Positions 1 through 64,000 of a stretch of 64,000 bases of DNA are shown piece after piece. The DNA is from Unio delphinus. Lineage: Eukaryota > Mollusca > Bivalvia > Unionida > Unionidae. The notes under the pieces were generated by a model. It saw only the letters and a program-made list of their open reading frames with translations, did not search any database and was not told where the DNA came from. Location: the NCBI GenBank assembly GCA_029339505.1, contig JAQISU010000210.1:10491501-10555500 (forward strand), read 5' to 3'. The translations under genes were made by a program, and so were the position numbers. How positions within the stretch are numbered: position 1 is the stretch's first letter; each line of letters opens with the position of its first letter.

Positions 1-160
1 TGTCCAGCTAGTGATTTCTAAAGTTTTGTTGTATACTGTAAAGGTAGTAATTTCCAAGGTATTGTTGTTGCTGCCCAGGTAGTGATTTTCATGGTTTTGT
101 TGTCTACTGTCTAGGTAGTAATTTCCAAGGTTTTGTTGAAAGACGGATGATACTAAATCT
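1..160. repeat. Short imperfect tandem repeat at window start
   Basis: About four imperfect copies of a roughly 40-bp unit built around GGTAGTRATTTYYAWGGTTTTGTTG. The array probably starts before the window. No coding potential is seen. Confidence 0.6.
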
Positions 161-1430
161 ATATTCAACACATAATGCAGTTGTGAGCACATTCCGTAAT
201 TTTGCAATGTAAATAGATCAGTTACTTTCTTAATTAATTTATTTCATAGCAAATTTCGAATCTTTCACTGTGCCATTTTTCCTGCATCAAATTTACAAGT
301 TCATTGTGAGATCTTTTTTGTTGCTCTAATGACATTATTAATGAAAATATATTTATGTATTGTTTTACTAATTAAATGCTTTTAATATTTGGTCATTACG
401 TTATCGTCCTCGGATGAATCCGGATGGTATGATTCTTACTTTGACTGGTACTACCAATTATTTACTTGTTTGACTGGTACTACCAATTATTTACATGTCT
501 TTAGTGTGTTATGGTGAACAGTGTCAAGGGCAAACTGACATAGCAGATTCTGACTGAAAAGATAACGAGGTAATATGACAGCACAAAATCATTTACTATG
601 CAAAAATGTCTTTCTTCAAACAAATGTCTGAAAATCAAAAACAAAGTAGACTAGAACATGTATCAAACTCTAGAAACAATTGAAGGAGTAAAGCTATATT
701 TATTTAATCGATGAAATACCCTTTAAAAAATAGTTTCTGCAGACATCAGATCTATAAGTAGTCTCATAAAGTATTTAGTAAATTTCTTATTAAAAGCGAC
801 AAATATCTTTATTTCAGGCAATACATGGCAATTTATAAATGATATTATTTACCTTCTTCAATATTCAAACGAACGAAACAGGAATAATTATGTAATCAAT
901 TTCTTTGATATGAATCACAGTTAAGGCGTCACATATATCATTGGCCAATCAAAAGCACGAGTAGACCGCACTTAACAATACAACATAGTGATCATTCCTT
1001 TCAACGAAAATTAAGTCGTTCTACTAACTATTAGCGATATCATGGTTAATTCAACATATTTGTGAGGACGAATGTATGCCCTTAAACATATTTTTTTTTC
1101 AATCCACAACAGCGATGAGGAACACTGTGTACTGTTGATAGGTCTATAGTGTTTGATACACAAGAAACGATGTAGCAACTATAACTTATCCTAATTTCAA
1201 GAAAATGCAAATCTTAAACGAAGATTTGATGCGAATAACTCTGGTTTCACTGAGAAGATGTTTACATTAACATTTCGGAATTCTGACGCACATACTTTAT
1301 CATTTTTGAATTACATTCAGGAAAACTATGCAAATATCACAGTCACTGAGAATAGTTACCTTCTGTAGAACATCGTGTCATCTGTAATTCTGATTATTAT
1401 TACTATTATTATTTATTAGTATATAGACCA
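161..1430. other. AT-rich stretch, no gene recognised
   Basis: No supported gene or RNA. The only structure noticed is a two-copy direct repeat of about 30 bp near 440-500, in which the phrase TGACTGGTACTACCAATTAT occurs twice. Confidence 0.5.
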
Positions 1431-1432
1431 TT

Positions 1433-1492
<60 letters not shown>

Positions 1493-1505
1493 GAGAGAGA
1501 TAGAG
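1431..1505. repeat. (TA)n/(TG)n microsatellite
   Basis: A short TA run passes directly into about 25 TG dinucleotides and a short GA tract. The same TA-TG composite recurs near 28.3 kb. Confidence 0.95.
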
Positions 1506-3533
1506 ATTTTGGATGACATTTTTTCATAAAAAATTTAAATATTTGCAAAACATACAAAATATTGAAAATTAAATAAAACAATTTTAAAACATTTCAGGTA
1601 ATATTGAATAATATTTAAATTTTGTTTACCTTTTGTTCAGAGTCCAGGTAAGCAGGTCAACATATCCAACCTACTTTACAGTCAACCTTAAAAACTTGTT
1701 CTTTTAATATTTTTACCCACAAGATTATGTTTCCTCATATAATCAGTTGTCTTGTCCTTCATCCGTTGATACATTCTCTCACTTATTACGCCTTAGTTTT
1801 GAGAAATAGTTTGGAAATTGGCACTTTAAAACTAAGTGTGATTGGAAATTGTACATAATGACACTTCAAGCTATGAACTCATTGTGTGATTGCAAATGGT
1901 CTATAACGGCAAATCAAAACTATTGTTTGATCGAAAATAGTATATGATGGCACTTCAAATATATGAACTCTAGTGTGACCGCTAATCGTCTATAATGGTA
2001 CTTCCAATATATGAACTCTTGTGTAGGGTCGATATTTTGGTTTTACTATGCATTAGCACTAATTGTCATTGCAGAGGTTCGAATTCATGTTTCCATAAAA
2101 ATTTACTAATATTTCGCAAGAAGGAGTCCTAACATTTTTGTTTTCATGTCCGCAGTACAAGATAATGGACGTTCTGAAGCACTTTTATCACTACCTGATA
2201 AAAGAGTGGTCATGTGTCCTAATGGATCTATACTACTGGGTAATTTGGGTTTTGGACCACTACTGGATCTTTCTTGTTCATTGTCTCTTTTCCCCCTCCT
2301 ACCTCACTTTTTGATGGCGTTGTGTCCATGAGCTAGTGTGTGAATGCCATCGGTGGAATATCGTTTATTATCAAAGTGGCACAATCCTTGTTGTGAATGA
2401 GTGTTGTGGATAGCTGGTGTTGTTGTGAACTGAACGTTCTCATAAACTAGTACTGGATACGGTAATGTAGTGATTGTGAGCAATGCTGATTGGTGGCAAC
2501 TTTGACAGTGACAGGTTTGTATTACTCCTTTGGATTTTACCACGAGGATGACATAGGAACGGTTTAAGTAGTAGATTTTAGATGATTTCAGTGATTGATA
2601 TCACACAAGTTTCATCTTTGAACATTCCTTGCACTTTTTTAATTGTCAAGATTTCATGAATAATCGCTGATGTAGAAGAGTTCACGATGTCGATACATGT
2701 CTGCATAGGCATCATCGTGGTGAATCTTGTAGAGTCGATATAAGTTATGAGCAGTGTTATTTTATGACAAAACGTGTGCTTCACGAAGTACTAATGACAT
2801 TTTAGATTGAGCATTTTGTTGAGATCGAGATAGGCTCCACCAACGTGGATAGGTTTGTCCAACAAACGATGAGTATTTCTGACTTCAATGGCAACGAATT
2901 CTTCATCAAAGATTCTCAAGGTGACAAAGGCATCATTGTTCTGATCCATACGACAAAATAATCTAGCTGTTTTGCTGACGTTACTTTTATTTTCCCAGTC
3001 TAGTCATCTCAGACCAAGCGTCTCAGTCAATGTGTTAACGCTCAACAGACTACTATTTCAAGGGACGCAACCATTGTTGTCTTATGCTTGGCCTGATAGA
3101 GTTATTTTCCGATCAAAGAAACCTTAACACTTTGAGAGATTTAACTAAATATTTTTTGGGAGGAGAAAAAAAAACTTACAACAAGAAGAATTAAAAAAAA
3201 AACGATAAAGATAAGACAAAAAGAAAACAGACTACGTGCTAGGAAACATCTTGACTCTTAAAGGTAGTTGAAGAAAAAAAATCACATAATATTTACCATC
3301 CACGGAGTACCTATTCCATGTATACAGTACGTGTTTTGGACGATGGAAGTTTCACAAATTATGCTAAACATCAACTAGTAATTTCAAAAAATTCAGCAAA
3401 GCATGAGTTAGACGATATTTCTTTTCTTTTATATGACCGAGAAACAAATGCGATAAACGTGTCTCTGAAACCGAGACAACATTCGTCGGAGAAAGTAAAA
3501 AAAATCAGAAAATGAATGGAAATTTTTAAAAAA
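1506..3533. other. Non-coding stretch with a small tandem repeat
   Basis: No convincing gene. Near 1850-2030 there are three diverged copies of a roughly 65-bp unit containing ATGAACTC and GTCTATAA. A short open frame at 3318-3515 (+) has no recognisable family or neighbours and is not called. Confidence 0.45.
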
Positions 3534-3963
3534 AACCACTGAAATAGTCAAACACAGCAGATTTACAGAAGTGGATGAATAATTTGTCACAAATTTTTGG
3601 TTTAGAACCTGATAATGTGATAACTAATCTGGATAAATAAAACTACTAGAAGAATATCGTGAGAAAAAAAAAACAAGAAGGAGTGCCGTGTACATGAAGT
3701 GAGAAGTACAAAAGGGCCTTCATATTGACTAATAACACACAGTTTGAATTTAAAGCTCATAGCACAACTGATATATCTTCAGTTGGTTAAAATACAAATG
3801 AATTTTTGAATGAGTGCAAGAATGAATAATTACCAAAATTAATATTTTCTAATGAATAACAATGTTATTCATAGTTGTAAATGGTAAATACTTTATATAT
3901 TAAAGAACATGGCTGATAAAACATTAGGGCACCCCCATCATGGATGATAAATGATAAATTCTT

Positions 3964-3965
<2 letters not shown>
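3534..3965 (+). repeat. Dispersed repeat, copy A
   Basis: About 430 bp that recur in the same orientation at 31787-32205. Both copies begin with AAATAGTCAAACACAGCAG and end beside a (GA)n tract with a CCATCATGGATGA phrase. Several internal blocks are nearly identical, separated by small indels. No protein is recognised, so this is an unclassified interspersed repeat or an old segmental duplication. Confidence 0.75.
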
Positions 3966-4001
<36 letters not shown>

Positions 4002-4072
4002 AGAGAAAGAGAGAAAGAGAGAGAGAGAGAGGTGGAGGGAGGGAGGGAGAGAGAGAGAGAGAGTAGAGAGAG
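3966..4072. repeat. (GA)n microsatellite
   Basis: Interrupted GA/GAAA/GGGA tract between the dispersed repeat and the SINE. Confidence 0.95.
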
Positions 4073-4083
4073 AGTATGTGTTT

Positions 4084-4319
4084 TTGCTTGTTTTTTATGA
4101 TTTAACGCAATTTTTAAGCACAATATAGGCTATACATGGCAGCCGGTATTATTGGTGGAGGAAGAACCAGGAAAACTCCCGGAAATAACCAACGACCCAC
4201 GAGAAGCTACTGGCAAGCTTTCTTACATTTCTACATTAGCCGAATATTAGACTCGAACCCACGTAGACAGAGGTGAGATGGCAGTGATCCATAGCGGACA
4301 GCGTTTTAGACCACTCGGG
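4084..4319 (-). mobile_element. tRNA-derived SINE
   Basis: Read on the minus strand, the 5' head has a Ser/Leu-type tRNA A-box region (CCGAGTGGTCTAAAACGC, about 4302-4319) and a perfect B box (GGGTTCGAGTC, 4250-4260). These are the internal RNA polymerase III promoter of tRNA-derived SINEs. The 3' half contains TCCTCCACCAATAATACCGG and TGCGTTAAATCATAA, resembling the conserved 3' domain of SINEs common in molluscs (from memory, not searched). It ends in an A/C-rich tail next to GA repeats. Shorter copies of the tRNA head recur at 32.25, 32.65 and 33.05 kb. Confidence 0.75.
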
Positions 4320-4324
4320 ACCGA

Positions 4325-4436
4325 TGTGTGTGTGTGTGTGTTTGTTTGAGATAGAGAGAGAGAGAGAGACATACAGACAGACAGACAGAGATGGGAGGAA
4401 TGTGTGTGTGTGTGCGTGAAAGAGGGATGGAGAGTA

Positions 4437-4512
<76 letters not shown>
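4325..4512. repeat. (TG)n/(GA)n microsatellites
   Basis: Compound TG and GA tracts flanking short unique spacers. The TG-then-GA order after the SINE head matches the tandem units at 32-33.6 kb. Confidence 0.95.
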
Positions 4513-5648
4513 GTTACCCTATGTACAAGGCTTTTTATAATTATTTTTTTTCTTATAGGTATTATGGAAAGTTTTTAATGATATCTGAGATTAAACAGTT
4601 TATCAAGTAAGAGAGGTTCTTAAAGGATTACAGAGAGATCTGAATAAGAAAGTAAAAGAAAACTCACCTAAAAATTCTGTAATAAAACGCTCATTTGGAA
4701 CACAGCACATCGTTAAGTTTGCTTAGCACTCTGATTTAATAATTCTTTGCTCTTTTGGGGTACGGGGAAGGGACAAGAGCACAGAACATAAAGTGGGTAC
4801 TATACATATCATTAAAGCATTATTACGAACTTAAACTAGAATATTTAGAGTGTAATGATATACAGACGAAAACGGAGACAAGGAAAAAGAAAAAATCATG
4901 AGGAATTAAACACCAAGGAGGTACACTAACGCTCTATTTCCAGATAAGTAATTTTACTATCTTCAAATGTTTTATAAAACAACGTCTAAGTGATTTATGT
5001 AACCCTGTAACATTTCCTTATAACAAAACCCTATACACTAAAAAATAGGGCGCCGTATATTTCATTGTTTAACATATAGCTCTCTAAATTGGAACTTACG
5101 AAAATGAAACATGTTTTTTGTAATAAATATTGACAATAGTATTGTAGCACATGACGCTAATGTGACTGAAACCCTTTTCAGAACTATTTTCTTTTATGCA
5201 CGTACTGCTATTTAGAACGTGGGATCTGCAGTTCTGACTGATACCAGCCACGAGATCTGCACGTTCCATCCTCACAGAAGTAATATTGGTGAATGTCGGC
5301 ATATCAATACCATCCTCAGAAGTGTCAAGCACAAACTGATGCTGGAACAAGACTCAGCTGCTCAATACATGTACAAATCTGCAGTTCCGACCAATGGACA
5401 CTTTACCATGACGTGGTTCCCGCAACTGAAGTCCAAACTCGCAACCTCCACTACGCACATGTTCGAAGTGGAATCCACGTTGATCAAATTCTCATACAAA
5501 CTGTACTTCTAATTTGCATGCAGCAGTTTCTCGCAGCTCAGGCCACCAGATCAAGGAGAGTCGCCACCAATCTAGGCAGCAAACTTACCTAACACATCTT
5601 TGTCGCGTTACATCTGTCAGCACAGCGTAATAATGCTCAACCACAAAC
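4513..5648. other. Stretch downstream of the GPCR fragment, no gene recognised
   Basis: Any remainder of the minus-strand GPCR (TM6-TM7 and C-tail) should lie here or further left. No six-frame segment shows a convincing TM6 or TM7 motif, so it is either across an intron, decayed or absent. Short overlapping open frames at 5219-5592 (+) and 5096-5350 (-) match nothing known to me. Confidence 0.4.
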
Positions 5649-5855
5649 TCAAAACAATCGCATCTTTACAGCATTGATCTTTCTCGCATCCAAGTTCGCA
5701 TTAACTCCGAACAATACCAAGAACGAGAACTCGAGTGTAACAAACAACAAAATCATGGGTAAGATATAAGCAAACATAAATAAGCATATTGAAGTGGAAG
5801 TAGCATCTTCGAAATGGAGAGTGCAAATCATTCCATGTTCGTCAATATGCTCTGG
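5649..5855 (-). pseudogene. Host peptide GPCR, TM5 part, split by Element 1
   Basis: The minus-strand frame reads away from the left end of Element 1. After the duplicated codons P-E it continues through an extracellular-loop-2-like stretch with a cysteine (GMICTLHF), then a TM5-like segment with the hallmark proline (FAYILPMILLF), and stops soon after. It is in frame with the TM1-TM4 half at 26532-27089. The two form one rhodopsin-family receptor exon separated by the 20.7-kb insertion. What follows TM5 is not recognisable as TM6-7, so an intron or earlier decay cannot be excluded. Confidence 0.8.
5850..5855. repeat. Target-site duplication of Element 1 (left copy)
   Basis: CTCTGG lies immediately outside the left terminal repeat. 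The identical 6-mer follows the right terminal repeat at 26532-26537. A 6-bp duplication is usual for Polinton/Maverick integration. Confidence 0.95.
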
Positions 5856-6281
5856 AGTAGTAATAGGGGGCACTATAGCCTCAATGGAAAATCCAGTCAA
5901 AAAGTGCTTGGGGCACTATAGCCTCAAGATTTATAGCCTCAAGGGAAAATCCAGTCAAAAAGGGCTTGGGGCACTATAGCCTCAAAACAGCTTGGGGCAC
6001 TATAGCCTCAAGGGAAATGGAACATGGGGGGTCTGTATAGCGTCAAGGGAAATTGAACATAGTGGGTCTATATAGCCTCAAGGGAAATGGAACATAGTGG
6101 GTCTATCTAGCCTCAAGGGAAATTGAACATAGTGGGTCTATATAGCCTCAAGGGAAATGGAACATAGTGGGCCTATCTAGCCTCAAGGGAAATATAACAT
6201 GGGAAATAAAACAAGGGAAAAAAAGGGTGGCAATGAAAGCTACTATCTTTTCGAGACTTATGAGTGGCCCTGAAAAGGGCC
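5856..6281 (+). repeat. Element 1 left terminal inverted repeat
   Basis: Matches 26106-26531 in reverse complement with no length difference over 426 bp. The outer part holds GGGGCACTATAGCCTCAA-type repeats. The inner part (about 6025-6195) is a tandem array of a roughly 35-bp unit containing ATAGCCTCAAGGGAAATGGA. The inner edge is exactly the histone-type stem-loop at 6266-6281. Confidence 0.95.
6266..6281 (-). terminator. Histone-type 3' stem-loop (gene at 6299)
   Basis: Read on the minus strand this is CCAAA-GGCCCTTTTCAGGGCC-AC: a 6-bp stem, 4-nt TTTC loop and the flanks of the animal histone mRNA stem-loop (consensus GGYYCTTTTCAGRRCC followed by ACCCA). It lies 17 nt after the stop codon. 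A purine-rich element (TCTCGAAAAGATAG, 6243-6256) follows at the spacing expected of a U7 snRNP downstream element. The predicted outcome is cleavage without polyadenylation. Confidence 0.8.
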
Positions 6282-6298
6282 TTTGGATACTTCTTCTT

Positions 6299-6880
6299 TT
6301 ATTTTCTGCCTTTGTTCCACCACCTTTTGATTTTACCAATAATTCCCTTCTTCTTCTTTTCGTCGGGAATCCAGTCAGGATGCCCCATAGCTCTAAACTT
6401 CTCTTGTATCTTTATCCAATTGTTATTTAATCTTTCAAAGTCCTCTTTCTTTTTTTGGTTTTCATTGTCCTTTCTTTCATTTCTCTCCTTACTCCAGTTA
6501 TCTTTTATCTTCTTCACTTCTTCTAATAGTTCCTTTCTCATCAGTTCTTCAGCTTTCTTGAGCGGGTCCAAACCCTTTTGGACATGGGGATACTCTGTCA
6601 AGATATTATCCAAAAAACACTTGACGTTTTCGACAATATCTATTACTTGCTTCAATGTCCCCACTCTAACATAGGGTGGATTAATGCAGCCTCGTAACTT
6701 TTTGGCTTCTTCTTCTAGCATTCCTCCTAAGAGCTCCCTGGCTATTTTCAGTCTTTTTGCAAAGTCCAAACTCTTCGCAATCTTCCATTTATGATGTAGT
6801 TTTTCCACTTCATATTCCCCGTCTAATATCCAGAAATAGCTGTGTCTTAAATTGTTGAATAAACTTGATGCTTTTGCCAT
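6299..6880 (-). CDS. Lysine-rich coiled-coil protein, unknown
   Basis: 193 aa, highly charged. An ordered N-terminal region (1-60) is followed by an aromatic-poor helical region and a long K/E coiled-coil (about 105-165), with a basic tail containing two tryptophans (KIKRWWNKGRK). No known family is recognised. A heptad-like EELMRKELLEEV stretch resembles EELFREEIQKE in the gene at 8593, so the two may be distant paralogues. The start follows a minus-strand TATA box at 6928-6936. It is the outermost gene on the left, transcribed toward the terminal repeat, and ends in a histone-type stem-loop rather than a poly(A) signal. Confidence 0.7.
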   Translation of the reverse strand: MAKASSLFNNLRHSYFWILDGEYEVEKLHHKWKIAKSLDFAKRLKIARELLGGMLEEEAKKLRGCINPPYVRVGTLKQVIDIVENVKCFLDNILTEYPHVQKGLDPLKKAEELMRKELLEEVKKIKDNWSKERNERKDNENQKKKEDFERLNNNWIKIQEKFRAMGHPDWIPDEKKKKGIIGKIKRWWNKGRK

Positions 6881-6927
6881 CTTCTATGGTTATTCCGTGG
6901 AATGGTTCTAATGTCAGTCACTTTGAG

Positions 6928-6967
6928 TATATATATCTTAAGCACGGACGTGAAAGTAAACACCCCC
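6928..6967 (-). promoter_or_regulatory. Promoter: TATA box plus shared upstream motif
   Basis: The minus strand carries GGGGGTGTTTACTTTCACGTCCGTGCTT directly upstream of a TATATATA box, about 50 nt before the ATG at 6880. The same module, GGGTGTTTTCCATCACGTC(C/T)GCGCTTG plus TATA, precedes the genes at 8180 and 8952. Confidence 0.7.
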
Positions 6968-6999
6968 TACATTCACTTGTCATATTAGATACTATCCAC

Positions 7000-7575
7000 A
7001 AACCCTATCATTTACTATCCAAAATCACACCCTATACTAACCACACACACGGGGAAGCAGCCAAAACACACCCTATCATATACTATCCAAAATCACACCC
7101 TATACTAACCACACACACGGGGAAGCAGCCAAAACAAACCATACTATATACTATCCAAAATCACACCCTATACTAACCACACACACGGGGAAGCAGCCAA
7201 AACAAACCCTACTATATACTATCCAAAATCACACCCTATACTAACCACACACACGGGGAAGCAGCCAAAACACACCCTCTCATATACTATCCAAAATCAC
7301 ACCCTATACTAACCACACACACGGGGAAGCAGCCAAAACACACCCTATCATTTACTATCCAAAATCACACCCTATACTAACCACACACGGGGAAGCAGAC
7401 AAAACAAACCCTACTATATACTATCCAAAATCACACCCTATACTAACCACACACACACGGGGAAGCAGCCAAAACACACCCTATCATATACTATCCAAAA
7501 TCACACCCTATACTAACCACACACACGGGGAAGCAGCCTAAACAAACCCTATTATATACTATCCAAAATTACACC
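7000..7575. repeat. 68-bp minisatellite
   Basis: About eight tandem copies of a roughly 68-bp unit containing ACTATCCAAAATCACACCCT and ACACGGGGAAGCAGCC. Copies differ by single bases and by the number of CA dinucleotides. It occupies the gap between the promoter of the 6880 gene and the 3' end of the 8180 gene. It could be an enhancer-like array or a replication slippage product; no coding function is supported. Confidence 0.9.
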
Positions 7576-7650
7576 ATATACCATCTAAATAGAGTCAGTG
7601 TTTATAATCACACTACTCCTCTCTCACACCCATTGGCAATTGACATAGTA

Positions 7651-7688
7651 TTTCTTTTCTTGTTATTTGGGTAGCCCTGAGAAGGACT
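7651..7688 (-). terminator. Histone-type stem-loop and downstream element (gene at 7716)
   Basis: The minus strand reads AGTCCTTCTCAGGGCT (7673-7688) immediately followed by ACCCA (7668-7672), then CAAGAAAAGAAA (7651-7662). The stem has one G-T pair. ACCCA and the CAAGAAA-type purine block are near-exact matches to the histone 3' consensus. The loop starts 27 nt beyond the stop codon. Confidence 0.85.
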
Positions 7689-7715
7689 GTTTTTAAAACT
7701 TCAAATTGCACCTGG

Positions 7716-8180
7716 TTAATGCTGGCATCTCCCAGGTCTAGCCCCACACACACATCTCCTACTCCAATCATTCTCCCAATTCACTCTTGTGATTGGGAGC
7801 GCAGAGGGAGAATGAGTGGCTTCACTATCCCAATCTTCTGTTTGAGGGATAGTGAAAGTCTCTTCATTTCTACCTCTATTCCGCAACCGTGGATGAGGCT
7901 GTGGTTGTTGCGGCTGAGGCAGTGGGGGCTGCGCCTGTAGTGCACGAACTGGTTCTGGTGAAGGTGTCCTCACTATAGGCTTGACTTCACTAGTTTGCCT
8001 CATCATGCGGTGAGGCAAAATTGACATTTTCATTTCCTTCTCCTCTTCTTTCTTTTTCCTCTCCTCCTCTTCTTTAATTCTGGTCTCTTCTTCTTCGGCC
8101 TCCATTGCCAGTTCGTCCAGGAGACGTCTAGCATTCTCCAGATGCAGTTGAAGTTCTCTTAATTTCTGTACTCTATTCAT
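7716..8180 (-). CDS. Glu-rich coiled-coil / proline-rich protein, unknown
   Basis: 154 aa. Residues 1-55 form an E/K-rich coiled coil; 70-110 are proline- and glutamine-rich; the C-terminus has a small cysteine cluster (RRCVCGARPGRC). The start was set at the ATG at 8180, because the upstream part of the open frame is the promoter itself: the TATATATAA box and the GGGTGTTTTCC motif lie in it. No family recognised. It shares promoter module and histone-type 3' end with its neighbours at 6299 and 8593, so the three look co-regulated. Confidence 0.65.
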   Translation of the reverse strand: MNRVQKLRELQLHLENARRLLDELAMEAEEEETRIKEEEERKKKEEEKEMKMSILPHRMMRQTSEVKPIVRTPSPEPVRALQAQPPLPQPQQPQPHPRLRNRGRNEETFTIPQTEDWDSEATHSPSALPITRVNWENDWSRRCVCGARPGRCQH

Positions 8181-8229
8181 CTTTGGTGTTGATGCGCCAA
8201 CGATGGGTAGCCAGACTGACGAGTGCTTT

Positions 8230-8271
8230 TTTATATATAGCACAAGCGCGGACGTGATGGAAAACACCCCC
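8230..8271 (-). promoter_or_regulatory. Promoter: TATA box plus shared upstream motif
   Basis: The minus strand reads GGGGGTGTTTTCCATCACGTC, then CGCGCTTG and CTATATATAA. This is the same arrangement as at 6928-6967 and 9007-9045. A partial extra copy of the motif (GGGGTGTTTTC...GTCCGCGTG) lies at 8321-8345 without an adjacent TATA box. Confidence 0.75.
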
Positions 8272-8514
8272 TAGATCCAAAAACTTACATTATCCCTATC
8301 ATTACCAAAAAAACAAAACACGCGGACTTAAAAGAAAACACCCCACACTTTTATACTTGACTCATATTAATTATACATTGAACAAGTTATTTTGAAAAAA
8401 TACGTTGTGCTTATAGACGCACTTCAAAACAAAAGTTAAAAGAGACAGTGATTATAGACTCACTTCTAATTTTTTTCTAACTTCCTCACATACCATAAGC
8501 AAATTGAATGATTA

Positions 8515-8552
8515 ATTCTTTTCGAGAATATTGGGTAGCCCTGAAAAGGGCT
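8515..8552 (-). terminator. Histone-type stem-loop and downstream element (gene at 8593)
   Basis: The minus strand reads AGCCCTTTTCAGGGCT (8537-8552), a perfect 6-bp stem with TTTC loop, followed by ACCCA (8532-8536) and CTCGAAAAGAAT (8515-8526). It lies 40 nt beyond the stop codon. Confidence 0.88.
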
Positions 8553-8592
8553 GTTTTTTGTGTTTGTGTGTACGAGGAAGGATGACAATCTT

Positions 8593-8952
8593 TTATCGTC
8601 TAAGATTGCGTCCTCGTTTGGCTACACGATAGGGTCTGCTTCTTCGGAAAGAGAAAGAGAACTCTTTTGTGTCCACACGACAGTCGACAAAACTTCTGTC
8701 TGGTTCCTGCTGATGTTGTTGCTGCTGCTGATGCTGTTCTCTCTGTTCTCTCTGCTGCTTTTGAAGTCGATACTTCTCAGTCCATTCTTCTTTCTCTTTT
8801 TGAATTTCCTCTCTGAAGAGTTCTTCTATGAGGTCTTCCGTTACTTGTAGCATTCTTACATTCTCAATCTCTTCAGGCTTTGGCATCAGATTGTGTCTGA
8901 TACGATGCAGAGTGACATAAGCTTCGTTCAGCTTAGCTAGTCTTGAGCACAT
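8593..8952 (-). CDS. Gln-rich coiled-coil protein, unknown
   Basis: 119 aa. Helical N-terminal half, an E/K coiled coil, then a poly-Q/QH stretch (about 70-88) and an arginine-rich C-terminus (RRSRPYRVAKRGRNLRR) that could bind nucleic acid or act as a nuclear signal. The start at 8952 is preferred because the TATA box (9007-9013) lies inside the longer open frame. No family recognised. Same promoter module and 3' end as the two genes to its left. Confidence 0.65.
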   Translation of the reverse strand: MCSRLAKLNEAYVTLHRIRHNLMPKPEEIENVRMLQVTEDLIEELFREEIQKEKEEWTEKYRLQKQQREQREQHQQQQQHQQEPDRSFVDCRVDTKEFSFSFRRSRPYRVAKRGRNLRR

Positions 8953-9006
8953 CTTCGTAGTAGGATGAGTCAAACAATGGATGGCCAGACTGGAGACTAC
9001 CCCTGC

Positions 9007-9045
9007 TTTATATGGTTCAAGCGCAGACGTGATGGAAAACACCCT
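9007..9045 (-). promoter_or_regulatory. Promoter: TATA box plus shared upstream motif
   Basis: The minus strand reads GGGTGTTTTCCATCACGTC, then TGCGCTTGAACC and ATATAAAG. It is nearly identical to the module upstream of the 8180 gene. Confidence 0.75.
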
Positions 9046-9173
9046 CTGCGGTTTAGGGTTTTGAAACGTTGGGATAGTTTGATGTGAGGGATAGAAAGAA
9101 AAGTCAAAGAGCATTTATATGAATACAAATGTAAAACAAACGACAGACGCATTGGTTTTCAAAACACAACATT

Positions 9174-9251
9174 TTTATTCAAATAACAAACATTATTTCA
9201 AAGAACAAACATTATTTCAAAGAACAAACATTTTTTCAAAGAACAAACATG
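9174..9251 (-). terminator. Poly(A) signal and AACAAACAT direct repeats after the late block
   Basis: AATAAA on the minus strand (9174-9179) lies about 100 nt downstream of the protease stop. Between them, 9186-9251 holds three tandem copies of a unit with ATTTCAAAGAACAAACAT. This marks a conventional polyadenylated 3' end for the virion gene block, in contrast to the stem-loops of the outer genes. Confidence 0.7.
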
Positions 9252-9275
9252 TTTTTCTTCCATAACACTAATACA

Positions 9276-9833
9276 TTATCTTTGACATGGTTGACAACGT
9301 TGTGAATTAAATTGAGATTTCCACTGTTGGAAGTCATTGGGCGATTGATGTACACTACGTTTCCTAGCTAAAGACAACAGATAGCCATAATGGTCACAAA
9401 ACCATCGATCTACTTTGTCATCGTTTCGAGACGAATGACGATCAAAATAAGTCACTAAATGTTCTAAAGAATATCCAAGACTGCGATGATGCAGATAATA
9501 GATACAATATTGTCCACACACCATAGAATCTGTGCTTTGTAATTTCACATTATTGAATCGTGTCGTCTGAGCATTTCTTCTCATAAAGTCAATGATATCA
9601 TCTTCGAAAGGAGGCAATCCATACGAATCAAAATACTCCGCACATCCCTCTTGAGGAAAGTAGACTGCTACCCAGTGAGTTCCTGGAAGATGACTGTCAT
9701 CTGTGTTGATGACATAAGCTTGATTCTCTTGAGGTTTGCGATGAGGTAGTTCATCTTTAGCACACACCACAGAATTCCAAGAAGCAGTGTACGAACTACG
9801 GTTCAAAAGATAATAAAGTTCCCAAGTATCCAT
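9276..9833 (-). CDS. PRO: Adenovirus-type cysteine protease
   Basis: 185 aa, the usual size of Polinton and adenovirus maturation proteases (C5 family). Visible catalytic residues are His in GTHWVAVYF (about 53), Asp in YFDSYGLPP (about 70) and Cys in SMVCGQYCIYYL (about 106). It is expected to process capsid and core precursors in the particle. It is the last gene of the minus-strand virion block, directly downstream of the genes at 9874 and 10377, and ends before an AATAAA. No break is seen. Confidence 0.95.
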   Translation of the reverse strand: MDTWELYYLLNRSSYTASWNSVVCAKDELPHRKPQENQAYVINTDDSHLPGTHWVAVYFPQEGCAEYFDSYGLPPFEDDIIDFMRRNAQTTRFNNVKLQSTDSMVCGQYCIYYLHHRSLGYSLEHLVTYFDRHSSRNDDKVDRWFCDHYGYLLSLARKRSVHQSPNDFQQWKSQFNSQRCQPCQR

Positions 9834-9873
9834 TTTTTGTTTTGTGTAGCCTTGTTTTTTTTCTCTCCTTTCT

Positions 9874-10371
9874 TCACAGGTGATGATAAGTCATCAATTC
9901 AATCCAGACTTTTTGTTTGAAACGGTCTGACAAGTAACTGATGGTTTGCTTCGTCTCTTTACTTTTGGCCAAGAGAGCTTCGATGCGATCGATTTCTCGA
10001 GCAAACAATGGAGGAGAGGAATGATCACGTAAGCCTTTATACCACTGAAGTAAAACGTCTTCTTCGGAGATGAGACTCCAAGCTTCGTTCAGATAATCAT
10101 CCAATTTTTCTTCTTGACTCATCATCATACATTTATCGTGTTGAATTTGACTGGGATGATCGATTTGACATCCATAACAATCTTTTTTAATCATGTCCCT
10201 CATTTTATCTTCCAAGTGTTGTGCAAAACAAGCCACTAATTGTTGTTCCTGTTCTGGCCATCTGGATTGCATGATCACTACTTCTTCTTTTTGGTCTTGA
10301 GGGTTTGCTTTTTCTGTAACCTCCCATTCCATGGATTCTCCACTATTCAAAGAAGGACAAGGGTCTTCCAT
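9874..10371 (-). CDS. Conserved Polinton protein with Cys/His motif
   Basis: 165 aa, acidic N-terminus. A central block reads CYGCQIDHPSQIQHDKCM (about 65-82), a CxxC-H-H-C pattern that looks metal-binding. I recall similar C-GC-HPSQ-H-C proteins beside capsid genes in other invertebrate Polintons, but cannot assign a function. It lies between MCP and protease with only 5-40 nt spacing, consistent with one transcript. Confidence 0.75.
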   Translation of the reverse strand: MEDPCPSLNSGESMEWEVTEKANPQDQKEEVVIMQSRWPEQEQQLVACFAQHLEDKMRDMIKKDCYGCQIDHPSQIQHDKCMMMSQEEKLDDYLNEAWSLISEEDVLLQWYKGLRDHSSPPLFAREIDRIEALLAKSKETKQTISYLSDRFKQKVWIELMTYHHL

Positions 10372-10376
10372 AATGT

Positions 10377-11717
10377 CTAATAGTCTAGAATGACTTCTCT
10401 CAAACTGTTGATTTCTATGGTATTATCGAATTCAGCATACAGAATGATATTCACCGTTTCGGGAAGAGGTGCTGCAAACTGAAGTTCCACACGCAGTTGC
10501 CCAGATTTTATAGGGTGGAAATGGCCCTCGTCGCTGCCTTGGTCTGGAGTGAAATCAAAAGCCCACAACGTGTAACCTCTTGCATAGTCGTCGTAGGAAA
10601 TACCGTGACTGGTGTTGGTTCCTAACTGTCCTGTGGCTTCGTACAGCGACAAGTACGACCTCAAGTAATTTTTCTGTTCGCCAAAGTCGGGTTCGAAGGG
10701 TCTGGTACACAAAGTTTTGCCATCGCGACTGACTTCAATTTTGGATACTCTGCAGTGCTTAAACTGGAAAGGATTTTCATCGTGGGCACCATTGAGGGCT
10801 GCATTGCTGACGATACCAATGAATAAACGTTTGGGTAACTGTCCTTGGAACAGATGATCTTCAATCTTAGATCGGAGTCCAGCGGCAATGGTGAAAGTTT
10901 TGACTTCCACGCGTCGTATCGGATACTTGGCTGTCGTTCTGCTCAAAGTGTGACTGATATCATTCCCCACTTTAGGTAACACTTCCACGCGACGTACGTA
11001 TAACCTGGCTTCTTGGATAATGGTTTTGTATTCGTTTGCATGAGCCATCAAATGGAAAGCAGTACTACTTCGATTCAGTCTCAAGCGAATATCTACTCCG
11101 TTCAGCAAATACTTCTCTTGAAACCACATGTCCAAATGCAAACGATCGAGCAGTTCTAAACTACGTTCCTGCAAAATTTTCTTTCGACGGTCGTTAAAAC
11201 CTTCATTGTGAGGATCGGCAGGAGCGCTGCCATCAGCAGCTGCTGCTACGGGCAAGGCTGTGTCGTTAAACTTATCTGCGGTGTCAGGTTTCCATACCAC
11301 GCAAGCATCTAGATGAGTGTTCTTGGCTTCTTTTCCGTACGTCAAGAGATTTTCGAGGTACGCTCGGTAAGGGTAAGTATCCATGCTACTGCTGATCAGT
11401 TTGTTATTCATGTACAAATTCACATCGCTGAACAAGGAATGCATGAAATTGTTGACAGGAGCTACTCTATCATTGGCTCCTGGATTGGTGTTGTCCGTTT
11501 TGGTTACTTTCACTTTCAAATACAAGTAACTGTTGTTGAGATCGATGTAATCTTCGGGTTGTCCTTTGATTTCAAACTCGATGGGAACTGAATCCGTCAA
11601 AGAGGAGACGGGATGAAATTCGACCCATTGAGCTTCTTGCATGGTCATCATCGTGGGTGGCATGGCAAAGAGATCCAGTTCCGACTTGGAACAGGCACAA
11701 GATTCTTGGTGCATCAT
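10377..11717 (-). CDS. MCP: Major capsid protein (double jelly-roll)
   Basis: About 446 aa from the ATG at 11717; the longer frame to 11756 has no ATG. It matches the Polinton MCP type often annotated as F54H12.2-like: YIDLNNSYLYLKVKV early, then VAPVNNFMHSLFSDV and YPYRAYLENLLTYG. The central region FQEKYLLNGVDIRLRLNRSS and the distal FQFKHCRVSKIEVSRDG also fit. The family forms the trimeric hexon-like capsomer. Neighbours are the pVI-like gene upstream and the HPSQ protein downstream. The frame is intact. Confidence 0.93.
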   Translation of the reverse strand: MMHQESCACSKSELDLFAMPPTMMTMQEAQWVEFHPVSSLTDSVPIEFEIKGQPEDYIDLNNSYLYLKVKVTKTDNTNPGANDRVAPVNNFMHSLFSDVNLYMNNKLISSSMDTYPYRAYLENLLTYGKEAKNTHLDACVVWKPDTADKFNDTALPVAAAADGSAPADPHNEGFNDRRKKILQERSLELLDRLHLDMWFQEKYLLNGVDIRLRLNRSSTAFHLMAHANEYKTIIQEARLYVRRVEVLPKVGNDISHTLSRTTAKYPIRRVEVKTFTIAAGLRSKIEDHLFQGQLPKRLFIGIVSNAALNGAHDENPFQFKHCRVSKIEVSRDGKTLCTRPFEPDFGEQKNYLRSYLSLYEATGQLGTNTSHGISYDDYARGYTLWAFDFTPDQGSDEGHFHPIKSGQLRVELQFAAPLPETVNIILYAEFDNTIEINSLREVILDY

Positions 11718-11745
11718 TTTCTCTTTAGGTTTTTTTTCTTCACTT

Positions 11746-12186
11746 TTAATAATCAAAAATGTCTAAGTCTCGAGCGGTTCTTTTTTTCTTTGTCTTTCGA
11801 ACTTTAGAGGTACGGAGACTTTTGAAAGGGTGTCTTCGTCGACGCTTTCTACCTTGTCCTTGCTGTGTCGACAGGGAAGTAGGAATGTCAGACTCGGTAC
11901 CGTTCAGGGCATTTATAGGACTTTCTCGTCGACCCAAAATCTCTTTACCCGTTTGAAGCAAGGCATTTTTGCCTGCTCTCAAAAAAGCTTCTTTAGGGTT
12001 TTGTTTGTCAATGAGAACATTGTAAAGAAAATCTTTGCCGTGAGTCAATGCGGCATCTTTTAAGGTGTGCAATCCTCGTGTCACCATTGATTTTAAAACA
12101 GGGACCACGGAACGAAAGGCTGATTTAAACATATCTCCTAAACCATGTCCTCGTTGTCGAGTGACTCCTTGGTACACAGGATACAT
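11746..12186 (-). CDS. Basic virion protein, adenovirus pVI/pX-like
   Basis: 146 aa starting MYPVYQGVTRQRGHGLGDMF, followed by a predicted amphipathic helix (FKSAFRSVVPVLKSMV) and a very basic C-terminal half (GRKRRRRHPFKSLRTSKVRKTKKKR). This layout (short YQG/RGHGLG head, amphipathic helix, basic tail) recurs next to MCP in Polintons and resembles adenovirus internal proteins. The likely role is a cement or membrane-lytic internal protein. It ends just before the MCP start. Confidence 0.75.
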   Translation of the reverse strand: MYPVYQGVTRQRGHGLGDMFKSAFRSVVPVLKSMVTRGLHTLKDAALTHGKDFLYNVLIDKQNPKEAFLRAGKNALLQTGKEILGRRESPINALNGTESDIPTSLSTQQGQGRKRRRRHPFKSLRTSKVRKTKKKRTARDLDIFDY

Positions 12187-12193
12187 CACTTTT

Positions 12194-13123
12194 TCAGTTG
12201 TTGGAGAATCGTTTTTGAAAATGGAGTTTCACTGTGACTTTCCCTTTGGTAAATGGAATATTTTGACCTAGTTCTCCTTTTATAGTAATGTTGACACTGT
12301 CGAAATACGACTTACTGACGGGTAAATAATGAGGATGCACAAATTCGCGGTGAACGTGATAGGTATTTCCACCTTCCTCGTCAGCGGTAGTAGTATCTAC
12401 TTTGAAAGGAATGACACGCAGTAACGGTACAGAGGTGTGTCCTACCACATTGTACTCCACCACATCGGAGTACACAAACATCAAATTGAGTCCTTGGTTC
12501 ATTTCTACAGGGGATCGAAAATATTTGGTAAAATCCAAGTTACTGGATATGCCTGGTATTTCTTTTTTGTTCGGGAGCATCTTGAGGTCTCCACCTAAGA
12601 TATCAAACAATTCAGGACAAAAGGTAATGGCTATTATTTTCTTCTCTGAAAATTTGATCATGAAGCGGCGAGCCACTTTAATGTACTCAAAGGTAACACT
12701 TTCTCTGATTTTGTCCAGGGGTTTACCAAACACAACATTGAACCTGCTTGCAATCGTAGTCACTAAATGCTGACCGCTAAAATAGTAGCCTGCAGGAATG
12801 GTCAACACATGAGTGGGCAGATGTTTAGTTGTGGATCCATCTGATTTCTTGTTGTCAATGCCAGTGATGCCTCGTTCATCTAAGGCTTGTTGCAATTGCT
12901 TGTCGTACACTTCAACTGTGAAAAAGTTTTGATTTTCGACGACGTTTTTGATTTGTGTCGGGTGTATTATTTCCACTAAAGCTGCTTCCCAGTGATCATC
13001 TTGATCCAAATGCATGGATTGAGGTAATTTAGACGTGTAACAACACAATGTGTTGTTAGGAAACACCTCCATGGAACTGTCACTGGGTAACGTTAAGTAA
13101 AATTGGTTAATAGTGTTGTTCAT
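12194..13123 (-). CDS. mCP: Minor capsid (penton-like) protein
   Basis: 309 aa. The N-terminus INQFYLTLPSDSSMEVFPNN followed by TSKLPQSMHLDQDDHWEAALVEI is the familiar opening of Polinton minor capsid proteins. HVLTIPAGYYFSGQHLVTTI matches their central IP-G-Y motif. The C-terminal FVHPHYLPVSKSYFDSVNITI fits the single jelly-roll penton. It overlaps the next gene upstream by 4 nt (ATGA-type junction at 13120-13123). Intact. Confidence 0.88.
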   Translation of the reverse strand: MNNTINQFYLTLPSDSSMEVFPNNTLCCYTSKLPQSMHLDQDDHWEAALVEIIHPTQIKNVVENQNFFTVEVYDKQLQQALDERGITGIDNKKSDGSTTKHLPTHVLTIPAGYYFSGQHLVTTIASRFNVVFGKPLDKIRESVTFEYIKVARRFMIKFSEKKIIAITFCPELFDILGGDLKMLPNKKEIPGISSNLDFTKYFRSPVEMNQGLNLMFVYSDVVEYNVVGHTSVPLLRVIPFKVDTTTADEEGGNTYHVHREFVHPHYLPVSKSYFDSVNITIKGELGQNIPFTKGKVTVKLHFQKRFSNN

Positions 13124-13539
13124 ATTTCCAATGTTCTTCTGTCCGAGGAGTCACTCGAGGTTAAAGGAGTATCTGAAAGAGGATTGTGATTGGAAGGGTG
13201 ACTGTCAGGAGAAGGACTAACGTTGGCCGCCAGACTCCCAATATTGTTACTGTTGTTCCCGTTGTAAGAGTATTTCAGGGAAGGATTGGGAAGAAGATAC
13301 CCGATGCAACTGCTGAGTAAAATGGTCCACAATTGTTTGTCTCCTTGTTGCAAACTCAAATTAGCAATGGCTGCACCAATGACACAATATACCACAAAGA
13401 TTTGACAGAAAAAAACGATTTGCGTTTTAGGGACACGTTCTCCACACCACACCCACAAGGGTTGCTTTTGTAAATCTTGCAGAGATGACGTGGGTGAAGG
13501 AGTAGTCACTGTGGTCGCTGAAGCTGTATTGAAGGGCAT
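13120..13539 (-). CDS. Two-pass membrane protein, conserved in Polintons
   Basis: 139 aa from the ATG at 13539. Two hydrophobic segments (about 39-60 IVFFCQIFVVYCVIGAAIANL and 70-85 LWTILLSSCIGYLLP) end in the conserved YLLPNPSLK signature. I associate that signature with Polinton proteins located between integrase and minor capsid. A Ser/Pro-rich tail follows. Probably a virion or assembly membrane protein; function unknown. Confidence 0.75.
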   Translation of the reverse strand: MPFNTASATTVTTPSPTSSLQDLQKQPLWVWCGERVPKTQIVFFCQIFVVYCVIGAAIANLSLQQGDKQLWTILLSSCIGYLLPNPSLKYSYNGNNSNNIGSLAANVSPSPDSHPSNHNPLSDTPLTSSDSSDRRTLEI

Positions 13540-13544
13540 GATGG

Positions 13545-14657
13545 TCACTTCTTTTTATAGTCGATGACTTGCGAAGCGTCAATCCAAGAATCAAAACTAG
13601 GAGGATATCCTTTCCAACGTACTTTGACTTCTTTGACACGACGTTTTCCTACTTTACGGGTTCTTCGTTCGAGAATGCTTTCAATGTCGTACACGTCGTC
13701 TTCTTTTTTGGTAACACGTTGTAACTCAGGCAAGTAAAATGTTCCTTTTAATACTTCTCCGTTCATGTCTTCCAATTTATAGACGGTAGGATGACGATCG
13801 CGCACTCGTCCAGTAACACGAAACAATTCGGTGGTCCAGTTGGGTAAGTAACCTTTGTCGAAAGTGCGTTTGGTTTTGCCAATGCGTACCCAATCTCCCG
13901 GGGTTAACACTTCTCTACCTTTCTTGGGGACAGCCCTCGTCCGGGACGTACCAAACAGCCGCTCAAAAACAGTCACTTCGTTGTCAGGTGTCACCTCTTG
14001 TGGGGCACGTCCAATGCTTCTATGGTAAGATTGATTGTAGGCTTGGACTAAGTGTGGTAAGACGTCGATGTACTTGAGAGTGTGTTGATGTGTAAAATAT
14101 TTCCACATGCGTTCTTTCAAGGTACGTTGAAAACGTTCCACGATACTGGCTTTGGTTTCAGGATTTTCGGTGGTGAAAAAATGAATGTCACGTTTTTTTA
14201 ATTCTCGTTGGAAAGCTTGGTTCAGAAATTCGGTGCCTTTGTCGGTTTGCCATCGAAGAGGGTGACGACCACTTTGTTTCAACACCAGTTGCAAAGCTCG
14301 TACTAACTCTCCGCTCGATTTGGATGTCAATGGTACGACCCAGGCAAATTTAGAAAAGACGTCGATGACACAAAACAAATATTTGTAGCCACGATTGTAG
14401 GTGGCTAAATGAGAGACATCAGCTAAATCGGCTTGCCATTGATGATCGATTCCTTCCACTTGAGTGCGACTTCTGTGAAATTTTCGTCGAATGGGTTTGT
14501 GTAAAGTGTACTTCGCTTGTTCTTGTAACCATCGTTGTACTGCTGGTAAACGGAGCTTTTTCAGGCGAGTTTTGGCAGCACGATACAATTTCTGAATGCC
14601 TCCGTAACCTGCAGGGTGAGCTGGATCGTAGTAAATGCTGGCTAATACCTTCTCCAT
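13545..14657 (-). CDS. INT: Retroviral-type integrase with chromodomain
   Basis: 370 aa from the ATG at 14657. The N-terminal region is helix-turn-helix-like (HPAGYGGIQKLYRAAKTR). The rve core has D in WQADLADVS (about 76), D in RWQTDKGTEF (about 134) and E in KASIVERFQRT (about 170), i.e. a complete D,D-35,E triad. An SH3-like segment (GDWVRIGKTK) follows, then a C-terminal chromodomain (YDIESILERR...VRWKGYPPSFDSWID). It integrates the element with a 6-bp duplication. Intact. Confidence 0.95.
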   Translation of the reverse strand: MEKVLASIYYDPAHPAGYGGIQKLYRAAKTRLKKLRLPAVQRWLQEQAKYTLHKPIRRKFHRSRTQVEGIDHQWQADLADVSHLATYNRGYKYLFCVIDVFSKFAWVVPLTSKSSGELVRALQLVLKQSGRHPLRWQTDKGTEFLNQAFQRELKKRDIHFFTTENPETKASIVERFQRTLKERMWKYFTHQHTLKYIDVLPHLVQAYNQSYHRSIGRAPQEVTPDNEVTVFERLFGTSRTRAVPKKGREVLTPGDWVRIGKTKRTFDKGYLPNWTTELFRVTGRVRDRHPTVYKLEDMNGEVLKGTFYLPELQRVTKKEDDVYDIESILERRTRKVGKRRVKEVKVRWKGYPPSFDSWIDASQVIDYKKK

Positions 14658-14665
14658 GGTTTTCG

Positions 14666-15355
14666 TTAATAAGGGACCCACTCTTCGAGGATATTGCTTT
14701 GGGTGGGACGAAATGCGGGTTGTTTGGAAACGGTTTTACGTGTCCGATGTGCCACAGGAGTTGACGTCGAGGGTAATGGTGGTGGCGGAGGTAATGGGAT
14801 AGCTTCTTTGGCCTTCTTTTCTTTTCTCACTTCTGGTTTCCTTTCTTTCTTTTTCACATCTGTCGAAGAAGGAGTAGCCATCATCTTTTTAACCCAAGTT
14901 TTGAGTTCTTCTCGTGGGGGAGTGGGAGAAGGGGTCAATAAGGAAGCGGTAATCTTACTCGAAATGGGAGTAGCAGTAGGTGTTTGAAAGAGATCATGGG
15001 GTTCTTCTTCCTTGGGTAATGGTGGGGTAACGTCTGTTTTAACTGATGTAGAGGGTGAGGGTGAGGGTGCCGGGTTATTCATTAGAGCCTTAAAATCGGA
15101 CAAAGTGGGTTGAGCTGTTTGTTCCACAGCTTTCTGATGAAAGAGTTGTAGCCGTTTCAAGAGTTGACCGTACTTTTGTGATTTTTCGGTTTCGGATAAA
15201 TCGTGGCGATGGATCAAGGATTGCAATTCGTGTTGTAATTGCGACATCTCAGCCAAATTGGGATTGGGTGGTAAATGGGGGGATCGTTGTTCTTGCCAAT
15301 GATGGTATTCCATCCATCGTTTGTAAGGAACCAAAGTTAGTTTTCGTCCTTCCAT
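14666..15355 (-). CDS. Conserved Polinton protein upstream of integrase, Pro-rich
   Basis: 229 aa. The N-terminus KLTLVPYKRWMEY plus a helical segment (about 33-75) resemble small proteins often encoded beside Polinton integrase. The rest is low-complexity: Ser/Pro/Thr-rich (100-150), K/E-rich (165-185), a poly-Pro run and an R/K patch. A TATA-like AGATAAAAGGA lies about 50 nt upstream. It ends 9 nt before the integrase start. Function not known. Confidence 0.65.
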   Translation of the reverse strand: MEGRKLTLVPYKRWMEYHHWQEQRSPHLPPNPNLAEMSQLQHELQSLIHRHDLSETEKSQKYGQLLKRLQLFHQKAVEQTAQPTLSDFKALMNNPAPSPSPSTSVKTDVTPPLPKEEEPHDLFQTPTATPISSKITASLLTPSPTPPREELKTWVKKMMATPSSTDVKKKERKPEVRKEKKAKEAIPLPPPPPLPSTSTPVAHRTRKTVSKQPAFRPTQSNILEEWVPY

Positions 15356-15403
15356 GGGCTTTCAAAGGTTATGTCTGAGATTGTGGTGCTCCATAGGGTC
15401 CTT

Positions 15404-15823
15404 TTATCTTCTACCCATTCCTTGAGTTAACCCTTGGGTCATCCCTTGTATCAAACCTGGTATTAAGCTTGTCAACATAGGAGCAAGAATGGGTAAAAAT
15501 CCTCCGCGTTGCACCAACATCTTTTTCTTTTGACGGACGGATATTTTCTTTTGAACCATTTGACGAAGAACGTGTCGATGTTTGGCAAAGCATTTTTTCT
15601 GGTGTGGAGACAAAGGTATCGTGCCTTTCAAAACATTCAAACAACATTCACACACGGTATCGATGACATCTTTGGAGGCTGTTTTAATGATTTGTTTTCG
15701 CATGGGCGGAGAGGCTTTGGACAGGACGGACAACACGTCTCCGTGTTTGGCTAAACGAGGAGGTAGTCCTTTCCTTTTCTTTCCTTTGTGGGGTGAATAA
15801 GAATGTTTTTTGCGAGGTGACAT
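15404..15823 (-). CDS. Basic core-like protein with GG-hydrophobic tail
   Basis: 139 aa from the ATG at 15823 (MSPRKKHSY). A basic head precedes a helical domain (VLSVLSKASPPMRKQIIK...LKGTIPLSPHQKKCF...LRQMVQKKISVRQKKKMLVQRGGF) and a hydrophobic Gly-rich tail (LPILAPMLTSLIPGLIQG). The domain shows the same spaced pattern as the N-terminal part of the gene at 16257. The KKMLVQRGGF boundary looks like a protease-processed core precursor. Probably a virion DNA-condensing protein (inference). Confidence 0.65.
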   Translation of the reverse strand: MSPRKKHSYSPHKGKKRKGLPPRLAKHGDVLSVLSKASPPMRKQIIKTASKDVIDTVCECCLNVLKGTIPLSPHQKKCFAKHRHVLRQMVQKKISVRQKKKMLVQRGGFLPILAPMLTSLIPGLIQGMTQGLTQGMGRR

Positions 15824-15894
15824 CTTTGCTTGTTCGTTCCAGAAATACACTGATGTCAAAGACTTGGTACACACCCTCTTTTAACTTCTTTTTT

Positions 15895-16191
15895 CTATTG
15901 GCTTCTCCAAAAGGTAACGGCATGCTTCGCTAAATCCTCAAAAGCAGGGCTAAAGATACCAGTTCGGTTATTAGCTGCTTTGTCTAGTTTCTGCATACCT
16001 TTAATAAGACCAATAAATATGCCTCCCCTTTGATGACTTCTCTTTTTCTTTGGATGACTGTGTCTTTTTACGGGAGGACGTCGTTGTTTGGTTTTTGAGC
16101 GTTTGGTAGGATGACGAGATTGTCTTTTTCCTTTTCCTTTTTGGACGGTAGAACGTCGAGGGTGATGGTGTGCACGTTTTTGAGGAGGCAT
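15895..16191 (-). CDS. Small very basic protein (pX/mu-like)
   Basis: 98 aa. Residues 1-54 are almost entirely K, R, H, P and S, followed by SHQRGGIFIGLIKGMQK. Basic peptide, RGG junction and amphipathic segment resemble adenovirus pX/mu core precursors and the neighbouring 15404 protein. A minus-strand TATA box (AGTATAAAAATATG, 16249-16262) lies about 60 nt upstream of the ATG. Confidence 0.6.
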   Translation of the reverse strand: MPPQKRAHHHPRRSTVQKGKGKRQSRHPTKRSKTKQRRPPVKRHSHPKKKRSHQRGGIFIGLIKGMQKLDKAANNRTGIFSPAFEDLAKHAVTFWRSQ

Positions 16192-16256
16192 CCTTGAGTG
16201 TTCATCAGTGGTACAGAAAAAATACTGATTGACGTCGTGGTTTTCAAGTCATATTT

Positions 16257-17156
16257 TTATACTGGAATGCGTCGCCACTGATTATCTTTGCGTCGTATCA
16301 ACTTCATGGCAGGTAACACACGTCGTGAAGGAGTTCGCAATGGACTCAATCGGGACAGTTCTTGTTTGGACAAATCTAGTAAACTCTTTAACATGCCAGA
16401 TCTTTCTTGGACTTTGACTTTGGGTGCAGGTACTTTATGAGCAGCTGCTACTGACGCTAATGTGGACGAGGGTGTCTCCGGTGGAGGAGACGTTTTGGGA
16501 GACGCAGATTTCCAATGTTTCATCAAATTAGGAAAAACGGGTGTCAAATTGGGTTTGGCTGGCATCACCCGCAACGGAGAAGTGGCAGCCCCTGAGGCTA
16601 CTGGCAACGTAGTCCCTGCCAAACGTCCTTGTAGATCTTTTCTTACAGGTCGTGGTTGACGAAGGTAAGGTTGTGTCCTGGCCGAAGTGCCTCTTTTGCG
16701 GGTGTCCGCTTTTTTCTGTGGACTTTTATTTTTCTGTGCTTTGGTCTTGGTACCCTTGTTCTTTTTCTTAGGGGGTTGTTTGGCTTTTTTTGTTTTCTTC
16801 TTGGGGTGAACTTTGGGAGTATTGGGATCCCATTTTAAAAGGGAACGAATGATGACATCTCCTAGAGAACCACTACCTCCAGGTTTCAATATGATTTGCT
16901 TTTTGGTGTGAGTGTCGATGCGAAGATTGGCCAGTTGCGTCAAGGCTACTTTGTTTCTGTCAAAAAAGCGTTTGGTTTGATGTGGAATGTGAATGATGCC
17001 TTGCAGTATTTGACGTGCTGTCACCGTAAACCATCGTAAGACTTCTTTGAGACTGGCTTCTAAGACGTGAGCACGTCTTTGTGGATTTTTTTTGCGACTG
17101 ATGCCGTACAAGGCACGAATCAATTTGATCGGAAGATGAGACTGAAGGGACGTCAT
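16257..17156 (-). CDS. Core-like protein with Lys-rich linker
   Basis: 299 aa from the ATG at 17156, chosen because a TATA box (CTATAAAAACC, about 17193-17203) places the transcript start after the longer ATG at 17192. Residues about 10-95 repeat the domain seen in the 15404 gene, including LKP-GGSG at its end. A long K/P/Q-rich basic stretch (115-170) and a Ser/Pro-rich region follow, then a basic C-terminus (MKLIRRKDNQWRRIPV). Likely a DNA-binding virion protein; paralogue of the 15404 gene by pattern. Confidence 0.65.
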   Translation of the reverse strand: MTSLQSHLPIKLIRALYGISRKKNPQRRAHVLEASLKEVLRWFTVTARQILQGIIHIPHQTKRFFDRNKVALTQLANLRIDTHTKKQIILKPGGSGSLGDVIIRSLLKWDPNTPKVHPKKKTKKAKQPPKKKNKGTKTKAQKNKSPQKKADTRKRGTSARTQPYLRQPRPVRKDLQGRLAGTTLPVASGAATSPLRVMPAKPNLTPVFPNLMKHWKSASPKTSPPPETPSSTLASVAAAHKVPAPKVKVQERSGMLKSLLDLSKQELSRLSPLRTPSRRVLPAMKLIRRKDNQWRRIPV

Positions 17157-17209
17157 GTTGACGATGTATGAGACCAGGTCAAAGTAACCCAAGGTTTTTA
17201 TAGATTTTT

Positions 17210-17956
17210 TTAGTGCTTCATAGTGTTATGTCGACGAGGAGGACGTGTACACGACAGGTCCTCCGTCTTGAACCAATCGTGAAACAGATCGGTACGAAAT
17301 CGCAAATAATCAGGGGTAGTGGGTTTTAAATCCACGAGTAAATAGGCGTGTGGCGTTTGAGTGGCATCATCGTACGCATGAGTTAGCCAAGGTGTTCCTA
17401 ACTGTTTGGCTAAAACTTGCACTTGTGATTTATCTCGAGGACTTTTAAACAAGACCACCTAATGAGCATTGAGACTAATGGTACGATGGGCTTTACTTTG
17501 TTGAAATAAATTTTGTGTAATGTAAATGACACTGGCATTACGATGATGCCCTTTACGTGTAAACCACAGTTTAATTTATTCTTCGTCTTCTCCTAACATG
17601 TCGTCAAAAATAACCCAATGAGTTTGACTAGGGTCAGACACGATCCCCTCGTCTTCTTTAGGAATGCCTGCTACAAACACAATGGAATCACCTTGACTTT
17701 CTTGCAAGAGGCTGTATGCCGATTGCCACTCTTTGTAACACCACACGATGCGTTGAGGTGGACGATCGATCAAATGATGTTTATGTTCGATCAAACGTTT
17801 GACAAATTCGGTTTTGCCTGAACCGCTCGGTTCAGCAATTAACATGTTAAAAGGATGACGAAGATACAAGGCTTTCCAACTAGCCTGATCTAAGTGTTCG
17901 TCAATGACTTTGAATGTGGAGGAGGAAGGAGTAGTAGAAAGAGTAGAGTGAGCCAT
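17210..17956 (-). pseudogene. ATP: Packaging ATPase (FtsK/HerA type), two in-frame stops
   Basis: One reading frame from the ATG at 17956 to 17210 is interrupted by a TAA (17576-17578) and a TAG (17459-17461), with no frameshift. Walker A is present as EPSGSGKTEF, where Glu replaces the first Gly of the usual motif. Walker B is HWVIFDDML, and a sensor-like VIYITQNLFQ lies between the stops. The C-terminal LFKSPRD-type block follows the second stop. Family size (about 250 aa) fits the joined span. The family packages the genome into the capsid. Promoter TATA at 18008-18018. Confidence 0.85.
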
Positions 17957-18007
17957 AGTCGTGTAGTGGTATGACAGTATTGACACAAAAACAGACAAGA
18001 CAAGAGG

Positions 18008-18037
18008 TTTTTATACTTTTTTCAAGACACGTTTATT
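18008..18037 (-). promoter_or_regulatory. Gene boundary: poly(A) signal and TATA box
   Basis: The minus strand carries AATAAA (18032-18037) just after the stop of the membrane protein gene. It also carries AGTATAAAAACC (18008-18018) about 50 nt before the ATPase ATG. Termination of one unit and initiation of the next are packed into 30 bp. Confidence 0.6.
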
Positions 18038-18048
18038 TGAATGCATGT

Positions 18049-18411
18049 TTAAATTTGAACAACACGAAAACATAAAAGCCAAATGGATAAATACAGGAAT
18101 AAAATACCTAGGCAAACGATCAAAGTGGCAAATAAACAAGTCCCTGTACAACGTGGTTTGGGTAACGAAGGTGTCCTAGAGGTAGTATGTAATGTTCTTA
18201 TAGTCTCCTCTACAGGGGGTACAGTCACATAGGTGTCTTCTCGAAAGGGTCTTTGTGGGGGAATGTCCATGACAGTTCTGTCTTGAACAGAAGGATTGTC
18301 TTGGGTGATAGATTCTTTTTCTTTTTCTTCTTCTGGTACTGTTACTAACACAGGATTAAAAGTGACTTTTTTCACACGACGATGAATTTTAGGAACACAA
18401 CGCTTGGGCAT
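18049..18411 (-). CDS. Single-pass C-terminal membrane protein, unknown
   Basis: 120 aa from the ATG at 18411 (MPKRCVPKIHRR). Basic N-terminus, an acidic/Ser-Thr-rich middle, then one hydrophobic segment at the C-terminus (FATLIVCLGILFLYLSIWLL), typical of a tail-anchored protein. No family recognised. The start codon overlaps the end of the upstream frame at 18389. Confidence 0.55.
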   Translation of the reverse strand: MPKRCVPKIHRRVKKVTFNPVLVTVPEEEKEKESITQDNPSVQDRTVMDIPPQRPFREDTYVTVPPVEETIRTLHTTSRTPSLPKPRCTGTCLFATLIVCLGILFLYLSIWLLCFRVVQI

Positions 18412-18637
18412 AATGGGATACTTCGTTTGTCCAAGCCTCAAAATCCCAACTTTTCCAGTCACGTACATCTGTCCAATGAGGGTGTAAATCACAAGCTACA
18501 CACACATCTTCGTACACTGCTTCCGTACGTAAAAGTTGACGAATCTTTTTTTCTTGGAAAGGTCGAGACGTATCCAGATGAAAACGTAAGGCTTTGAACA
18601 GAATAAGTCTCTCGTGGACATTTAAAGGAACCACCAT
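18389..18637 (-). CDS. Small acidic protein, unknown
   Basis: 82 aa. Contains CVACDLHPHWTDVRDWKSWDFEAW, rich in Trp and Asp. No family recognised. It ends inside the next gene (overlap 23 nt) and starts 6 nt after the stop of the 18644 frame, so it looks like part of one compact transcript. Confidence 0.5.
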   Translation of the reverse strand: MVVPLNVHERLILFKALRFHLDTSRPFQEKKIRQLLRTEAVYEDVCVACDLHPHWTDVRDWKSWDFEAWTNEVSHYAQALCS

Positions 18638-18643
18638 ACTGTC

Positions 18644-18862
18644 TTATTTTTTTGATAGGTAGTGTTCGTAAAGTGTCCACAAGGAATCGGCAGGTAAACG
18701 AAATCCCAGAAAGCAAGTCACTAAAACACACACGACACGTCGACCCCAATTCATAGGGTATAGTTCTTGTAATAAGTGTTCGTAATCTTTCACCGTGTGA
18801 ATCTTCTCATTTATATCCTTCCACGGAATCTGTTGGATCACCAATGATAAAGGTTGTGGCAT
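18644..18862 (-). CDS. Small protein, unknown
   Basis: 72 aa. A TATA-like sequence (AAGTATAAAAGAG, about 18869-18883) lies directly upstream of the ATG. The GRRVVCVLVTCFLGFRLPADSLWTL stretch is hydrophobic and loosely parallels VRFLWIKGIFLLCYQFTTFTSED in the 18900 frame. No function assigned. Confidence 0.45.
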   Translation of the reverse strand: MPQPLSLVIQQIPWKDINEKIHTVKDYEHLLQELYPMNWGRRVVCVLVTCFLGFRLPADSLWTLYEHYLSKK

Positions 18863-18899
18863 GGTTGTTCTCTTTTATACTTCTTTTTTAGGTCAAAGA

Positions 18900-19217
18900 T
18901 TACAAGTGTAGATTCAACCCAGAATTAAACATAGAATTAAATTTGCTCCAAAAGCGAAAGTGATTAATATAACGTGTAATTTCGTCCCACTGCCATTCAG
19001 GGTAACGGTTAAGAAGGATCAAAGCATCTTCAGAGGTAAACGTAGTAAATTGGTAACAGAGCAAAAAAATACCCTTAATCCAGAGAAATCTAACACGTTG
19101 GTTAATTTTTGTCACTTGCCTCTTGTGAATTTCACGACACAAATGTTCTACAGTCACCCATTGAGATTTTTCTTTAGCAAGGCCTTGCCAAACGTCCTTG
19201 TAGATCTTCTCTTGCAA
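18900..19217 (-). CDS. Helical protein lacking an upstream ATG, unknown
   Basis: The frame is open from about 19300 to 18900 but has no ATG before the last few residues; 19217 is a TTG and the true start is unclear. Conserved-looking text LQGLP-type/ELQEKIYKDVWQGL could be an F-box-like helix (weak). A TATA box (GTATATAAACC, about 19256-19266) lies within the open frame. Either the ATG was lost, initiation is non-AUG, or a leader exon exists. Confidence 0.4.
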   Translation of the reverse strand: MQEKIYKDVWQGLAKEKSQWVTVEHLCREIHKRQVTKINQRVRFLWIKGIFLLCYQFTTFTSEDALILLNRYPEWQWDEITRYINHFRFWSKFNSMFNSGLNLHL

Positions 19218-19301
19218 TTCGTGTGGTAATCCTTGAATATAATGTTTTAGAGAGGGTTTATATACTGGTCTAGGTGTGTTCCACGACTTGGAGTAGTAGT
19301 G

Positions 19302-19967
19302 TCACTTCCAATCACTAGGTCCCACTAAAGGTAGGTATTGACAATTCGGAGACCATCGAGCATGTTCCAAGTAAGCGGAATCGTTATGTTCCCACTCGTA
19401 AATGGATACACCACAACTGAAACACTTGACTTTATCCCCTTCGCCCAAGTAGAAAAATCCAGCTCTGGCTAATTCTTCAGGAGTTGGTCCAGGCAGATAT
19501 TTTGGCCATTTATCTTTGAAGGTTTGGAATCGACTTTTAAAGTGGCAGTATTCAGGTAAACTCGTCGGGAACGAATATTCGACTCTCCTCACTTCTGTTC
19601 GATGTAGGTACGGTGAAATTCCTAGGAGTCCACGATAACGTGTCGCACCGCTTTCGCATCCCTCAGGTTTGACACGCACAGCATCACTTTCCACGGTAGA
19701 TATAGGGGTAGTAGTCATAGCAACGTTCCCACGATATCCAGCTGAATCGCTAACGTCACAGCGTCTGGCATCACTACAATCGTAGGGTTCACCATCGCAC
19801 TCTGTAACGCAATTACAGTGCATACCACAAGGACACTTACAGTTTCCTTCCGGGCATCTTCCGTTGCAATGCATGGGTCTTATCCATCCAGTACTTTTCA
19901 CACTCGGGAAAAGTACATTTGTTTTACAATCCCCAAATTTGAATGATGTCCGTTTAAATGGATTCAT
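19302..19967 (-). CDS. BIR-domain protein (IAP-like) with Cys-rich head
   Basis: 221 aa from the ATG at 19967; the longer frame begins without ATG. Residues about 34-70 hold a dense cysteine cluster of unknown fold. Residues 144-212 form one BIR domain: FKDKWP, GFFYLGEGDKVKCFSCG and EHARWSPNC, with zinc ligands C182, C185, H202 and C209. BIR proteins of the IAP family restrain caspases or act in immune signalling; baculoviruses and some adintoviruses carry captured copies. No RING finger follows. TATA box at 20025-20037, within the end of the PolB gene. Confidence 0.9.
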   Translation of the reverse strand: MNPFKRTSFKFGDCKTNVLFPSVKSTGWIRPMHCNGRCPEGNCKCPCGMHCNCVTECDGEPYDCSDARRCDVSDSAGYRGNVAMTTTPISTVESDAVRVKPEGCESGATRYRGLLGISPYLHRTEVRRVEYSFPTSLPEYCHFKSRFQTFKDKWPKYLPGPTPEELARAGFFYLGEGDKVKCFSCGVSIYEWEHNDSAYLEHARWSPNCQYLPLVGPSDWK

Positions 19968-20002
19968 CTTCTTTTCGCTGGGTCGTTGTAGTGACAAATG
20001 AA

Positions 20003-23000
20003 TTATTGATCGTGGACGATATCCCTTTTTATATGCTGCCCAATTTCGACGTGACCGTACGGTAGAGTGAAGTGATTGGCAAGTCGTACTCTCTTTTGGT
20101 ACACGATCTGGTAGACTTTTTCCAAAGGTCGGCTAACAATTTGGTGTGTGGGTAAACGGACAATCTTGTGCGGTTCGTGGGTAGTCACTTGAAACGTTTC
20201 ATCCTGTCCCGACTGCAAGGCATCTTGTAGTACGTCAAAGTTCACCACTTGACTGGTGCGATAATTAAGAGTCAATCCTTTCACTTTACATTCGGTGTGC
20301 ATTTTTCCTTGGGGGTCTCGGTATTCGTAGCCGTAATTTTTAGGACCGCCACTTGCAAAACTTAGAATCTTGTCGTCGGGATGTTCATCGGTCCAGGCTC
20401 CTAAACGGTCTCCTTCGATGACAGGGTTACACTGGTTCGGTCGGTGAATGTAGATGCAACTGTCTGTGTCAAAATACAACACGCGATCTCCTAACAGTTC
20501 TAACACTTCGTACAATTTTAAGAGAGCGTGGGCTGTCACGTAAGCCGCAATGATGACATTTCCAAATTTGTCGGCTTCTACAAAGTCTAGTTCTTCTTCG
20601 TAATTGACTAAGATCAAGTCCTCACGAATGACGTCCACGTGTTTGATGACTTTGGTTGGGTCGTGAATCATCTGGAAGTAGCGAGACGGATCGGACAAAT
20701 ACTCCGTCTTGGGTAAAGACGGACGTTGTGCCATTTTACCCCACAAACAATTGAGCATCACTTTGGCAAACGACCGCCTTCCTTCGTTTTTCTCGATGTG
20801 GTCTAAAGTGATACCTTCCTGCTCCCGATATTTTTCTTTGAATATCTTTTGGTCTTCGGGAGTGTGACACCAGGAAGGATAGCCACTAGCTTCTTGTTTT
20901 AGTTTTAAAAAGGTATCCACGTAGTCTGCAAAAATACCTTTCTGTCTCTCGTCGCCCTTGCAGTATTGTTGTGTTTTGGGAAAGTGGTAAATTTCGTACA
21001 CTTCTAACAGTTGATATCCCAGGTCCAGAGCTTTAAACAATTCCACGCTCACCCACGTTCCTGTCAAGGCACGTTCTTCCTGAGTGTGATGACAAGGTTG
21101 GTCTTGGTTGCACGTTTCGGCACATGTGCGACACAAAGGAAACATCAGTTTTCCTTGGCAATGGTGAGGTAAAACGGGATGGTACAAGTCTGTGGGTGGT
21201 AAGACTTTACACTTGATCAATCCTTCGTACTGTCGAATGTGGTCCAAATCAATGTGTTCTGTCATCAATTCTGGATGCCCTACGGGAAAGTGACAATATT
21301 TGCACACGTAAGGATACAACGAACACACGTCCAAGTATTTGATTTCTTCTCCCTTCTCCTCGTCCGCTTGGTACAGTAAACAGGTAGCATTCGTTCGTCC
21401 TCCGTACAAACTATCCCGAGGGTTCAGGGGGTCCACCCACTTGTAACTTTCTACGATGCGTTTAAACTCGGGATCGGTTTTCAAACGCTGATCGTACTCG
21501 TGTTCCCACATTTCCACCACCTGGTATCCTTGCTGTTCTAACTTCAAACGTCGCTGACACGTGGTCTGGTACAAGTCTTCCATGGTTCGTTGTAAAAACT
21601 GATTTTTGGTGTTACGCTGAGGGTAGCATAGGGGACATCCGTGAAATAAACATCCGTTAAACTCGTACACGATCTGAGGGTTTTCTAAGTCCCAACCATC
21701 TACCGAATACGTTCCGATGGTCTTTTCGCCTCCTCCGTTGCGAGCGTGTTGGATCCATTTGTCTTCCTTGTCGCACAAGTAATGGAGCCAGCGTAGGGCT
21801 TTAAGCGAGTATTGACGTTTGACAAAATTTGTCGTTTGAGGACTGATGACCGCTAGAGTATTTTCGGGCATAAAGCGTTTTCGGTACACTAAGGAACATG
21901 CTTTGGCAATGGTACAAGCTTCTTTCAAAGGATCGATCCCTCCGTATTCCATGAACAGTTCTCGAAATTTTCCACAACAGCGTCGTAAAATGTCCACGTC
22001 AGATCGACAATACTTTAACATTTCTTCTTGAAAGTCAAAGGGGTCCGAGGCGTGAGTCTGGTACCAAGCATGGAAAGCTTCTCGTTGTTCGGTGCGCATG
22101 TTGTCGGGGTCGTAGTCGTCAACCTCAGGCAAATGGGGTAGAATGGCATGTTGATTGGCTTCGGTATTAAAAAAGTGTGGAAAATAACCTTTGGCCATTT
22201 CTGTCATTCCAAACGTTTTAGGCATGCGACTCAAAGGCATGGCCAAGTAACACATCGAATCTTTAAACTGTACTTGTCCTACTTGCATAGAAATGATTTT
22301 GGCTCCGTTCAAAGTCACTTGAGGCCGTTCGGTACTTTGTTCCGCATAGTATCTGAGCAGAAATTGCCCATCGTATCCCGAGAAATTGTGAGCCATGACC
22401 GTTGCATGGCAATGACACTCTCCGTAACGTTCGATGTCTTCTGGACTCCACGTTTCGTCGATGGGATTAAGGATCCATTGGGCAAAATTGACCAAGGTGT
22501 TTGACCCTCGAAAGATTTGTTCACGTCCTCCAGGAATCTTGCTGCAGTAAGGGCAATGACTAAAGATAGGTTCTTGGATGCACTGCTCGCACGCACGGTG
22601 AGCCACGCAGAAATTAGGAATGTGAATACCAGTTTCTTGCATGTATTCGAAATCAAAACAGATAAAATTCCCTTTCTTCTGGGTATCTTTTGGTTGGGGT
22701 TGATATTTTTGAATGAAGCATTCGTGCTCCAAGTCCACAATTTGGCGACAAATGTGACATCGTTTCTTCCCTCGACAAACGTGTAACTTAACACTATTGG
22801 TACGTATGCCTTGTCCACAAGTAGGGCACAATCTCAGAAGCTGACAAGCATTTCTCTGCTGTGAACCTTGCATCTTCAAATGTTTTTGGTAACAGGTAAG
22901 ACTGACAAAAGTGCGCTGACACACAGGGCAATGCACTCGTAATTGTCCTTGGTCCAGACAAGGTTGAGAGGCCAAACATCCCTCACATTTTGATCCACAA

Positions 23001-24073
23001 TGCTTGTGTTGTTCTCGATTGTTATAACCATAGTCACATTTTTCACAGTAGTAACTGAATTTCAGAAATCCAGTGATACTGGTAATGGTATCAAAATGAC
23101 CATCGTGATGATAGACGTGAATGTATTTTCGGTCTTTGAAATCGTGGCCTCGAAACAAAAGAGGTCCACGCACTTCTTGAGGGTGTACTTTCAAAGTGTA
23201 ATGTGGGGACAAGACGTCTTGCAACTTTTGCATTTCTGGAATGCCACAAGGAGTGTCTTTGGATATCCCCGCTTGCTGTAACAGAAGTTCTGCTTCACTT
23301 CGTTGTTTGGCTCGGTCCGATTGTCGAATAGTTTTCCAGGCTCTTTTCCATTCTGTCGTGTCGTTCTTGTTGGCATACGTTCGTCCCACGACGACAGCAC
23401 GGGCTAAACACATCTGGTCTTGAGGATTTTTAATTTGGACGAGGCTTCGCTTCATGCTGCGAAGGCTGTCGACCAATAATACTTTTTTGCGTCCTGTCCC
23501 CTGGGGAAGAGACACGTGGGTTATAAACAGTGTGGCTTTTCCATCGTCAATGTGAAACTTGTCGTTGGATTGTTGCACATGTTGAATTTTGTCGATGACT
23601 TTGGAAGGTTTTAATTCTGATGGGCTAGTAAACTCGATCCAAACGGGAGACTTCAAATTATCGTGATGAATAGAAAGTCTCAAGCGATCGTCTTCTTTGG
23701 CTTGACATTGCTGTTTCAGTGCAGTTAACACAGAATCCCACACCTCAGTAATGAACCCTTCTGTATTCTCCAAAGGTACATTGGCCTTGAAATCTTTAAA
23801 CTTTACGGCATACGTGTAAGCCGTTGTTCTAAATTTTCGAGAGGAACGCTTTTCTGTCTCTCGAATGTAATAGTAATTTTCAGGGTTTACTAAGGGTGGT
23901 GCACTTTGCTTGGACGTCGATTATCTGGGTGTGGATTCGGGCTCACTCATGTCATCTTCAAAATCACTGGCATGAATTTGAGCCAAGACTTCAGCTACTG
24001 TGTTAGGCGATACATTACGTTTCTGTCTCTTACTGTCTGTTCCTTTCTCCACAGCATGATGTGGTCTTTTCAT
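20003..24073 (-). pseudogene. PolB: Protein-primed family B DNA polymerase, one in-frame stop
   Basis: The frame runs from the ATG at 24073 (basic, NLS-like KRPHHAVEKGTDSKRQKR) to 20003, about 1356 codons. A single TAA (23921-23923) sits at codon 51; the 1256-codon stretch after 23773 has no ATG at its edge, which supports the longer gene. Visible parts are Cys/His zinc-finger clusters, exonuclease motifs FDFEYMQ and HNFSGYDGQFLL, and polymerase motifs A (DVCSLYPYV), B (KVMLNCLWGKMAQR) and C (YFDTDSCIYI). It replicates the linear element from a terminal protein. Broken only at the N-terminus. Confidence 0.93.
20025..20037 (-). promoter_or_regulatory. TATA box of the BIR gene
   Basis: CATATAAAAAGGG on the minus strand, about 60 nt upstream of the ATG at 19967 and inside the last codons of PolB. 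Confidence 0.55.
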
Positions 24074-24099
24074 CTTGTCTGCAAAAAGTCAAATGACTA

Positions 24100-24160
24100 C
24101 CTTTTAAAGACCATAACCCCTATATATTCATGTTCGATCCGTGCATATATATATAAAGGG
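24100..24160. promoter_or_regulatory. Divergent promoter between PolB and zinc-knuckle gene
   Basis: The minus strand has TATATAGGGG and TTTAAAAGG upstream of the PolB ATG (24073). The plus strand has CATATATATATAAAGGG (about 24144-24160) some 50 nt upstream of the ATG at 24211. Confidence 0.6.
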
Positions 24161-24210
24161 TTAGTGTCTAACGGTTCAGTATTCCTTTCACTCTCACATT
24201 GACCAGAACG

Positions 24211-24669
24211 ATGGAAGAACCTACACAAGTGGAACTTCTCATTAGAGCTTTACGTGGGGTCATACGAAAGTTTTCGTCAGACCAGCCGACAGCCTACTCT
24301 CCCTCCTTTCGAGATAAAAGTCAAGATACTTGCTATATCTGTAAGAAGTGAGGACATTGGGCTACAGAATGTTCAGATCGTAACAAAAATAAAAAAGGCT
24401 ACAATAGAGACAAAAGTCAAGATACCTGTTATTATTGTAAAGAGAAAGGACATTGGTCTCCAAACTGCCCTAAGAAACAACAGGAACAGGAGGAGGAGGA
24501 GGAGGAGAAGGAGGAGGAGGAAAGAAATTCTGAACAGGAGGAGGAAGAGGTACCCTCCCCCAAGGAAGAACTCCGTCACGTTCACAAGAAAAGAAGACGA
24601 AACGAAAGTGAAGAGGAAGAAAAAGAAAAAGCTGTGACAGTAAAGAAAATGAAAAAACAGAAAGAGTGA
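24211..24669 (+). pseudogene. CCHC zinc-knuckle protein with in-frame TGA
   Basis: 153 codons. Two zinc knuckles of the CX2CX4HX4C type: the first (codons about 41-54) has a TGA at codon 47 (24349-24351), between the second Cys and the His; the second (CYYCKEKGHWSPNC, about 73-86) is intact. A poly-Glu stretch and a basic C-terminus (HKKRRRNESEEEE, KKMKKQK) follow. Knuckles of this kind bind single-stranded nucleic acid. It is one of two plus-strand genes of Element 1 and ends before AATAAA at 24752. Confidence 0.8.
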
Positions 24670-24751
24670 AACAGAAGAAAACCTATGAACTTTTTTAAAG
24701 TGGTCTTGTGTTATGTTATGTTGTGATTTTGAATTGTGACGTTTGTACTAG

Positions 24752-24757
24752 AATAAA
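24752..24757 (+). terminator. Poly(A) signal of the zinc-knuckle gene
   Basis: AATAAA 83 nt after the stop codon. No histone-type stem-loop is present here. Confidence 0.6.
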
Positions 24758-24906
24758 CTAAAGAGAAAAAACGTAAGTGTCTCTTGGTTTTGATTTGATA
24801 GTATAATTACCTACACTCACACATTCATTCACTCACACGTACATCATGGGTTTTTAAAAAATAAAGGACTTTTGAGTTTTCATTGAAATAGGCAATTGAC
24901 ATAGTA

Positions 24907-24945
24907 TTTCTTTTCGAAATAATTGGAGTGGTCCTGAAAAGGACC
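24907..24945 (-). terminator. Histone-type stem-loop and downstream element (gene at 24979)
   Basis: The minus strand reads GGTCCTTTTCAGGACC (24930-24945), a perfect 6-bp stem with TTTC loop, followed by ACTCC and ATTTCGAAAAGAAA (24907-24920). It starts 33 nt after the stop codon. The sequence beyond it, AAATACTATGTCAATTGCC, is repeated after the stem-loop at 7673. Confidence 0.85.
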
Positions 24946-24978
24946 GTTGGTGTTTTGTGTGTTTAAAACAAAACAAAC

Positions 24979-25626
24979 TCAGAAACGGGATGAAATCCTC
25001 TTGAGCTGTCTTAAGCCTTTGCCACGGCCAAGGCCTACTTCGGGACTGGTGGTTCCTGTCAATGATTTGGTAGAAATCACTAACGGTGGTAAGGTAGACG
25101 TAGTCACAGAGAGATCGGGTTGTTTCGCTCGAGAAGGTCTTTTTCTCTTCGGTCGTGATAAAGAAGTCTGATACATTTGTTTCAGACTCCTTAACTCAGC
25201 TAAAATATCTAAAAGTACCGTCGTAACCGTTTGATTTTCACTATTTTCTTTCTGTCCTTGGTCTTCATTCTTCTCCGTTGCTGCTGCTGTTGCTACTGTT
25301 TCTTCCTGGTGTTTTCTTCTTGCTTCTTCTTCTTCCTGCTGTTGCATAAGAAAAGCTTGTTCTTCTACTTTCTGTTGTTGTAAAAATCGCTCCAATGCTT
25401 CTTTTTGTCTTTGTTTAAAATCATCGACGTGTCCATAAGAAGATACAGAAGGCAACGAAGGTTCCGGAATAAATTCTTGCGATGTTAAAAAATCCACAAT
25501 ATCCCAGTTAAAATCAACTTCTTCTGGATGTAGATTTGTCATGACTTTAGTAGTCACTGTTGGTCCATGACTTGCTGTCTCTACTCCTGTCTCACTCCAA
25601 TTCATTGTCTTCTTAGGGTCCGCCAT
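24979..25626 (-). CDS. Acidic/Gln-rich coiled-coil protein with basic tail, unknown
   Basis: 215 aa from the ATG at 25626. The 5'-extended frame to 25767 is rejected because the TATA box (25675-25683) lies inside it. Features are an acidic N-terminal segment (HPEEVDFNWDIVDFL), a Q/E coiled coil (about 72-115), a leucine-rich helix (LLDILAELRSLKQMY) and a nuclear-signal-like RPKRKRPSRAK. This layout could suit a transcriptional regulator, but no family is recognised. It carries a histone-type 3' end like the left-end genes. Confidence 0.65.
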   Translation of the reverse strand: MADPKKTMNWSETGVETASHGPTVTTKVMTNLHPEEVDFNWDIVDFLTSQEFIPEPSLPSVSSYGHVDDFKQRQKEALERFLQQQKVEEQAFLMQQQEEEEARRKHQEETVATAAATEKNEDQGQKENSENQTVTTVLLDILAELRSLKQMYQTSLSRPKRKRPSRAKQPDLSVTTSTLPPLVISTKSLTGTTSPEVGLGRGKGLRQLKRISSRF

Positions 25627-25671
25627 GATTGACAACTCTCTTGAATCGATTGACTGCGCACAGGCGCTAGT

Positions 25672-25803
25672 ACCTCTATATAGAAAAGGTGACGTCACAG
25701 ACTGCTCCCTTCCGATTGGATGGCTGTGTCTGACTTTTGTAACGCACGTTTGGATTGGTGGATACACTCAATCCGTTTCAATCCGCTCTTCCCCTATAAA
25801 TAA
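25672..25803. promoter_or_regulatory. Bidirectional promoter with CRE and CCAAT boxes
   Basis: Minus-strand TATA box (TCTATATAG, 25675-25683), then a perfect CRE palindrome TGACGTCA (25690-25697). Two inverted CCAAT boxes follow (ATTGG near 25715 and 25754). A plus-strand TATA box (CTATAAATAA, 25794-25803) completes it. It drives the genes at 25626 (-) and 25845 (+). CRE and CCAAT elements are typical host Pol II promoter parts. Confidence 0.7.
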
Positions 25804-25844
25804 CCGCAGTACACGGCATTCGATTCACTGTTTCTCATCACAAG

Positions 25845-26078
25845 ATGTGGACTAATGTTGAATCGTCAACCCTTGTGTCAAGTATGCTGTTTAGGACTGA
25901 CATACCCATGTATGTCAGATCATCATGGAGTGTCATTCATAGGACGGAGACAGCCTATTGGAAGAGAAGAGTCTATGTGGAAAGACAAGGTTGCTTGAAG
26001 AGAGTTCTCTTCTATGGACCCACAGTAAGGAGAAGTTTAAGGAAGAGAAGAAGATCTGTGAGATGTCCTCTGTGTTAA
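25845..26078 (+). CDS. Small Arg-rich protein, unknown
   Basis: 77 aa with an arginine-rich C-terminal half (RRSLRKRRRSVRCPLC). The ATG lies about 45 nt after a plus-strand TATA box. It is the outermost right-hand gene, transcribed toward the terminal repeat, and its mRNA would end in the histone-type stem-loop at 26106-26121. No family recognised. Confidence 0.6.
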   Translation: MWTNVESSTLVSSMLFRTDIPMYVRSSWSVIHRTETAYWKRRVYVERQGCLKRVLFYGPTVRRSLRKRRRSVRCPLC

Positions 26079-26105
26079 CAAGACAACGTTAACATTACAC
26101 ATAAC

Positions 26106-26145
26106 GGCCCTTTTCAGGGCCACTCATAAGTCTCGAAAAGATAGT
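26106..26145 (+). terminator. Histone-type stem-loop and downstream element (gene at 25845)
   Basis: The plus strand reads AACGGCCCTTTTCAGGGCCACTC, stem-loop 26106-26121, with TCTCGAAAAGATAG at 26131-26144. It is the mirror copy of the left-end signal and forms the inner edge of the right terminal repeat, 27 nt after the stop codon. Confidence 0.8.
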
Positions 26146-26531
26146 AGCTTTCATTGCCACCCTTTTTTTCCCTTGTTTTATTTCCCATGTTATATTTCCC
26201 TTGAGGCTAGATAGGCCCACTATGTTCCATTTCCCTTGAGGCTATATAGACCCACTATGTTCAATTTCCCTTGAGGCTAGATAGACCCACTATGTTCCAT
26301 TTCCCTTGAGGCTATATAGACCCACTATGTTCAATTTCCCTTGACGCTATACAGACCCCCCATGTTCCATTTCCCTTGAGGCTATAGTGCCCCAAGCTGT
26401 TTTGAGGCTATAGTGCCCCAAGCCCTTTTTGACTGGATTTTCCCTTGAGGCTATAAATCTTGAGGCTATAGTGCCCCAAGCACTTTTTGACTGGATTTTC
26501 CATTGAGGCTATAGTGCCCCCTATTACTACT
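26106..26531 (-). repeat. Element 1 right terminal inverted repeat
   Basis: Reverse complement of 5856-6281, same length (426 bp), ending ...CCTATTACTACT before the target duplication. Confidence 0.95.
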
Positions 26532-26537
26532 CTCTGG
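26532..26537. repeat. Target-site duplication of Element 1 (right copy)
   Basis: CTCTGG, identical to 5850-5855. Confidence 0.95.
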
Positions 26538-27089
26538 GTTTATATTTACTTCTTTAGCAATAAATATAAAGGGAATATTTCCTAATATGACGAGGCTCCA
26601 TAAGGCAATAAGTGCAATGTAGCCGTTTTGTTTTGTACGCAGCATTATGGCCCTAATTGGATGTACTAAAGCAATGTATCTGTCCAAAGAAATGAGCACG
26701 AGTGTGTACATCTTTGCAAAGTAGCAAACATAATCTATATACGTGTGAATCCGGCACCAAATGTCCCCAAACGGCCATAATTGTAAAGCCGGGTATATGG
26801 CATGAAAGGACACACAAAATACAACATAGAGTATGTCAGTTATAGCCAAGTTCGTTATAATATATTTTGTTATTCCTCTAATTGTATTGTGGTGCAGACT
26901 AACAGCTATTGTCAAGATGTTGCCAAGCAATCCAAATATAGTGATAAGTCCAAATAATACTGGAATGATGATTCTTGTTAAATTTATAAATTTCACAATC
27001 TCTTCGTATTCTTCCATATCCATATCATATGTAATGTTATATGTTGACCTGTTCCAGAAATGAATATAATCAATATCTTCGTATTCCAT
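26532..27089 (-). pseudogene. Host peptide GPCR, TM1-TM4 part, split by Element 1
   Basis: 186 codons from ATG to the insertion point. N-glycosylation-like NRST and NITY sit in the extracellular head. TM1 has GLLGNILTI and TM2 has NLAITDILYVV. WPFGDIWCRI before TM3 supplies the disulphide Cys. The DRY box is LISLDRYIALVHPI and TM4 is IALIALWSLVILGNIPF. This pattern fits galanin/allatostatin-A-type neuropeptide receptors. After codon P-E the frame runs into the terminal repeat, and the exon resumes at 5855 beyond the element. The allele as seen cannot encode the receptor. Confidence 0.88.
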
Positions 27090-28288
27090 TGTTGCTGCTT
27101 GCGATATTACGTTGGTTGTTGTACTCTGTCTGGTGATTGTGATATATTAAGAATAACCTTTCCCTCTGTTATTCCCTTTTCTCTGTGAAGAAACAATACA
27201 GAATTATTACGTCCATTTTCTAGGTCATAAAGAAATACATGCATACAAAGCAGCATTGGGTATTTTTAATTATAATTATACCTAATAGGACGAAATTCAA
27301 AAATACCATATTAGTGCGCGTGGCATTTTAAAACTTGATACACAAAAAAAATTAATTTGTTATAACATTGGAAGTAACTGGAACAGTGAAAACTAGTACC
27401 ATGTTTTGTTTTTTAAAAAAACGCAAGACACATAACACGAAATTGCTCCAAACATCCTATCAAAACTGCAATGATTAACAATGGTACGATAAATTTCTAG
27501 AAAGTTTAATTTTTGATCATTTTATTTGTAATTCAGTACTGCATACAACATTCTTGAAACTTTATTTCTATGTCGTAAGTATAAAAGCAACCGAATTTAT
27601 GCATGCATCGTTCAACTTGCTAAGAAGAACATCTCGGATATATTGATTTCCAATAAATAATACAATGCATTTCATACATTTAGATTTTAGGATGGTTTCA
27701 TTTAGTGATTATGTGCGACACCGTACATATAATACAGTATATAAGGATTGTGTATGATTGTGATTTCCTTTCCTTTTTTATGATCTTTCTATTTATCTTA
27801 CATAGAATACAACAAATAGGAGATAGAAAAGAATAAATAGGAGATTGAATAGAACAAATAAGAAAACATGCATGTCCCCCACCACGACCAACCCGAAAAA
27901 ATCAATAATTATTTGAGGAATACAAATATATGCGACTACCCAGAGCAGTCATCAGAACATCCAAAATCAACTGATGTGAGCAAAGCATAAAATCAAGACT
28001 TCTTTAATATGAAAAATAAAATCCTTACAATATCGCCGAATTACAGCGCACTCGGTAATTAGGAAATATAGAAATGAAATTACATTATTATACAGTCAAG
28101 GCTCAAAGGAAGGGATCATCAGTGTATTAACCAATACAAATTTATATAACCTACATGGCACCTTTACAACAGTTCAAGGTAATTATTTGAAACACCCAAG
28201 TCGCTCTTTGTTAGAGATTATGGTTACAAGTTACAGTTTGGGACTTATCATGATGTAGGGTTGAATTCCACACTGAGTGCAGGAGGGA
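27090..28288. other. Non-coding stretch upstream of the GPCR
   Basis: AT-rich. No gene, promoter or repeat could be supported, although the GPCR promoter or 5' exons might lie here. Confidence 0.4.
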
Positions 28289-28445
<157 letters not shown>

Positions 28446-28639
28446 AATCATAATAATCATTGATAAACTGTAGGTAAGAATAAGCTGGTAGCAGGAAAAA
28501 TCATTACATGTATTATTTTTGGATTTCGTTATTACAAGAAAAATGATTGACTTTAAGATGTGATCCATCATTACAAATACAATTTAATATTCGGAAGCAT
28601 ATATTCATTGGTAATGGCTTACCTATTTTAAAAGTCCAC

Positions 28640-28740
28640 AGGTGTATCCTATATTTGTCTTGGTTGTATCCTATATATTGATTGTATCCTATATATTGGT
28701 TGTATCCGATATAGTTTTTGTTGTATCCTATATTTCTCGA
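28640..28740. repeat. Short tandem repeat, about 20 bp unit
   Basis: Four to five imperfect copies of TTGGTTGTATCCTATATAT. Neighbouring DNA (28443-28639, 28741-28980) shows nothing else. Confidence 0.7.
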
Positions 28741-28980
28741 CTTCTCACCAAAAGCAGATACATATATCCAAACATATGCACGAAACAGTACCTACGAAGC
28801 GCAATGAAGTTTGTACAAAAAGTAAGAGAGCTCGTTAAAGAAGCATTGCACAAGGTCACGTGATATGAGCGAATCTGAAACGTTTGCATATCGCGTAGGT
28901 ATATACATGAGTGGTTGGAAAAATTGAGACTGGCTAGAGAATTAAAAATCTAGTTCGCGACACGCCCTAGCATATGAAGC

Positions 28981-29415
28981 ATACATGATAATTGTTTAAT
29001 GTAATCACGTGATTCTGATACAAACATCAATATGATAACTTTTACATGATAATTTTTTAAAGTAATCACATGATTCTGATACAAACATCAATATGATAAC
29101 TTTAACATGATAATTGTCTAATGTAATCCCATGATTCTGATACAAACATCAATATGATAACTTTTACATGAAAATTGTTTAATGCAATCACATGATTCTG
29201 ATACAAACATCAATATGATAACTTTTACATGAAAATTGTTTAATGCAATCACATGATTCTGATACAAAACATCAATATGATAACTTTAACATGATAATTG
29301 TCTAATGTAATCACATGATTCTGATACAAACATCAATATGATAACTTTTACATGATAATTGTTTAATGTAATCACATGATTCTGTTACAAACATCAATAT
29401 GATAACTTTTACATG
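28981..29415. repeat. 61-bp minisatellite
   Basis: Seven copies and a remnant of a 61-bp unit beginning ACATGATAATTGTTTAATG and containing ACAAACATCAATATGATAAC, with few substitutions. No open reading frame runs through it. Confidence 0.92.
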
Positions 29416-29676
29416 CTCACATTTCAAATAGATGAAAGTATGTTTTCTCAATTTCAATTATGGTATATTCCTAAATGTAGGAAAAGTATACAGTTTTAAT
29501 TATAAAACTAGCATAAGAATACATGTAAAATAATGTCATACGAACTAATAAACAGTTAAAGCGACAACCGCGTGTAACAGACCAAGAGATTATATATTTA
29601 ACCAAATTATATATTTCACTTTATACTGTATCATTACAAATGCTTTGCGTTGTCAAGAAAAATTAATATTCTAACG

Positions 29677-29680
<4 letters not shown>

Positions 29681-29749
<69 letters not shown>
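29681..29749. repeat. (AT)n microsatellite
   Basis: About 35 uninterrupted AT dinucleotides. The flanks (29416-29680 and 29750-30235) contain no recognisable gene. Confidence 0.95.
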
Positions 29750-29752
<3 letters not shown>

Positions 29753-30235
29753 AATACAAATCATATGGCATATAACAGTCCTTTCAAATGCACTGGATCC
29801 AGCAAGGGATCACGTATGTCAGGGATTGAATAAGATAAATGCAAAAAACTGACAAGCAACAGTGCAAAAACTAGTATGACTCTAGCCTAAGCGCTTTCGA
29901 CTCTTAATGAGTCTTTATCAAAGGCAAATACAGAATATAGACAAGACAGACAATTAAAATACAAAAACCGTGTTTACAGAACTTTACATGCCTGTTTCTA
30001 CAGTAATAAAACCTTGAAAATTATTATGTTAAATCTAGTTTCTTTTAACTTGATGCGGATGCTGTAAAATGTGAAATCGATGAGCCAAAGCGACACATCT
30101 GTTTTTGTATGTAGATTTATGTACGAGCAAATTATATCCCGGATATTTTATATTAGTAGATAGAGTCTATTAAGCAAATTCAGAGAATTATTTAAAAGAA
30201 AATGTGTCAGCTGGAAAAAATAATTACATTTGTGC

Positions 30236-30665
30236 ATGACTGTCTTTTTCTAGTCTTCTTGGTTTAAACCGCTTGTTTTCAATGTTCGAAGGCGTCGTAT
30301 CCAGTAAGATTCCTTTTCTTTCCTGGTTTCGGAACTCCAGTTGTGGTTGTGAGCACTTGCAATAAGTGTTATATCACTGAAGGTGTGGCTAGCGGATGAG
30401 AAGTGTTCTGCGACCGGACTTCTGTATAGCTTCTTTGTTATCCAATCAGATCTATGAAGGTTGATCCTTTTGTGTAGCCTCTCAGTTTCTCAGACATACT
30501 ACAGGCTACAGATCTTACATGTGATGAGATAAATCACATTCTCTGTTTTGCACGTTTTGTTTGGACCATGTATGTTTAGTTTTTCTCTCGTCACTGTGCT
30601 AGAAAAATTCTTGGTTCCTATCATGTTTTGACAGGTTTTGCACCATTTATCGCGACAGGGGCCAG
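30236..30665 (-). mobile_element. Penelope-like retroelement relic (GIY-YIG end)
   Basis: The minus-strand translation shows a Cys linker (RDKWCKTC) and then a GIY-YIG-like nuclease core (ENVIYLITCKICS, HKRINLHRSDW). PVAEHFSSASHTFSDITLIA and a final ESYWIRRLRTL follow. This is the C-terminal part of a Penelope-like element polyprotein. At least two in-frame stops and small frame changes show it is dead. The reverse transcriptase part is not present. Confidence 0.8.
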
Positions 30666-30799
30666 ATTGACTATATATATATCAACCGCACAACTCCATA
30701 ATTACTCTTCGTTAGGTTTCCGTACCGCCAGCCGTTCATGCCATAGGAACTATATGAGGATCCTCTAACATTGGGAATTATTTTTACTCCGCCACCTTA

Positions 30800-31135
30800 G
30801 GCCAGTAAATCTATGGTTTCAAGACACATTTTGCCAATAAAACTGCACCACATTTGTCACCATGGCGCCAAAAACGGTACCTGCCAGGTCGATTCTTATT
30901 TATTCCTTACTGTTATTTTCCGATTTCATACCGTAAATACTACAACCGCAGTCACACACCACTTTACACCACTAGATTTTAATAGTGACTATGTCATGAC
31001 AGGGTTACTGAATCAGTTTTGGCCTGAATTCACTACTAGTGAACCATGGCATCATGGAACCTTATTAACAATGCACTCTATGACATTTGCTCCTAGTAAT
31101 TGGCTAATTATTTTGGGCTAAGAATATTTCCATGG
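30800..31135. other. Decayed sequence paired with 37118-37575
   Basis: The plus-strand translation near 31047-31130 (LLTMHSMTFAPSNWLII...EYF) resembles one near 37485-37565 (ILSILHILTFAPRNVLI...KYF), including similar DNA. Both are broken by stops. They look like two relics of the same unidentified coding sequence. The rest of 31136-31786 shows nothing. Confidence 0.35.
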
Positions 31136-31786
31136 CACGGAATTGCAATAATCACACCAGTCATCACACAAATCTGAGAATTCCTTAAACCGGGGCGTTA
31201 TAACCAAATGATCATTCTCCAGTTTTATTACAGTATGATAGAACATACTGGTGCTTTTCCAAATTCTTGTACCTATCACGAGCTTAAGCATACGAACATA
31301 AATAGGATTACGTTATCTGGTCTTGGTCTAGCTAATCAGCCTAAGAAAGTTAAAGTTTGTCTTACAGCCATTGTTTCAGGGTATCAGATTTTTTAAAATA
31401 GTCACCTGATTTTATACCCGGATACGCTTTTCAAACAAAAACAATATATACGTGCTTAGGCTCGAATAAACAGAAACATAGAAAGAGTGAAAAAGACAAA
31501 CTTGTTAAAACCTAATAAACAATATATTGAGCACAAATATTTTCCAGAAAAGAAAAATAAACTTACCGTTTTAAGAATCAATTCCCAAATTAATCCAAAA
31601 ATAATAATTCAAAATATTATCCACTAGAAATTGCAAAAGTCCTGGTAATAAAATGTCCAAATAATTCCAAGTTCGAATTCCAGTGAAGTATCCAAGATGG
31701 AAGCCAATGCCACTTGATGAAGTCAGTTCTTGTTAATAAAATTATATGAGCACAATTCTTTTCCAGATAAATAACAAAATAAATCC

Positions 31787-32205
31787 TCTTGAAATAGTCA
31801 AACACAGCAGATTTAAAGAAGTGGACGAACAATTTGTCACGAATTTTTGGTTTAGAGCCTGATAATGTGATAACCAATCTGGATACATAAAACTACTAGA
31901 AGAATATCGTGAGAAAAACAAGGAGGCGTGCCTTGTACATGAAGTACAAAAGGGCCTTTATATTGACTAATAACACACAGTTCGAATTTAAAGCTCATGG
32001 CACATCAGATATGTTTTCAGTTGGTTAAAATATAAATGAATTTTTGAATGAGTGCAAGAATGAATCATTACCAAAAATTAATATTTTGTAATGAATAAAA
32101 ATGTTATTCATAGTTTTAAATGGTAAATTACTTTATATATTAAATAACTTGACTGATAAAAAAATTAGGCCACCTCCATCATGGATGACAAATGATTAAT
32201 TCAGA
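31787..32205 (+). repeat. Dispersed repeat, copy B
   Basis: Same-orientation homologue of 3534-3965, again followed directly by a (GA)n tract and a SINE head. Confidence 0.75.
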
Positions 32206-32241
<36 letters not shown>

Positions 32242-32408
32242 AAACCACCGACCCACGAGAAGCTACTGGAAAGCTGTCTCACATTTCTACATTAGCCGAA
32301 TATTACACTCGACCCAACGCAGACAAAGGTAGGTTGGCAGTGATCAGTAACGGACAGCTCTTTAGACCACTCGGTCACTCGGGGCCCCTGTCTGGATGTG
32401 TGTGTGTC

Positions 32409-32468
<60 letters not shown>

Positions 32469-32570
32469 TGTGTATGTTTGTGTATGTGTTTGTGTGAGAG
32501 AGAGAGAGAAAGAGAAAGAGAGAGATATATCTTTATTTGTGAGAGAGAGAGGGGGAAGAGTGTGTGTGTA

Positions 32571-32647
<77 letters not shown>

Positions 32648-32812
32648 ACCACCAACCCACGAGAAGCTACTGGAAAGCTGTCTCACATTTCTACATTAGC
32701 CGAATATTACACTCGACCCAACGCAGACAAAGGTAGGTTGGCAGTGATCAGTAACGGACAGCTCTTTAGACCACTCGGTCACTCGGGGCCCCTGTCTGGA
32801 TGTGTGTGTGTC

Positions 32813-32882
<70 letters not shown>

Positions 32883-32984
32883 TGTGTATGTTTGTGTATG
32901 TGTTTGTGTGAGAGAGAGAGAGAAAGAGAAAGAGAGAGATATATCTTTATTTGTGAGAGAGAGAGGGGGAAGAGTGTGTGTGTA

Positions 32985-33031
<47 letters not shown>

Positions 33032-33208
33032 TAGAGAGAAAAAACCACCGACCCACGAGAAGCTACTGGAAAGCTGTCTCACATTTCTACATTAGCCGAA
33101 TATTACACTCGACCCAACGCAGACAAAGGTAGGTTGGCAGTGATCAGTAACGGACAGCTCTTTAGACCACTCGGTCACTCGGGGCCCCTGTCTGGATGTG
33201 TGTGTGTC

Positions 33209-33280
<72 letters not shown>

Positions 33281-33386
33281 TGTGTGTGTATGTTTGTGTA
33301 TGTGTTTGTGTGAGAGAGAGAGAGAAAGAGAAAGAGAGAGATATATCTTTATTTGTGAGAGAGAGAGGGGGAAGAGTGTGTGTGTA

Positions 33387-33442
<56 letters not shown>

Positions 33443-33451
33443 GGTGGAGAG

Positions 33452-33504
<53 letters not shown>

Positions 33505-33510
33505 AAGAGA

Positions 33511-33541
<31 letters not shown>

Positions 33542-33640
33542 AAAGAGAGATGGAGAGAGAGTATGTGGGGAAGAGTGTGTGTGTGAGTGCGTGTGTGTGT
33601 GTGTTTTTGGGTGAGAGAGTGTATGTGTGTGTCGTCAACC
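32205..33640. repeat. Tandem array of SINE-head plus TG/GA units
   Basis: Three units of roughly 400 bp (starting near 32245, 32645 and 33045). Each contains a truncated tRNA-derived SINE head on the minus strand (GGGTCGAGT B box, CCGAGTGGTCTAAAGAGC) followed by TG, GA, TATATCTTTATTTGTG and more TG/GA tracts. The non-microsatellite parts are almost identical between units, indicating recent tandem duplication. Long S/L- or R/E-repeat open frames here are microsatellite artefacts. Confidence 0.92.
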
Positions 33641-33872
33641 GTCCTCATTCGGACCATGTGGAGTGTTTCGATCCGTTTGGTTTATCCGATCAATGAAGTC
33701 GTGCGATATCTCCACACAACGCATTAAGGCGCGAACTATGGCAATACCAATTCAAAAAGTCGACGATAGCATTTGTGGATATTTCTATGTCGACTACATT
33801 CCAAAACACAGGACAAATAATATTCTGTTAAAACAGTGTTATCACTGTTTCTCAAGTAGTTTTACAAAATAT
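33640..33872 (+). pseudogene. Relic of adenovirus-type protease (Polinton relic)
   Basis: One frame shows HSDHVECFDPFGL, resembling the Asp motif (YFDSYG). A second frame further on shows VDDSICGYFYVDYI, resembling the catalytic Cys block. The two are in different frames with stops between. The catalytic His region is lost in the microsatellite. Confidence 0.6.
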
Positions 33873-34249
33873 TAATCTCAACTCATATAACCATTATGAT
33901 TTCGTGGTTCCTCAAGTGTAAACTCAAAACGGAAAATATCGATACCGTCAAGGTGGTCACCCATAATCATGAACACATGATTAAGTCAATGTGTGTTGTA
34001 TGTGTGGTTCTAACGAAGCACACATTGTCATCCCTAAAGCTTAGTTTCGTGACTTTGGATACGAAATGCAGCTTTTCAGGCACTGCGAGCTCGACATTAG
34101 CTGAGAAAACCGTAGAAACAGATATGTACTTTGGAAATTTTAAAGGATGTGGACATCTACAAATTCTCGAAGTAGCTATGGATGTCCATGTTCTTATCGG
34201 AGAGCTTATCCGACCTCGAAGTGGATGGACATTGATATGGCATAAAGGC

Positions 34250-34505
34250 ACAGTTATATGGTATCCCTTAGAACAACTCAATGAACACGATCCCGATGCC
34301 ACGTCAGGAATCCTACAACGGTATCGAGGCCATAGCCATGCACCACGCTCTGTTTCACCGTGATCATACCGACGATAAGCGGATGCGATCGAGTCGTGCC
34401 TATGGACTGAACGGAACTCAAGACAAAAATATTAGAGAACATTTGTATCGAACACTCATGCGTGGCAGCAAACATACGTTGGGTATTGGCGTACGTAGTA
34501 CATAA
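34250..34505 (+). pseudogene. Possible PLA2-like Polinton gene relic
   Basis: YNGIEAIAMHHALFHRDHTDDKRMRSSRAYGL followed by a helical tail ending KHTLGIGV resembles the D-A-HD-Y and K-LG-G parts of Polinton phospholipase-like proteins. The match is weak and the metal loop is not visible. Alternative: an unrelated Polinton hypothetical. Confidence 0.35.
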
Positions 34506-34559
34506 AAAGTGTCAGCCACTAACTTGCTGACAGAGGAACTGCAAAAAACCCGGACCCAA

Positions 34560-35354
34560 GCATTTTCCACGACGTAAAGTCATCGCTGTAGACGTTGACG
34601 ATATATGTTCAGCAAATCTCATCGATAAGAGAGATAAGAGCGCATGCAATGATCTTTTCCTTTATCTCATAACTATAAATAACGTCTTCAGTAAATATGC
34701 CTGGGTTAATCCTCTCAAAAATAATAAAGGAAACTCCATGACGGAAGTACTTGGTTGCCCAATTCTGGCCATATCATAGAAGAGAATTTTATAACAAAAC
34801 CGTCTCAGACTGGCTTTAAAAAAGTAAGATCACCTTGTTTAGCACTCATAACCCCCTGAAAGTATGGAACGGATTCAACAGATACTACCCACTGATACTT
34901 AGATTTCCTGCCAGAATTCGTCGAGCAATACAGTCATATCTGGCATCGCAGCATTCGAATGTCTACAGCAGAAGCCTCTTCCAGAACCCAACATCAACAG
35001 ATCGCAGAGCCTTTTCTAAAAACTACAATATCAATGTAGGGGATCGCGTCAGAATCAGCAGACAAAAATAAACATTCAAAAAGATGCACTCCTCACTGGA
35101 CTGTAAACGTCGATACCGCTCATAAAAACATTCCCTTCACCTACCCACTCGAAAAATGTCTCAAGAAAACCTATACAAGGGTCTTTCTATGAGCAGGAAT
35201 TACACCAATAAAACAAGCCAGGATGCCTTCAGCGTTACAAAAGTAATATTACCAAGGAAATTAAAATCGCTCGTCAAATGGAATGGCTATCCTGAACAAT
35301 TCAGCTCTTGGATTCCCACATCTTCTTTGACTAAAAGAGAGCCTCAGAAATAAT
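34560..35354 (+). pseudogene. INT: Relic of chromodomain integrase (Polinton relic)
   Basis: Fragments in shifting frames appear in order. The rve core is represented by NNVFSKYAWVNPLKNNKGN and a YSHIWHRSIRMSTAEASS-type helix. Then come GDRVRISRQK (SH3-like), a SFYEQELHQ-like strand and a chromodomain (VKWNGYPEQFSSWIP). Several stops and frameshifts. It differs from Element 1 integrase, so it is an older and separate insertion. Confidence 0.75.
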
Positions 35355-36163
35355 AGTATCATGCTCCTCCATACAGTCCTTTGCAGAGACTGTCTTGCAT
35401 TTCGAAGCATGCTAATGAAGACCCATATTCTTGAAGATGCACTTCAACATATAATCAGATTTTATGAATTTCATATGATCTACCAACTGAAGTCGATTCA
35501 CCTTATTCAACTAATAATGTCCTGAGACTCCGACAAATGTAAACGCTTCAAATTATTTTGATGTAAAACTGAAGACTGTAACGCTGATCTGGACGGTGGT
35601 GACTATGACTGCGCTTCACCCACTCCATCTACACCTCTTCACTATCTTCACAACAAATTATCGCAAGTACATAACTCGGATACTTAGTTTCATACACTAT
35701 TAAATCCTTCACACGTTTCAATCATTCCTAAGACGATTTATCATTGAATTCAAAATCTGTATCTTAGTTCTCTTGCTTATTCCCAATTTACCTACACTCC
35801 AGAGATACACGGAAAAGACATCTTCACAAGACGACAAACACGACTCTAATACAACGACATACGAAAGTAAGATTACAGCGGAAAAAAAGAGATAAGGGAA
35901 AAAAACAAAAAGCTTGGTGTATTCTAGAACCACCATTACCCAGTAGTATTGATCAATAGGGACACTCGACCACTCTTTTATCGCGTGATATTAGTGTTCA
36001 GAACCCCTATATCTATACTACTTATGTCATGTTATAAGTTGCTTACTTTTACCATGGTGAAGTCAGAAACACAATTTGTTTTCTTCACTTAAATCTAAAA
36101 TTTTCATTAAATGTGAAATGGCATGTTCTATAGAGAACTATTTTTTATATTTTGGATTAATGC

Positions 36164-36400
36164 AGTATACATTTTTTTGTTGCAGTGTAAATTCCTTTTC
36201 TTGCATTATACATTCTTTTTTTGCAGTATACATTCTTTATGTTGCAGTATAGATGTACATTCTTTATTTGCAGTATACATTTTTTATTTGCAGTATACAT
36301 TCTTTTTGATGCAGTATATATTCTTTATTTTCAGTATACATTCTTTTTAAAAAGTATACATTTTTTATTTGCAGTATACATTCTTTATATATTTATTTCT
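36164..36400. repeat. Short tandem repeat CAGTATACATTCTTT
   Basis: About ten imperfect copies of a 17-25 bp unit, TTTGCAGTATACATTCTTT, ending in a TTTA-rich tract. The region 36431-37117 is AT-rich with small TACTAATA/TACTTAGTATT repeats near 36740-36810 and no gene. Confidence 0.8.
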
Positions 36401-37117
36401 TTATTTATTGATTTATTTATTTATTTATTTATTTATATACACACAAGTCTAGTTTATTGCAACGGTACACGCTAGTTTTAAGTTAATTAATTCTATTAAT
36501 TTCTCTGAAACAATGTTACATTGGACATAACATGTCATAACAATATCCAAGAAATATTAAATTGGTTTCATAGAATTTGTGTACGAACTACAATAAAATG
36601 CACGCAGATAAACAAATGTATTTTAAATGTGCATATATATAAGTCACGTTGTCGGTTTGCTTTTCTGAAATAGTGATCGTTTAGACCTACATGTATATAT
36701 ACAAAAGTACTTACAAAGTAACAAGTGCTTCAAATTTAATACTAATACCAAAAAATACTTAGTATTTGTTTAATACTAATAATACTTAGTATTTATTTAA
36801 TACTAGACGAAAGCATTATATTATAAAAAAATAAGTAGATAATTTCACAAGTCTAAAATTGCTTTTTTAATTAAACTTAAAAAGTTTGATTTTATGTAGA
36901 ATGTACTAACATTATTTAAACTTCCTTGCCTTTTGTAAAGGCATGCCTAATATTTTATATGTTAAGGAGTCTCTTTACAGAGCGAATCCAACTCTCGCGT
37001 CATTTCTGCATGAAGTCACTTATTTTCCCCTTAGTTTTAATGACTTCTCGACAACAACCGTTGTCTACTGAAATCCCTAATATGGCAGTAAGGTTATAAA
37101 TACTTTCCCTCTAATCA

Positions 37118-37575
37118 ATGATTGACTTCACAATTAATTGCTTCCCCTTGTTTAAATTCCTTAACGTGGGAGCAATACTTTACACCATAAAAATACTTAT
37201 CACAACTCAAATCACCAAATACACTGAACTATTTTACTATCCTCTTGTGATTCAGCCTAAATGCGATTTTGAGCGTCATATTTACCATAATGATACCAAT
37301 AAAAGGCATATTCAGATAATGGAAAATTCCCTCTTCAGATACTCAATTGCACAAAAGAGCAATCATATCACAAAGAGTATACTTGGAGATACAGAATCAG
37401 TCAACACGTTTTGATTTGCATACTTGGCACAATGCATACCTATCTGGCCCTGACCTGAACTCAACTACTAAACTAAATCATGTTATCATGAAATCTTATC
37501 TATACTGCACATTTTGACCTTTGCCCCTAGAAATGTGCTAATTACTCGTGCTGAGAAATATTTCCCTGACACCGA
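37118..37575. other. Decayed sequence paired with 30800-31135
   Basis: See 30800-31135: a shared TFAP-N-LI...YF coding trace and similar DNA at 37485-37565. An open frame at 37118-37414 has no recognisable family. Confidence 0.3.
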
Positions 37576-37633
37576 CTTTCCACAATCAAACATCTAACTA
37601 ATAAAGTTTGAAACATCTTTACAATACAGACCT

Positions 37634-37638
37634 AAGTA
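37634..37638. repeat. Target-site duplication of Element 2 (left copy)
   Basis: AAGTA, repeated at 52593-52597 directly outside the terminal repeats. Confidence 0.85.
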
Positions 37639-37921
37639 AGCAGCAGAGAGGGTGAACAGACCACGATTTCAAGCAAAAATAAGGCTTCCAGATAACGTTT
37701 CCGAACAAAAAATGGCCTACACACTACGTTTTCAGACAAAAAATAAGACTTCCAACAAATCTCATTTAACCAAAAAAAAAGTCTCCATTTTTGCAAAACG
37801 AAGATTTTACGATTTTTTAATCAATTTTGCTCGCAACGATGTGGTCATCCACCCTCTCTGCTGCTAGTGATTTCATCACTAGTGATTTCAGTTCTGGGTT
37901 AACAAAAATAATAAATGATTT
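37639..37921 (+). repeat. Element 2 left terminal inverted repeat with foldback
   Basis: Mirrors 52310-52592 without length difference. Its outer 227 bp (37639-37865) is itself flanked by the inverted pair AGCAGCAGAGAGGGTG / CACCCTCTCTGCTGCT. The inner part has the palindrome ATCACTAGTGAT (37875-37886). The repeat ends at the ATPase stop codon. Confidence 0.93.
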
Positions 37922-38592
37922 TAACCGAATATTTGATCCAGTCCGATACGATATCGTGTCCGAGGATCATGTAGATTTATTGTTGCGAATCCGTGTGGTT
38001 TTGACTGAGCATGACTAAAGAAATCTCGAAATTGATTGAAGTCCATATCAGAGCACCATGTCTGCCAAATATTTCTAAGAGTATGAGTATCAACTCCGTT
38101 GAATACAGAAAGAATATTGCAGTTATCTCTGATGACTTTTGGAACCTGAGTGTAGCGTTGAGTGACATATATCACGTCAGTGTTTTTGTGACGCCCACGG
38201 GAAAATATTCTAGCAGGATTCTTTTGTTTATCCAACATTATATCGTCGTATACGACTAAATTGTTAATATCTCCATCAATATCATCAATGCTCGGTGCTT
38301 CATCGATATCGGTTATAAAATCAATGGCATTCTCACCCTTAATTTCTGATGCATTCTCGTTAAAATCTTTTAGCACTTCATAGCATCGTTGGTCGTCTAC
38401 GCTAGGGGCAATTAAATACAACTTATCCCACTTCATCCATCTCATTATTAAATTAAGCAACAATTGCGTTTTACCGGATCCAGATGGCCCGATTATAATC
38501 ATCCGGATAGAGTTTGGTAGCGCTGCATGATGCTTAATTGGTTCTCTTGTTTTAGTCGCTGAAAAATCAATTATATCCATATTTCTATACAT
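37921..38592 (-). CDS. ATP: Packaging ATPase (FtsK/HerA type)
   Basis: 223 aa, intact. Walker A RMIIIGPSGSGKTQLLLNL (about 30-48), Walker B NNLVVYDDIML (about 111-121), and the sensor-like DVIYVTQRYTQVPKVIRDNC characteristic of Polinton/adintovirus genome-packaging ATPases. The stop codon coincides with the inner edge of the left terminal repeat. Divergent from the zinc-ribbon gene with a 5-nt gap, so both promoters must overlap coding sequence. Confidence 0.95.
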   Translation of the reverse strand: MYRNMDIIDFSATKTREPIKHHAALPNSIRMIIIGPSGSGKTQLLLNLIMRWMKWDKLYLIAPSVDDQRCYEVLKDFNENASEIKGENAIDFITDIDEAPSIDDIDGDINNLVVYDDIMLDKQKNPARIFSRGRHKNTDVIYVTQRYTQVPKVIRDNCNILSVFNGVDTHTLRNIWQTWCSDMDFNQFRDFFSHAQSKPHGFATINLHDPRTRYRIGLDQIFG

Positions 38593-38597
38593 AAATT

Positions 38598-38786
38598 ATG
38601 GATCTATATTGTGTGAAGTGTAGAACGCGTACTGGCACAGATGATGTGACGACGATTACAACTAAAAATAACCGATCAGCGCTTTCTGGTAAATGCGTGC
38701 AATGTGGTACAAAGAAATTTAGATTTGTTTCTAAACCCAAGGAACCTTTAAAAAAAAACGAGGAGGTGATATCGCAGCCAAATTAG
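38598..38786 (+). CDS. Zinc-ribbon protein (DUF5679-like)
   Basis: 62 aa in this frame. The sequence MDLYCVKCRTRTGTDD...SGKCVQCGTKKFRF has two CxxC pairs, matching the small zinc ribbon found in many large DNA viruses and Polintons. The frame ends shortly after a run of nine A (38750-38758), where it meets the PLA2 frame, so the two may be one gene separated by an indel or by slippage. Confidence 0.75.
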   Translation: MDLYCVKCRTRTGTDDVTTITTKNNRSALSGKCVQCGTKKFRFVSKPKEPLKKNEEVISQPN

Positions 38787-39118
38787 CAAAACTCCCTGGA
38801 ACCCCATGGGCAAAATACCCCGGAGAAAAGCACCTTCCAGGATATAGCTACTGTGGACCGGGAACCAGACTTGATATCAGACTCAATAATCAAAATCAAC
38901 CCAACCCCGGTGAAGAACCAATAAACGCCATTGATAAGGCCTGTCACCTTCATGATGTTGCTTATAAAAGCAGCAATCTGCAACACAGGCATCTAGCAGA
39001 TGTGAAATTAATTCATGCGTTAAATGCTATTCCTGATAAATCCTTCAAAGAAAAATTGTCTTCATTTTTGATAAAATCGGCTATGAAAAGTAAATTGATG
39101 TTAGGTGCTGGTAATTAA
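38759..39118 (+). pseudogene. Parvovirus-type phospholipase A2 domain, no own start
   Basis: The frame beginning KRGGDIAAKLAKLPGTPW right after the A-run holds LPGYSYCGPGTRLD (calcium loop YCGPG, about residue 32) and KACHLHDVAYKSS (catalytic HD-x-x-Y). A helical tail ending KLMLGAGN follows. These are the active-site motifs of the PLA2 domain of parvovirus capsids and some adintoviruses. It has no ATG ahead of the domain in its own frame. It is read only if joined to the upstream zinc ribbon, so it is broken or frameshift-dependent. Expected role: membrane breach on entry. Confidence 0.8.
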
Positions 39119-39122
39119 TAAT

Positions 39123-40085
39123 ATGGAATCAATTTATTATTCTCCGAGGGGATACTGGAGGGGTAACGCTGCAATCAATAAACTCGCTAGAGCTGCAAAA
39201 GTGAAAAAAACCACTGCGGCTAATTGGTTATCCAAACAGGCACTATGGCAAATTTATCTACCACCGCCTAAACAAATTCAATTCTCGCATTTTGATGTGA
39301 CCGCTCCTAATGAAGTTCATCAGGCTGATATATTATTTCTGCCACATGATCGTGGTTACAAATACGCGCTAACCGTAGTTGATGTTGCGAGTCGATACAA
39401 AGAAGCAGAACCGCTGAAAACGAAATCGGCCACTGAAGTCGCTTCTGCATTTGAAAGGATTTATCGACGAGGTCCTCTGCACTGGCCAAATCTGTTACAA
39501 GTTGATCCTGGCAAGGAATTTCAGGGTGCAGTGTTATCTACAATGAAACATCATAATGTCACCATACGACGAGGGCATACTGCGCTACATCGCGATCAGG
39601 CCATTGTAGAACGATTTAATCGGACGATTGCTGAGCGGTTATTTGGATATCAATACGCAAAAGAATTCATTCAAGAAAAGCGATCCAGTGAATGGGTTAA
39701 AAGATTACCATCTGTGATTACTGCACTGAATAACGAGATTACTAGAACAATCAACATGAAACCTATCAACGCGATTAAAAAGAAGTCAATATCCGTACAA
39801 CCACAAAAAGATTTCCCTAGAAACGCTAGCGTTTCCCAACCAATTCTTGGTAGTAATGTCATTGTGAGGTACTTATACGAACCAGGAGAGCTTGAAGGGG
39901 GTAGAAAAAGGGCTACTGATCCTATTTGGAGCGTCACTACGCATAAGATATCTAGTATAACACGATCAACTGGTAGACCTCCAGTCTATAAACTGGATTC
40001 AACTGCCCCTCAGCGGGGTTTTACTCGACAACAACTACAAGTGATTCCCGAGGATACTCAATTGCCACCGCATGGTCTTAACTAG
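39123..40085 (+). CDS. INT: Retroviral-type integrase without chromodomain
   Basis: 320 aa from ATG 39123. The N-terminal MESIYYSPRGYWRGNAAINKL matches Polinton integrases. The rve triad is D in HQADILFLPH (about 68), D in LQVDPGKEFQ (about 124) and E in DQAIVERFNRT (about 159). The C-terminus has an SH3-like strand set but no chromodomain. Its last codons overlap the end of the convergent polymerase gene by 8 nt. A perfect palindrome GAAACGCTAGCGTTTC (39820-39835) is embedded in frame. Confidence 0.93.
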   Translation: MESIYYSPRGYWRGNAAINKLARAAKVKKTTAANWLSKQALWQIYLPPPKQIQFSHFDVTAPNEVHQADILFLPHDRGYKYALTVVDVASRYKEAEPLKTKSATEVASAFERIYRRGPLHWPNLLQVDPGKEFQGAVLSTMKHHNVTIRRGHTALHRDQAIVERFNRTIAERLFGYQYAKEFIQEKRSSEWVKRLPSVITALNNEITRTINMKPINAIKKKSISVQPQKDFPRNASVSQPILGSNVIVRYLYEPGELEGGRKRATDPIWSVTTHKISSITRSTGRPPVYKLDSTAPQRGFTRQQLQVIPEDTQLPPHGLN

Positions 40086-43000
40086 CACCGTTGCGTCTAT
40101 TGCACTCAAGACAAGTCAACATCACATTATTTCTGACATGACCGAGATTGTTATTTTTTCTGTCTACGGTGAATTGGCGAGGATCCTTATCCGAATACTG
40201 CCAACGCATTATACAATTGCAACTCGCGCAGTGATTATTCTGTTGTTTCTTCAAAGTGATTATTAATTTAGCATCAATATCAAATTCTCGTTGTTTTTTT
40301 TTGTCCTGTTGTTTGTAACCGGAGAGTTTTTTATTAATGATGCTAACATCAATATCACTTATTGTTGTGTCATTATCATCACCAATGATTTCATCATCGA
40401 GGACAATTCTTCGAAGTTGATTTATGTTTCGTACTCTGGATACTGCGAGATAGACTAAATTTGACCATTCGATGCGATTATCTACCATCCAAACAATTGT
40501 ATCCGATATAGTCAATCCCTGTGAAGAGTGTATTGTTGCTGCGTATCCTAGCGTCCACGGGGATTTATTAGCACGCAATGCATCTTCAACGACATTGATA
40601 TCAACCAGCACAATATCATTTAATACCAGAATTTGTTTTTCACTCTGTCCTGGAATATCAACTTCAATATTCTGTTTTCGTGTATCCGATGGCCTATAAC
40701 AAAGGGGTACTGGAAGCGTTGCAAATTTTTCTTTATGCAATTCAAATAACTTCATCTGAAGTGTGTCCCTGACTATTTTTCTACTTGCAATGATCAAATC
40801 GTTTGGTCTCCACGCTTCCCAGAAATCATTCATTGGGGTTTCTGAAATCACTTCACGCGCTATTTCGCATTGGATTCTATCCGGTTGTAATCTAATTAGT
40901 TTCTTAAATTCTCGTAATCGTTCATCAAGTGATCTATAATCAGTGGTGATTTCTTCATAGTAGTCTACAAAACCCTTTAGCCATTCATGTGGAGATGCAC
41001 CGACAAATGGTGGTGGTTGGCCTTGATCCCCGCACATGACGACTTTTGTGTTTTTGGTTAACAACCACTCAAGAAATGTTTTTAATACATCTAATGACAC
41101 TGTGCATATTTCATCCCAGATTATGATTTCAGGAATGAATTTATCACCCATTCGATCAGGAGTCCATTTGTCACCCTTCCATCGAAAGAAGCTGTGATAA
41201 GTGCAAGCATTTACCCCTCGTTGTATCATCTCTCTGGCGAGTCTGTGAGTCGGTGTTAGCACAATCATGTTAGTAGAAATACAAGTATTTCCACCACCAC
41301 GATATAATTCAATTGCACGCGTTGTCTTTCCTGACCCACCACAACCGTTTAAATAAACTGTCTTGTATCTACATACTGGATCAGATACCGGTGGTGCATT
41401 AGAAAATTCTGTAGAAACACTAGTGTTTCCAATTTCAATACGGTTACAACAAAGATATTTATCATCCATGGCAACGTCTGCGGATTCACAATACTCATGT
41501 AGCATCTCCTTTTTAAATCGCCAACGCCCCCAATTTTCTTCGGGATCTGTGAATGCCGCTACAGCTGATTTGTACTTATTGTGTATATACATCGAATCAG
41601 TGGCTACTCTAACCGCGGTATTAGGAAATCTATTTATCATCGAAAATAGATTAATAGAAGCATAGGCTAGCATTGAACTTCTCAAATGTGTGTACTGGGA
41701 ATTATATCCATCACAGTAGGTAACAACCGTACCTAATTTCTCACCATTGGATAGAAAAGCATCCTTACGGGATACAAGTTTTCCCTGTTTCATTAAATCC
41801 GCTACAATAAAATCGTATTCAGCGACATCTATGATCAACCGCGAAGAATATTTTGCGTTATCGTATCGTCCACCCTGGGTAAATTTACCGATTATTCTTC
41901 TTCCGAGATCTTTTGCCTGTTCTTTTTTAATTTCAAATAACTTCTTAGACCAATTTATTATTTCTTCTTCACTGAAATCTGGAAACTGTTTTCGTAGTTC
42001 GTTGATTATTCTATCTAGATTGGGTTGTGGTAGCCAAACTTCTTTCTGAGCTCGATAGCATATAATAGCCTCGGAAACAATCAACGATATTAGCATACCA
42101 CAATCAATCATATATCTCAATAGCACTATTGGCATCCAGTGTTTTTCAGATAGGTGTCTACCGAGCCAAACATAACTACACGGATGTAACCCTGTAGCTA
42201 ATTCAAATGATATCACACGAGCGAATCCGGTTAAATCAAAATCAGGCAATGGTCCATTAATCGCAACACGAGTCATTTCATGCGTGGGGTGTCCAAATCG
42301 TTTGAAGTACTCAGCGCATTCCCCATACCCGAGAAAACTTCCGGGATAACACGCGGCTATATCAATTGAAATCATACCATCACGATGGTATTTCGTATTC
42401 CACAGTCCTCCATGACCAAATTCGACGCAACTCAATTTAACATCTTCGAGAAAATCACTTCGTGTTGGACGCCATGAGTTTTTTTCTCTTGCGAAGTGAG
42501 CTACCACTGATGGAATAGTAAAACTATCCGTGAGTAGTTTTTCATGGGAATTCTGCGGTGAAAAATCACTAGCGATTTTTCTCATTCTGTTATCTAATTC
42601 TTCAATGCGATATAATTCACCATTTGGTTTTACAAATTGATCGAATTCTTCATCACTTCTAAGTAACCACACTGACACAGGATCATCTTTACACAACGCA
42701 TGAATAGCATCAAATAATCTCTCTTCATAGAAAACATCCCCGACTAACTCCCCGGAAAATTCCGGGGGAATATATTTCACGGTTCGTTCTCGTGGAAATA
42801 TTGTTACCGCAGGTGTCCACGCGTGTTTGTTATGATCAATAATCTGTATTGGGGCTCCTCGCGATTGATATTTCGGTTCGTATAATACTTCTCCGGTTAT
42901 TGTTGTTACTGATATTGGGAATTTTAATGATGCTTCTAATTTAGCTATATCAGAAATCTTTGCACCATGCTGTTTCACTGTCAGTTCCCACTCGGTTATT

Positions 43001-44001
43001 TTTCTACGTCGCAGATCAGTTAGTTTATTTCCTTGGGATGCATTTGTGAAATGTTCTATTATTCGTTCTGCTACACAATTAAGCCCTGACGAATATTTCA
43101 TAGGAGCTAGTTTTGCGATATCGGGTTTATCATTTAACGGATATATCCCATAAACCATTGCTGTTACGGGATAAGATCTTTCGTAGTATGGTTTGTCAAT
43201 GCCGGTTAGAATTCCTGGTTTGGAATCTCTACTCACAATGACAGCTTTTTTATTCTTGAGGATTGGTTCAAATTTATCCTTAATAATCCATTTGCCATCG
43301 ACTTCGATAATGAATTTGATTCGGAAAAAATGCCGTTTTTCCCCAACACGTGAAATTATCACTGCTGCTTTTTCATCAGTCATGGTAGCATCAACAACAC
43401 CATCAATTCGAAATGTTGACCAGCAATAGGATGCTCCATCACGTTTGAATTCATTAAAACAATCTCTGATTTTACTAATCATGGCTTTATCAAGAATTGT
43501 ATTCTTTGGTGTATTAGAAACTATATCGAGATTGAATTGAGCATCTTTCCAGGGGTAATCTCTCTTGGACGTTTTTGAAATCCGAAGGATTTTGGGTTTA
43601 TCGCGATTAAATTTGTTACGTTGTTTTGGTCTATCGAGATTAAATCTAGGACTGATTTTCAATAATCTCTTAAACTCTTTCATGTTTCCGTCTCTTGGAC
43701 GTTTGTTACGTTGTTTTGGTCTATCGAGATTAAATCTAGGACTGATTTTCAATAATCTCTTAAACTCTTTCATGTTTCCGTCTCTTGGACGTTTGTTACG
43801 TTGTTTTGGTCTATCGAGATTAAATCTAGGACTGATTTTCAATAATCTCTTAAACTCTTTCATGTTTCCGTCTCTTGGACGTTTGTTACGTTGTTTTGGT
43901 CTATCGAGATTAAATCTAGGACTGATTTTCAATAATCTCTTAAACTCTCTATCAGCATTAAATTTAGCATTTCTCGAAGTCAATCTCTTGAACTCCATCA
44001 T
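40078..44001 (-). CDS. Polymerase - SF1 helicase - HNH fusion protein
   Basis: 1307 aa, uninterrupted. Residues about 17-130 are four basic 30-aa repeats. A B-family-like palm follows: motif A SIDIAACYPGSFL (about 545-557), a KFTQGGRYDNAK-type motif (706-717) and motif C RVATDSMYIHN (798-808). SF1 helicase motifs are Walker A NGCGGSGKTT (885-894), IIIWDEICTV (959-968), CGDQGQPPP (989-997), YAATIHSSQGLT (1153-1164) and AVSRVRN. The C-terminus is a four-Cys HNH domain (CASC...DRKNNNLGHVRNNV...CLEC, 1258-1300). No exonuclease motifs are evident. It is the likely replication enzyme of Element 2. Confidence 0.85.
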   Translation of the reverse strand: MMEFKRLTSRNAKFNADREFKRLLKISPRFNLDRPKQRNKRPRDGNMKEFKRLLKISPRFNLDRPKQRNKRPRDGNMKEFKRLLKISPRFNLDRPKQRNKRPRDGNMKEFKRLLKISPRFNLDRPKQRNKFNRDKPKILRISKTSKRDYPWKDAQFNLDIVSNTPKNTILDKAMISKIRDCFNEFKRDGASYCWSTFRIDGVVDATMTDEKAAVIISRVGEKRHFFRIKFIIEVDGKWIIKDKFEPILKNKKAVIVSRDSKPGILTGIDKPYYERSYPVTAMVYGIYPLNDKPDIAKLAPMKYSSGLNCVAERIIEHFTNASQGNKLTDLRRRKITEWELTVKQHGAKISDIAKLEASLKFPISVTTITGEVLYEPKYQSRGAPIQIIDHNKHAWTPAVTIFPRERTVKYIPPEFSGELVGDVFYEERLFDAIHALCKDDPVSVWLLRSDEEFDQFVKPNGELYRIEELDNRMRKIASDFSPQNSHEKLLTDSFTIPSVVAHFAREKNSWRPTRSDFLEDVKLSCVEFGHGGLWNTKYHRDGMISIDIAACYPGSFLGYGECAEYFKRFGHPTHEMTRVAINGPLPDFDLTGFARVISFELATGLHPCSYVWLGRHLSEKHWMPIVLLRYMIDCGMLISLIVSEAIICYRAQKEVWLPQPNLDRIINELRKQFPDFSEEEIINWSKKLFEIKKEQAKDLGRRIIGKFTQGGRYDNAKYSSRLIIDVAEYDFIVADLMKQGKLVSRKDAFLSNGEKLGTVVTYCDGYNSQYTHLRSSMLAYASINLFSMINRFPNTAVRVATDSMYIHNKYKSAVAAFTDPEENWGRWRFKKEMLHEYCESADVAMDDKYLCCNRIEIGNTSVSTEFSNAPPVSDPVCRYKTVYLNGCGGSGKTTRAIELYRGGGNTCISTNMIVLTPTHRLAREMIQRGVNACTYHSFFRWKGDKWTPDRMGDKFIPEIIIWDEICTVSLDVLKTFLEWLLTKNTKVVMCGDQGQPPPFVGASPHEWLKGFVDYYEEITTDYRSLDERLREFKKLIRLQPDRIQCEIAREVISETPMNDFWEAWRPNDLIIASRKIVRDTLQMKLFELHKEKFATLPVPLCYRPSDTRKQNIEVDIPGQSEKQILVLNDIVLVDINVVEDALRANKSPWTLGYAATIHSSQGLTISDTIVWMVDNRIEWSNLVYLAVSRVRNINQLRRIVLDDEIIGDDNDTTISDIDVSIINKKLSGYKQQDKKKQREFDIDAKLIITLKKQQNNHCASCNCIMRWQYSDKDPRQFTVDRKNNNLGHVRNNVMLTCLECNRRNGAS
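43615..43950 (-). repeat. 90-bp coding repeats in the polymerase gene
   Basis: Three full copies (43681, 43771, 43861) and one partial copy of a 90-bp unit appear identical. They encode KEFKRLLKISPRFNLDRPKQ plus a basic linker. Identity at the DNA level implies very recent expansion. Confidence 0.92.
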
Positions 44002-44032
44002 GCTATACTAAAAACAAGTGTCTAAATGAAAG

Positions 44033-44045
44033 ATTTTTATATAAT
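44033..44045 (-). promoter_or_regulatory. TATA box of the polymerase gene
   Basis: ATTATATAAAAAT on the minus strand, about 35 nt upstream of the ATG at 44001. Confidence 0.55.
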
Positions 44046-44098
44046 GAATCACTGCAAATGGATCAGTCAATGAATTAGACAAATAGTATAGTATACGA

Positions 44099-44590
44099 AT
44101 GAACCAGGAATTCAGACCACACCCAGTGAGTACAAATTATGAAGCATCCAGTGATGGTGTTGTAAGAAACCGTAGACTGAAGAACCCAGTTGGGTGGGAT
44201 AATGGTATGGGGTATTTGTTCTTTACTGTTGGAAAGAAGAAATATTACAATCATCGTTTCGTGTATGAATGTTTCCATGGATTGATCAAAGATGGTTTTG
44301 TTATTGATCATATTGATTCTAATCCGAAGAACAATTCCTTATCAAATCTTCAAGCAATCACACATAGTGAGAATACCAAACGAGGAAGGACTGGGAAATA
44401 CTCGAAAAAAGCGAGACCTGTGAAATCTTTGAATACAATAACTAACGAAGAAAAAGTATTTAAATCAATATATGAAGCCGGCAAGTATTTCAATATTTGT
44501 AGACCCTCAGTACGATATGTTGCAGAGGGGGTTTGTCGATCGGCTATTTCAAAAAAGAGCGGACAGAAAATTCAATTTAGTTATGTCTAA
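44099..44590 (+). CDS. HNH endonuclease (homing-type, NUMOD-like)
   Basis: 163 aa. An N-terminal NUMOD4-like segment (YEASSDGVVRNRR) precedes the HNH core (NHRFVYECFHGL...VIDHIDSNPKNNSLSNLQAITHSEN, about 60-100) and a C-terminal NUMOD1-like helix-turn-helix (VKSLNTITNEEKVFKSIYEAGKYF). This layout is typical of phage and viral HNH homing nucleases. It is divergent from the polymerase gene. A homologue lies at 63282 in Element 3. Confidence 0.9.
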   Translation: MNQEFRPHPVSTNYEASSDGVVRNRRLKNPVGWDNGMGYLFFTVGKKKYYNHRFVYECFHGLIKDGFVIDHIDSNPKNNSLSNLQAITHSENTKRGRTGKYSKKARPVKSLNTITNEEKVFKSIYEAGKYFNICRPSVRYVAEGVCRSAISKKSGQKIQFSYV

Positions 44591-44634
44591 TACGTCATAT
44601 TTTTCATTTAGAAATATATCATTGTTATAGAATA

Positions 44635-44991
44635 ATGAATTCTGAAAACATGAATAGCATTTTATCCGAGATTTCAAAATTGAAAGGTTGGGATATTGAA
44701 CTATCAGATGGGTTAAATCCTGATCAAATCATGTCTGATTTTCAGGATATAGAATACGGAGTTAGCACTAACAAGTATATGCTACCAAAGAAGTATGCGC
44801 TCATCAAAAGAATTCAGAATTCTATTAAGGACTCTCTCGCATTTTCCAGTGACATAAGTGTGTTCGCTCCGTTGTATACCATCGTAGAACGAATACGAAA
44901 AGAATTGGGGTACGAATACGAATTGAAAAAGGAGGTTAATTCTAAAGTTAGAAACCTACGGGCGTTAATTCAAGAAAATGAAAAATTTTGA
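44635..44991 (+). CDS. Small helical protein, unknown
   Basis: 118 aa, predicted mostly helical (LPKKYALIKRIQNSIKDSL...IVERIRKELGYEYELKKEVNSK). No family recognised. Conserved almost unchanged in Element 3 (62881-63237), so it is a real gene of this lineage. Confidence 0.75.
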   Translation: MNSENMNSILSEISKLKGWDIELSDGLNPDQIMSDFQDIEYGVSTNKYMLPKKYALIKRIQNSIKDSLAFSSDISVFAPLYTIVERIRKELGYEYELKKEVNSKVRNLRALIQENEKF

Positions 44992-45294
44992 TTGACCAAC
45001 CATTTATCATTATTTGATTGTGACCGTCCCTCATAGAGATTTTAATTTTTTTTTAGCATTTTTTGATCAAAACTGTTGAAATCAGTGAATAAAAAATTGA
45101 TGGCTGGTTCGCATTGATCAAAAATAGAATGTTGAAACTAGCAGTATTATTATTTTTATATACAATTTTGCTACTTTCAACATCGATGAACGAAGCTGTC
45201 TCACAGTGAAATAACACTTCCATGACCATCCGATGGTGTTAGGTTGGATTGAAAAATTGTTTTGCAATTGAAAAATTGTTTGCGATTTCAAATA
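44992..45294. other. Intergenic region with inverted repeats
   Basis: Contains ACCATCCGATGGT (near 45224) and an A/T-rich stretch with TTTTTTGATCAAAA-like dyads. The end, GAAAAATTGTTTGCGATTTCAAATA before the ATG, recurs before the gene at 46359 and probably marks a shared promoter or leader. Confidence 0.45.
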
Positions 45295-46281
45295 ATGGTC
45301 AATGAAGCATTAACAACCCGATTGGCTCGTGAACGACTGGATGCAATCAGGAGATTTGTACCAATTCGTGACTCTGTACGGAATAAACTACAACAACGAC
45401 AGAGTCTTCAGACTGATTTTGCTATGGGATCCGAAGAATTGTTTAAACCAGTAACCACAGCAACGAAGGGGATAGAGCGTGCTATACTGGGAGATGTTCC
45501 CGAGACGGGAAAATCTGTTATTGGTGAACTCGAAAAAATAGCAGCGAAAACTGAACAAACAGAACAAATAGAACAAATAGAATCAAAAAGAACAGTTGAT
45601 GATTTACGCGTGATATTTAACGAGGCGGGGTTAGCAGAAATTAATAAGACTGATCCAACAGGAATTCCTGAGCTTGTTGTTACGAATTATGAAAACAGGA
45701 AAAATATGTTGAAACCAGAATATCATAAGTTTGTTAGAAATATAACTCACTGGGCTGATATATTCTACAAAATCAAAACTGAAAAAACAGGTAGAATTAA
45801 GAAGGATAGTGCATCATATATTCAATATATCAATGCAGTGGGTATAGTGTATAAACAATACGAAGAGTTTAAACAACAACAAAAACCGCCAAAATTGCAA
45901 AGGCGGCGACAGCAACCTGCAAAGAAAATATCTTTTTCACCTAAAAAAAAACAAATACCACGTGATGATGATGATGATTTTCTTGATTATTTATTACAAG
46001 AAGCCGATTTAGAAAAACAGGATGAAGCAACTGGTTATAGCGGAAGTGGATTGCAAGATTCCAGTGTTTCATGCCCTGGTAGTGTTATCAATGATATATC
46101 ACGATTAGAAGTTCTTGTAGGAGGTTTCCGAGCTGGAAATAACTCACCGGAAATAATTAATGAAGCAGCTGATATCTGTAGACGATTATTTGCCGGCGGT
46201 ATCATGGATATCAAAACATATCGAGATTTCATTGACGAGTTAGTAGACGGTGAAACCGTCCATGATTATCACAGTGATTAA
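45295..46281 (+). CDS. Conserved Polinton virion-block protein
   Basis: 328 aa from ATG 45295. N-terminal helical region (LTTRLARERLDAIRRFVPIRDSVRN), a lysine/arginine-rich middle, an Asp run, and a conserved C-terminal domain (VINDISRLEVLVGGFRAGNNSPEIINEAADICRRL). I associate the RLE-L-G---AGNNS motif with Polinton proteins encoded ahead of pVI and MCP. Homologue at 61592; the two differ by an indel exactly at a short palindrome near SS/SCPGS. Confidence 0.75.
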   Translation: MVNEALTTRLARERLDAIRRFVPIRDSVRNKLQQRQSLQTDFAMGSEELFKPVTTATKGIERAILGDVPETGKSVIGELEKIAAKTEQTEQIEQIESKRTVDDLRVIFNEAGLAEINKTDPTGIPELVVTNYENRKNMLKPEYHKFVRNITHWADIFYKIKTEKTGRIKKDSASYIQYINAVGIVYKQYEEFKQQQKPPKLQRRRQQPAKKISFSPKKKQIPRDDDDDFLDYLLQEADLEKQDEATGYSGSGLQDSSVSCPGSVINDISRLEVLVGGFRAGNNSPEIINEAADICRRLFAGGIMDIKTYRDFIDELVDGETVHDYHSD

Positions 46282-46310
46282 TCACCGGGATTAAATAAAA
46301 CGCTAGCGTG

Positions 46311-46327
46311 GAAATCCGAAGGATTTC
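46311..46327. repeat. Palindrome GAAATCC-GAA-GGATTTC
   Basis: Perfect 7-bp stem with GAA loop, beside CGCTAGCG. Element 3 lacks this stem at the equivalent place (about 61550-61575), retaining only the CGCTAGCG palindrome. Confidence 0.75.
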
Positions 46328-46358
46328 ACAATTGAAAAATGGTTTCTGATTTCAAATA

Positions 46359-46808
46359 ATGATCATACACTACAATCATGATAAACCAACCCCCGTCTAT
46401 GTAGTTAATTCACGGTTTCCAGTTTATAGAGCATACTACGGAGATGGTTTAGGCAATACCATTGCAGGGTTATTTGCGAGAATGGCTCCAAAAGTGATGC
46501 CATTGGCTAAACAACTAGGAATGAAAGCAATTGAAGTTATTCGTGATAAGGGTATTGGTGCTGTTGGAGATCTTGCTGGAAAAGCGTTTTCAACTGCGAG
46601 GAATAAATTAACATCATTAGTGAAATCACGGATGAAATCCAAAGGATTTTCAAAACCGTTACCGTCTACAGCGGAAATGCCTGCAAGTGTTAGTAGAATT
46701 ATAAATAACGCAGTAGACGAAAAATTAGCGTCAATGGTAAATCAAGGGGACCAAAGCAATATTGCAAATATGATAGCAGGAAGCGGCTTTAAAAAACTAC
46801 GACGATGA
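46359..46808 (+). CDS. pVI-like virion protein
   Basis: 149 aa. YYGDGLGNTIAGLFARMAPKVMPLAKQLG is an amphipathic Gly-led helix equivalent to RGHGLGDMF... in the Element 1 gene at 11746. The C-terminus is Lys/Arg-rich and ends GSGFKKLRR. By position (directly before MCP) and layout it is the pVI-type internal protein. Intact here and at 61080. Confidence 0.75.
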   Translation: MIIHYNHDKPTPVYVVNSRFPVYRAYYGDGLGNTIAGLFARMAPKVMPLAKQLGMKAIEVIRDKGIGAVGDLAGKAFSTARNKLTSLVKSRMKSKGFSKPLPSTAEMPASVSRIINNAVDEKLASMVNQGDQSNIANMIAGSGFKKLRR

Positions 46809-46848
46809 AACGGAAAATCGCGATTTAGACTCTGATAAATAGAATAAA

Positions 46849-48259
46849 ATGTTCAAAAAGTCACATGATCCAGCGTTTGATATAGACGCTCCAGTTGGCA
46901 AGGATGATTCTGTACGCGATTATCAATATTACGCTTATCATGCAATAGACGCAAATAGTCGATCGCGAATTGAACTTCAAGTCCATGATACCAGTAAATA
47001 CTTTTTGCCCTGTGAAGCGTTTATTGAAGTAGAAGGAAAACTTGTAACAGCTGCTGGAGCATCATATCCAATTGGTACTCAAGTCGGTTTTGTCAATAAT
47101 GGTATTATGGCGTTATTTGAGAGTGCAAGATACCTCATTGATGGAAAAGAAATTGAGTCCATAGATCGTGATGTTGATGTGGCTACAACAATAATCGGGT
47201 TAGCGAGATATTCTGATGATTATACAAGATCAGCAGGACCTTCTATGATGTTTGCAAAAGATGGTAAGAATACCGCTGGTGGAAATCCATTTGTTGTAAG
47301 ACGACCAAAAAAAGCCAGTGCTGCTAATGATGATGCTGATGTCGAGGCTGTAGTTATAAACAACGACGTTAATTTCAATCTAGGAGCTGCAACACGAAAC
47401 TCAATGTTGGGAGCAGGGGATAAATCATTTTCATGCGCGATTCCACTGCATCATATATTTGGATTCTGTAGAAACGTCCGAAAAGTTATTTATGGGGCGA
47501 AGCATACAGTATCGCTTGTACGAAAGGGTGATGATAATGACGCAATTTGGAGGATTCCAGCAAACACAGCTGCAGATCATGTAAATGATGATGCCGGTAA
47601 AGTTATTTTAACAAAAATATCATTGTGGATGCCAGTGTTGACTCCAGCAATCACTGCAGAAGAACGATTACTATCATTTATGGACCAAGGAGGAAAGTCG
47701 TTGTTGAGTTGGCTAACCGTGAGTACAGATGTGAAGCAATCAAATATCAATGGGTTATTCACGTGGAATCTAGCATCAAAACAAGGCGTTTCTGCGCCAC
47801 GTCATATATTTATTGCGTTACAAGATAACGCACGAGTTGGTGATCAACGTTTCAGTCATATGATATTTGATCAATTAGGTGTGAAAGACGTCTCACTGAG
47901 AATAAACGGCCAACAGGAACCATCCGAGGATATACAACTTAATTACACAGAAAATCATATTGCACGCGTGTATCATCGTCTGTTGTCATTTATGGCACGT
48001 GATCAAAATGTTGATACTGGTTTGCAAATATCACAATACGACTTTAAGAGTTTATACCCGATCTCATTACTTTTCGCTGGAACATCTCGATTTAACAAGA
48101 CAGTCCGTCGTTGATATACACTTTAGAGCTAATGTAACCAAGCCTGATGCTATTGCTAATTATAGAGCGGTTGCTGTCATTCTCAGCGACAAATCAATGC
48201 TACTTGAAGGTGTTGGTGGAAGAATGAGAGTGGTAGATGCCCCAGTGGAAAACATGTAA
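46849..48259 (+). pseudogene. MCP: Major capsid protein with one frameshift
   Basis: Residues 1 to about 404 are open (MFKKSHDPAFDIDAP..., NGIMALFESARYLIDGKEIES, SFSCAIPLHHIFGFCR). At about 48060-48067 the frame changes by one base relative to the intact copy in Element 3 (467 aa), and the rest (FSLEHLDLTRQS-type to ...DAPVENM) continues in another frame to 48259. The protein is only distantly like the Element 1 MCP. The assignment rests on size, position after pVI and Polinton-like text. Without the shift the product is 421 aa with an altered tail. Confidence 0.85.
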
Positions 48260-48299
48260 TTGAAATTGTAAACGATTTAGAATCAATCTATTATGTATA

Positions 48300-48824
48300 A
48301 TGTCATATAGTGTTATTAGTGTTACGTTAACTCCCGGTCAATTAAAAAAATTGCAATCAGAATCGGTTAAGCGATGTGGAACTACAATCACGTTGAAACC
48401 CAACCAAATGACTGGTGGTGCAAATAAATTATCGCTGACAACTCGTCAGGTGAAACATTTCAATGATGCACTTGCAGCCAAAAAAGGTGTTCAGATTACT
48501 CTTTCTGCGGCTGCTATCAAAAATATGATTAAAACAGGCGGTATATTTCCGTTGTTAGCTGCGATTCCAGCATTGATTGCAGCAGCAGCCCCAGCGGTGG
48601 CTAAAGCGGCAGCGTTAGGAGCCGTTGGTACTGCAGCAGGAATGGCACTAAAGAAGGCAACTGGGAAAGGATATAAAAAAAAGGGACGATCCGTTCACGG
48701 ATTGGGTCTAAGACTACCAGGAACCCCGTATTCGTGGTACAGCGGAAAGGGTCTAAGACTACCAGGAACCCCGTATTCGTGGTACAGCGGAAAGGGTCTA
48801 AGACTACCAGGAACGATTTATTAA
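48300..48824 (+). CDS. pX-like core protein with C-terminal repeats
   Basis: 174 aa. TLTPGQLKKLQSES, LTTRQVKHFNDAL and VQITLSAAAIKNM form three similar T-x-x-Q/I-K strand-helix units. They are followed by GGIFPLLAAIPALIAAAAP, a GG-hydrophobic tail as in adenovirus core precursors. The C-terminus is 2.5 copies of a 16-aa repeat (GLRLPGTPYSWYSGK) from identical 48-bp units. In Element 3 the run of A before the repeats is one shorter and the frame ends early. Confidence 0.75.
   Translation: MSYSVISVTLTPGQLKKLQSESVKRCGTTITLKPNQMTGGANKLSLTTRQVKHFNDALAAKKGVQITLSAAAIKNMIKTGGIFPLLAAIPALIAAAAPAVAKAAALGAVGTAAGMALKKATGKGYKKKGRSVHGLGLRLPGTPYSWYSGKGLRLPGTPYSWYSGKGLRLPGTIY
48707..48815 (+). repeat. 48-bp tandem repeat read in two frames
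   Basis: Two and a half identical units. They encode the LRLPGTPYSWYSGK repeats of the pX-like gene and, in the protease frame, an uninterrupted MVQRKGSKTTRN-type repeat upstream of the protease ATG. Confidence 0.85.
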
Positions 48825-48835
48825 TTGAGGAACCT

Positions 48836-49285
48836 ATGGTTCCCATGTCCAATTTTGATTTAATGGATGCGGCTAAAAAACTCGCGATTAAAAACTTCAG
48901 AGGTGTCTTTATGAAAGATCAATTACCACATCAACCAAACAGCGTTGAAACCGGAATCATTAATTTAGATAACAGCACCGGACCTGGAACTCACTGGGTT
49001 ACATACGCTATTGATCCACGTGGGATTGTCTATTTCGATTCATATGGATTAGCCCCACCAAAAGAGTTTATGCGGTATATAAAAACCCTTCCAATGAAGA
49101 CTTGGTATTCTACGCTACCAACACAAACGATGATTGACCCACCAATATGTGGCAGCGAAGTATTAAATGTCCTTGACGCTATTTCTAACTCCTTGAGTAA
49201 CCCAAGCGGAAAACCACCACATGTTGTCGTGAATGAATACACTAGCAATCGCTGGCAACGACGAAGTCGTCAAAAACGATTTTAG
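48836..49285 (+). CDS. PRO: Adenovirus-type cysteine protease
   Basis: 149 aa from ATG 48836. His in GPGTHWVTYAI, Asp in YFDSYGLAPP and Cys in PPICGSEVLNVLD give the C5-family triad. The block after Cys (GSEV) departs from the common CGQ-C form but is the same in Element 3, so it is a lineage feature. The C-terminus differs from Element 3 because of an insertion of about 27 nt containing the hairpin ACGAC-GAA-GTCGT. Confidence 0.9.
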   Translation: MVPMSNFDLMDAAKKLAIKNFRGVFMKDQLPHQPNSVETGIINLDNSTGPGTHWVTYAIDPRGIVYFDSYGLAPPKEFMRYIKTLPMKTWYSTLPTQTMIDPPICGSEVLNVLDAISNSLSNPSGKPPHVVVNEYTSNRWQRRSRQKRF

Positions 49286-49309
49286 AGAGAGAAAGAGTTT
49301 TACAATAAC

Positions 49310-50254
49310 ATGATTGATATTTGGGGGAGATCTTTGAAACCCAAACCCGATGGCACTGCACCACCTGATTCTGTCAAGGATATAACAAAAAAAATTAAAG
49401 ATGAAATCGCTGAGACGTTGAACTTAACAAATGTTGATCCTAATGAAATAGTTGTATTTCAGGACAAACAGGGTAAATTGAAATCCAGTGATGTGTCGTT
49501 GGATGATATTTTAGTTAAACAACGAAACGCAATCGAAAACACCGTTGCGTTATTTTCCGATCAGGGTAAATTGAAAACCAGTAATATTTCTCTGGATGAT
49601 ATTTTAGTTAAACAACAAAACGCAATCGAGGATACTATCGCGTTATTTTCCGATCAGGGTAAACTCAAACCGGGTGTACTCGTTTCGACGATTACAGATC
49701 GATTAAAAACTCTCAACGATGAGTTAAACAATTCTCTGGCTGTACTAAAAATACTTGAATCTAAAATTGAAGATAACGTAAAACAGTTTATATCATTTCG
49801 TAGAAATATCATTGATAAATTTATTGGAACCCAGTTGGATAAAATTGAAATAAAACTCCCTGATATTAAAAAATCCATCGATGAGACGAAAACTTTCATC
49901 GAAGCCGTCAAAGGTGATTTTTCGAGGATGATAACAATCATTGAAAAAACAAAAATTCCTCATGAGAAAACCAATAACGTAGTATATACAATCCAACACG
50001 GATCATTTGAGTGGACACTTGCAAACAACAAATTAGATATCACAGCTACTATCAAGGGTATTTATCGATTAACGCTGGTAGCACCAATTCAATTTAATAT
50101 ATCATCGTCGAGTTCATCCGGGGTCAACAATACGATTTCAACGATCATCGACAAGGATAAAACTGAACGGTTAACGATAAAAGCCGATGATAAAAGTTTG
50201 GCTAAGGCATCAGTAACATGGTATCTGGAATTCGTAGCGGATTTAAGTAAATAA
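49310..50254 (+). CDS. Fibre-like protein with shaft repeats
   Basis: 314 aa. The N-terminal WGRSLKPKPDG may anchor to the capsid. Residues about 52-120 contain 2.5 repeats of a 31-aa unit (QGKLKTSNISLDDILVKQ). Then come helical coiled-coil stretches (150-225) and a beta-rich C-terminal head (VVYTIQHGSFEW...GIYRLTLVAPIQFNISSSSSSG) with C1q/TNF-like text. Shaft repeats plus head suggest a trimeric receptor-binding fibre (inference). Near-identical homologue at 57662. Confidence 0.7.
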   Translation: MIDIWGRSLKPKPDGTAPPDSVKDITKKIKDEIAETLNLTNVDPNEIVVFQDKQGKLKSSDVSLDDILVKQRNAIENTVALFSDQGKLKTSNISLDDILVKQQNAIEDTIALFSDQGKLKPGVLVSTITDRLKTLNDELNNSLAVLKILESKIEDNVKQFISFRRNIIDKFIGTQLDKIEIKLPDIKKSIDETKTFIEAVKGDFSRMITIIEKTKIPHEKTNNVVYTIQHGSFEWTLANNKLDITATIKGIYRLTLVAPIQFNISSSSSSGVNNTISTIIDKDKTERLTIKADDKSLAKASVTWYLEFVADLSK

Positions 50255-50308
50255 CTAAATTGAAAGGATTTAACAATTGAAAACGCTAGTGTTTTTAAAA
50301 TAACAACA

Positions 50309-50857
50309 ATGACTTTGTCATCGACGCAATGTCGCTATGATCAGGTCAGAGAATTTCAGAATAGACTCAAAACCCTCACTGAAGAGTATCAAATAAAAAT
50401 AAAAAAATACCGACGAAGAATCACCGCAATTGATGTTATTATATACTCGGTGTCAAGCGTTCTCACTGGTGCCGGAATAATACTTGCATCTGTTACAATG
50501 ATTGCCCCGGTCGTAGTTCCAATTTGCATTTCTGCGGTGGCTACAATCGGGGGTATATTAACCGGGATAGCAAAAAAGATATCATCATGCAGCCAGAGTA
50601 AACTGCAGAATTACTTACTTCAATTTCATATTGCATCAACCGCATATTCGCAATTATCATTGATGATATCGTCGTCACTCGATAATACGATTATATCAGA
50701 TAGTGAATTCTCAGCGATGGTCAGTATTTTTGATTCCGCGATATCGAAATTAGAGCGACAACATGAGTATAATAACAATGACAACACCGATGGAATCAGA
50801 AAACACGAACCCAAAAAACAAAATGATCTCAATAATATCAACATTACCAGATTGTGA
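50309..50857 (+). CDS. Membrane protein with paired TM helices, conserved in Polintons
   Basis: 182 aa. Coiled N-terminus (EFQNRLKTLTEEYQIKIKKYRRRI), then a long hydrophobic hairpin (about 43-90: VIIYSVSSVLTGAGIILASV and VVVPICISAVATIGGILTG), then a polar helical tail. Proteins of this layout recur in invertebrate Polintons. A role in the virion membrane or entry is a guess. Its tail lies in a locally triplicated segment shared with the next gene. Confidence 0.7.
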   Translation: MTLSSTQCRYDQVREFQNRLKTLTEEYQIKIKKYRRRITAIDVIIYSVSSVLTGAGIILASVTMIAPVVVPICISAVATIGGILTGIAKKISSCSQSKLQNYLLQFHIASTAYSQLSLMISSSLDNTIISDSEFSAMVSIFDSAISKLERQHEYNNNDNTDGIRKHEPKKQNDLNNINITRL

Positions 50858-51025
50858 GTTTTCAGTGATGGTCAGTATTTATGATTCCTCGATACCAAAA
50901 TTAGAAATAAATCATGAGTATAATGACGACACAGATGGAATTACTTCAACGAGTAGTGGAGAACACGAACCCAGTACAAACGAGTATGATATCAATAACA
51001 TCTACGAAACCCGAGTTTAGTGTGA
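50700..51025 (+). repeat. Local triplication spanning a gene junction
   Basis: Three diverged copies of an 80-150 bp module. Recurring phrases are TTCTCAGCGATGGTCAGTAT, ATGAGTATAATAAC and GAACACGAACCCA followed by ATATCAATAACAT. The module forms the end of the membrane protein gene, a short spacer frame, and the start of the minor capsid gene. Element 3 has the same organisation at about 56880-57200. Confidence 0.75.
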
Positions 51026-52299
51026 ATTTCCCCTCTCCGGTTCCTGTGAGCGAAATCGCGCTAGCAAAACTACGAATGTATCACAGTTGGCCTAATATCA
51101 GATCAAAATCATTTGGTGGTCAACAACCGAATAATTCTTTAGTGTTTGCAAATAAGAATAAACCCGACGGAACTCCAGACTGGAACGTCGTTTCGATACC
51201 AACAGGGTCATACCAAATAGAACAAATCAATAATGAATTCGCGCGTAGAATAAAATCGATTACTGGAGTAGAGTCAAAAATCGCTATAACAGTTCATGAA
51301 CCGACGCTATCATCCGCAATTGAGATAAGCACAGAAGGATACGTCGTAGACATCTATAACAGCTCGATAAGAACCGTACTAGGATGGCCTGAATTACCGC
51401 CCCAGAGTAAAACCGTTGATATACCCGAACCTAAAAAATCTGATTATATCACCGACGTGATAAAACCGGATAATCCAATAAAGTGTTATAAAGATTACCA
51501 ATCCAGTGAAGATTTTTTTTATTTCTTCTACTCCCCAATGGAGGAAAATGAGGAGGGGAGGGGTCAAGAGAGATATTATGTTGCTGACGATCTTAAAATC
51601 GATGAAAATTTTACAACGATGAATAATGATTTTTCTCTGTTGTTAACATCTCTTAAATCCGGCTCTCTCACCCGAGATGAATTTATCAGCGTCGTAGAAT
51701 TATGCAACAAAATTATCGACGATATGGAAACATTTAATTCACAAATTATTCGAGTTATACTAGATGATAATTACCCCAAGTCGAGAAAGGAATTTGCATT
51801 AATCTATAAAATCCCCGTTAAGGATATTCCAACATTTAAACTACCAGGATATAACGTACCAGAACTAAAAAAACTTCTCAATGATGCTATTGATATCGGT
51901 TTTAAAATAATTCATGATACATGGAAAAAAACAGCATCACCGAAAATAAAAATCCTCAAACACAATAATGACCCAGACGGTGGCGGCAGGCATATCGCTC
52001 CGTTCAACGTGAATATTTCAACGGTGATTGCACTTAATTTAGTGTGTGATGTTATCGAAGGAAGCTATCAAATTAATCTCGAACGATCAAATCAAGCTCA
52101 GCAAGGATATATTCTTTATTCATTTGCACCAACAGCTCCTCCAGGGTTTTTAATAATTGAAAACCCAATTAATCCTGTCTACATGCGATGCCATAATAAT
52201 TCGTTAACCAGAATTAATTTCAAACTCACCGACCAGTCAAATAATCTGATTGATTTACAAGAAGAGGTGTTAGCGATTAGTCTGTTTGTGAAATCATAA
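50914..52299 (+). CDS. mCP: Minor capsid (penton-like) protein
   Basis: 461 aa. Outer thirds match Polinton minor capsid proteins: SVNFPSPVPVSEIALAKLRMYHSWPNI, VSIPTGSYQIEQINNEFARR and HEPTLSSAIEI. Near the end come IEGSYQINLERSNQAQQGYILYSFAP, PPGFLIIENPINPVYM and DQSNNLIDLQEEVLAISLFVKS. A middle insertion of about 170 aa (about 180-350) separates them. Its first 50 residues differ sharply from the Element 3 copy, although the rest is almost identical. The stop lies 11 nt before the right terminal repeat. Confidence 0.85.
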   Translation: MSIMTTQMELLQRVVENTNPVQTSMISITSTKPEFSVNFPSPVPVSEIALAKLRMYHSWPNIRSKSFGGQQPNNSLVFANKNKPDGTPDWNVVSIPTGSYQIEQINNEFARRIKSITGVESKIAITVHEPTLSSAIEISTEGYVVDIYNSSIRTVLGWPELPPQSKTVDIPEPKKSDYITDVIKPDNPIKCYKDYQSSEDFFYFFYSPMEENEEGRGQERYYVADDLKIDENFTTMNNDFSLLLTSLKSGSLTRDEFISVVELCNKIIDDMETFNSQIIRVILDDNYPKSRKEFALIYKIPVKDIPTFKLPGYNVPELKKLLNDAIDIGFKIIHDTWKKTASPKIKILKHNNDPDGGGRHIAPFNVNISTVIALNLVCDVIEGSYQINLERSNQAQQGYILYSFAPTAPPGFLIIENPINPVYMRCHNNSLTRINFKLTDQSNNLIDLQEEVLAISLFVKS

Positions 52300-52309
52300 A
52301 GACTTGATC

Positions 52310-52592
52310 AAATCATTTATTATTTTTGTTAACCCAGAACTGAAATCACTAGTGATGAAATCACTAGCAGCAGAGAGGGTGGATGACCACATCGTTGCGA
52401 GCAAAATTGATTAAAAAATCGTAAAATCTTCGTTTTGCAAAAATGGAGACTTTTTTTTTGGTTAAATGAGATTTGTTGGAAGTCTTATTTTTTGTCTGAA
52501 AACGTAGTGTGTAGGCCATTTTTTGTTCGGAAACGTTATCTGGAAGCCTTATTTTTGCTTGAAATCGTGGTCTGTTCACCCTCTCTGCTGCT
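52310..52592 (-). repeat. Element 2 right terminal inverted repeat with foldback
   Basis: Reverse complement of 37639-37921. The outer 227 bp (52366-52592) is bounded by AGCAGCAGAGAGGGTG and its complement. Confidence 0.93.
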
Positions 52593-52597
52593 AAGTA
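52593..52597. repeat. Target-site duplication of Element 2 (right copy)
   Basis: AAGTA, identical to 37634-37638. Confidence 0.85.
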
Positions 52598-53057
52598 TGA
52601 CTGATGCATACCCTGGATGTGTTACAGTATATACATAGCAAAGTTCCAAATGAAGGTGCCATCACATTTGATCTTCATAAGACAACCTCTAGAAATTATG
52701 TTACAGTAGAGAGACCAAACTATCTTTGTTGTTTTCTATTTGACAGTTCTCTTCTAAATATTTTGTCAGTTTAATCAAATTATCCTGTTTCATATCCGCA
52801 AACTTCGAACACGCATCATTGTAATTATTATGACTATCTCATAGCAAATGAATGATATGAGTACAAAGTACTTGAAGTCGATAAAGATTGAGAAAAATGT
52901 AACTCTTGAAGAATTTAGTTTACTAATATTTCTTTCAACCATGAGCAAGCTGTCGGAAGTTCTTTTATTCCTTTTAAAACCAGACTGTGCCTGATTGTTT
53001 CTAAAACCACTTTGATCATAGTCAGTCCTTTCCAAATTGGCATCAGTTATGCGGTAT
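52598..53057. other. Host spacer, no gene recognised
   Basis: AT-rich, no repeat or frame that could be supported. Confidence 0.4.
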
Positions 53058-54872
53058 CTATTTGGATGAGAATTCACAGAGAGGCTGGCAAAGGAGGCAG
53101 AGGTAGCAGCAGGGCAGAAAGACATAAAAACATTGTATCAGAACACAAAGAAACTGAAGGGCGACTATAGTCAGCACCACGACCTTCCAGGGAGAGATGA
53201 AGTTGGAACGTATGTCACAGTGGAGGACGAGAAGATGGAAATTATGGAAACAACATTTTGAGTATATTCTGAATCGCCCAGACCCACCAGTACTCGCTGA
53301 CATTCCTGAAGCAGAGGAGGATCTTGACATCAAATGCGACGAGATCACTGTTGAGTAGGTCAAGCAGGCCATTCACAAGCTGAAGAATGGGGAGGCACCT
53401 GGCAATGATGGAGTGCGTCCAGAGATGCTGAAGGTAGAAGACACAGAGACACCGAAACTTCTTTGCCACATTCTCCAGAAGATATGGGATAGTGAGAAAG
53501 CAACAAATGACTGGAAAACCGAAATCATAAACTTCCCAAGAAAGGAGATCGGGAAAACTGCAACAGCTGGCGAGGAATCACATTGCTATCCATCTCCAGT
53601 AAGATCTTTAGCCACATCATTCTTCAACGCATCACAGCAGCTGTTGACGACATCCTTCGCCAGGAACAGGCAGGCTTTAGGAAAGGCAAATCTTGCATTG
53701 ACCACATCCTCACACTGCGGCAGATACTTGAGCAGTCTAATGAGTGGAATGGATCCCTTTATGTGGTCTTTGTGGACTCTGAGAAGGCCTTCGACAGCCT
53801 GCACCGAACCTCTATGTGGAGGATCCTACGACATTATGGGATCCGCAAGAAACTTGTCAATGTCATCAGGTCCCTGTACGAGAACTGTGAGTGCAGAGTA
53901 ATCCACAACAACCAACTCACTGAACCATTCAAGGTGGAAACCGGAGAGAAGCAAGGAGGCATTCTCTCTCCGATCCTCTTCTCACTGGCCATTGACTGGA
54001 TCATGCGCCGCACCACAGAGGGCAAGAGACATGGAATACAGTGGACCCTGACCTCAATGCTGGATGACCTGGACTATGCCGACGACATCGGGTTGCTGGC
54101 AAGCAGACACCAGGATATTCAACAGAAGACACAATAGTTGGTACAGACAGCAAATACCATAGGACTTCGGGTCAACATAGGGAAGACAAAGGTATTGAGG
54201 AAGAATACTAGAATGGGCAACCCAATCACCATCAACGACCAGCCCCTGCAAGAACTAGATGATTTCACTTACCTGGGCATTAAGGTCGCCACCGATGGAG
54301 ATTGCACAAGGGAAGTCGTCACAAGAATCAGCAAGGCCAACCAGACCTTCGCAATGCTTAAACGCATATGGAGGAAAAGAAACCTCAGCGTCCACGCGAA
54401 GATCCGTATCTTAAAGAGCGACGTGTTGAGCGTCACTTTGTACGGTTCAGAGTGTTGCAAGTCCACGGCGAACATAGAACACAAGATCGAAGTGTTTCAA
54501 ACCAAATTCCTGAGACGCATCATGAGGATCTTCTGGCCAAACATGATCTCAAACGAGGAACTTCGGCACAGCGCGGGTGCAAGCACCATCTCTGAGATCA
54601 TTTCAACTCGGCGATGGAGATGGCTCGGCCATGTCTGCAGAATGCCCCCTGACTCACTACCAATGCTAACATTGAGATGGACCCCACAGGGAAAAGAAAC
54701 TGTGACAGACCCAATGAGACCTTGCGACGAACAGTGGAGAGAGACCTTAAGACCATAGGCCTCGCCCTTCAGACCGCCCCAGCAATAGCTGCGAACAGAC
54801 GGAAATGGTTCTCCCTTGCTGTTGCCTCAAACACCAGACGGCGCAGAGAGGATTGATTGATTGATTGATTAT
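53058..54872 (+). mobile_element. RTE-like non-LTR retrotransposon, 5'-truncated, dead
   Basis: Plus-strand reverse transcriptase in several frames with stops. Landmarks in order are WRGITLLSISSKIFSHIIL, RQEQAGFRKGKSCIDHI, VVFVDSEKAFDSLHR, EKQGGILSPILFSLAIDW and the catalytic LDYADDIGLLA. Then come TKVLRKN, LDDFTYLGIKVATDG, VLSVTLYGSEC and RRWRWLGHVCRM. Text and order match the RTE/craniofacial-development-protein-2-like group. The 3' end is a short GATTGATTGATTGATT tail, as in RTE elements. The endonuclease domain is missing. Confidence 0.88.
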
Positions 54873-55334
54873 TTGGATGATGCGAGCCAGACTTTTGAGG
54901 GATATTAGACAAACTGGAGTTATAGGGAATTAGAACTGAACTCTTCTGAATCAAAGGAATATGCGAAGCTATTGGCCTTTCTCAGAGTCAAAGAATGTTT
55001 GTTCAGATCCAAATATTTAATCTTCTGTCGAGATACAACTGACGTCACTACCGTCTGAATTGCAATTATGTGTGTTAAGTACTGGCATACTGGAATGGGA
55101 TTACGACTGTGAAGTTCACGGCTATCGATTAAGCCATGGTGATAAAAGAATGGGAAGGAAAGAAAATCGAAAGCATATTCAGTTGAACGGCAGTTATTAT
55201 AAAGGTATTAAATTCAATATGAACTCCAGTGGTGTTCAAAATATATTTCTATATTGAATGTGTTAATGTGCCAATGTCCTTAAAGGTGGTGATGTGTTTT
55301 AAGTCTTTTGATGTATTAAACAAATATAATCCTA
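54873..55334. other. Host spacer, no gene recognised
   Basis: No supported feature. A short frame at 55060-55257 has no neighbours or family. Confidence 0.4.
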
Positions 55335-55562
55335 AGCAGCAGAGAGGGTGAATCCTACAACGTTTTCAGACAATTTTTGATTGAAATCCTAAAACGAGCC
55401 TTCCTACGATCTTATTTTAACCAAAAAAAGGCGAACCCTACAACGTTTTCAGACAAAAAATTGATTGAAATCTCCCTACGAAATCATTTTAACTAAAAAA
55501 ATGAAAACGATTTTTTAATTAATTTTGGTCGCAACTTGTTGTCATCCACCCTCTCTGCTGCT
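55335..55562 (+). repeat. Element 3 terminal foldback (left end)
   Basis: 228 bp bounded by AGCAGCAGAGAGGGTGA and TCCACCCTCTCTGCTGCT. The interior has two copies of a module with TACAACGTTTTCAGACAA and TTGATTGAAATC about 90 bp apart. Beyond it, TTTTCAGTTCTGGGTTAA is shared with the inner terminal repeat of Element 2. Confidence 0.9.
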
Positions 55563-55640
55563 AAAGTTTTCAGTTCTGGGTTAATAATTCTTTTACGATT
55601 TTAACCGAATATTTGATCAAGTCTTTAGGACGAAAATCAT

Positions 55641-57008
55641 TTATGATTTCACAAACAGACTAATCGCTAACACCTCTTCTTGTAAATCAATCAGATTATT
55701 TGACTGGTCGGTGAGTTTGAAATTAATTCTGGTTAATGAATTATTATGGCATCGCATGTAGACAGGATTAATTGGGTTTTCAATAATTAGGAATCCTGGA
55801 GGAGCTGTTGGTGCAAACGAATAAAGAATATATCCTTGCTGAGCTTGATTTGATCGTTCGAGATTAATCTGATAGCTTCCTTCGATAACATCACACACTA
55901 AATTGAGCGCAATCACCGAGGATATATTCACGTTGAACGGAGCGATATGCCTGCCGCCACCGTCTGGGTCATTATTGTGTTTGAGGATTTTTATTTCCGG
56001 TGATGTTGTTTTTTTCCATGTATCATGAATTATTTTGAAACCAACATCGATGGCATCACTGAGAAGTTTTTTTAGTTCTGGTACTTTATATCCTGGTAGT
56101 TTGAATGTCGGAATATCCTTCACGGGGATTTTATATTCTGATGCAAATTCTGTTCTCGATAAGGGATTATCGTCATCTAATATATCCTGAATAATTTGTG
56201 AATGAAATATTTCCATATCGTCGATAATTTTATTGCATATTTCTACGACGCTGATAAATTCATCTCGGGTGAGGGAGCCGGATTTAATGGATATTAACAA
56301 CAGTAAAAAATCATATTCCATCGCTGTGAAATTTTCAGTAGTTATACTATGTATAAGTACGATGTATCCTCTACCAGTGGGAGTTTTTATCGTTTCAAGA
56401 AAAAAATTCATTTTGGTGTAATCGCTATAACTCTTTATTGGATTATCAGATTTTATCACGTCGGTGATATAATCAGATTTTTTAGGTTCTGGTACATCAA
56501 CGGTTTTTCCCCCTGGTGGTAATTCAGGCCATCCTAGTACGGTTCTTATTGAGCTTTGATAGATATCTACTACGTATCCTTCTGTGCTTATCTCAATTGC
56601 GGATGATAGCGTCGGCTCATGAACTGTTATAGCGATTTTCGATTCTGTTCCAGTAATCGATTTTATTCTACGCGCGAATTCATTATTGATTTGTTCTATT
56701 TGGTATGACCCTGTTGGTATCGAAACTACATTCCAGTCTGGGGTACCGTCGTCTTTATTCTTATACGAGAACACCAGTGAATTATTCGGTTGTTGACCAC
56801 CAAATGATTTTGATCTGATATTAGGCCAACTGTGATACATTCGTAGTTTTGCTAGCGCTATCTCCTTCACTGGGACCGGAGAGGGGAAATTCACACTGAA
56901 TTCTGGATTCGTTGATGTTATTGATATCATGCTTGTTTGTACTGGGTTCGTGTTCTCCACTATTTGTTGAAGTAATTCCTGCGGTGTTGTCATTGTTATT
57001 ATACTCAT
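55641..57008 (-). CDS. mCP: Minor capsid (penton-like) protein, Element 3
   Basis: 455 aa, homologue of 50914-52299. Outer regions are almost identical; residues about 195-240 differ strongly (KSYSDYTKMNFFLETIKTPT versus the Element 2 text). Intact. Confidence 0.85.
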   Translation of the reverse strand: MSIITMTTPQELLQQIVENTNPVQTSMISITSTNPEFSVNFPSPVPVKEIALAKLRMYHSWPNIRSKSFGGQQPNNSLVFSYKNKDDGTPDWNVVSIPTGSYQIEQINNEFARRIKSITGTESKIAITVHEPTLSSAIEISTEGYVVDIYQSSIRTVLGWPELPPGGKTVDVPEPKKSDYITDVIKSDNPIKSYSDYTKMNFFLETIKTPTGRGYIVLIHSITTENFTAMEYDFLLLLISIKSGSLTRDEFISVVEICNKIIDDMEIFHSQIIQDILDDDNPLSRTEFASEYKIPVKDIPTFKLPGYKVPELKKLLSDAIDVGFKIIHDTWKKTTSPEIKILKHNNDPDGGGRHIAPFNVNISSVIALNLVCDVIEGSYQINLERSNQAQQGYILYSFAPTAPPGFLIIENPINPVYMRCHNNSLTRINFKLTDQSNNLIDLQEEVLAISLFVKS

Positions 57009-57064
57009 GTTGTATTTCTAATTTTGGTATCGAGGAATCATAAATACTGACCATCACTGAGAAC

Positions 57065-57610
57065 TCACAATCTGGTAATGTTGATATTATTGAGATCATT
57101 TTGTTTTTTGGGTTCGTGTTTTCTGATTCCATCGGTGTTGTCATTGTTATTATACTCATGTTGTCGCTCTAATTTCGATATCGCGGAATCAAAAATACTG
57201 ACCATCGCTGAGAATTCACTCTCTGATATAATCGTATTATCAAGTGACGACGATATCATCAATGATAATTGCGAATATGCGGTTGATGCAATATGAAATT
57301 GAAGTAAGTAATTCTGCAGTTTACTCTGGCTGCATGATGATATCTTTTTTGCTATCCCGGTTGATATTCCCCCGATTGTAGCCACCGCAGAAATGCAAAT
57401 TGGAACTACGACCGGGGCAATCATTGTAACAGATGCTAGTATTATTCCGGCACCAGTGAGAACGCTTGACACCGAGTATATAATAACATCAATTGCGGTG
57501 ATTCTTCGTCGGTATTTTTTTATTTTTATTTGATACTCCTCAGTGAGGGTTTTGAGTCTATTCTGAAATTCTCTGACCTGATCATAGCGACATTGAGTTG
57601 ATGAAATCAT
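57065..57610 (-). CDS. Membrane protein with paired TM helices, Element 3
   Basis: 181 aa, nearly identical to 50309-50857 (same GAGIILASV hairpin and tail). The overlapping frame 56821-57159 belongs to the repeated junction module and is not called as a separate gene. Confidence 0.72.
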   Translation of the reverse strand: MISSTQCRYDQVREFQNRLKTLTEEYQIKIKKYRRRITAIDVIIYSVSSVLTGAGIILASVTMIAPVVVPICISAVATIGGISTGIAKKISSCSQSKLQNYLLQFHIASTAYSQLSLMISSSLDNTIISESEFSAMVSIFDSAISKLERQHEYNNNDNTDGIRKHEPKKQNDLNNINITRL

Positions 57611-57661
57611 TGTTATTTTAAAAACACTAGCGTTTTCAATTGTGAAATCCTTTCAATTTAG

Positions 57662-58606
57662 TTATTTACTTAAATCCGCTACGAATTCTACATACCATGA
57701 TACCGAAGTTCTAGCCAAATCTTTATCAGTAGCTGTTATAGTGAACTTTTCAGTTTTATCCTTGTCGATGATCGTTGATATCACATTATTGACCCCGGAT
57801 GAACTCGACGATGATATATTAAATTGAATTGGTGCTACTAGTGTTAATCGATAAATACCCTTAACGGTTGCAGTGATATCTAATTTGTTGTTTGCAGGTG
57901 TCCACTCAAATGATCCGTGTTGGATTGTATATACTACGTTATTGGTTTTCTCATGAGGAATTTTTGTTTTTTCAATGATTGTTATCATCCTCGAAAAATC
58001 ACCTTTGACGGCTTCGATGAAAGTTTTCGTCTCATCGATGGATTTTTTAATATCAGGGAGTTTTATTTCAATTTTATCCAACTGGGTTCCAATAAATTTA
58101 TCAATGATATTTCTACGAAAAACTGAAAACTGTTTTCCGTTATCTTCAATTTTAGATTCAAGCGTTGCCAGTACAGCCACAAAATTTTTTAACTCATCGT
58201 TGAGAGTTTTTAATCGATCTGTAATCGTCGAAACGAGTACACCCGGTTTGAGTTTACCCTGATCGGAAAATAACGCGATAGTATCCTCGATTGCGTTTTG
58301 TTGTTTAACCAAAATATCATCCAGAGAAATATTACTGGTTTTCAATTTACCCTGATCCGAAAACAACGCAACGGTGTTCTCGATTGCGTTTCGTTGTTTA
58401 ACTAAAATATCATCCAGAGAAATATTACTGGTTTTCAATTTACCCTGTTTGTCTTGAAATACAACTATTTCATTAGGATCAACACTTGTTAAATTTAACG
58501 TCTCAGCTATTTCATCTTCAATTATTTTTTTTACATCCTTGATAGAATCAGGTGGTGCAGTGCCATCGGGTTTGGGTTTCAAAGATCTCCCCCAAATATC
58601 AATCAT
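57662..58606 (-). CDS. Fibre-like protein, Element 3
   Basis: 314 aa, same length as 49310-50254, with shaft repeats QGKLKTSNISLDDILVKQ and the GIYRLTLVAPIQF head. Changes relative to Element 2 cluster in the coiled-coil (KNFVAVLATLESKIEDNGKQ) and near the C-terminus (FTITATDKDLARTSVSWY). It starts 2 nt after the protease stop. Confidence 0.7.
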   Translation of the reverse strand: MIDIWGRSLKPKPDGTAPPDSIKDVKKIIEDEIAETLNLTSVDPNEIVVFQDKQGKLKTSNISLDDILVKQRNAIENTVALFSDQGKLKTSNISLDDILVKQQNAIEDTIALFSDQGKLKPGVLVSTITDRLKTLNDELKNFVAVLATLESKIEDNGKQFSVFRRNIIDKFIGTQLDKIEIKLPDIKKSIDETKTFIEAVKGDFSRMITIIEKTKIPHEKTNNVVYTIQHGSFEWTPANNKLDITATVKGIYRLTLVAPIQFNISSSSSSGVNNVISTIIDKDKTEKFTITATDKDLARTSVSWYVEFVADLSK

Positions 58607-58607
58607 G

Positions 58608-59045
58608 TTATTGTAAAACTCTTTCTCTCTCTAAAAAGCGATTGCTGGTGTAGTCATTTACGACAATATGAGGTGGTTTTCCGCTTGGGTTACTCAAGGA
58701 GTTAGAAATAGCGTCAAGGACATTTAATACTTCGCTGCCACATATTGGTGGGTCATTGATTTGTTGTGTTGGTAGCGTAGAATACCAAGTCTTCATTGGA
58801 AATTGTTTTATGTAACGCATAAACTCTTTTGGTGGGGGTAATCCATATGAATCAAAATAGACAATCCCACGTGGATCAATAGCGTATGCAACCCAGTGAG
58901 TTCCAGGTCCGGTGCTGTTATCGAGATTAATAATACCTGTTTCAGTTTTGTTTGGTTGATGTGGTAATTGATCGTTCATAAAAACACCTCTGAAATTTTT
59001 AATCACTAGTTTTTTAGCCGCATCCATTAAATCAAAATTGGACAT
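58608..59045 (-). CDS. PRO: Adenovirus-type cysteine protease, Element 3
   Basis: 145 aa from the ATG at 59045 (MSNFDLMDAAKK). His in GTHWVAYAI, Asp in YFDSYGLPPP, Cys in PPICGSEVLNVLD. The C-terminus is FLERERVLQ, without the hairpin insertion present in Element 2. The frame is open further upstream through the 48-bp repeats to 59156. Confidence 0.9.
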   Translation of the reverse strand: MSNFDLMDAAKKLVIKNFRGVFMNDQLPHQPNKTETGIINLDNSTGPGTHWVAYAIDPRGIVYFDSYGLPPPKEFMRYIKQFPMKTWYSTLPTQQINDPPICGSEVLNVLDAISNSLSNPSGKPPHIVVNDYTSNRFLERERVLQ

Positions 59046-59178
59046 GGGAATCTTCGATTCCTGAATTAATAAATCGTTCCTGGTAGTCTTAGACCCTTTC
59101 CGCTGTACCATGAATACGGGGTTCCTGGTAGTCTTAGACCCTTTCCGCTGTACCACGAATACGGGGTTCCTGGTAGTC

Positions 59179-59589
59179 TTAGACCCAATCCGTGAACGGA
59201 TCGTCCCTTTTTTTATATCCTTTCCCAGTTGCCTTCTTTAGTGCCATTCCTGCAGCAGCACCAACGGCTCCTAACGCTGCCGCTTTAGCCACCGCTGGGG
59301 CTGCTGCTGCAATCAATGCTGGAATCGCAGCTAACAACGGAAATATACCGCCTGTTTTAATCATATTTTTGATAGCAGCCGCAGAAAGAGTAATCTGAAC
59401 ACCTTTTTTGGCTGCAAGTGCATCATTGAAATGTTTCACCTCACGAGTTGTCAGCGATAGTTTATTTGCACCACCAGTCATTTGGTTGGGTTTCAACGTG
59501 ATTGTGGTTCCACATTTTTTAGCCGATTCTGATTGCAATTTTTTTATTTGACCGGGAGTTAACGCAACACTAATAACACTATATGACAT
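59179..59589 (-). CDS. pX-like core protein, shortened, Element 3
   Basis: 136 aa. Identical in plan to 48300-48824 up to GKGYKK, where the homopolymer has seven A instead of eight. The frame then leaves the LRLPGTPYSWYSGK repeats and stops. The functional head and GG-hydrophobic segment are intact. Either a recent frameshift or a variable slippage site. Confidence 0.72.
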   Translation of the reverse strand: MSYSVISVALTPGQIKKLQSESAKKCGTTITLKPNQMTGGANKLSLTTREVKHFNDALAAKKGVQITLSAAAIKNMIKTGGIFPLLAAIPALIAAAAPAVAKAAALGAVGAAAGMALKKATGKGYKKRDDPFTDWV

Positions 59590-59629
59590 TATACATAATT
59601 GATTGATTCTAAATCGTTTACAATTTCAA

Positions 59630-61033
59630 TTACATGTTTTCTACTGGGGCATCTACCACTCTCATTCTTCCACCAACACCTTCAAGTAGCATTGATTTAT
59701 CACTGAGAATGACAGCAACCGCTCTATAATTAGCAATAGCATCAGGCTTGGTTACATTAGCTCTAAAGTGTATATCAACGACGGACTGTCTTGTTAAATC
59801 GAGATGTTCCAGTGAGAAGTAATAGATCGGATACAGATTTTTAAAATCATATTGTGATATTTGCAAACCAGTATCCACATTTTGATCGCGTGCCATAAAT
59901 GACAACAGACGATGATAAACTCGTGCAATATGATTTTCTGTGTAATTAAGTTGTATATCCTCGGATGGTTCCTGTTGGCCGTTTATTCTCAGTGAGACGT
60001 CTTTCACACCTAATTGATCAAATATCATATGACTGAAACGTTGATCGCCAACTCGTGTGTTATCCTGTAACGCTACGAATATATGACGTGGCGCAGAAAC
60101 GCCTTGTTTTGATGCTAGATTCCACGTGAATAACCCGTTCAGATTTGATTGCTTCACATCTGTACTCACGGTTAGCCAACTCAACAACGACTTTCCTCCT
60201 TGGTCCATAAATGATAGTAATCGTTCTTCTGCGGTGATTGCTGGAGTCAACACTGGCATCCACAATGATATTTTTGTTAAATTGACTTTACCGGCATCAG
60301 CATTTGGATTTGCAGCATCTGCTGGAATCCTCCAAATTGCGTCGTTATCATCACTCTTTCGTACAAGCGATACTGTATGCTTCGCCCCATAAATAACTTT
60401 TCGGACGTTTCTACAGAATCCAAATATGTGATGCAGTGGAATCGCGCATGAAAATGATTTACGCCCTACTCCCAACATTGAGTTTCGTGTTGCAGCTCCT
60501 AGATTGAAATTAGGATCGTTGTTTATAATCATATCTTCGATACCAGCAGGAGCAGGGTTAGCAGCACGATCATTTGGTCGTCTTACAATGAATTGTTTTC
60601 CTCCAGCGTTATTTGTAGCATCTTTTGCAAACATCATAGAAGGTCCTGCTGATCTTGTATAATCATCAGAATATCTCGCTAACCCGATTATTGTTGTAGC
60701 CACATCAACATCGCGATCTATCGACTCGATTTCTTTTCCATCAATGAGGTATCTTGCACTCTCAAATAACGCCATAATACCATTATTGACAAAATCGACT
60801 TGAGTACCACCTGGATATGATGCTCCAGCAGCTGTTACAAGTTCTCCTTCTACTTCAATAAACGCTTCACAGGGCAAAAAATATTTACTGGTATCATGGA
60901 CTTGAAGTTCAATTCGCGATCGACTATTTGCGTCTATTGCATGATAAGCGTAATATTGATAATCGCGTACAGAATCATCCTTGCCAACTGGGGCGTCTAT
61001 ATCAAACGCCGGATCATGTGATTTTTTGAACAT
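59630..61033 (-). CDS. MCP: Major capsid protein, intact, Element 3
   Basis: 467 aa, uninterrupted, homologous to 46849-48259 over its whole length (FKKSHDPAFDIDAPVGKDD ... VVDAPVENM). Small differences lie in the loop around residues 140-170 (ATNNAGGKQFIVRRPNDRAA). Capsomer protein of this lineage; the assignment rests on position, size and block context. Confidence 0.88.
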   Translation of the reverse strand: MFKKSHDPAFDIDAPVGKDDSVRDYQYYAYHAIDANSRSRIELQVHDTSKYFLPCEAFIEVEGELVTAAGASYPGGTQVDFVNNGIMALFESARYLIDGKEIESIDRDVDVATTIIGLARYSDDYTRSAGPSMMFAKDATNNAGGKQFIVRRPNDRAANPAPAGIEDMIINNDPNFNLGAATRNSMLGVGRKSFSCAIPLHHIFGFCRNVRKVIYGAKHTVSLVRKSDDNDAIWRIPADAANPNADAGKVNLTKISLWMPVLTPAITAEERLLSFMDQGGKSLLSWLTVSTDVKQSNLNGLFTWNLASKQGVSAPRHIFVALQDNTRVGDQRFSHMIFDQLGVKDVSLRINGQQEPSEDIQLNYTENHIARVYHRLLSFMARDQNVDTGLQISQYDFKNLYPIYYFSLEHLDLTRQSVVDIHFRANVTKPDAIANYRAVAVILSDKSMLLEGVGGRMRVVDAPVENM

Positions 61034-61079
61034 TTTATTCTATTTATCAGAGTCTAAATCGTGAAATCATAAACGATTT

Positions 61080-61529
61080 TCATCGACGTAGTTTTTTAAA
61101 GCCGCTTCCTGCTATCATATTTGCAATATTGCTTTGGTCGGGAGTTAAAGCCATCGACGCTAATTTTTCGTCTACTGCGTTATTTATAATTCTACTAACA
61201 CTTGCAGGCATTTCCGCTGTAGATGGTAACGGTTTCTTTGAAAATCCTTTGGATTTTTCTCGTCTCACTAATGATGTTATTTTATTCTTCGCAGTTGAAA
61301 ACGCTTTTCCAGCAAAATCTCCAACAGCACTAATACCCTTATCACGAATAACTTCAATTGCTTTCATTCCTAGTTGTTTAGCCAACGGCATCACTTTTGG
61401 AGCCATTCTCGCAAATAACCCTGCAATGGTATTGCCTAAACCATCTCCGTAGTATGCTCTATAAACTAAAAACCGTGAATTAACTACGTAGACGGGGGTT
61501 GGTTTATCATGATTGTAGTGTATGATCAT
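61080..61529 (-). CDS. pVI-like virion protein, Element 3
   Basis: 149 aa, homologue of 46359-46808, ending GSGFKKLRR. The basic patch contains a GAAAATCC-TTT-GGATTTTT-type palindrome (61240-61258) within the coding sequence. Confidence 0.75.
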   Translation of the reverse strand: MIIHYNHDKPTPVYVVNSRFLVYRAYYGDGLGNTIAGLFARMAPKVMPLAKQLGMKAIEVIRDKGISAVGDFAGKAFSTAKNKITSLVRREKSKGFSKKPLPSTAEMPASVSRIINNAVDEKLASMALTPDQSNIANMIAGSGFKKLRR

Positions 61530-61591
61530 TATTTGAAATCAGAAACCATTTTTCAATTGGAAACGCTAGCGTTTTTATTCAGTCCCGGTGA

Positions 61592-62569
61592 TTAATCACT
61601 GTGATACCCACTTTCCACTAACTCGCCAATGAAATCTCGATATGTGCTGATATCCATGATACCACCCTGAAATAATCGTCTACAGATATCAGCTGCTTCA
61701 TTAATTATTTCCGGTGAGTTATTTCCAGCTCGGAAACCTCCTACAAGAACTTCTAATCGTGATATATCATTGATAACACTACCAGGACATGAAATCCTTG
61801 GATTCTCACTGGAATCTTGCAATCCGCTTCCGCTATAACCAGTTGCTTCATCCATTTTTTTCATTTCTTCTAAATTGGCTTTTTGTAAATAATCAAGAAT
61901 ATCATCATCAGGTGGTAGTTGTTTTTTAGGTGAAAAAGATATTTTCTTTGCAGGTTGCTGTCGCCTTCCTCGCAATTTTTGCGGTTTTTGTTGTTGTTTA
62001 AACTCTTCGCATTGATTATACACTTCGCCCACCTCATTGATATATCCAATGTATGATGCGTTACCCTTCTTCTTAATTCTACCTGTTTTTTCAGTTTTGA
62101 TTTTGTAGAATATATCAGCCCAGTGAGTTATATCTCTAACAAAGTTATGATGTTCTGGTTTCAACAAATTTTTCCTGTTTTCATAAGTCGTAACAACAAG
62201 CGCAGGAATTTTTGCTAGTTTAGTCTCAATGATTGCTGCTAAACCCGCCTCGTTAAATATCACGCGTAAATCATCTACTATTTCTTTTGATTCTATTTGT
62301 TTTGTTTGTTCAGTTTTCGCTGCTATTTTTTCGAGTTCACCGATAACAGATTTTCCCGTCTCGGGAACATCTCCCAGTATAGCACGCTCTATCCCCTTCG
62401 TTGCTGTGGTTACTGGTTTAAACAATTTTTCGGATCCCATAGCAAAATCAGTCTGAAGACTCAGTCGTTGTTGTAGTTTATTCCGTACAGAGTCACGAAT
62501 TGGTACAAATCTCCTGATTGCATCCAGTCGTTCACGAGCCAATCGGGTTGTTAATGCTTCATTGACCAT
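61592..62569 (-). CDS. Conserved Polinton virion-block protein, Element 3
   Basis: 325 aa, homologue of 45295-46281 with the same RLEVLVGGFRAGNNS C-terminal motif. A palindromic insertion (61791-61807, GAAATCCTTGGATTCTC on the plus strand) adds four residues, E-N-P-R-type, before SCPGS relative to Element 2. Confidence 0.75.
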   Translation of the reverse strand: MVNEALTTRLARERLDAIRRFVPIRDSVRNKLQQRLSLQTDFAMGSEKLFKPVTTATKGIERAILGDVPETGKSVIGELEKIAAKTEQTKQIESKEIVDDLRVIFNEAGLAAIIETKLAKIPALVVTTYENRKNLLKPEHHNFVRDITHWADIFYKIKTEKTGRIKKKGNASYIGYINEVGEVYNQCEEFKQQQKPQKLRGRRQQPAKKISFSPKKQLPPDDDILDYLQKANLEEMKKMDEATGYSGSGLQDSSENPRISCPGSVINDISRLEVLVGGFRAGNNSPEIINEAADICRRLFQGGIMDISTYRDFIGELVESGYHSD

Positions 62570-62880
62570 TATTTAAAATCAGAAACAATTTTTCAATTGC
62601 AAAACAATTTTTCAATCCGACCTAACACCATCGGATGGTCATGGAAGTGTTTTAACATCTCTATCAATGATGGCGAAAGTGTGGAAATCCTTATAAAAAA
62701 AAAAATCACACTTTCGCCACTTTTCCATTGATAAATCCGAACCAGCCATCAATTTTTTATTCACTGATTTCAACAGTTTTGATCAAAAAATGCTAAAAAA
62801 AAAATTAAAATCTCTATGAGGGACGGTCACAATCAAATAATGATAAATGGTTGGTCAATCAAATAATGATAAATGGTCAA
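62570..62880. other. Intergenic region with repeats, Element 3
   Basis: Counterpart of 44992-45294. Contains ACCATCGGATGGT, an inverted pair AGTGTGGAAATCC..., CACACTTTCGCC / GGCGAAAGTGTGG (about 62665-62720), and a two-copy direct repeat GGTCAATCAAATAATGATAA. Longer than in Element 2 by a hairpin-containing segment. Confidence 0.5.
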
Positions 62881-63237
62881 TCAAAATTGTTCATTTTCTT
62901 GAATTAACGCCCGTAGGTTTCTAACTTTAGAATTAACCTCCTTTTTCAATTCGTATTCGTACCCCAATTCTTTTCGTATTCGTTCTACGATGGTATACAA
63001 CGGAGCGAACATACTTACGTCACTGGAAAATGCGAGAGAGTCCTTAATAGAATTCTGAATTCTTTTGATGAGCGCATACTTCTTTGGTAGCATATATTTA
63101 TTGTTGTTAACTCCGTATTCTATGTCCTGAAAATCAGACATGATTTGATCAGGATTTAACCCATCTGATAGTTCAATATCCCAACCTTTCAATTTTGAAA
63201 TCTCGGATAAAATGCTATTCATGTTTTCAGAATTCAT
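62881..63237 (-). CDS. Small helical protein, unknown, Element 3
   Basis: 118 aa from the ATG at 63237, nearly identical to 44635-44991. Confidence 0.75.
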   Translation of the reverse strand: MNSENMNSILSEISKLKGWDIELSDGLNPDQIMSDFQDIEYGVNNNKYMLPKKYALIKRIQNSIKDSLAFSSDVSMFAPLYTIVERIRKELGYEYELKKEVNSKVRNLRALIQENEQF

Positions 63238-63281
63238 TATTCTATAATAATGATATATTTCTAAATGAAAAATATGACGCA

Positions 63282-63773
63282 TTAGACATAACTAAATTGA
63301 ACTTTTTGTCCCGTCCTTTTTGAAATAGCCGTCTTGGTTATTCCCTCTGCAACATATCGTACTGAGGATATACAAATATCGAAGTGCCTACCGGCTTCAT
63401 TCATTGATTGAAATATTTTTTCTTCGTTAGTTATCGTATTCAAAGATTTCACAGATCTCGCTTTTTTCGAGTATTTCCCAGTCCCCCCTCGTTCGGTATT
63501 CTCACTTTGTGTAACAGCCTGCAGATTTGATAAAGAATTGTTTTTCGGATTAGAATCGATATGATCAATGACAGAATCATCCTCGATCAATCCATGGAAA
63601 CACTCGTACACGAAACGATGATTGAGATATTTCTTCTTTCCAGCACCAAACATCAAATACCCCATACCATTATCCCACCCAACTGATTTCTTCAGTCTGC
63701 GGTTTCTTACAACACCATCACTGGATGCTTCATAATTTGTGATCACAGGGTGTTGTCTGAATTCTTGGTTCAT
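63282..63773 (-). CDS. HNH endonuclease (homing-type), Element 3
   Basis: 163 aa, homologue of 44099-44590, with HNH core VIDHIDSNPKNNSLSNLQA and NUMOD-like tail. Substitutions are more frequent than in the neighbouring virion genes (for example MFGAGKKKYLNHRF and SMNEAGRHFDICISS). Confidence 0.9.
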   Translation of the reverse strand: MNQEFRQHPVITNYEASSDGVVRNRRLKKSVGWDNGMGYLMFGAGKKKYLNHRFVYECFHGLIEDDSVIDHIDSNPKNNSLSNLQAVTQSENTERGGTGKYSKKARSVKSLNTITNEEKIFQSMNEAGRHFDICISSVRYVAEGITKTAISKRTGQKVQFSYV

Positions 63774-63787
63774 TCGTATACATAATA

Positions 63788-64000
63788 CTATTGTTTGTCT
63801 AATTCATCGTTTGGTTTAATGATAAATCTTTCGATGTAGTCTTGAGGAGTTCTTATGATTTTATCCTTGACTCTGTCAAGGATACTGACTTTGTCAGCGT
63901 CAAGAATACTGACTTTGTCAGCGTCAAGAATACTGACTTTGTCAGCGTCAGGGTTAAAATTTCTGATTGATTGTCCATTTTTTATTCTTTTATCATAATA
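63788..64000 (-). CDS. Partial gene with 8-aa repeats, unknown, Element 3
   Basis: The last 70 codons of a minus-strand frame entering from outside the window. It contains three copies of DADKVSIL (24-bp DNA repeats, about 63890-63950) followed by KDKIIRTPQDYIERFIIKPN and a stop at 63788-63790. There is no counterpart in Element 2, where the divergent polymerase begins at this place. Family unknown. Confidence 0.55.
   Translation of the reverse strand, partial: YYDKRIKNGQSIRNFNPDADKVSILDADKVSILDADKVSILDRVKDKIIRTPQDYIERFIIKPNDELDKQ

What the first reader, a model, noticed from the sequence alone, without database searches (positions are those of the whole stretch)
6243..26145. Five Element 1 genes end in histone-type 3' stem-loops instead of poly(A) signals
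Seen: five genes near the two ends of Element 1 (stops at 6299, 7716, 8593, 24979, 26078) are each followed after 17-40 nt by a 6-bp-stem, 4-nt-loop hairpin. Sequences are GGCCCTTTTCAGGGCC (twice), AGTCCTTCTCAGGGCT, AGCCCTTTTCAGGGCT and GGTCCTTTTCAGGACC. Each is followed by ACCCA or ACTC and then a (T)CGAAAAGA(A/T)A or CAAGAAAAGAAA block. Known: this is the SLBP stem-loop and U7 downstream element of replication-dependent histone mRNAs. Stem pairs co-vary between genes while the loop and flank stay fixed. The minus-strand virion block and the zinc-knuckle gene end with AATAAA instead. Inference: the element uses the host histone 3'-end machinery to tie a set of outer genes to S phase, which I have not seen described for Polintons.
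Basis: partly seen in the sequence, partly recalled or inferred. Interest (0 to 1): 0.93.

Follow-up and report, generated by a model that had tools for sequence, protein, structure and literature searches.

The report
Histone-type mRNA ends on Polinton genes
A virus-like mobile element in an animal genome, probably a mollusc, carries behind five of its own non-histone genes the same stem-loop and downstream signal that the host's histone genes use to end their messages without a poly(A) tail, so it probably borrows the histone mRNA machinery.

Summary
Rfam RF00032 (histone 3' stem-loop) hits the five named places and nowhere else in the 64-kb window; four pass the gathering score, the fifth (7673-7688) scores 25.8 bits. 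Two of the five are the two copies of one terminal inverted repeat, so four hairpins are independent. Each lies 17-40 nt behind a stop codon, sense strand, with GAAAAGA 13-14 nt further on; 300 shuffles gave no such pair. The host's own H2A/H1/H3/H4/H2B array uses the same kind of stem, two of them letter-identical, and the same downstream element at the same spacing; the host encodes SLBP. Copies sampled by protein match alone keep the unit: 20 of 20 for the 154-aa gene, 19 of 20 for the 215-aa gene. None of the five proteins matches a histone. Best reading: a young, high-copy Polinton ends its outer genes through the host SLBP/U7 route, giving mRNAs without poly(A). S-phase timing is inferred, no RNA was seen, and host U7 snRNA was not identified. 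My paper searches found no precedent.

The parts
5856..6284 (.). Left terminal inverted repeat of element 1; its inner edge is the stem-loop unit
   Evidence: 429 nt, 1 mismatch to the right arm
26103..26531 (.). Right terminal inverted repeat of element 1
5850..5855 (.). 6-bp target-site duplication CTCTGG, left
26532..26537 (.). 6-bp target-site duplication CTCTGG, right
6299..6880 (-). p193, 193-aa gene of unknown function, helical model
6266..6281 (-). Histone-type stem-loop GGCCCTTTTCAGGGCC (TIR copy) behind p193
   Evidence: RF00032 37.0 bits
6246..6252 (-). HDE core GAAAAGA, 13 nt after the hairpin
7716..8180 (-). p154, 154-aa gene of unknown function
7673..7688 (-). Histone-type stem-loop AGTCCTTCTCAGGGCT behind p154
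   Evidence: RF00032 25.8 bits, below gathering score; 20 of 20 sampled copies keep a paired hairpin
7653..7659 (-). HDE core GAAAAGA, 13 nt after the hairpin
8593..9114 (-). p173, 173-aa ORF of unknown function (start codon uncertain)
8537..8552 (-). Histone-type stem-loop AGCCCTTTTCAGGGCT behind p173
   Evidence: RF00032 34.9 bits
8517..8523 (-). HDE core GAAAAGA, 13 nt after the hairpin
24979..25626 (-). p215, 215-aa gene of unknown function
24930..24945 (-). Histone-type stem-loop GGTCCTTTTCAGGACC behind p215, identical to the host H1 stem-loop
   Evidence: RF00032 35.3 bits; host H1
24909..24915 (-). HDE core GAAAAGA, 14 nt after the hairpin
25845..26078 (+). p77, 77-aa ORF with a basic C-terminus
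26106..26121 (+). Histone-type stem-loop GGCCCTTTTCAGGGCC (TIR copy) behind p77, identical to the host H2B stem-loop
   Evidence: RF00032 34.6 bits; host H2B
26135..26141 (+). HDE core GAAAAGA, 13 nt after the hairpin

Best explanation
Element 1 is a young, high-copy Polinton/Maverick. Five of its outer, non-histone genes carry host-type histone mRNA 3' ends: an SLBP-type stem-loop, an ACC/ACT flank, and a GAAAAGA histone downstream element 13-14 nt further on. The pre-mRNAs are most likely bound by host SLBP, cut between hairpin and GAAAAGA by the U7 snRNP, and exported and translated without a poly(A) tail, like replication-dependent histone mRNAs. Because one unit is the inner edge of the TIR, it ends the outermost gene at both termini. 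The virion block and the zinc-knuckle ORF are followed by AATAAA, so the element appears to run two classes of 3' end; the histone-type class would be favoured when SLBP and U7 are active (S phase, early embryo, germ line). Shown: the sequence units, their match to the host's histone 3' ends, host SLBP, and retention in sampled copies. Inferred: processing, lack of poly(A), and timing.
For: RF00032 at all five places and nowhere else in the window. Position and strand behind five stop codons, no AATAAA/ATTAAA in the next 250 nt. 0 of 300 shuffles with a stem-loop plus GAAAAGA. Host H2A/H1/H3/H4/H2B array: 5 of 5 genes with the same type of stem and GAAAAGA (GAAAAAGA in H2A) at 13-14 nt; H1 and H2B stems letter-identical to element stems. 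Host SLBP domain in two exons. 19 of 20 p215 copies and 20 of 20 p154 copies, chosen by protein match only, keep a fully paired hairpin and GAAAAGA at the same offset. Older versus young copies: hairpin differs at 2 of 112 (p154) and 4 of 64 (p215) sites, upstream flank at 31 of 168 and 13 of 96, spacer at 32 of 91 and 15 of 52, downstream at 39 of 266 and 19 of 152 (comparisons are not independent).
Against: No RNA evidence. U7 snRNA not identified: RF00066 gave one match below cut-off and the pattern search mostly repeats. The p154 hairpin of the window scores below the gathering score, close to a chance site found in a viral contig (24.6 bits). One AATAAA overlaps the p193 stop codon. Older copies have often lost the non-TIR hairpins: p154 fully paired in 10 of 15, p215 in 4 of 10, and the L007/L016 lineage shows none behind p215. 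The sampled young copies are near-identical, so their retention says little about selection. p173 and TIR hairpins were not sampled in copies chosen by protein. No E2F consensus upstream. No relative outside this genome could be read.
Confidence: 0.86

Rival explanations
1. Dual use: the histone-type end is only an optional or cell-cycle-dependent end, and much of the mRNA is polyadenylated at weak or distant sites, as reported for a subset of histone H2B genes (PMC3661734, abstract start seen in the listing).
For: AATAAA overlapping the p193 stop codon; a search of only 250 nt after each stop leaves distant signals open.
Against: No AATAAA or ATTAAA within 250 nt after any of the five stops; hairpin and GAAAAGA kept together in 39 of 40 sampled copies.
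Confidence: 0.08
2. Relics: the 3' ends were captured from host histone genes and are carried along without function.
For: Two stems are letter-identical to host H1 and H2B stems; parts of the p154 and p215 3' regions are shared; older copies decay.
Against: Four independent units, each in the right place and strand; stems differ by compensatory pairs; hairpins are more alike than their flanks between older and young copies; no histone reading frame in the five genes.
Confidence: 0.03
3. The hairpins act in DNA, for example in terminal replication or transposition of the element.
For: One unit forms the inner edge of both TIRs.
Against: Three of the four independent units are outside the TIR; each faces the gene it follows; loop, flanks and GAAAAGA spacing copy the host histone RNA signal.
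Confidence: 0.02

Closest known systems
Replication-dependent histone mRNA 3' end (SLBP stem-loop plus HDE/U7 snRNP; Rfam RF00032)
   Same: Stem, loop, flanks, GAAAAGA core, spacing and distance from the stop codon as in the host's own histone array
   Different: The genes are not histones and sit in a dispersed mobile element; processing not shown
Polinton/Maverick elements (adintovirus-like)
   Same: TIRs, 6-bp target-site duplication, protein-primed type PolB, integrase with chromodomain
   Different: Histone-type 3' ends on outer genes; a text search of PMC8097293 on vertebrate Mavericks finds neither 'histone' nor 'stem-loop'
Histone H4 gene of bracoviruses
   Same: A virus-related element that touches the host histone supply (PMC12819152, passage)
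   Different: There a histone protein gene was captured; here only the 3'-end signal is used, on non-histone genes
SLBP binding to the SARS-CoV-2 frameshift RNA (PMC12166091, listing)
   Same: A virus RNA said to use host SLBP
   Different: There translation frameshifting, not an mRNA 3' end; I saw only the start of the abstract

Membership tests
Histone 3' stem-loop (RF00032) | Covariance score at or above the gathering score | tested here: met
   4 of 5 sites pass; the p154 site has 25.8 of 34 bits
Histone 3' stem-loop (RF00032) | Purine-rich downstream element (HDE) at the host's spacing | tested here: met
   GAAAAGA at 13-14 nt in 5 of 5 element sites and 5 of 5 host histone genes
Histone 3' stem-loop (RF00032) | Pairing of the HDE with host U7 snRNA | tested here: inconclusive
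   U7 not identified; L105 is an unproven candidate
Histone 3' stem-loop (RF00032) | mRNA ends after the stem-loop without poly(A) | not testable with these tools
   No RNA data
Replication-dependent histone genes | Encodes a histone | tested here: not met
   No Pfam family above cut-off for the five proteins
Polinton/Maverick | TIRs and 6-bp target-site duplication | tested here: met
   5856-6284 / 26103-26531, CTCTGG on both sides
Polinton/Maverick | PolB and RVE-type integrase | tested here: met
   PF03175 E 9.4e-43; PF00665 E 1.5e-12 with chromodomain
Polinton/Maverick | Capsid, adenain-like protease and packaging ATPase genes | tested here: inconclusive
   Protease PF00770 E 0.02 and A32 PF04665 E 0.0086, both below cut-off; ORF 10377-11717 has 1241 homologues, 13 of the 120 listed named F54H12.2-like; that this name marks the Polinton capsid protein is recalled

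The most novel reading that the evidence does not exclude
A lineage of animal DNA mobile elements or viruses has put a set of its own non-histone genes under SLBP/U7 control, making the first known non-histone mRNAs that end by the histone pathway and coupling one gene class of a Polinton to host DNA replication, with a second, poly(A) class for virion genes.
Probability: 0.75. Interest if true: 0.93.

Novelty: new variant of a known kind. Interest (0 to 1): 0.87.

Why it matters
[quoted passage not shown] A high-copy Polinton with host-matched histone 3' ends on unrelated genes would break that rule, show how a mobile element may time gene expression to S phase, and give natural non-histone substrates for dissecting SLBP and U7. 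It also means that poly(A)-selected RNA-seq would miss these genes and could make such elements look silent.

Tried and rejected
Relatives in IMG/VR with PolB, MCP, an MCP alignment and a p193 alignment: none. Hairpin patterns over IMG/VR: none, and 3 stretches for hairpin half plus GAAAAGA, of which two (same sequence) score 24.6 bits for RF00032 and the third nothing; I take them as chance products of scanning 2.9 million contigs. Upstream motifs: no E2F consensus; a partial TTGGCGC before p154; CCAAT, CRE-like and TATA motifs seen, not tested for enrichment. AF2 model of p193: helical; 534 PDB matches at E <= 10, none at E <= 0.001. U7: 14 of 18 fetched pattern hits belong to one repeat family; L105 is left as an unproven candidate, without a clear shared promoter with U2 genes by eye. 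Of the p154 HDE column (7 of 49 differing) is affected by gap placement and is not used; p215 HDE differs at 1 of 28.
Full report
WHAT IS THERE. Whole-window cmscan against 4227 Rfam families finds the histone 3' stem-loop model RF00032 at 6240-6286 (-), 24905-24950 (-), 8511-8557 (-) and 26101-26147 (+), at 37.0, 35.3, 34.9 and 34.6 bits (gathering score 34), and at 7649-7693 (-) with 25.8 bits (E 0.0057 for the whole-library search); there is no other RF00032 match at E <= 10. The hairpins start 17, 27, 40, 33 and 27 nt behind the stop codons of p193, p154, p173, p215 and p77, on the sense strand, and no AATAAA or ATTAAA follows within 250 nt. One AATAAA overlaps the p193 stop codon (6298-6303), which leaves room for an alternative poly(A) end of that gene. 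One search also looked at nine other minus-strand ORFs of element 1 and the zinc-knuckle ORF: none of the ten has a hairpin; AATAAA follows the protease ORF at +96, ORF 18049 at +11 and the zinc-knuckle ORF at +82; ATTAAA follows ORF 10377 at +185 and ORF 17576 at 0; five have neither.

NOT CHANCE. A loose stem-loop regex gives 7 sites in the window, 5 with GAAAAGA at 11-16 nt; 300 dinucleotide shuffles average 0.54 stem-loops and have none with GAAAAGA. The 16-mer pattern with up to 2 mismatches has 9 matches against 1.94 expected, and its five exact matches are the five sites.

INDEPENDENCE. Two of the five are one sequence: the TIR runs 5856-6284 and 26103-26531 (429 nt, one mismatch) with a 6-bp target-site duplication CTCTGG on both sides, and the hairpin is its inner edge. 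So four independent hairpins exist. Between them stem pair 1 is G-C or A-U, and pair 3 is C-G, U-A or U-G.

THE HOST'S OWN HISTONE ENDS. The host genome (2.5 Gb, 1246 contigs) holds a tandem array on C15 with H2A, H1, H3, H4 and H2B. Its hairpins are GGCCCTTTTAAGGGCC (H2A), GGTCCTTTTCAGGACC (H1), GGCCCTTTTTAGGGCC (H3, H4) and GGCCCTTTTCAGGGCC (H2B). The H1 and H2B stem-loops are letter-identical to the p215 and TIR hairpins. GAAAAGA (GAAAAAGA in H2A) starts 13-14 nt after the hairpin in 5 of 5 host genes, as in the element. The host has two exons of an SLBP RNA-binding domain on C166 (59.5 and 38.5 bits). Species-named relatives of the host H1 and of ORF 10377 among the 120 rows listed in each are molluscs, apart from one bacterial-bin row in each; the host species is not known to me.

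COPIES FOUND THROUGH THE HAIRPIN. RF00032 over the host genome gave 74 matches (75 candidates scored of 434,796, so a lower bound). I held DNA for 72 of the 74 (not C15:21581 nor C86:7251201). Sixty-four lie in loci similar to element 1 outside the masked hairpin, 5 in the histone array, 1 at a damaged H2B copy beside an element fragment (L042), and 2 in loci without detected element similarity (L009, which resembles the L042 H2B 3' region by eye, and L040). These copies cannot show retention of the hairpin by which they were found.

COPIES FOUND BY PROTEIN ALONE. Both searches reached their limit of 150 scored matches: p215 97-100% identical, 6 of 150 with an internal stop; p154 95-100%, 3 of 150 with stops (my count; 5367 and 5258 first-look candidates; the window's own copy is in each list). 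From each list I took 20 of 150 at roughly even steps. p215: 19 of 20 keep a fully paired hairpin with GAAAAGA at +14 (16 with U-A and 3 with U-G at pair 3); L087 has lost it. p154: 20 of 20 keep a fully paired hairpin with GAAAAGA at +13, 19 of them with C-G where the window copy and one other have U-G. These copies are young, so this shows that the active family carries the units, not how long selection has acted. The p173 and TIR hairpins were not sampled this way.

OLDER COPIES. In older loci the non-TIR hairpins decay: p154 fully paired in 10 of 15, p215 in 4 of 10 (L012 dropped because its row was its TIR hairpin; L007 and L016 show none). Against a young copy, 7 older p154 copies (of 15) differ at 2 of 112 hairpin, 31 of 168 upstream, 32 of 91 spacer and 39 of 266 downstream sites; 4 older p215 copies (of 10) at 4 of 64, 13 of 96, 15 of 52 and 19 of 152. 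I chose copies with recognisable hairpins and the pairs are not independent, so this is weak evidence of constraint. In a plain alignment of all rows the hairpin is only slightly more alike than its surroundings for p215 (0.68 against 0.54 and 0.45) and not more than the downstream flank for p154 (0.865 against 0.89). TIR hairpins of other copies show C-G, U-G and, in L036, U-A at pair 4; these were found through the model.

MECHANISM. Established knowledge (PMC7026596, passages): SLBP binds the stem-loop, U7 snRNA pairs with the HDE, CPSF73 cuts between them. The element presents the full host-style substrate behind uninterrupted non-histone ORFs, so I expect hairpin-ended mRNAs without poly(A). 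Timing by SLBP and U7 activity is inference. The weakest link is U7: RF00066 gave one match below cut-off (27.5 bits, E 0.70, 65 of 695,180 candidates scored). A pattern of anti-HDE plus Sm site had 275 hits against 179 for the reversed control; of 18 fetched, 14 belong to one repeat family and one (L105) is followed by a hairpin, but the Rfam model does not recognise it and I see no clear shared promoter with three U2 loci.

WHAT THE GENES ARE. None of the five matches a Pfam family above its cut-off. p193 has 10 homologues at 47-85% identity, none with more than a 'hypothetical protein' name, and an all-helical AF2 model (mean pLDDT 78) without a PDB match at E <= 0.001.

LITERATURE. No held paper has both 'histone stem-loop' and 'Polinton'. 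In the other searches, judging by the titles and abstract starts listed (20 rows or fewer each), I saw no paper that describes histone-type 3' ends on genes of a mobile element or virus; the nearest is SLBP acting on a SARS-CoV-2 frameshift RNA (PMC12166091, listing). Most subscription papers are not held. PMC7026596 and PMC12819152 state that histone mRNAs are the only eukaryotic mRNAs, or animal protein-coding transcripts, not polyadenylated (passages). PMC8097293 on vertebrate Mavericks has 0 occurrences of 'histone' and 'stem-loop' (word search). The main adintovirus paper was not held.

VERDICT. A real, host-matched set of histone-type 3' ends on a Polinton's non-histone genes; function very likely, S-phase coupling plausible, RNA proof missing.

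Noticed in passing
5400-5855 and 26538-27089: Element 1 is inserted in the reading frame of a host seven-transmembrane receptor gene (minus strand); with one copy of the 6-bp duplication the two flanks give an uninterrupted frame across the site.
   Followed up: partly
37639-52592 and 55640-63781: A second, different Polinton-like element with 283-nt TIRs, an integrase and a 1307-aa protein with a helicase-type AAA domain, followed by a large inverted partial copy of it; neither has a histone-type stem-loop.
   Followed up: no
7635-7660 and 24890-24915: The stretch just behind the HDE core is nearly the same behind p154 and p215, as if 3' ends were exchanged between genes of the element; older p154 copies have a different stretch there.
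   Followed up: partly
6930-7590: Tandem array of about 68-nt units between p193 and p154.
   Followed up: no
6950-6990 and 8240-8340: Shared upstream block GGGGTGTTT plus CACGTCCG plus TATA before p193 and p154, absent before the other genes examined.
   Followed up: no
25626-25845: Divergent promoter region between p215 and p77 with CCAAT boxes, a CRE-like site and TATA boxes, recalling histone promoters; not tested further.
   Followed up: no
19302-19967: The element encodes a BIR (inhibitor of apoptosis) domain protein, PF00653 E 2e-23.
   Followed up: no
24172-24669: The zinc-knuckle ORF on the + strand has an in-frame TGA between two CCHC-like stretches.
   Followed up: no
L042 about 1970-2266: Damaged host H2B copy with a histone-type stem-loop beside an element fragment on C244.
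   Followed up: no
L097-L104 and L106-L111: A dispersed host repeat family carries TCTTTTCTAAATTTGTCT, which looks like a U7 anti-HDE plus Sm site but has other surroundings.
   Followed up: partly
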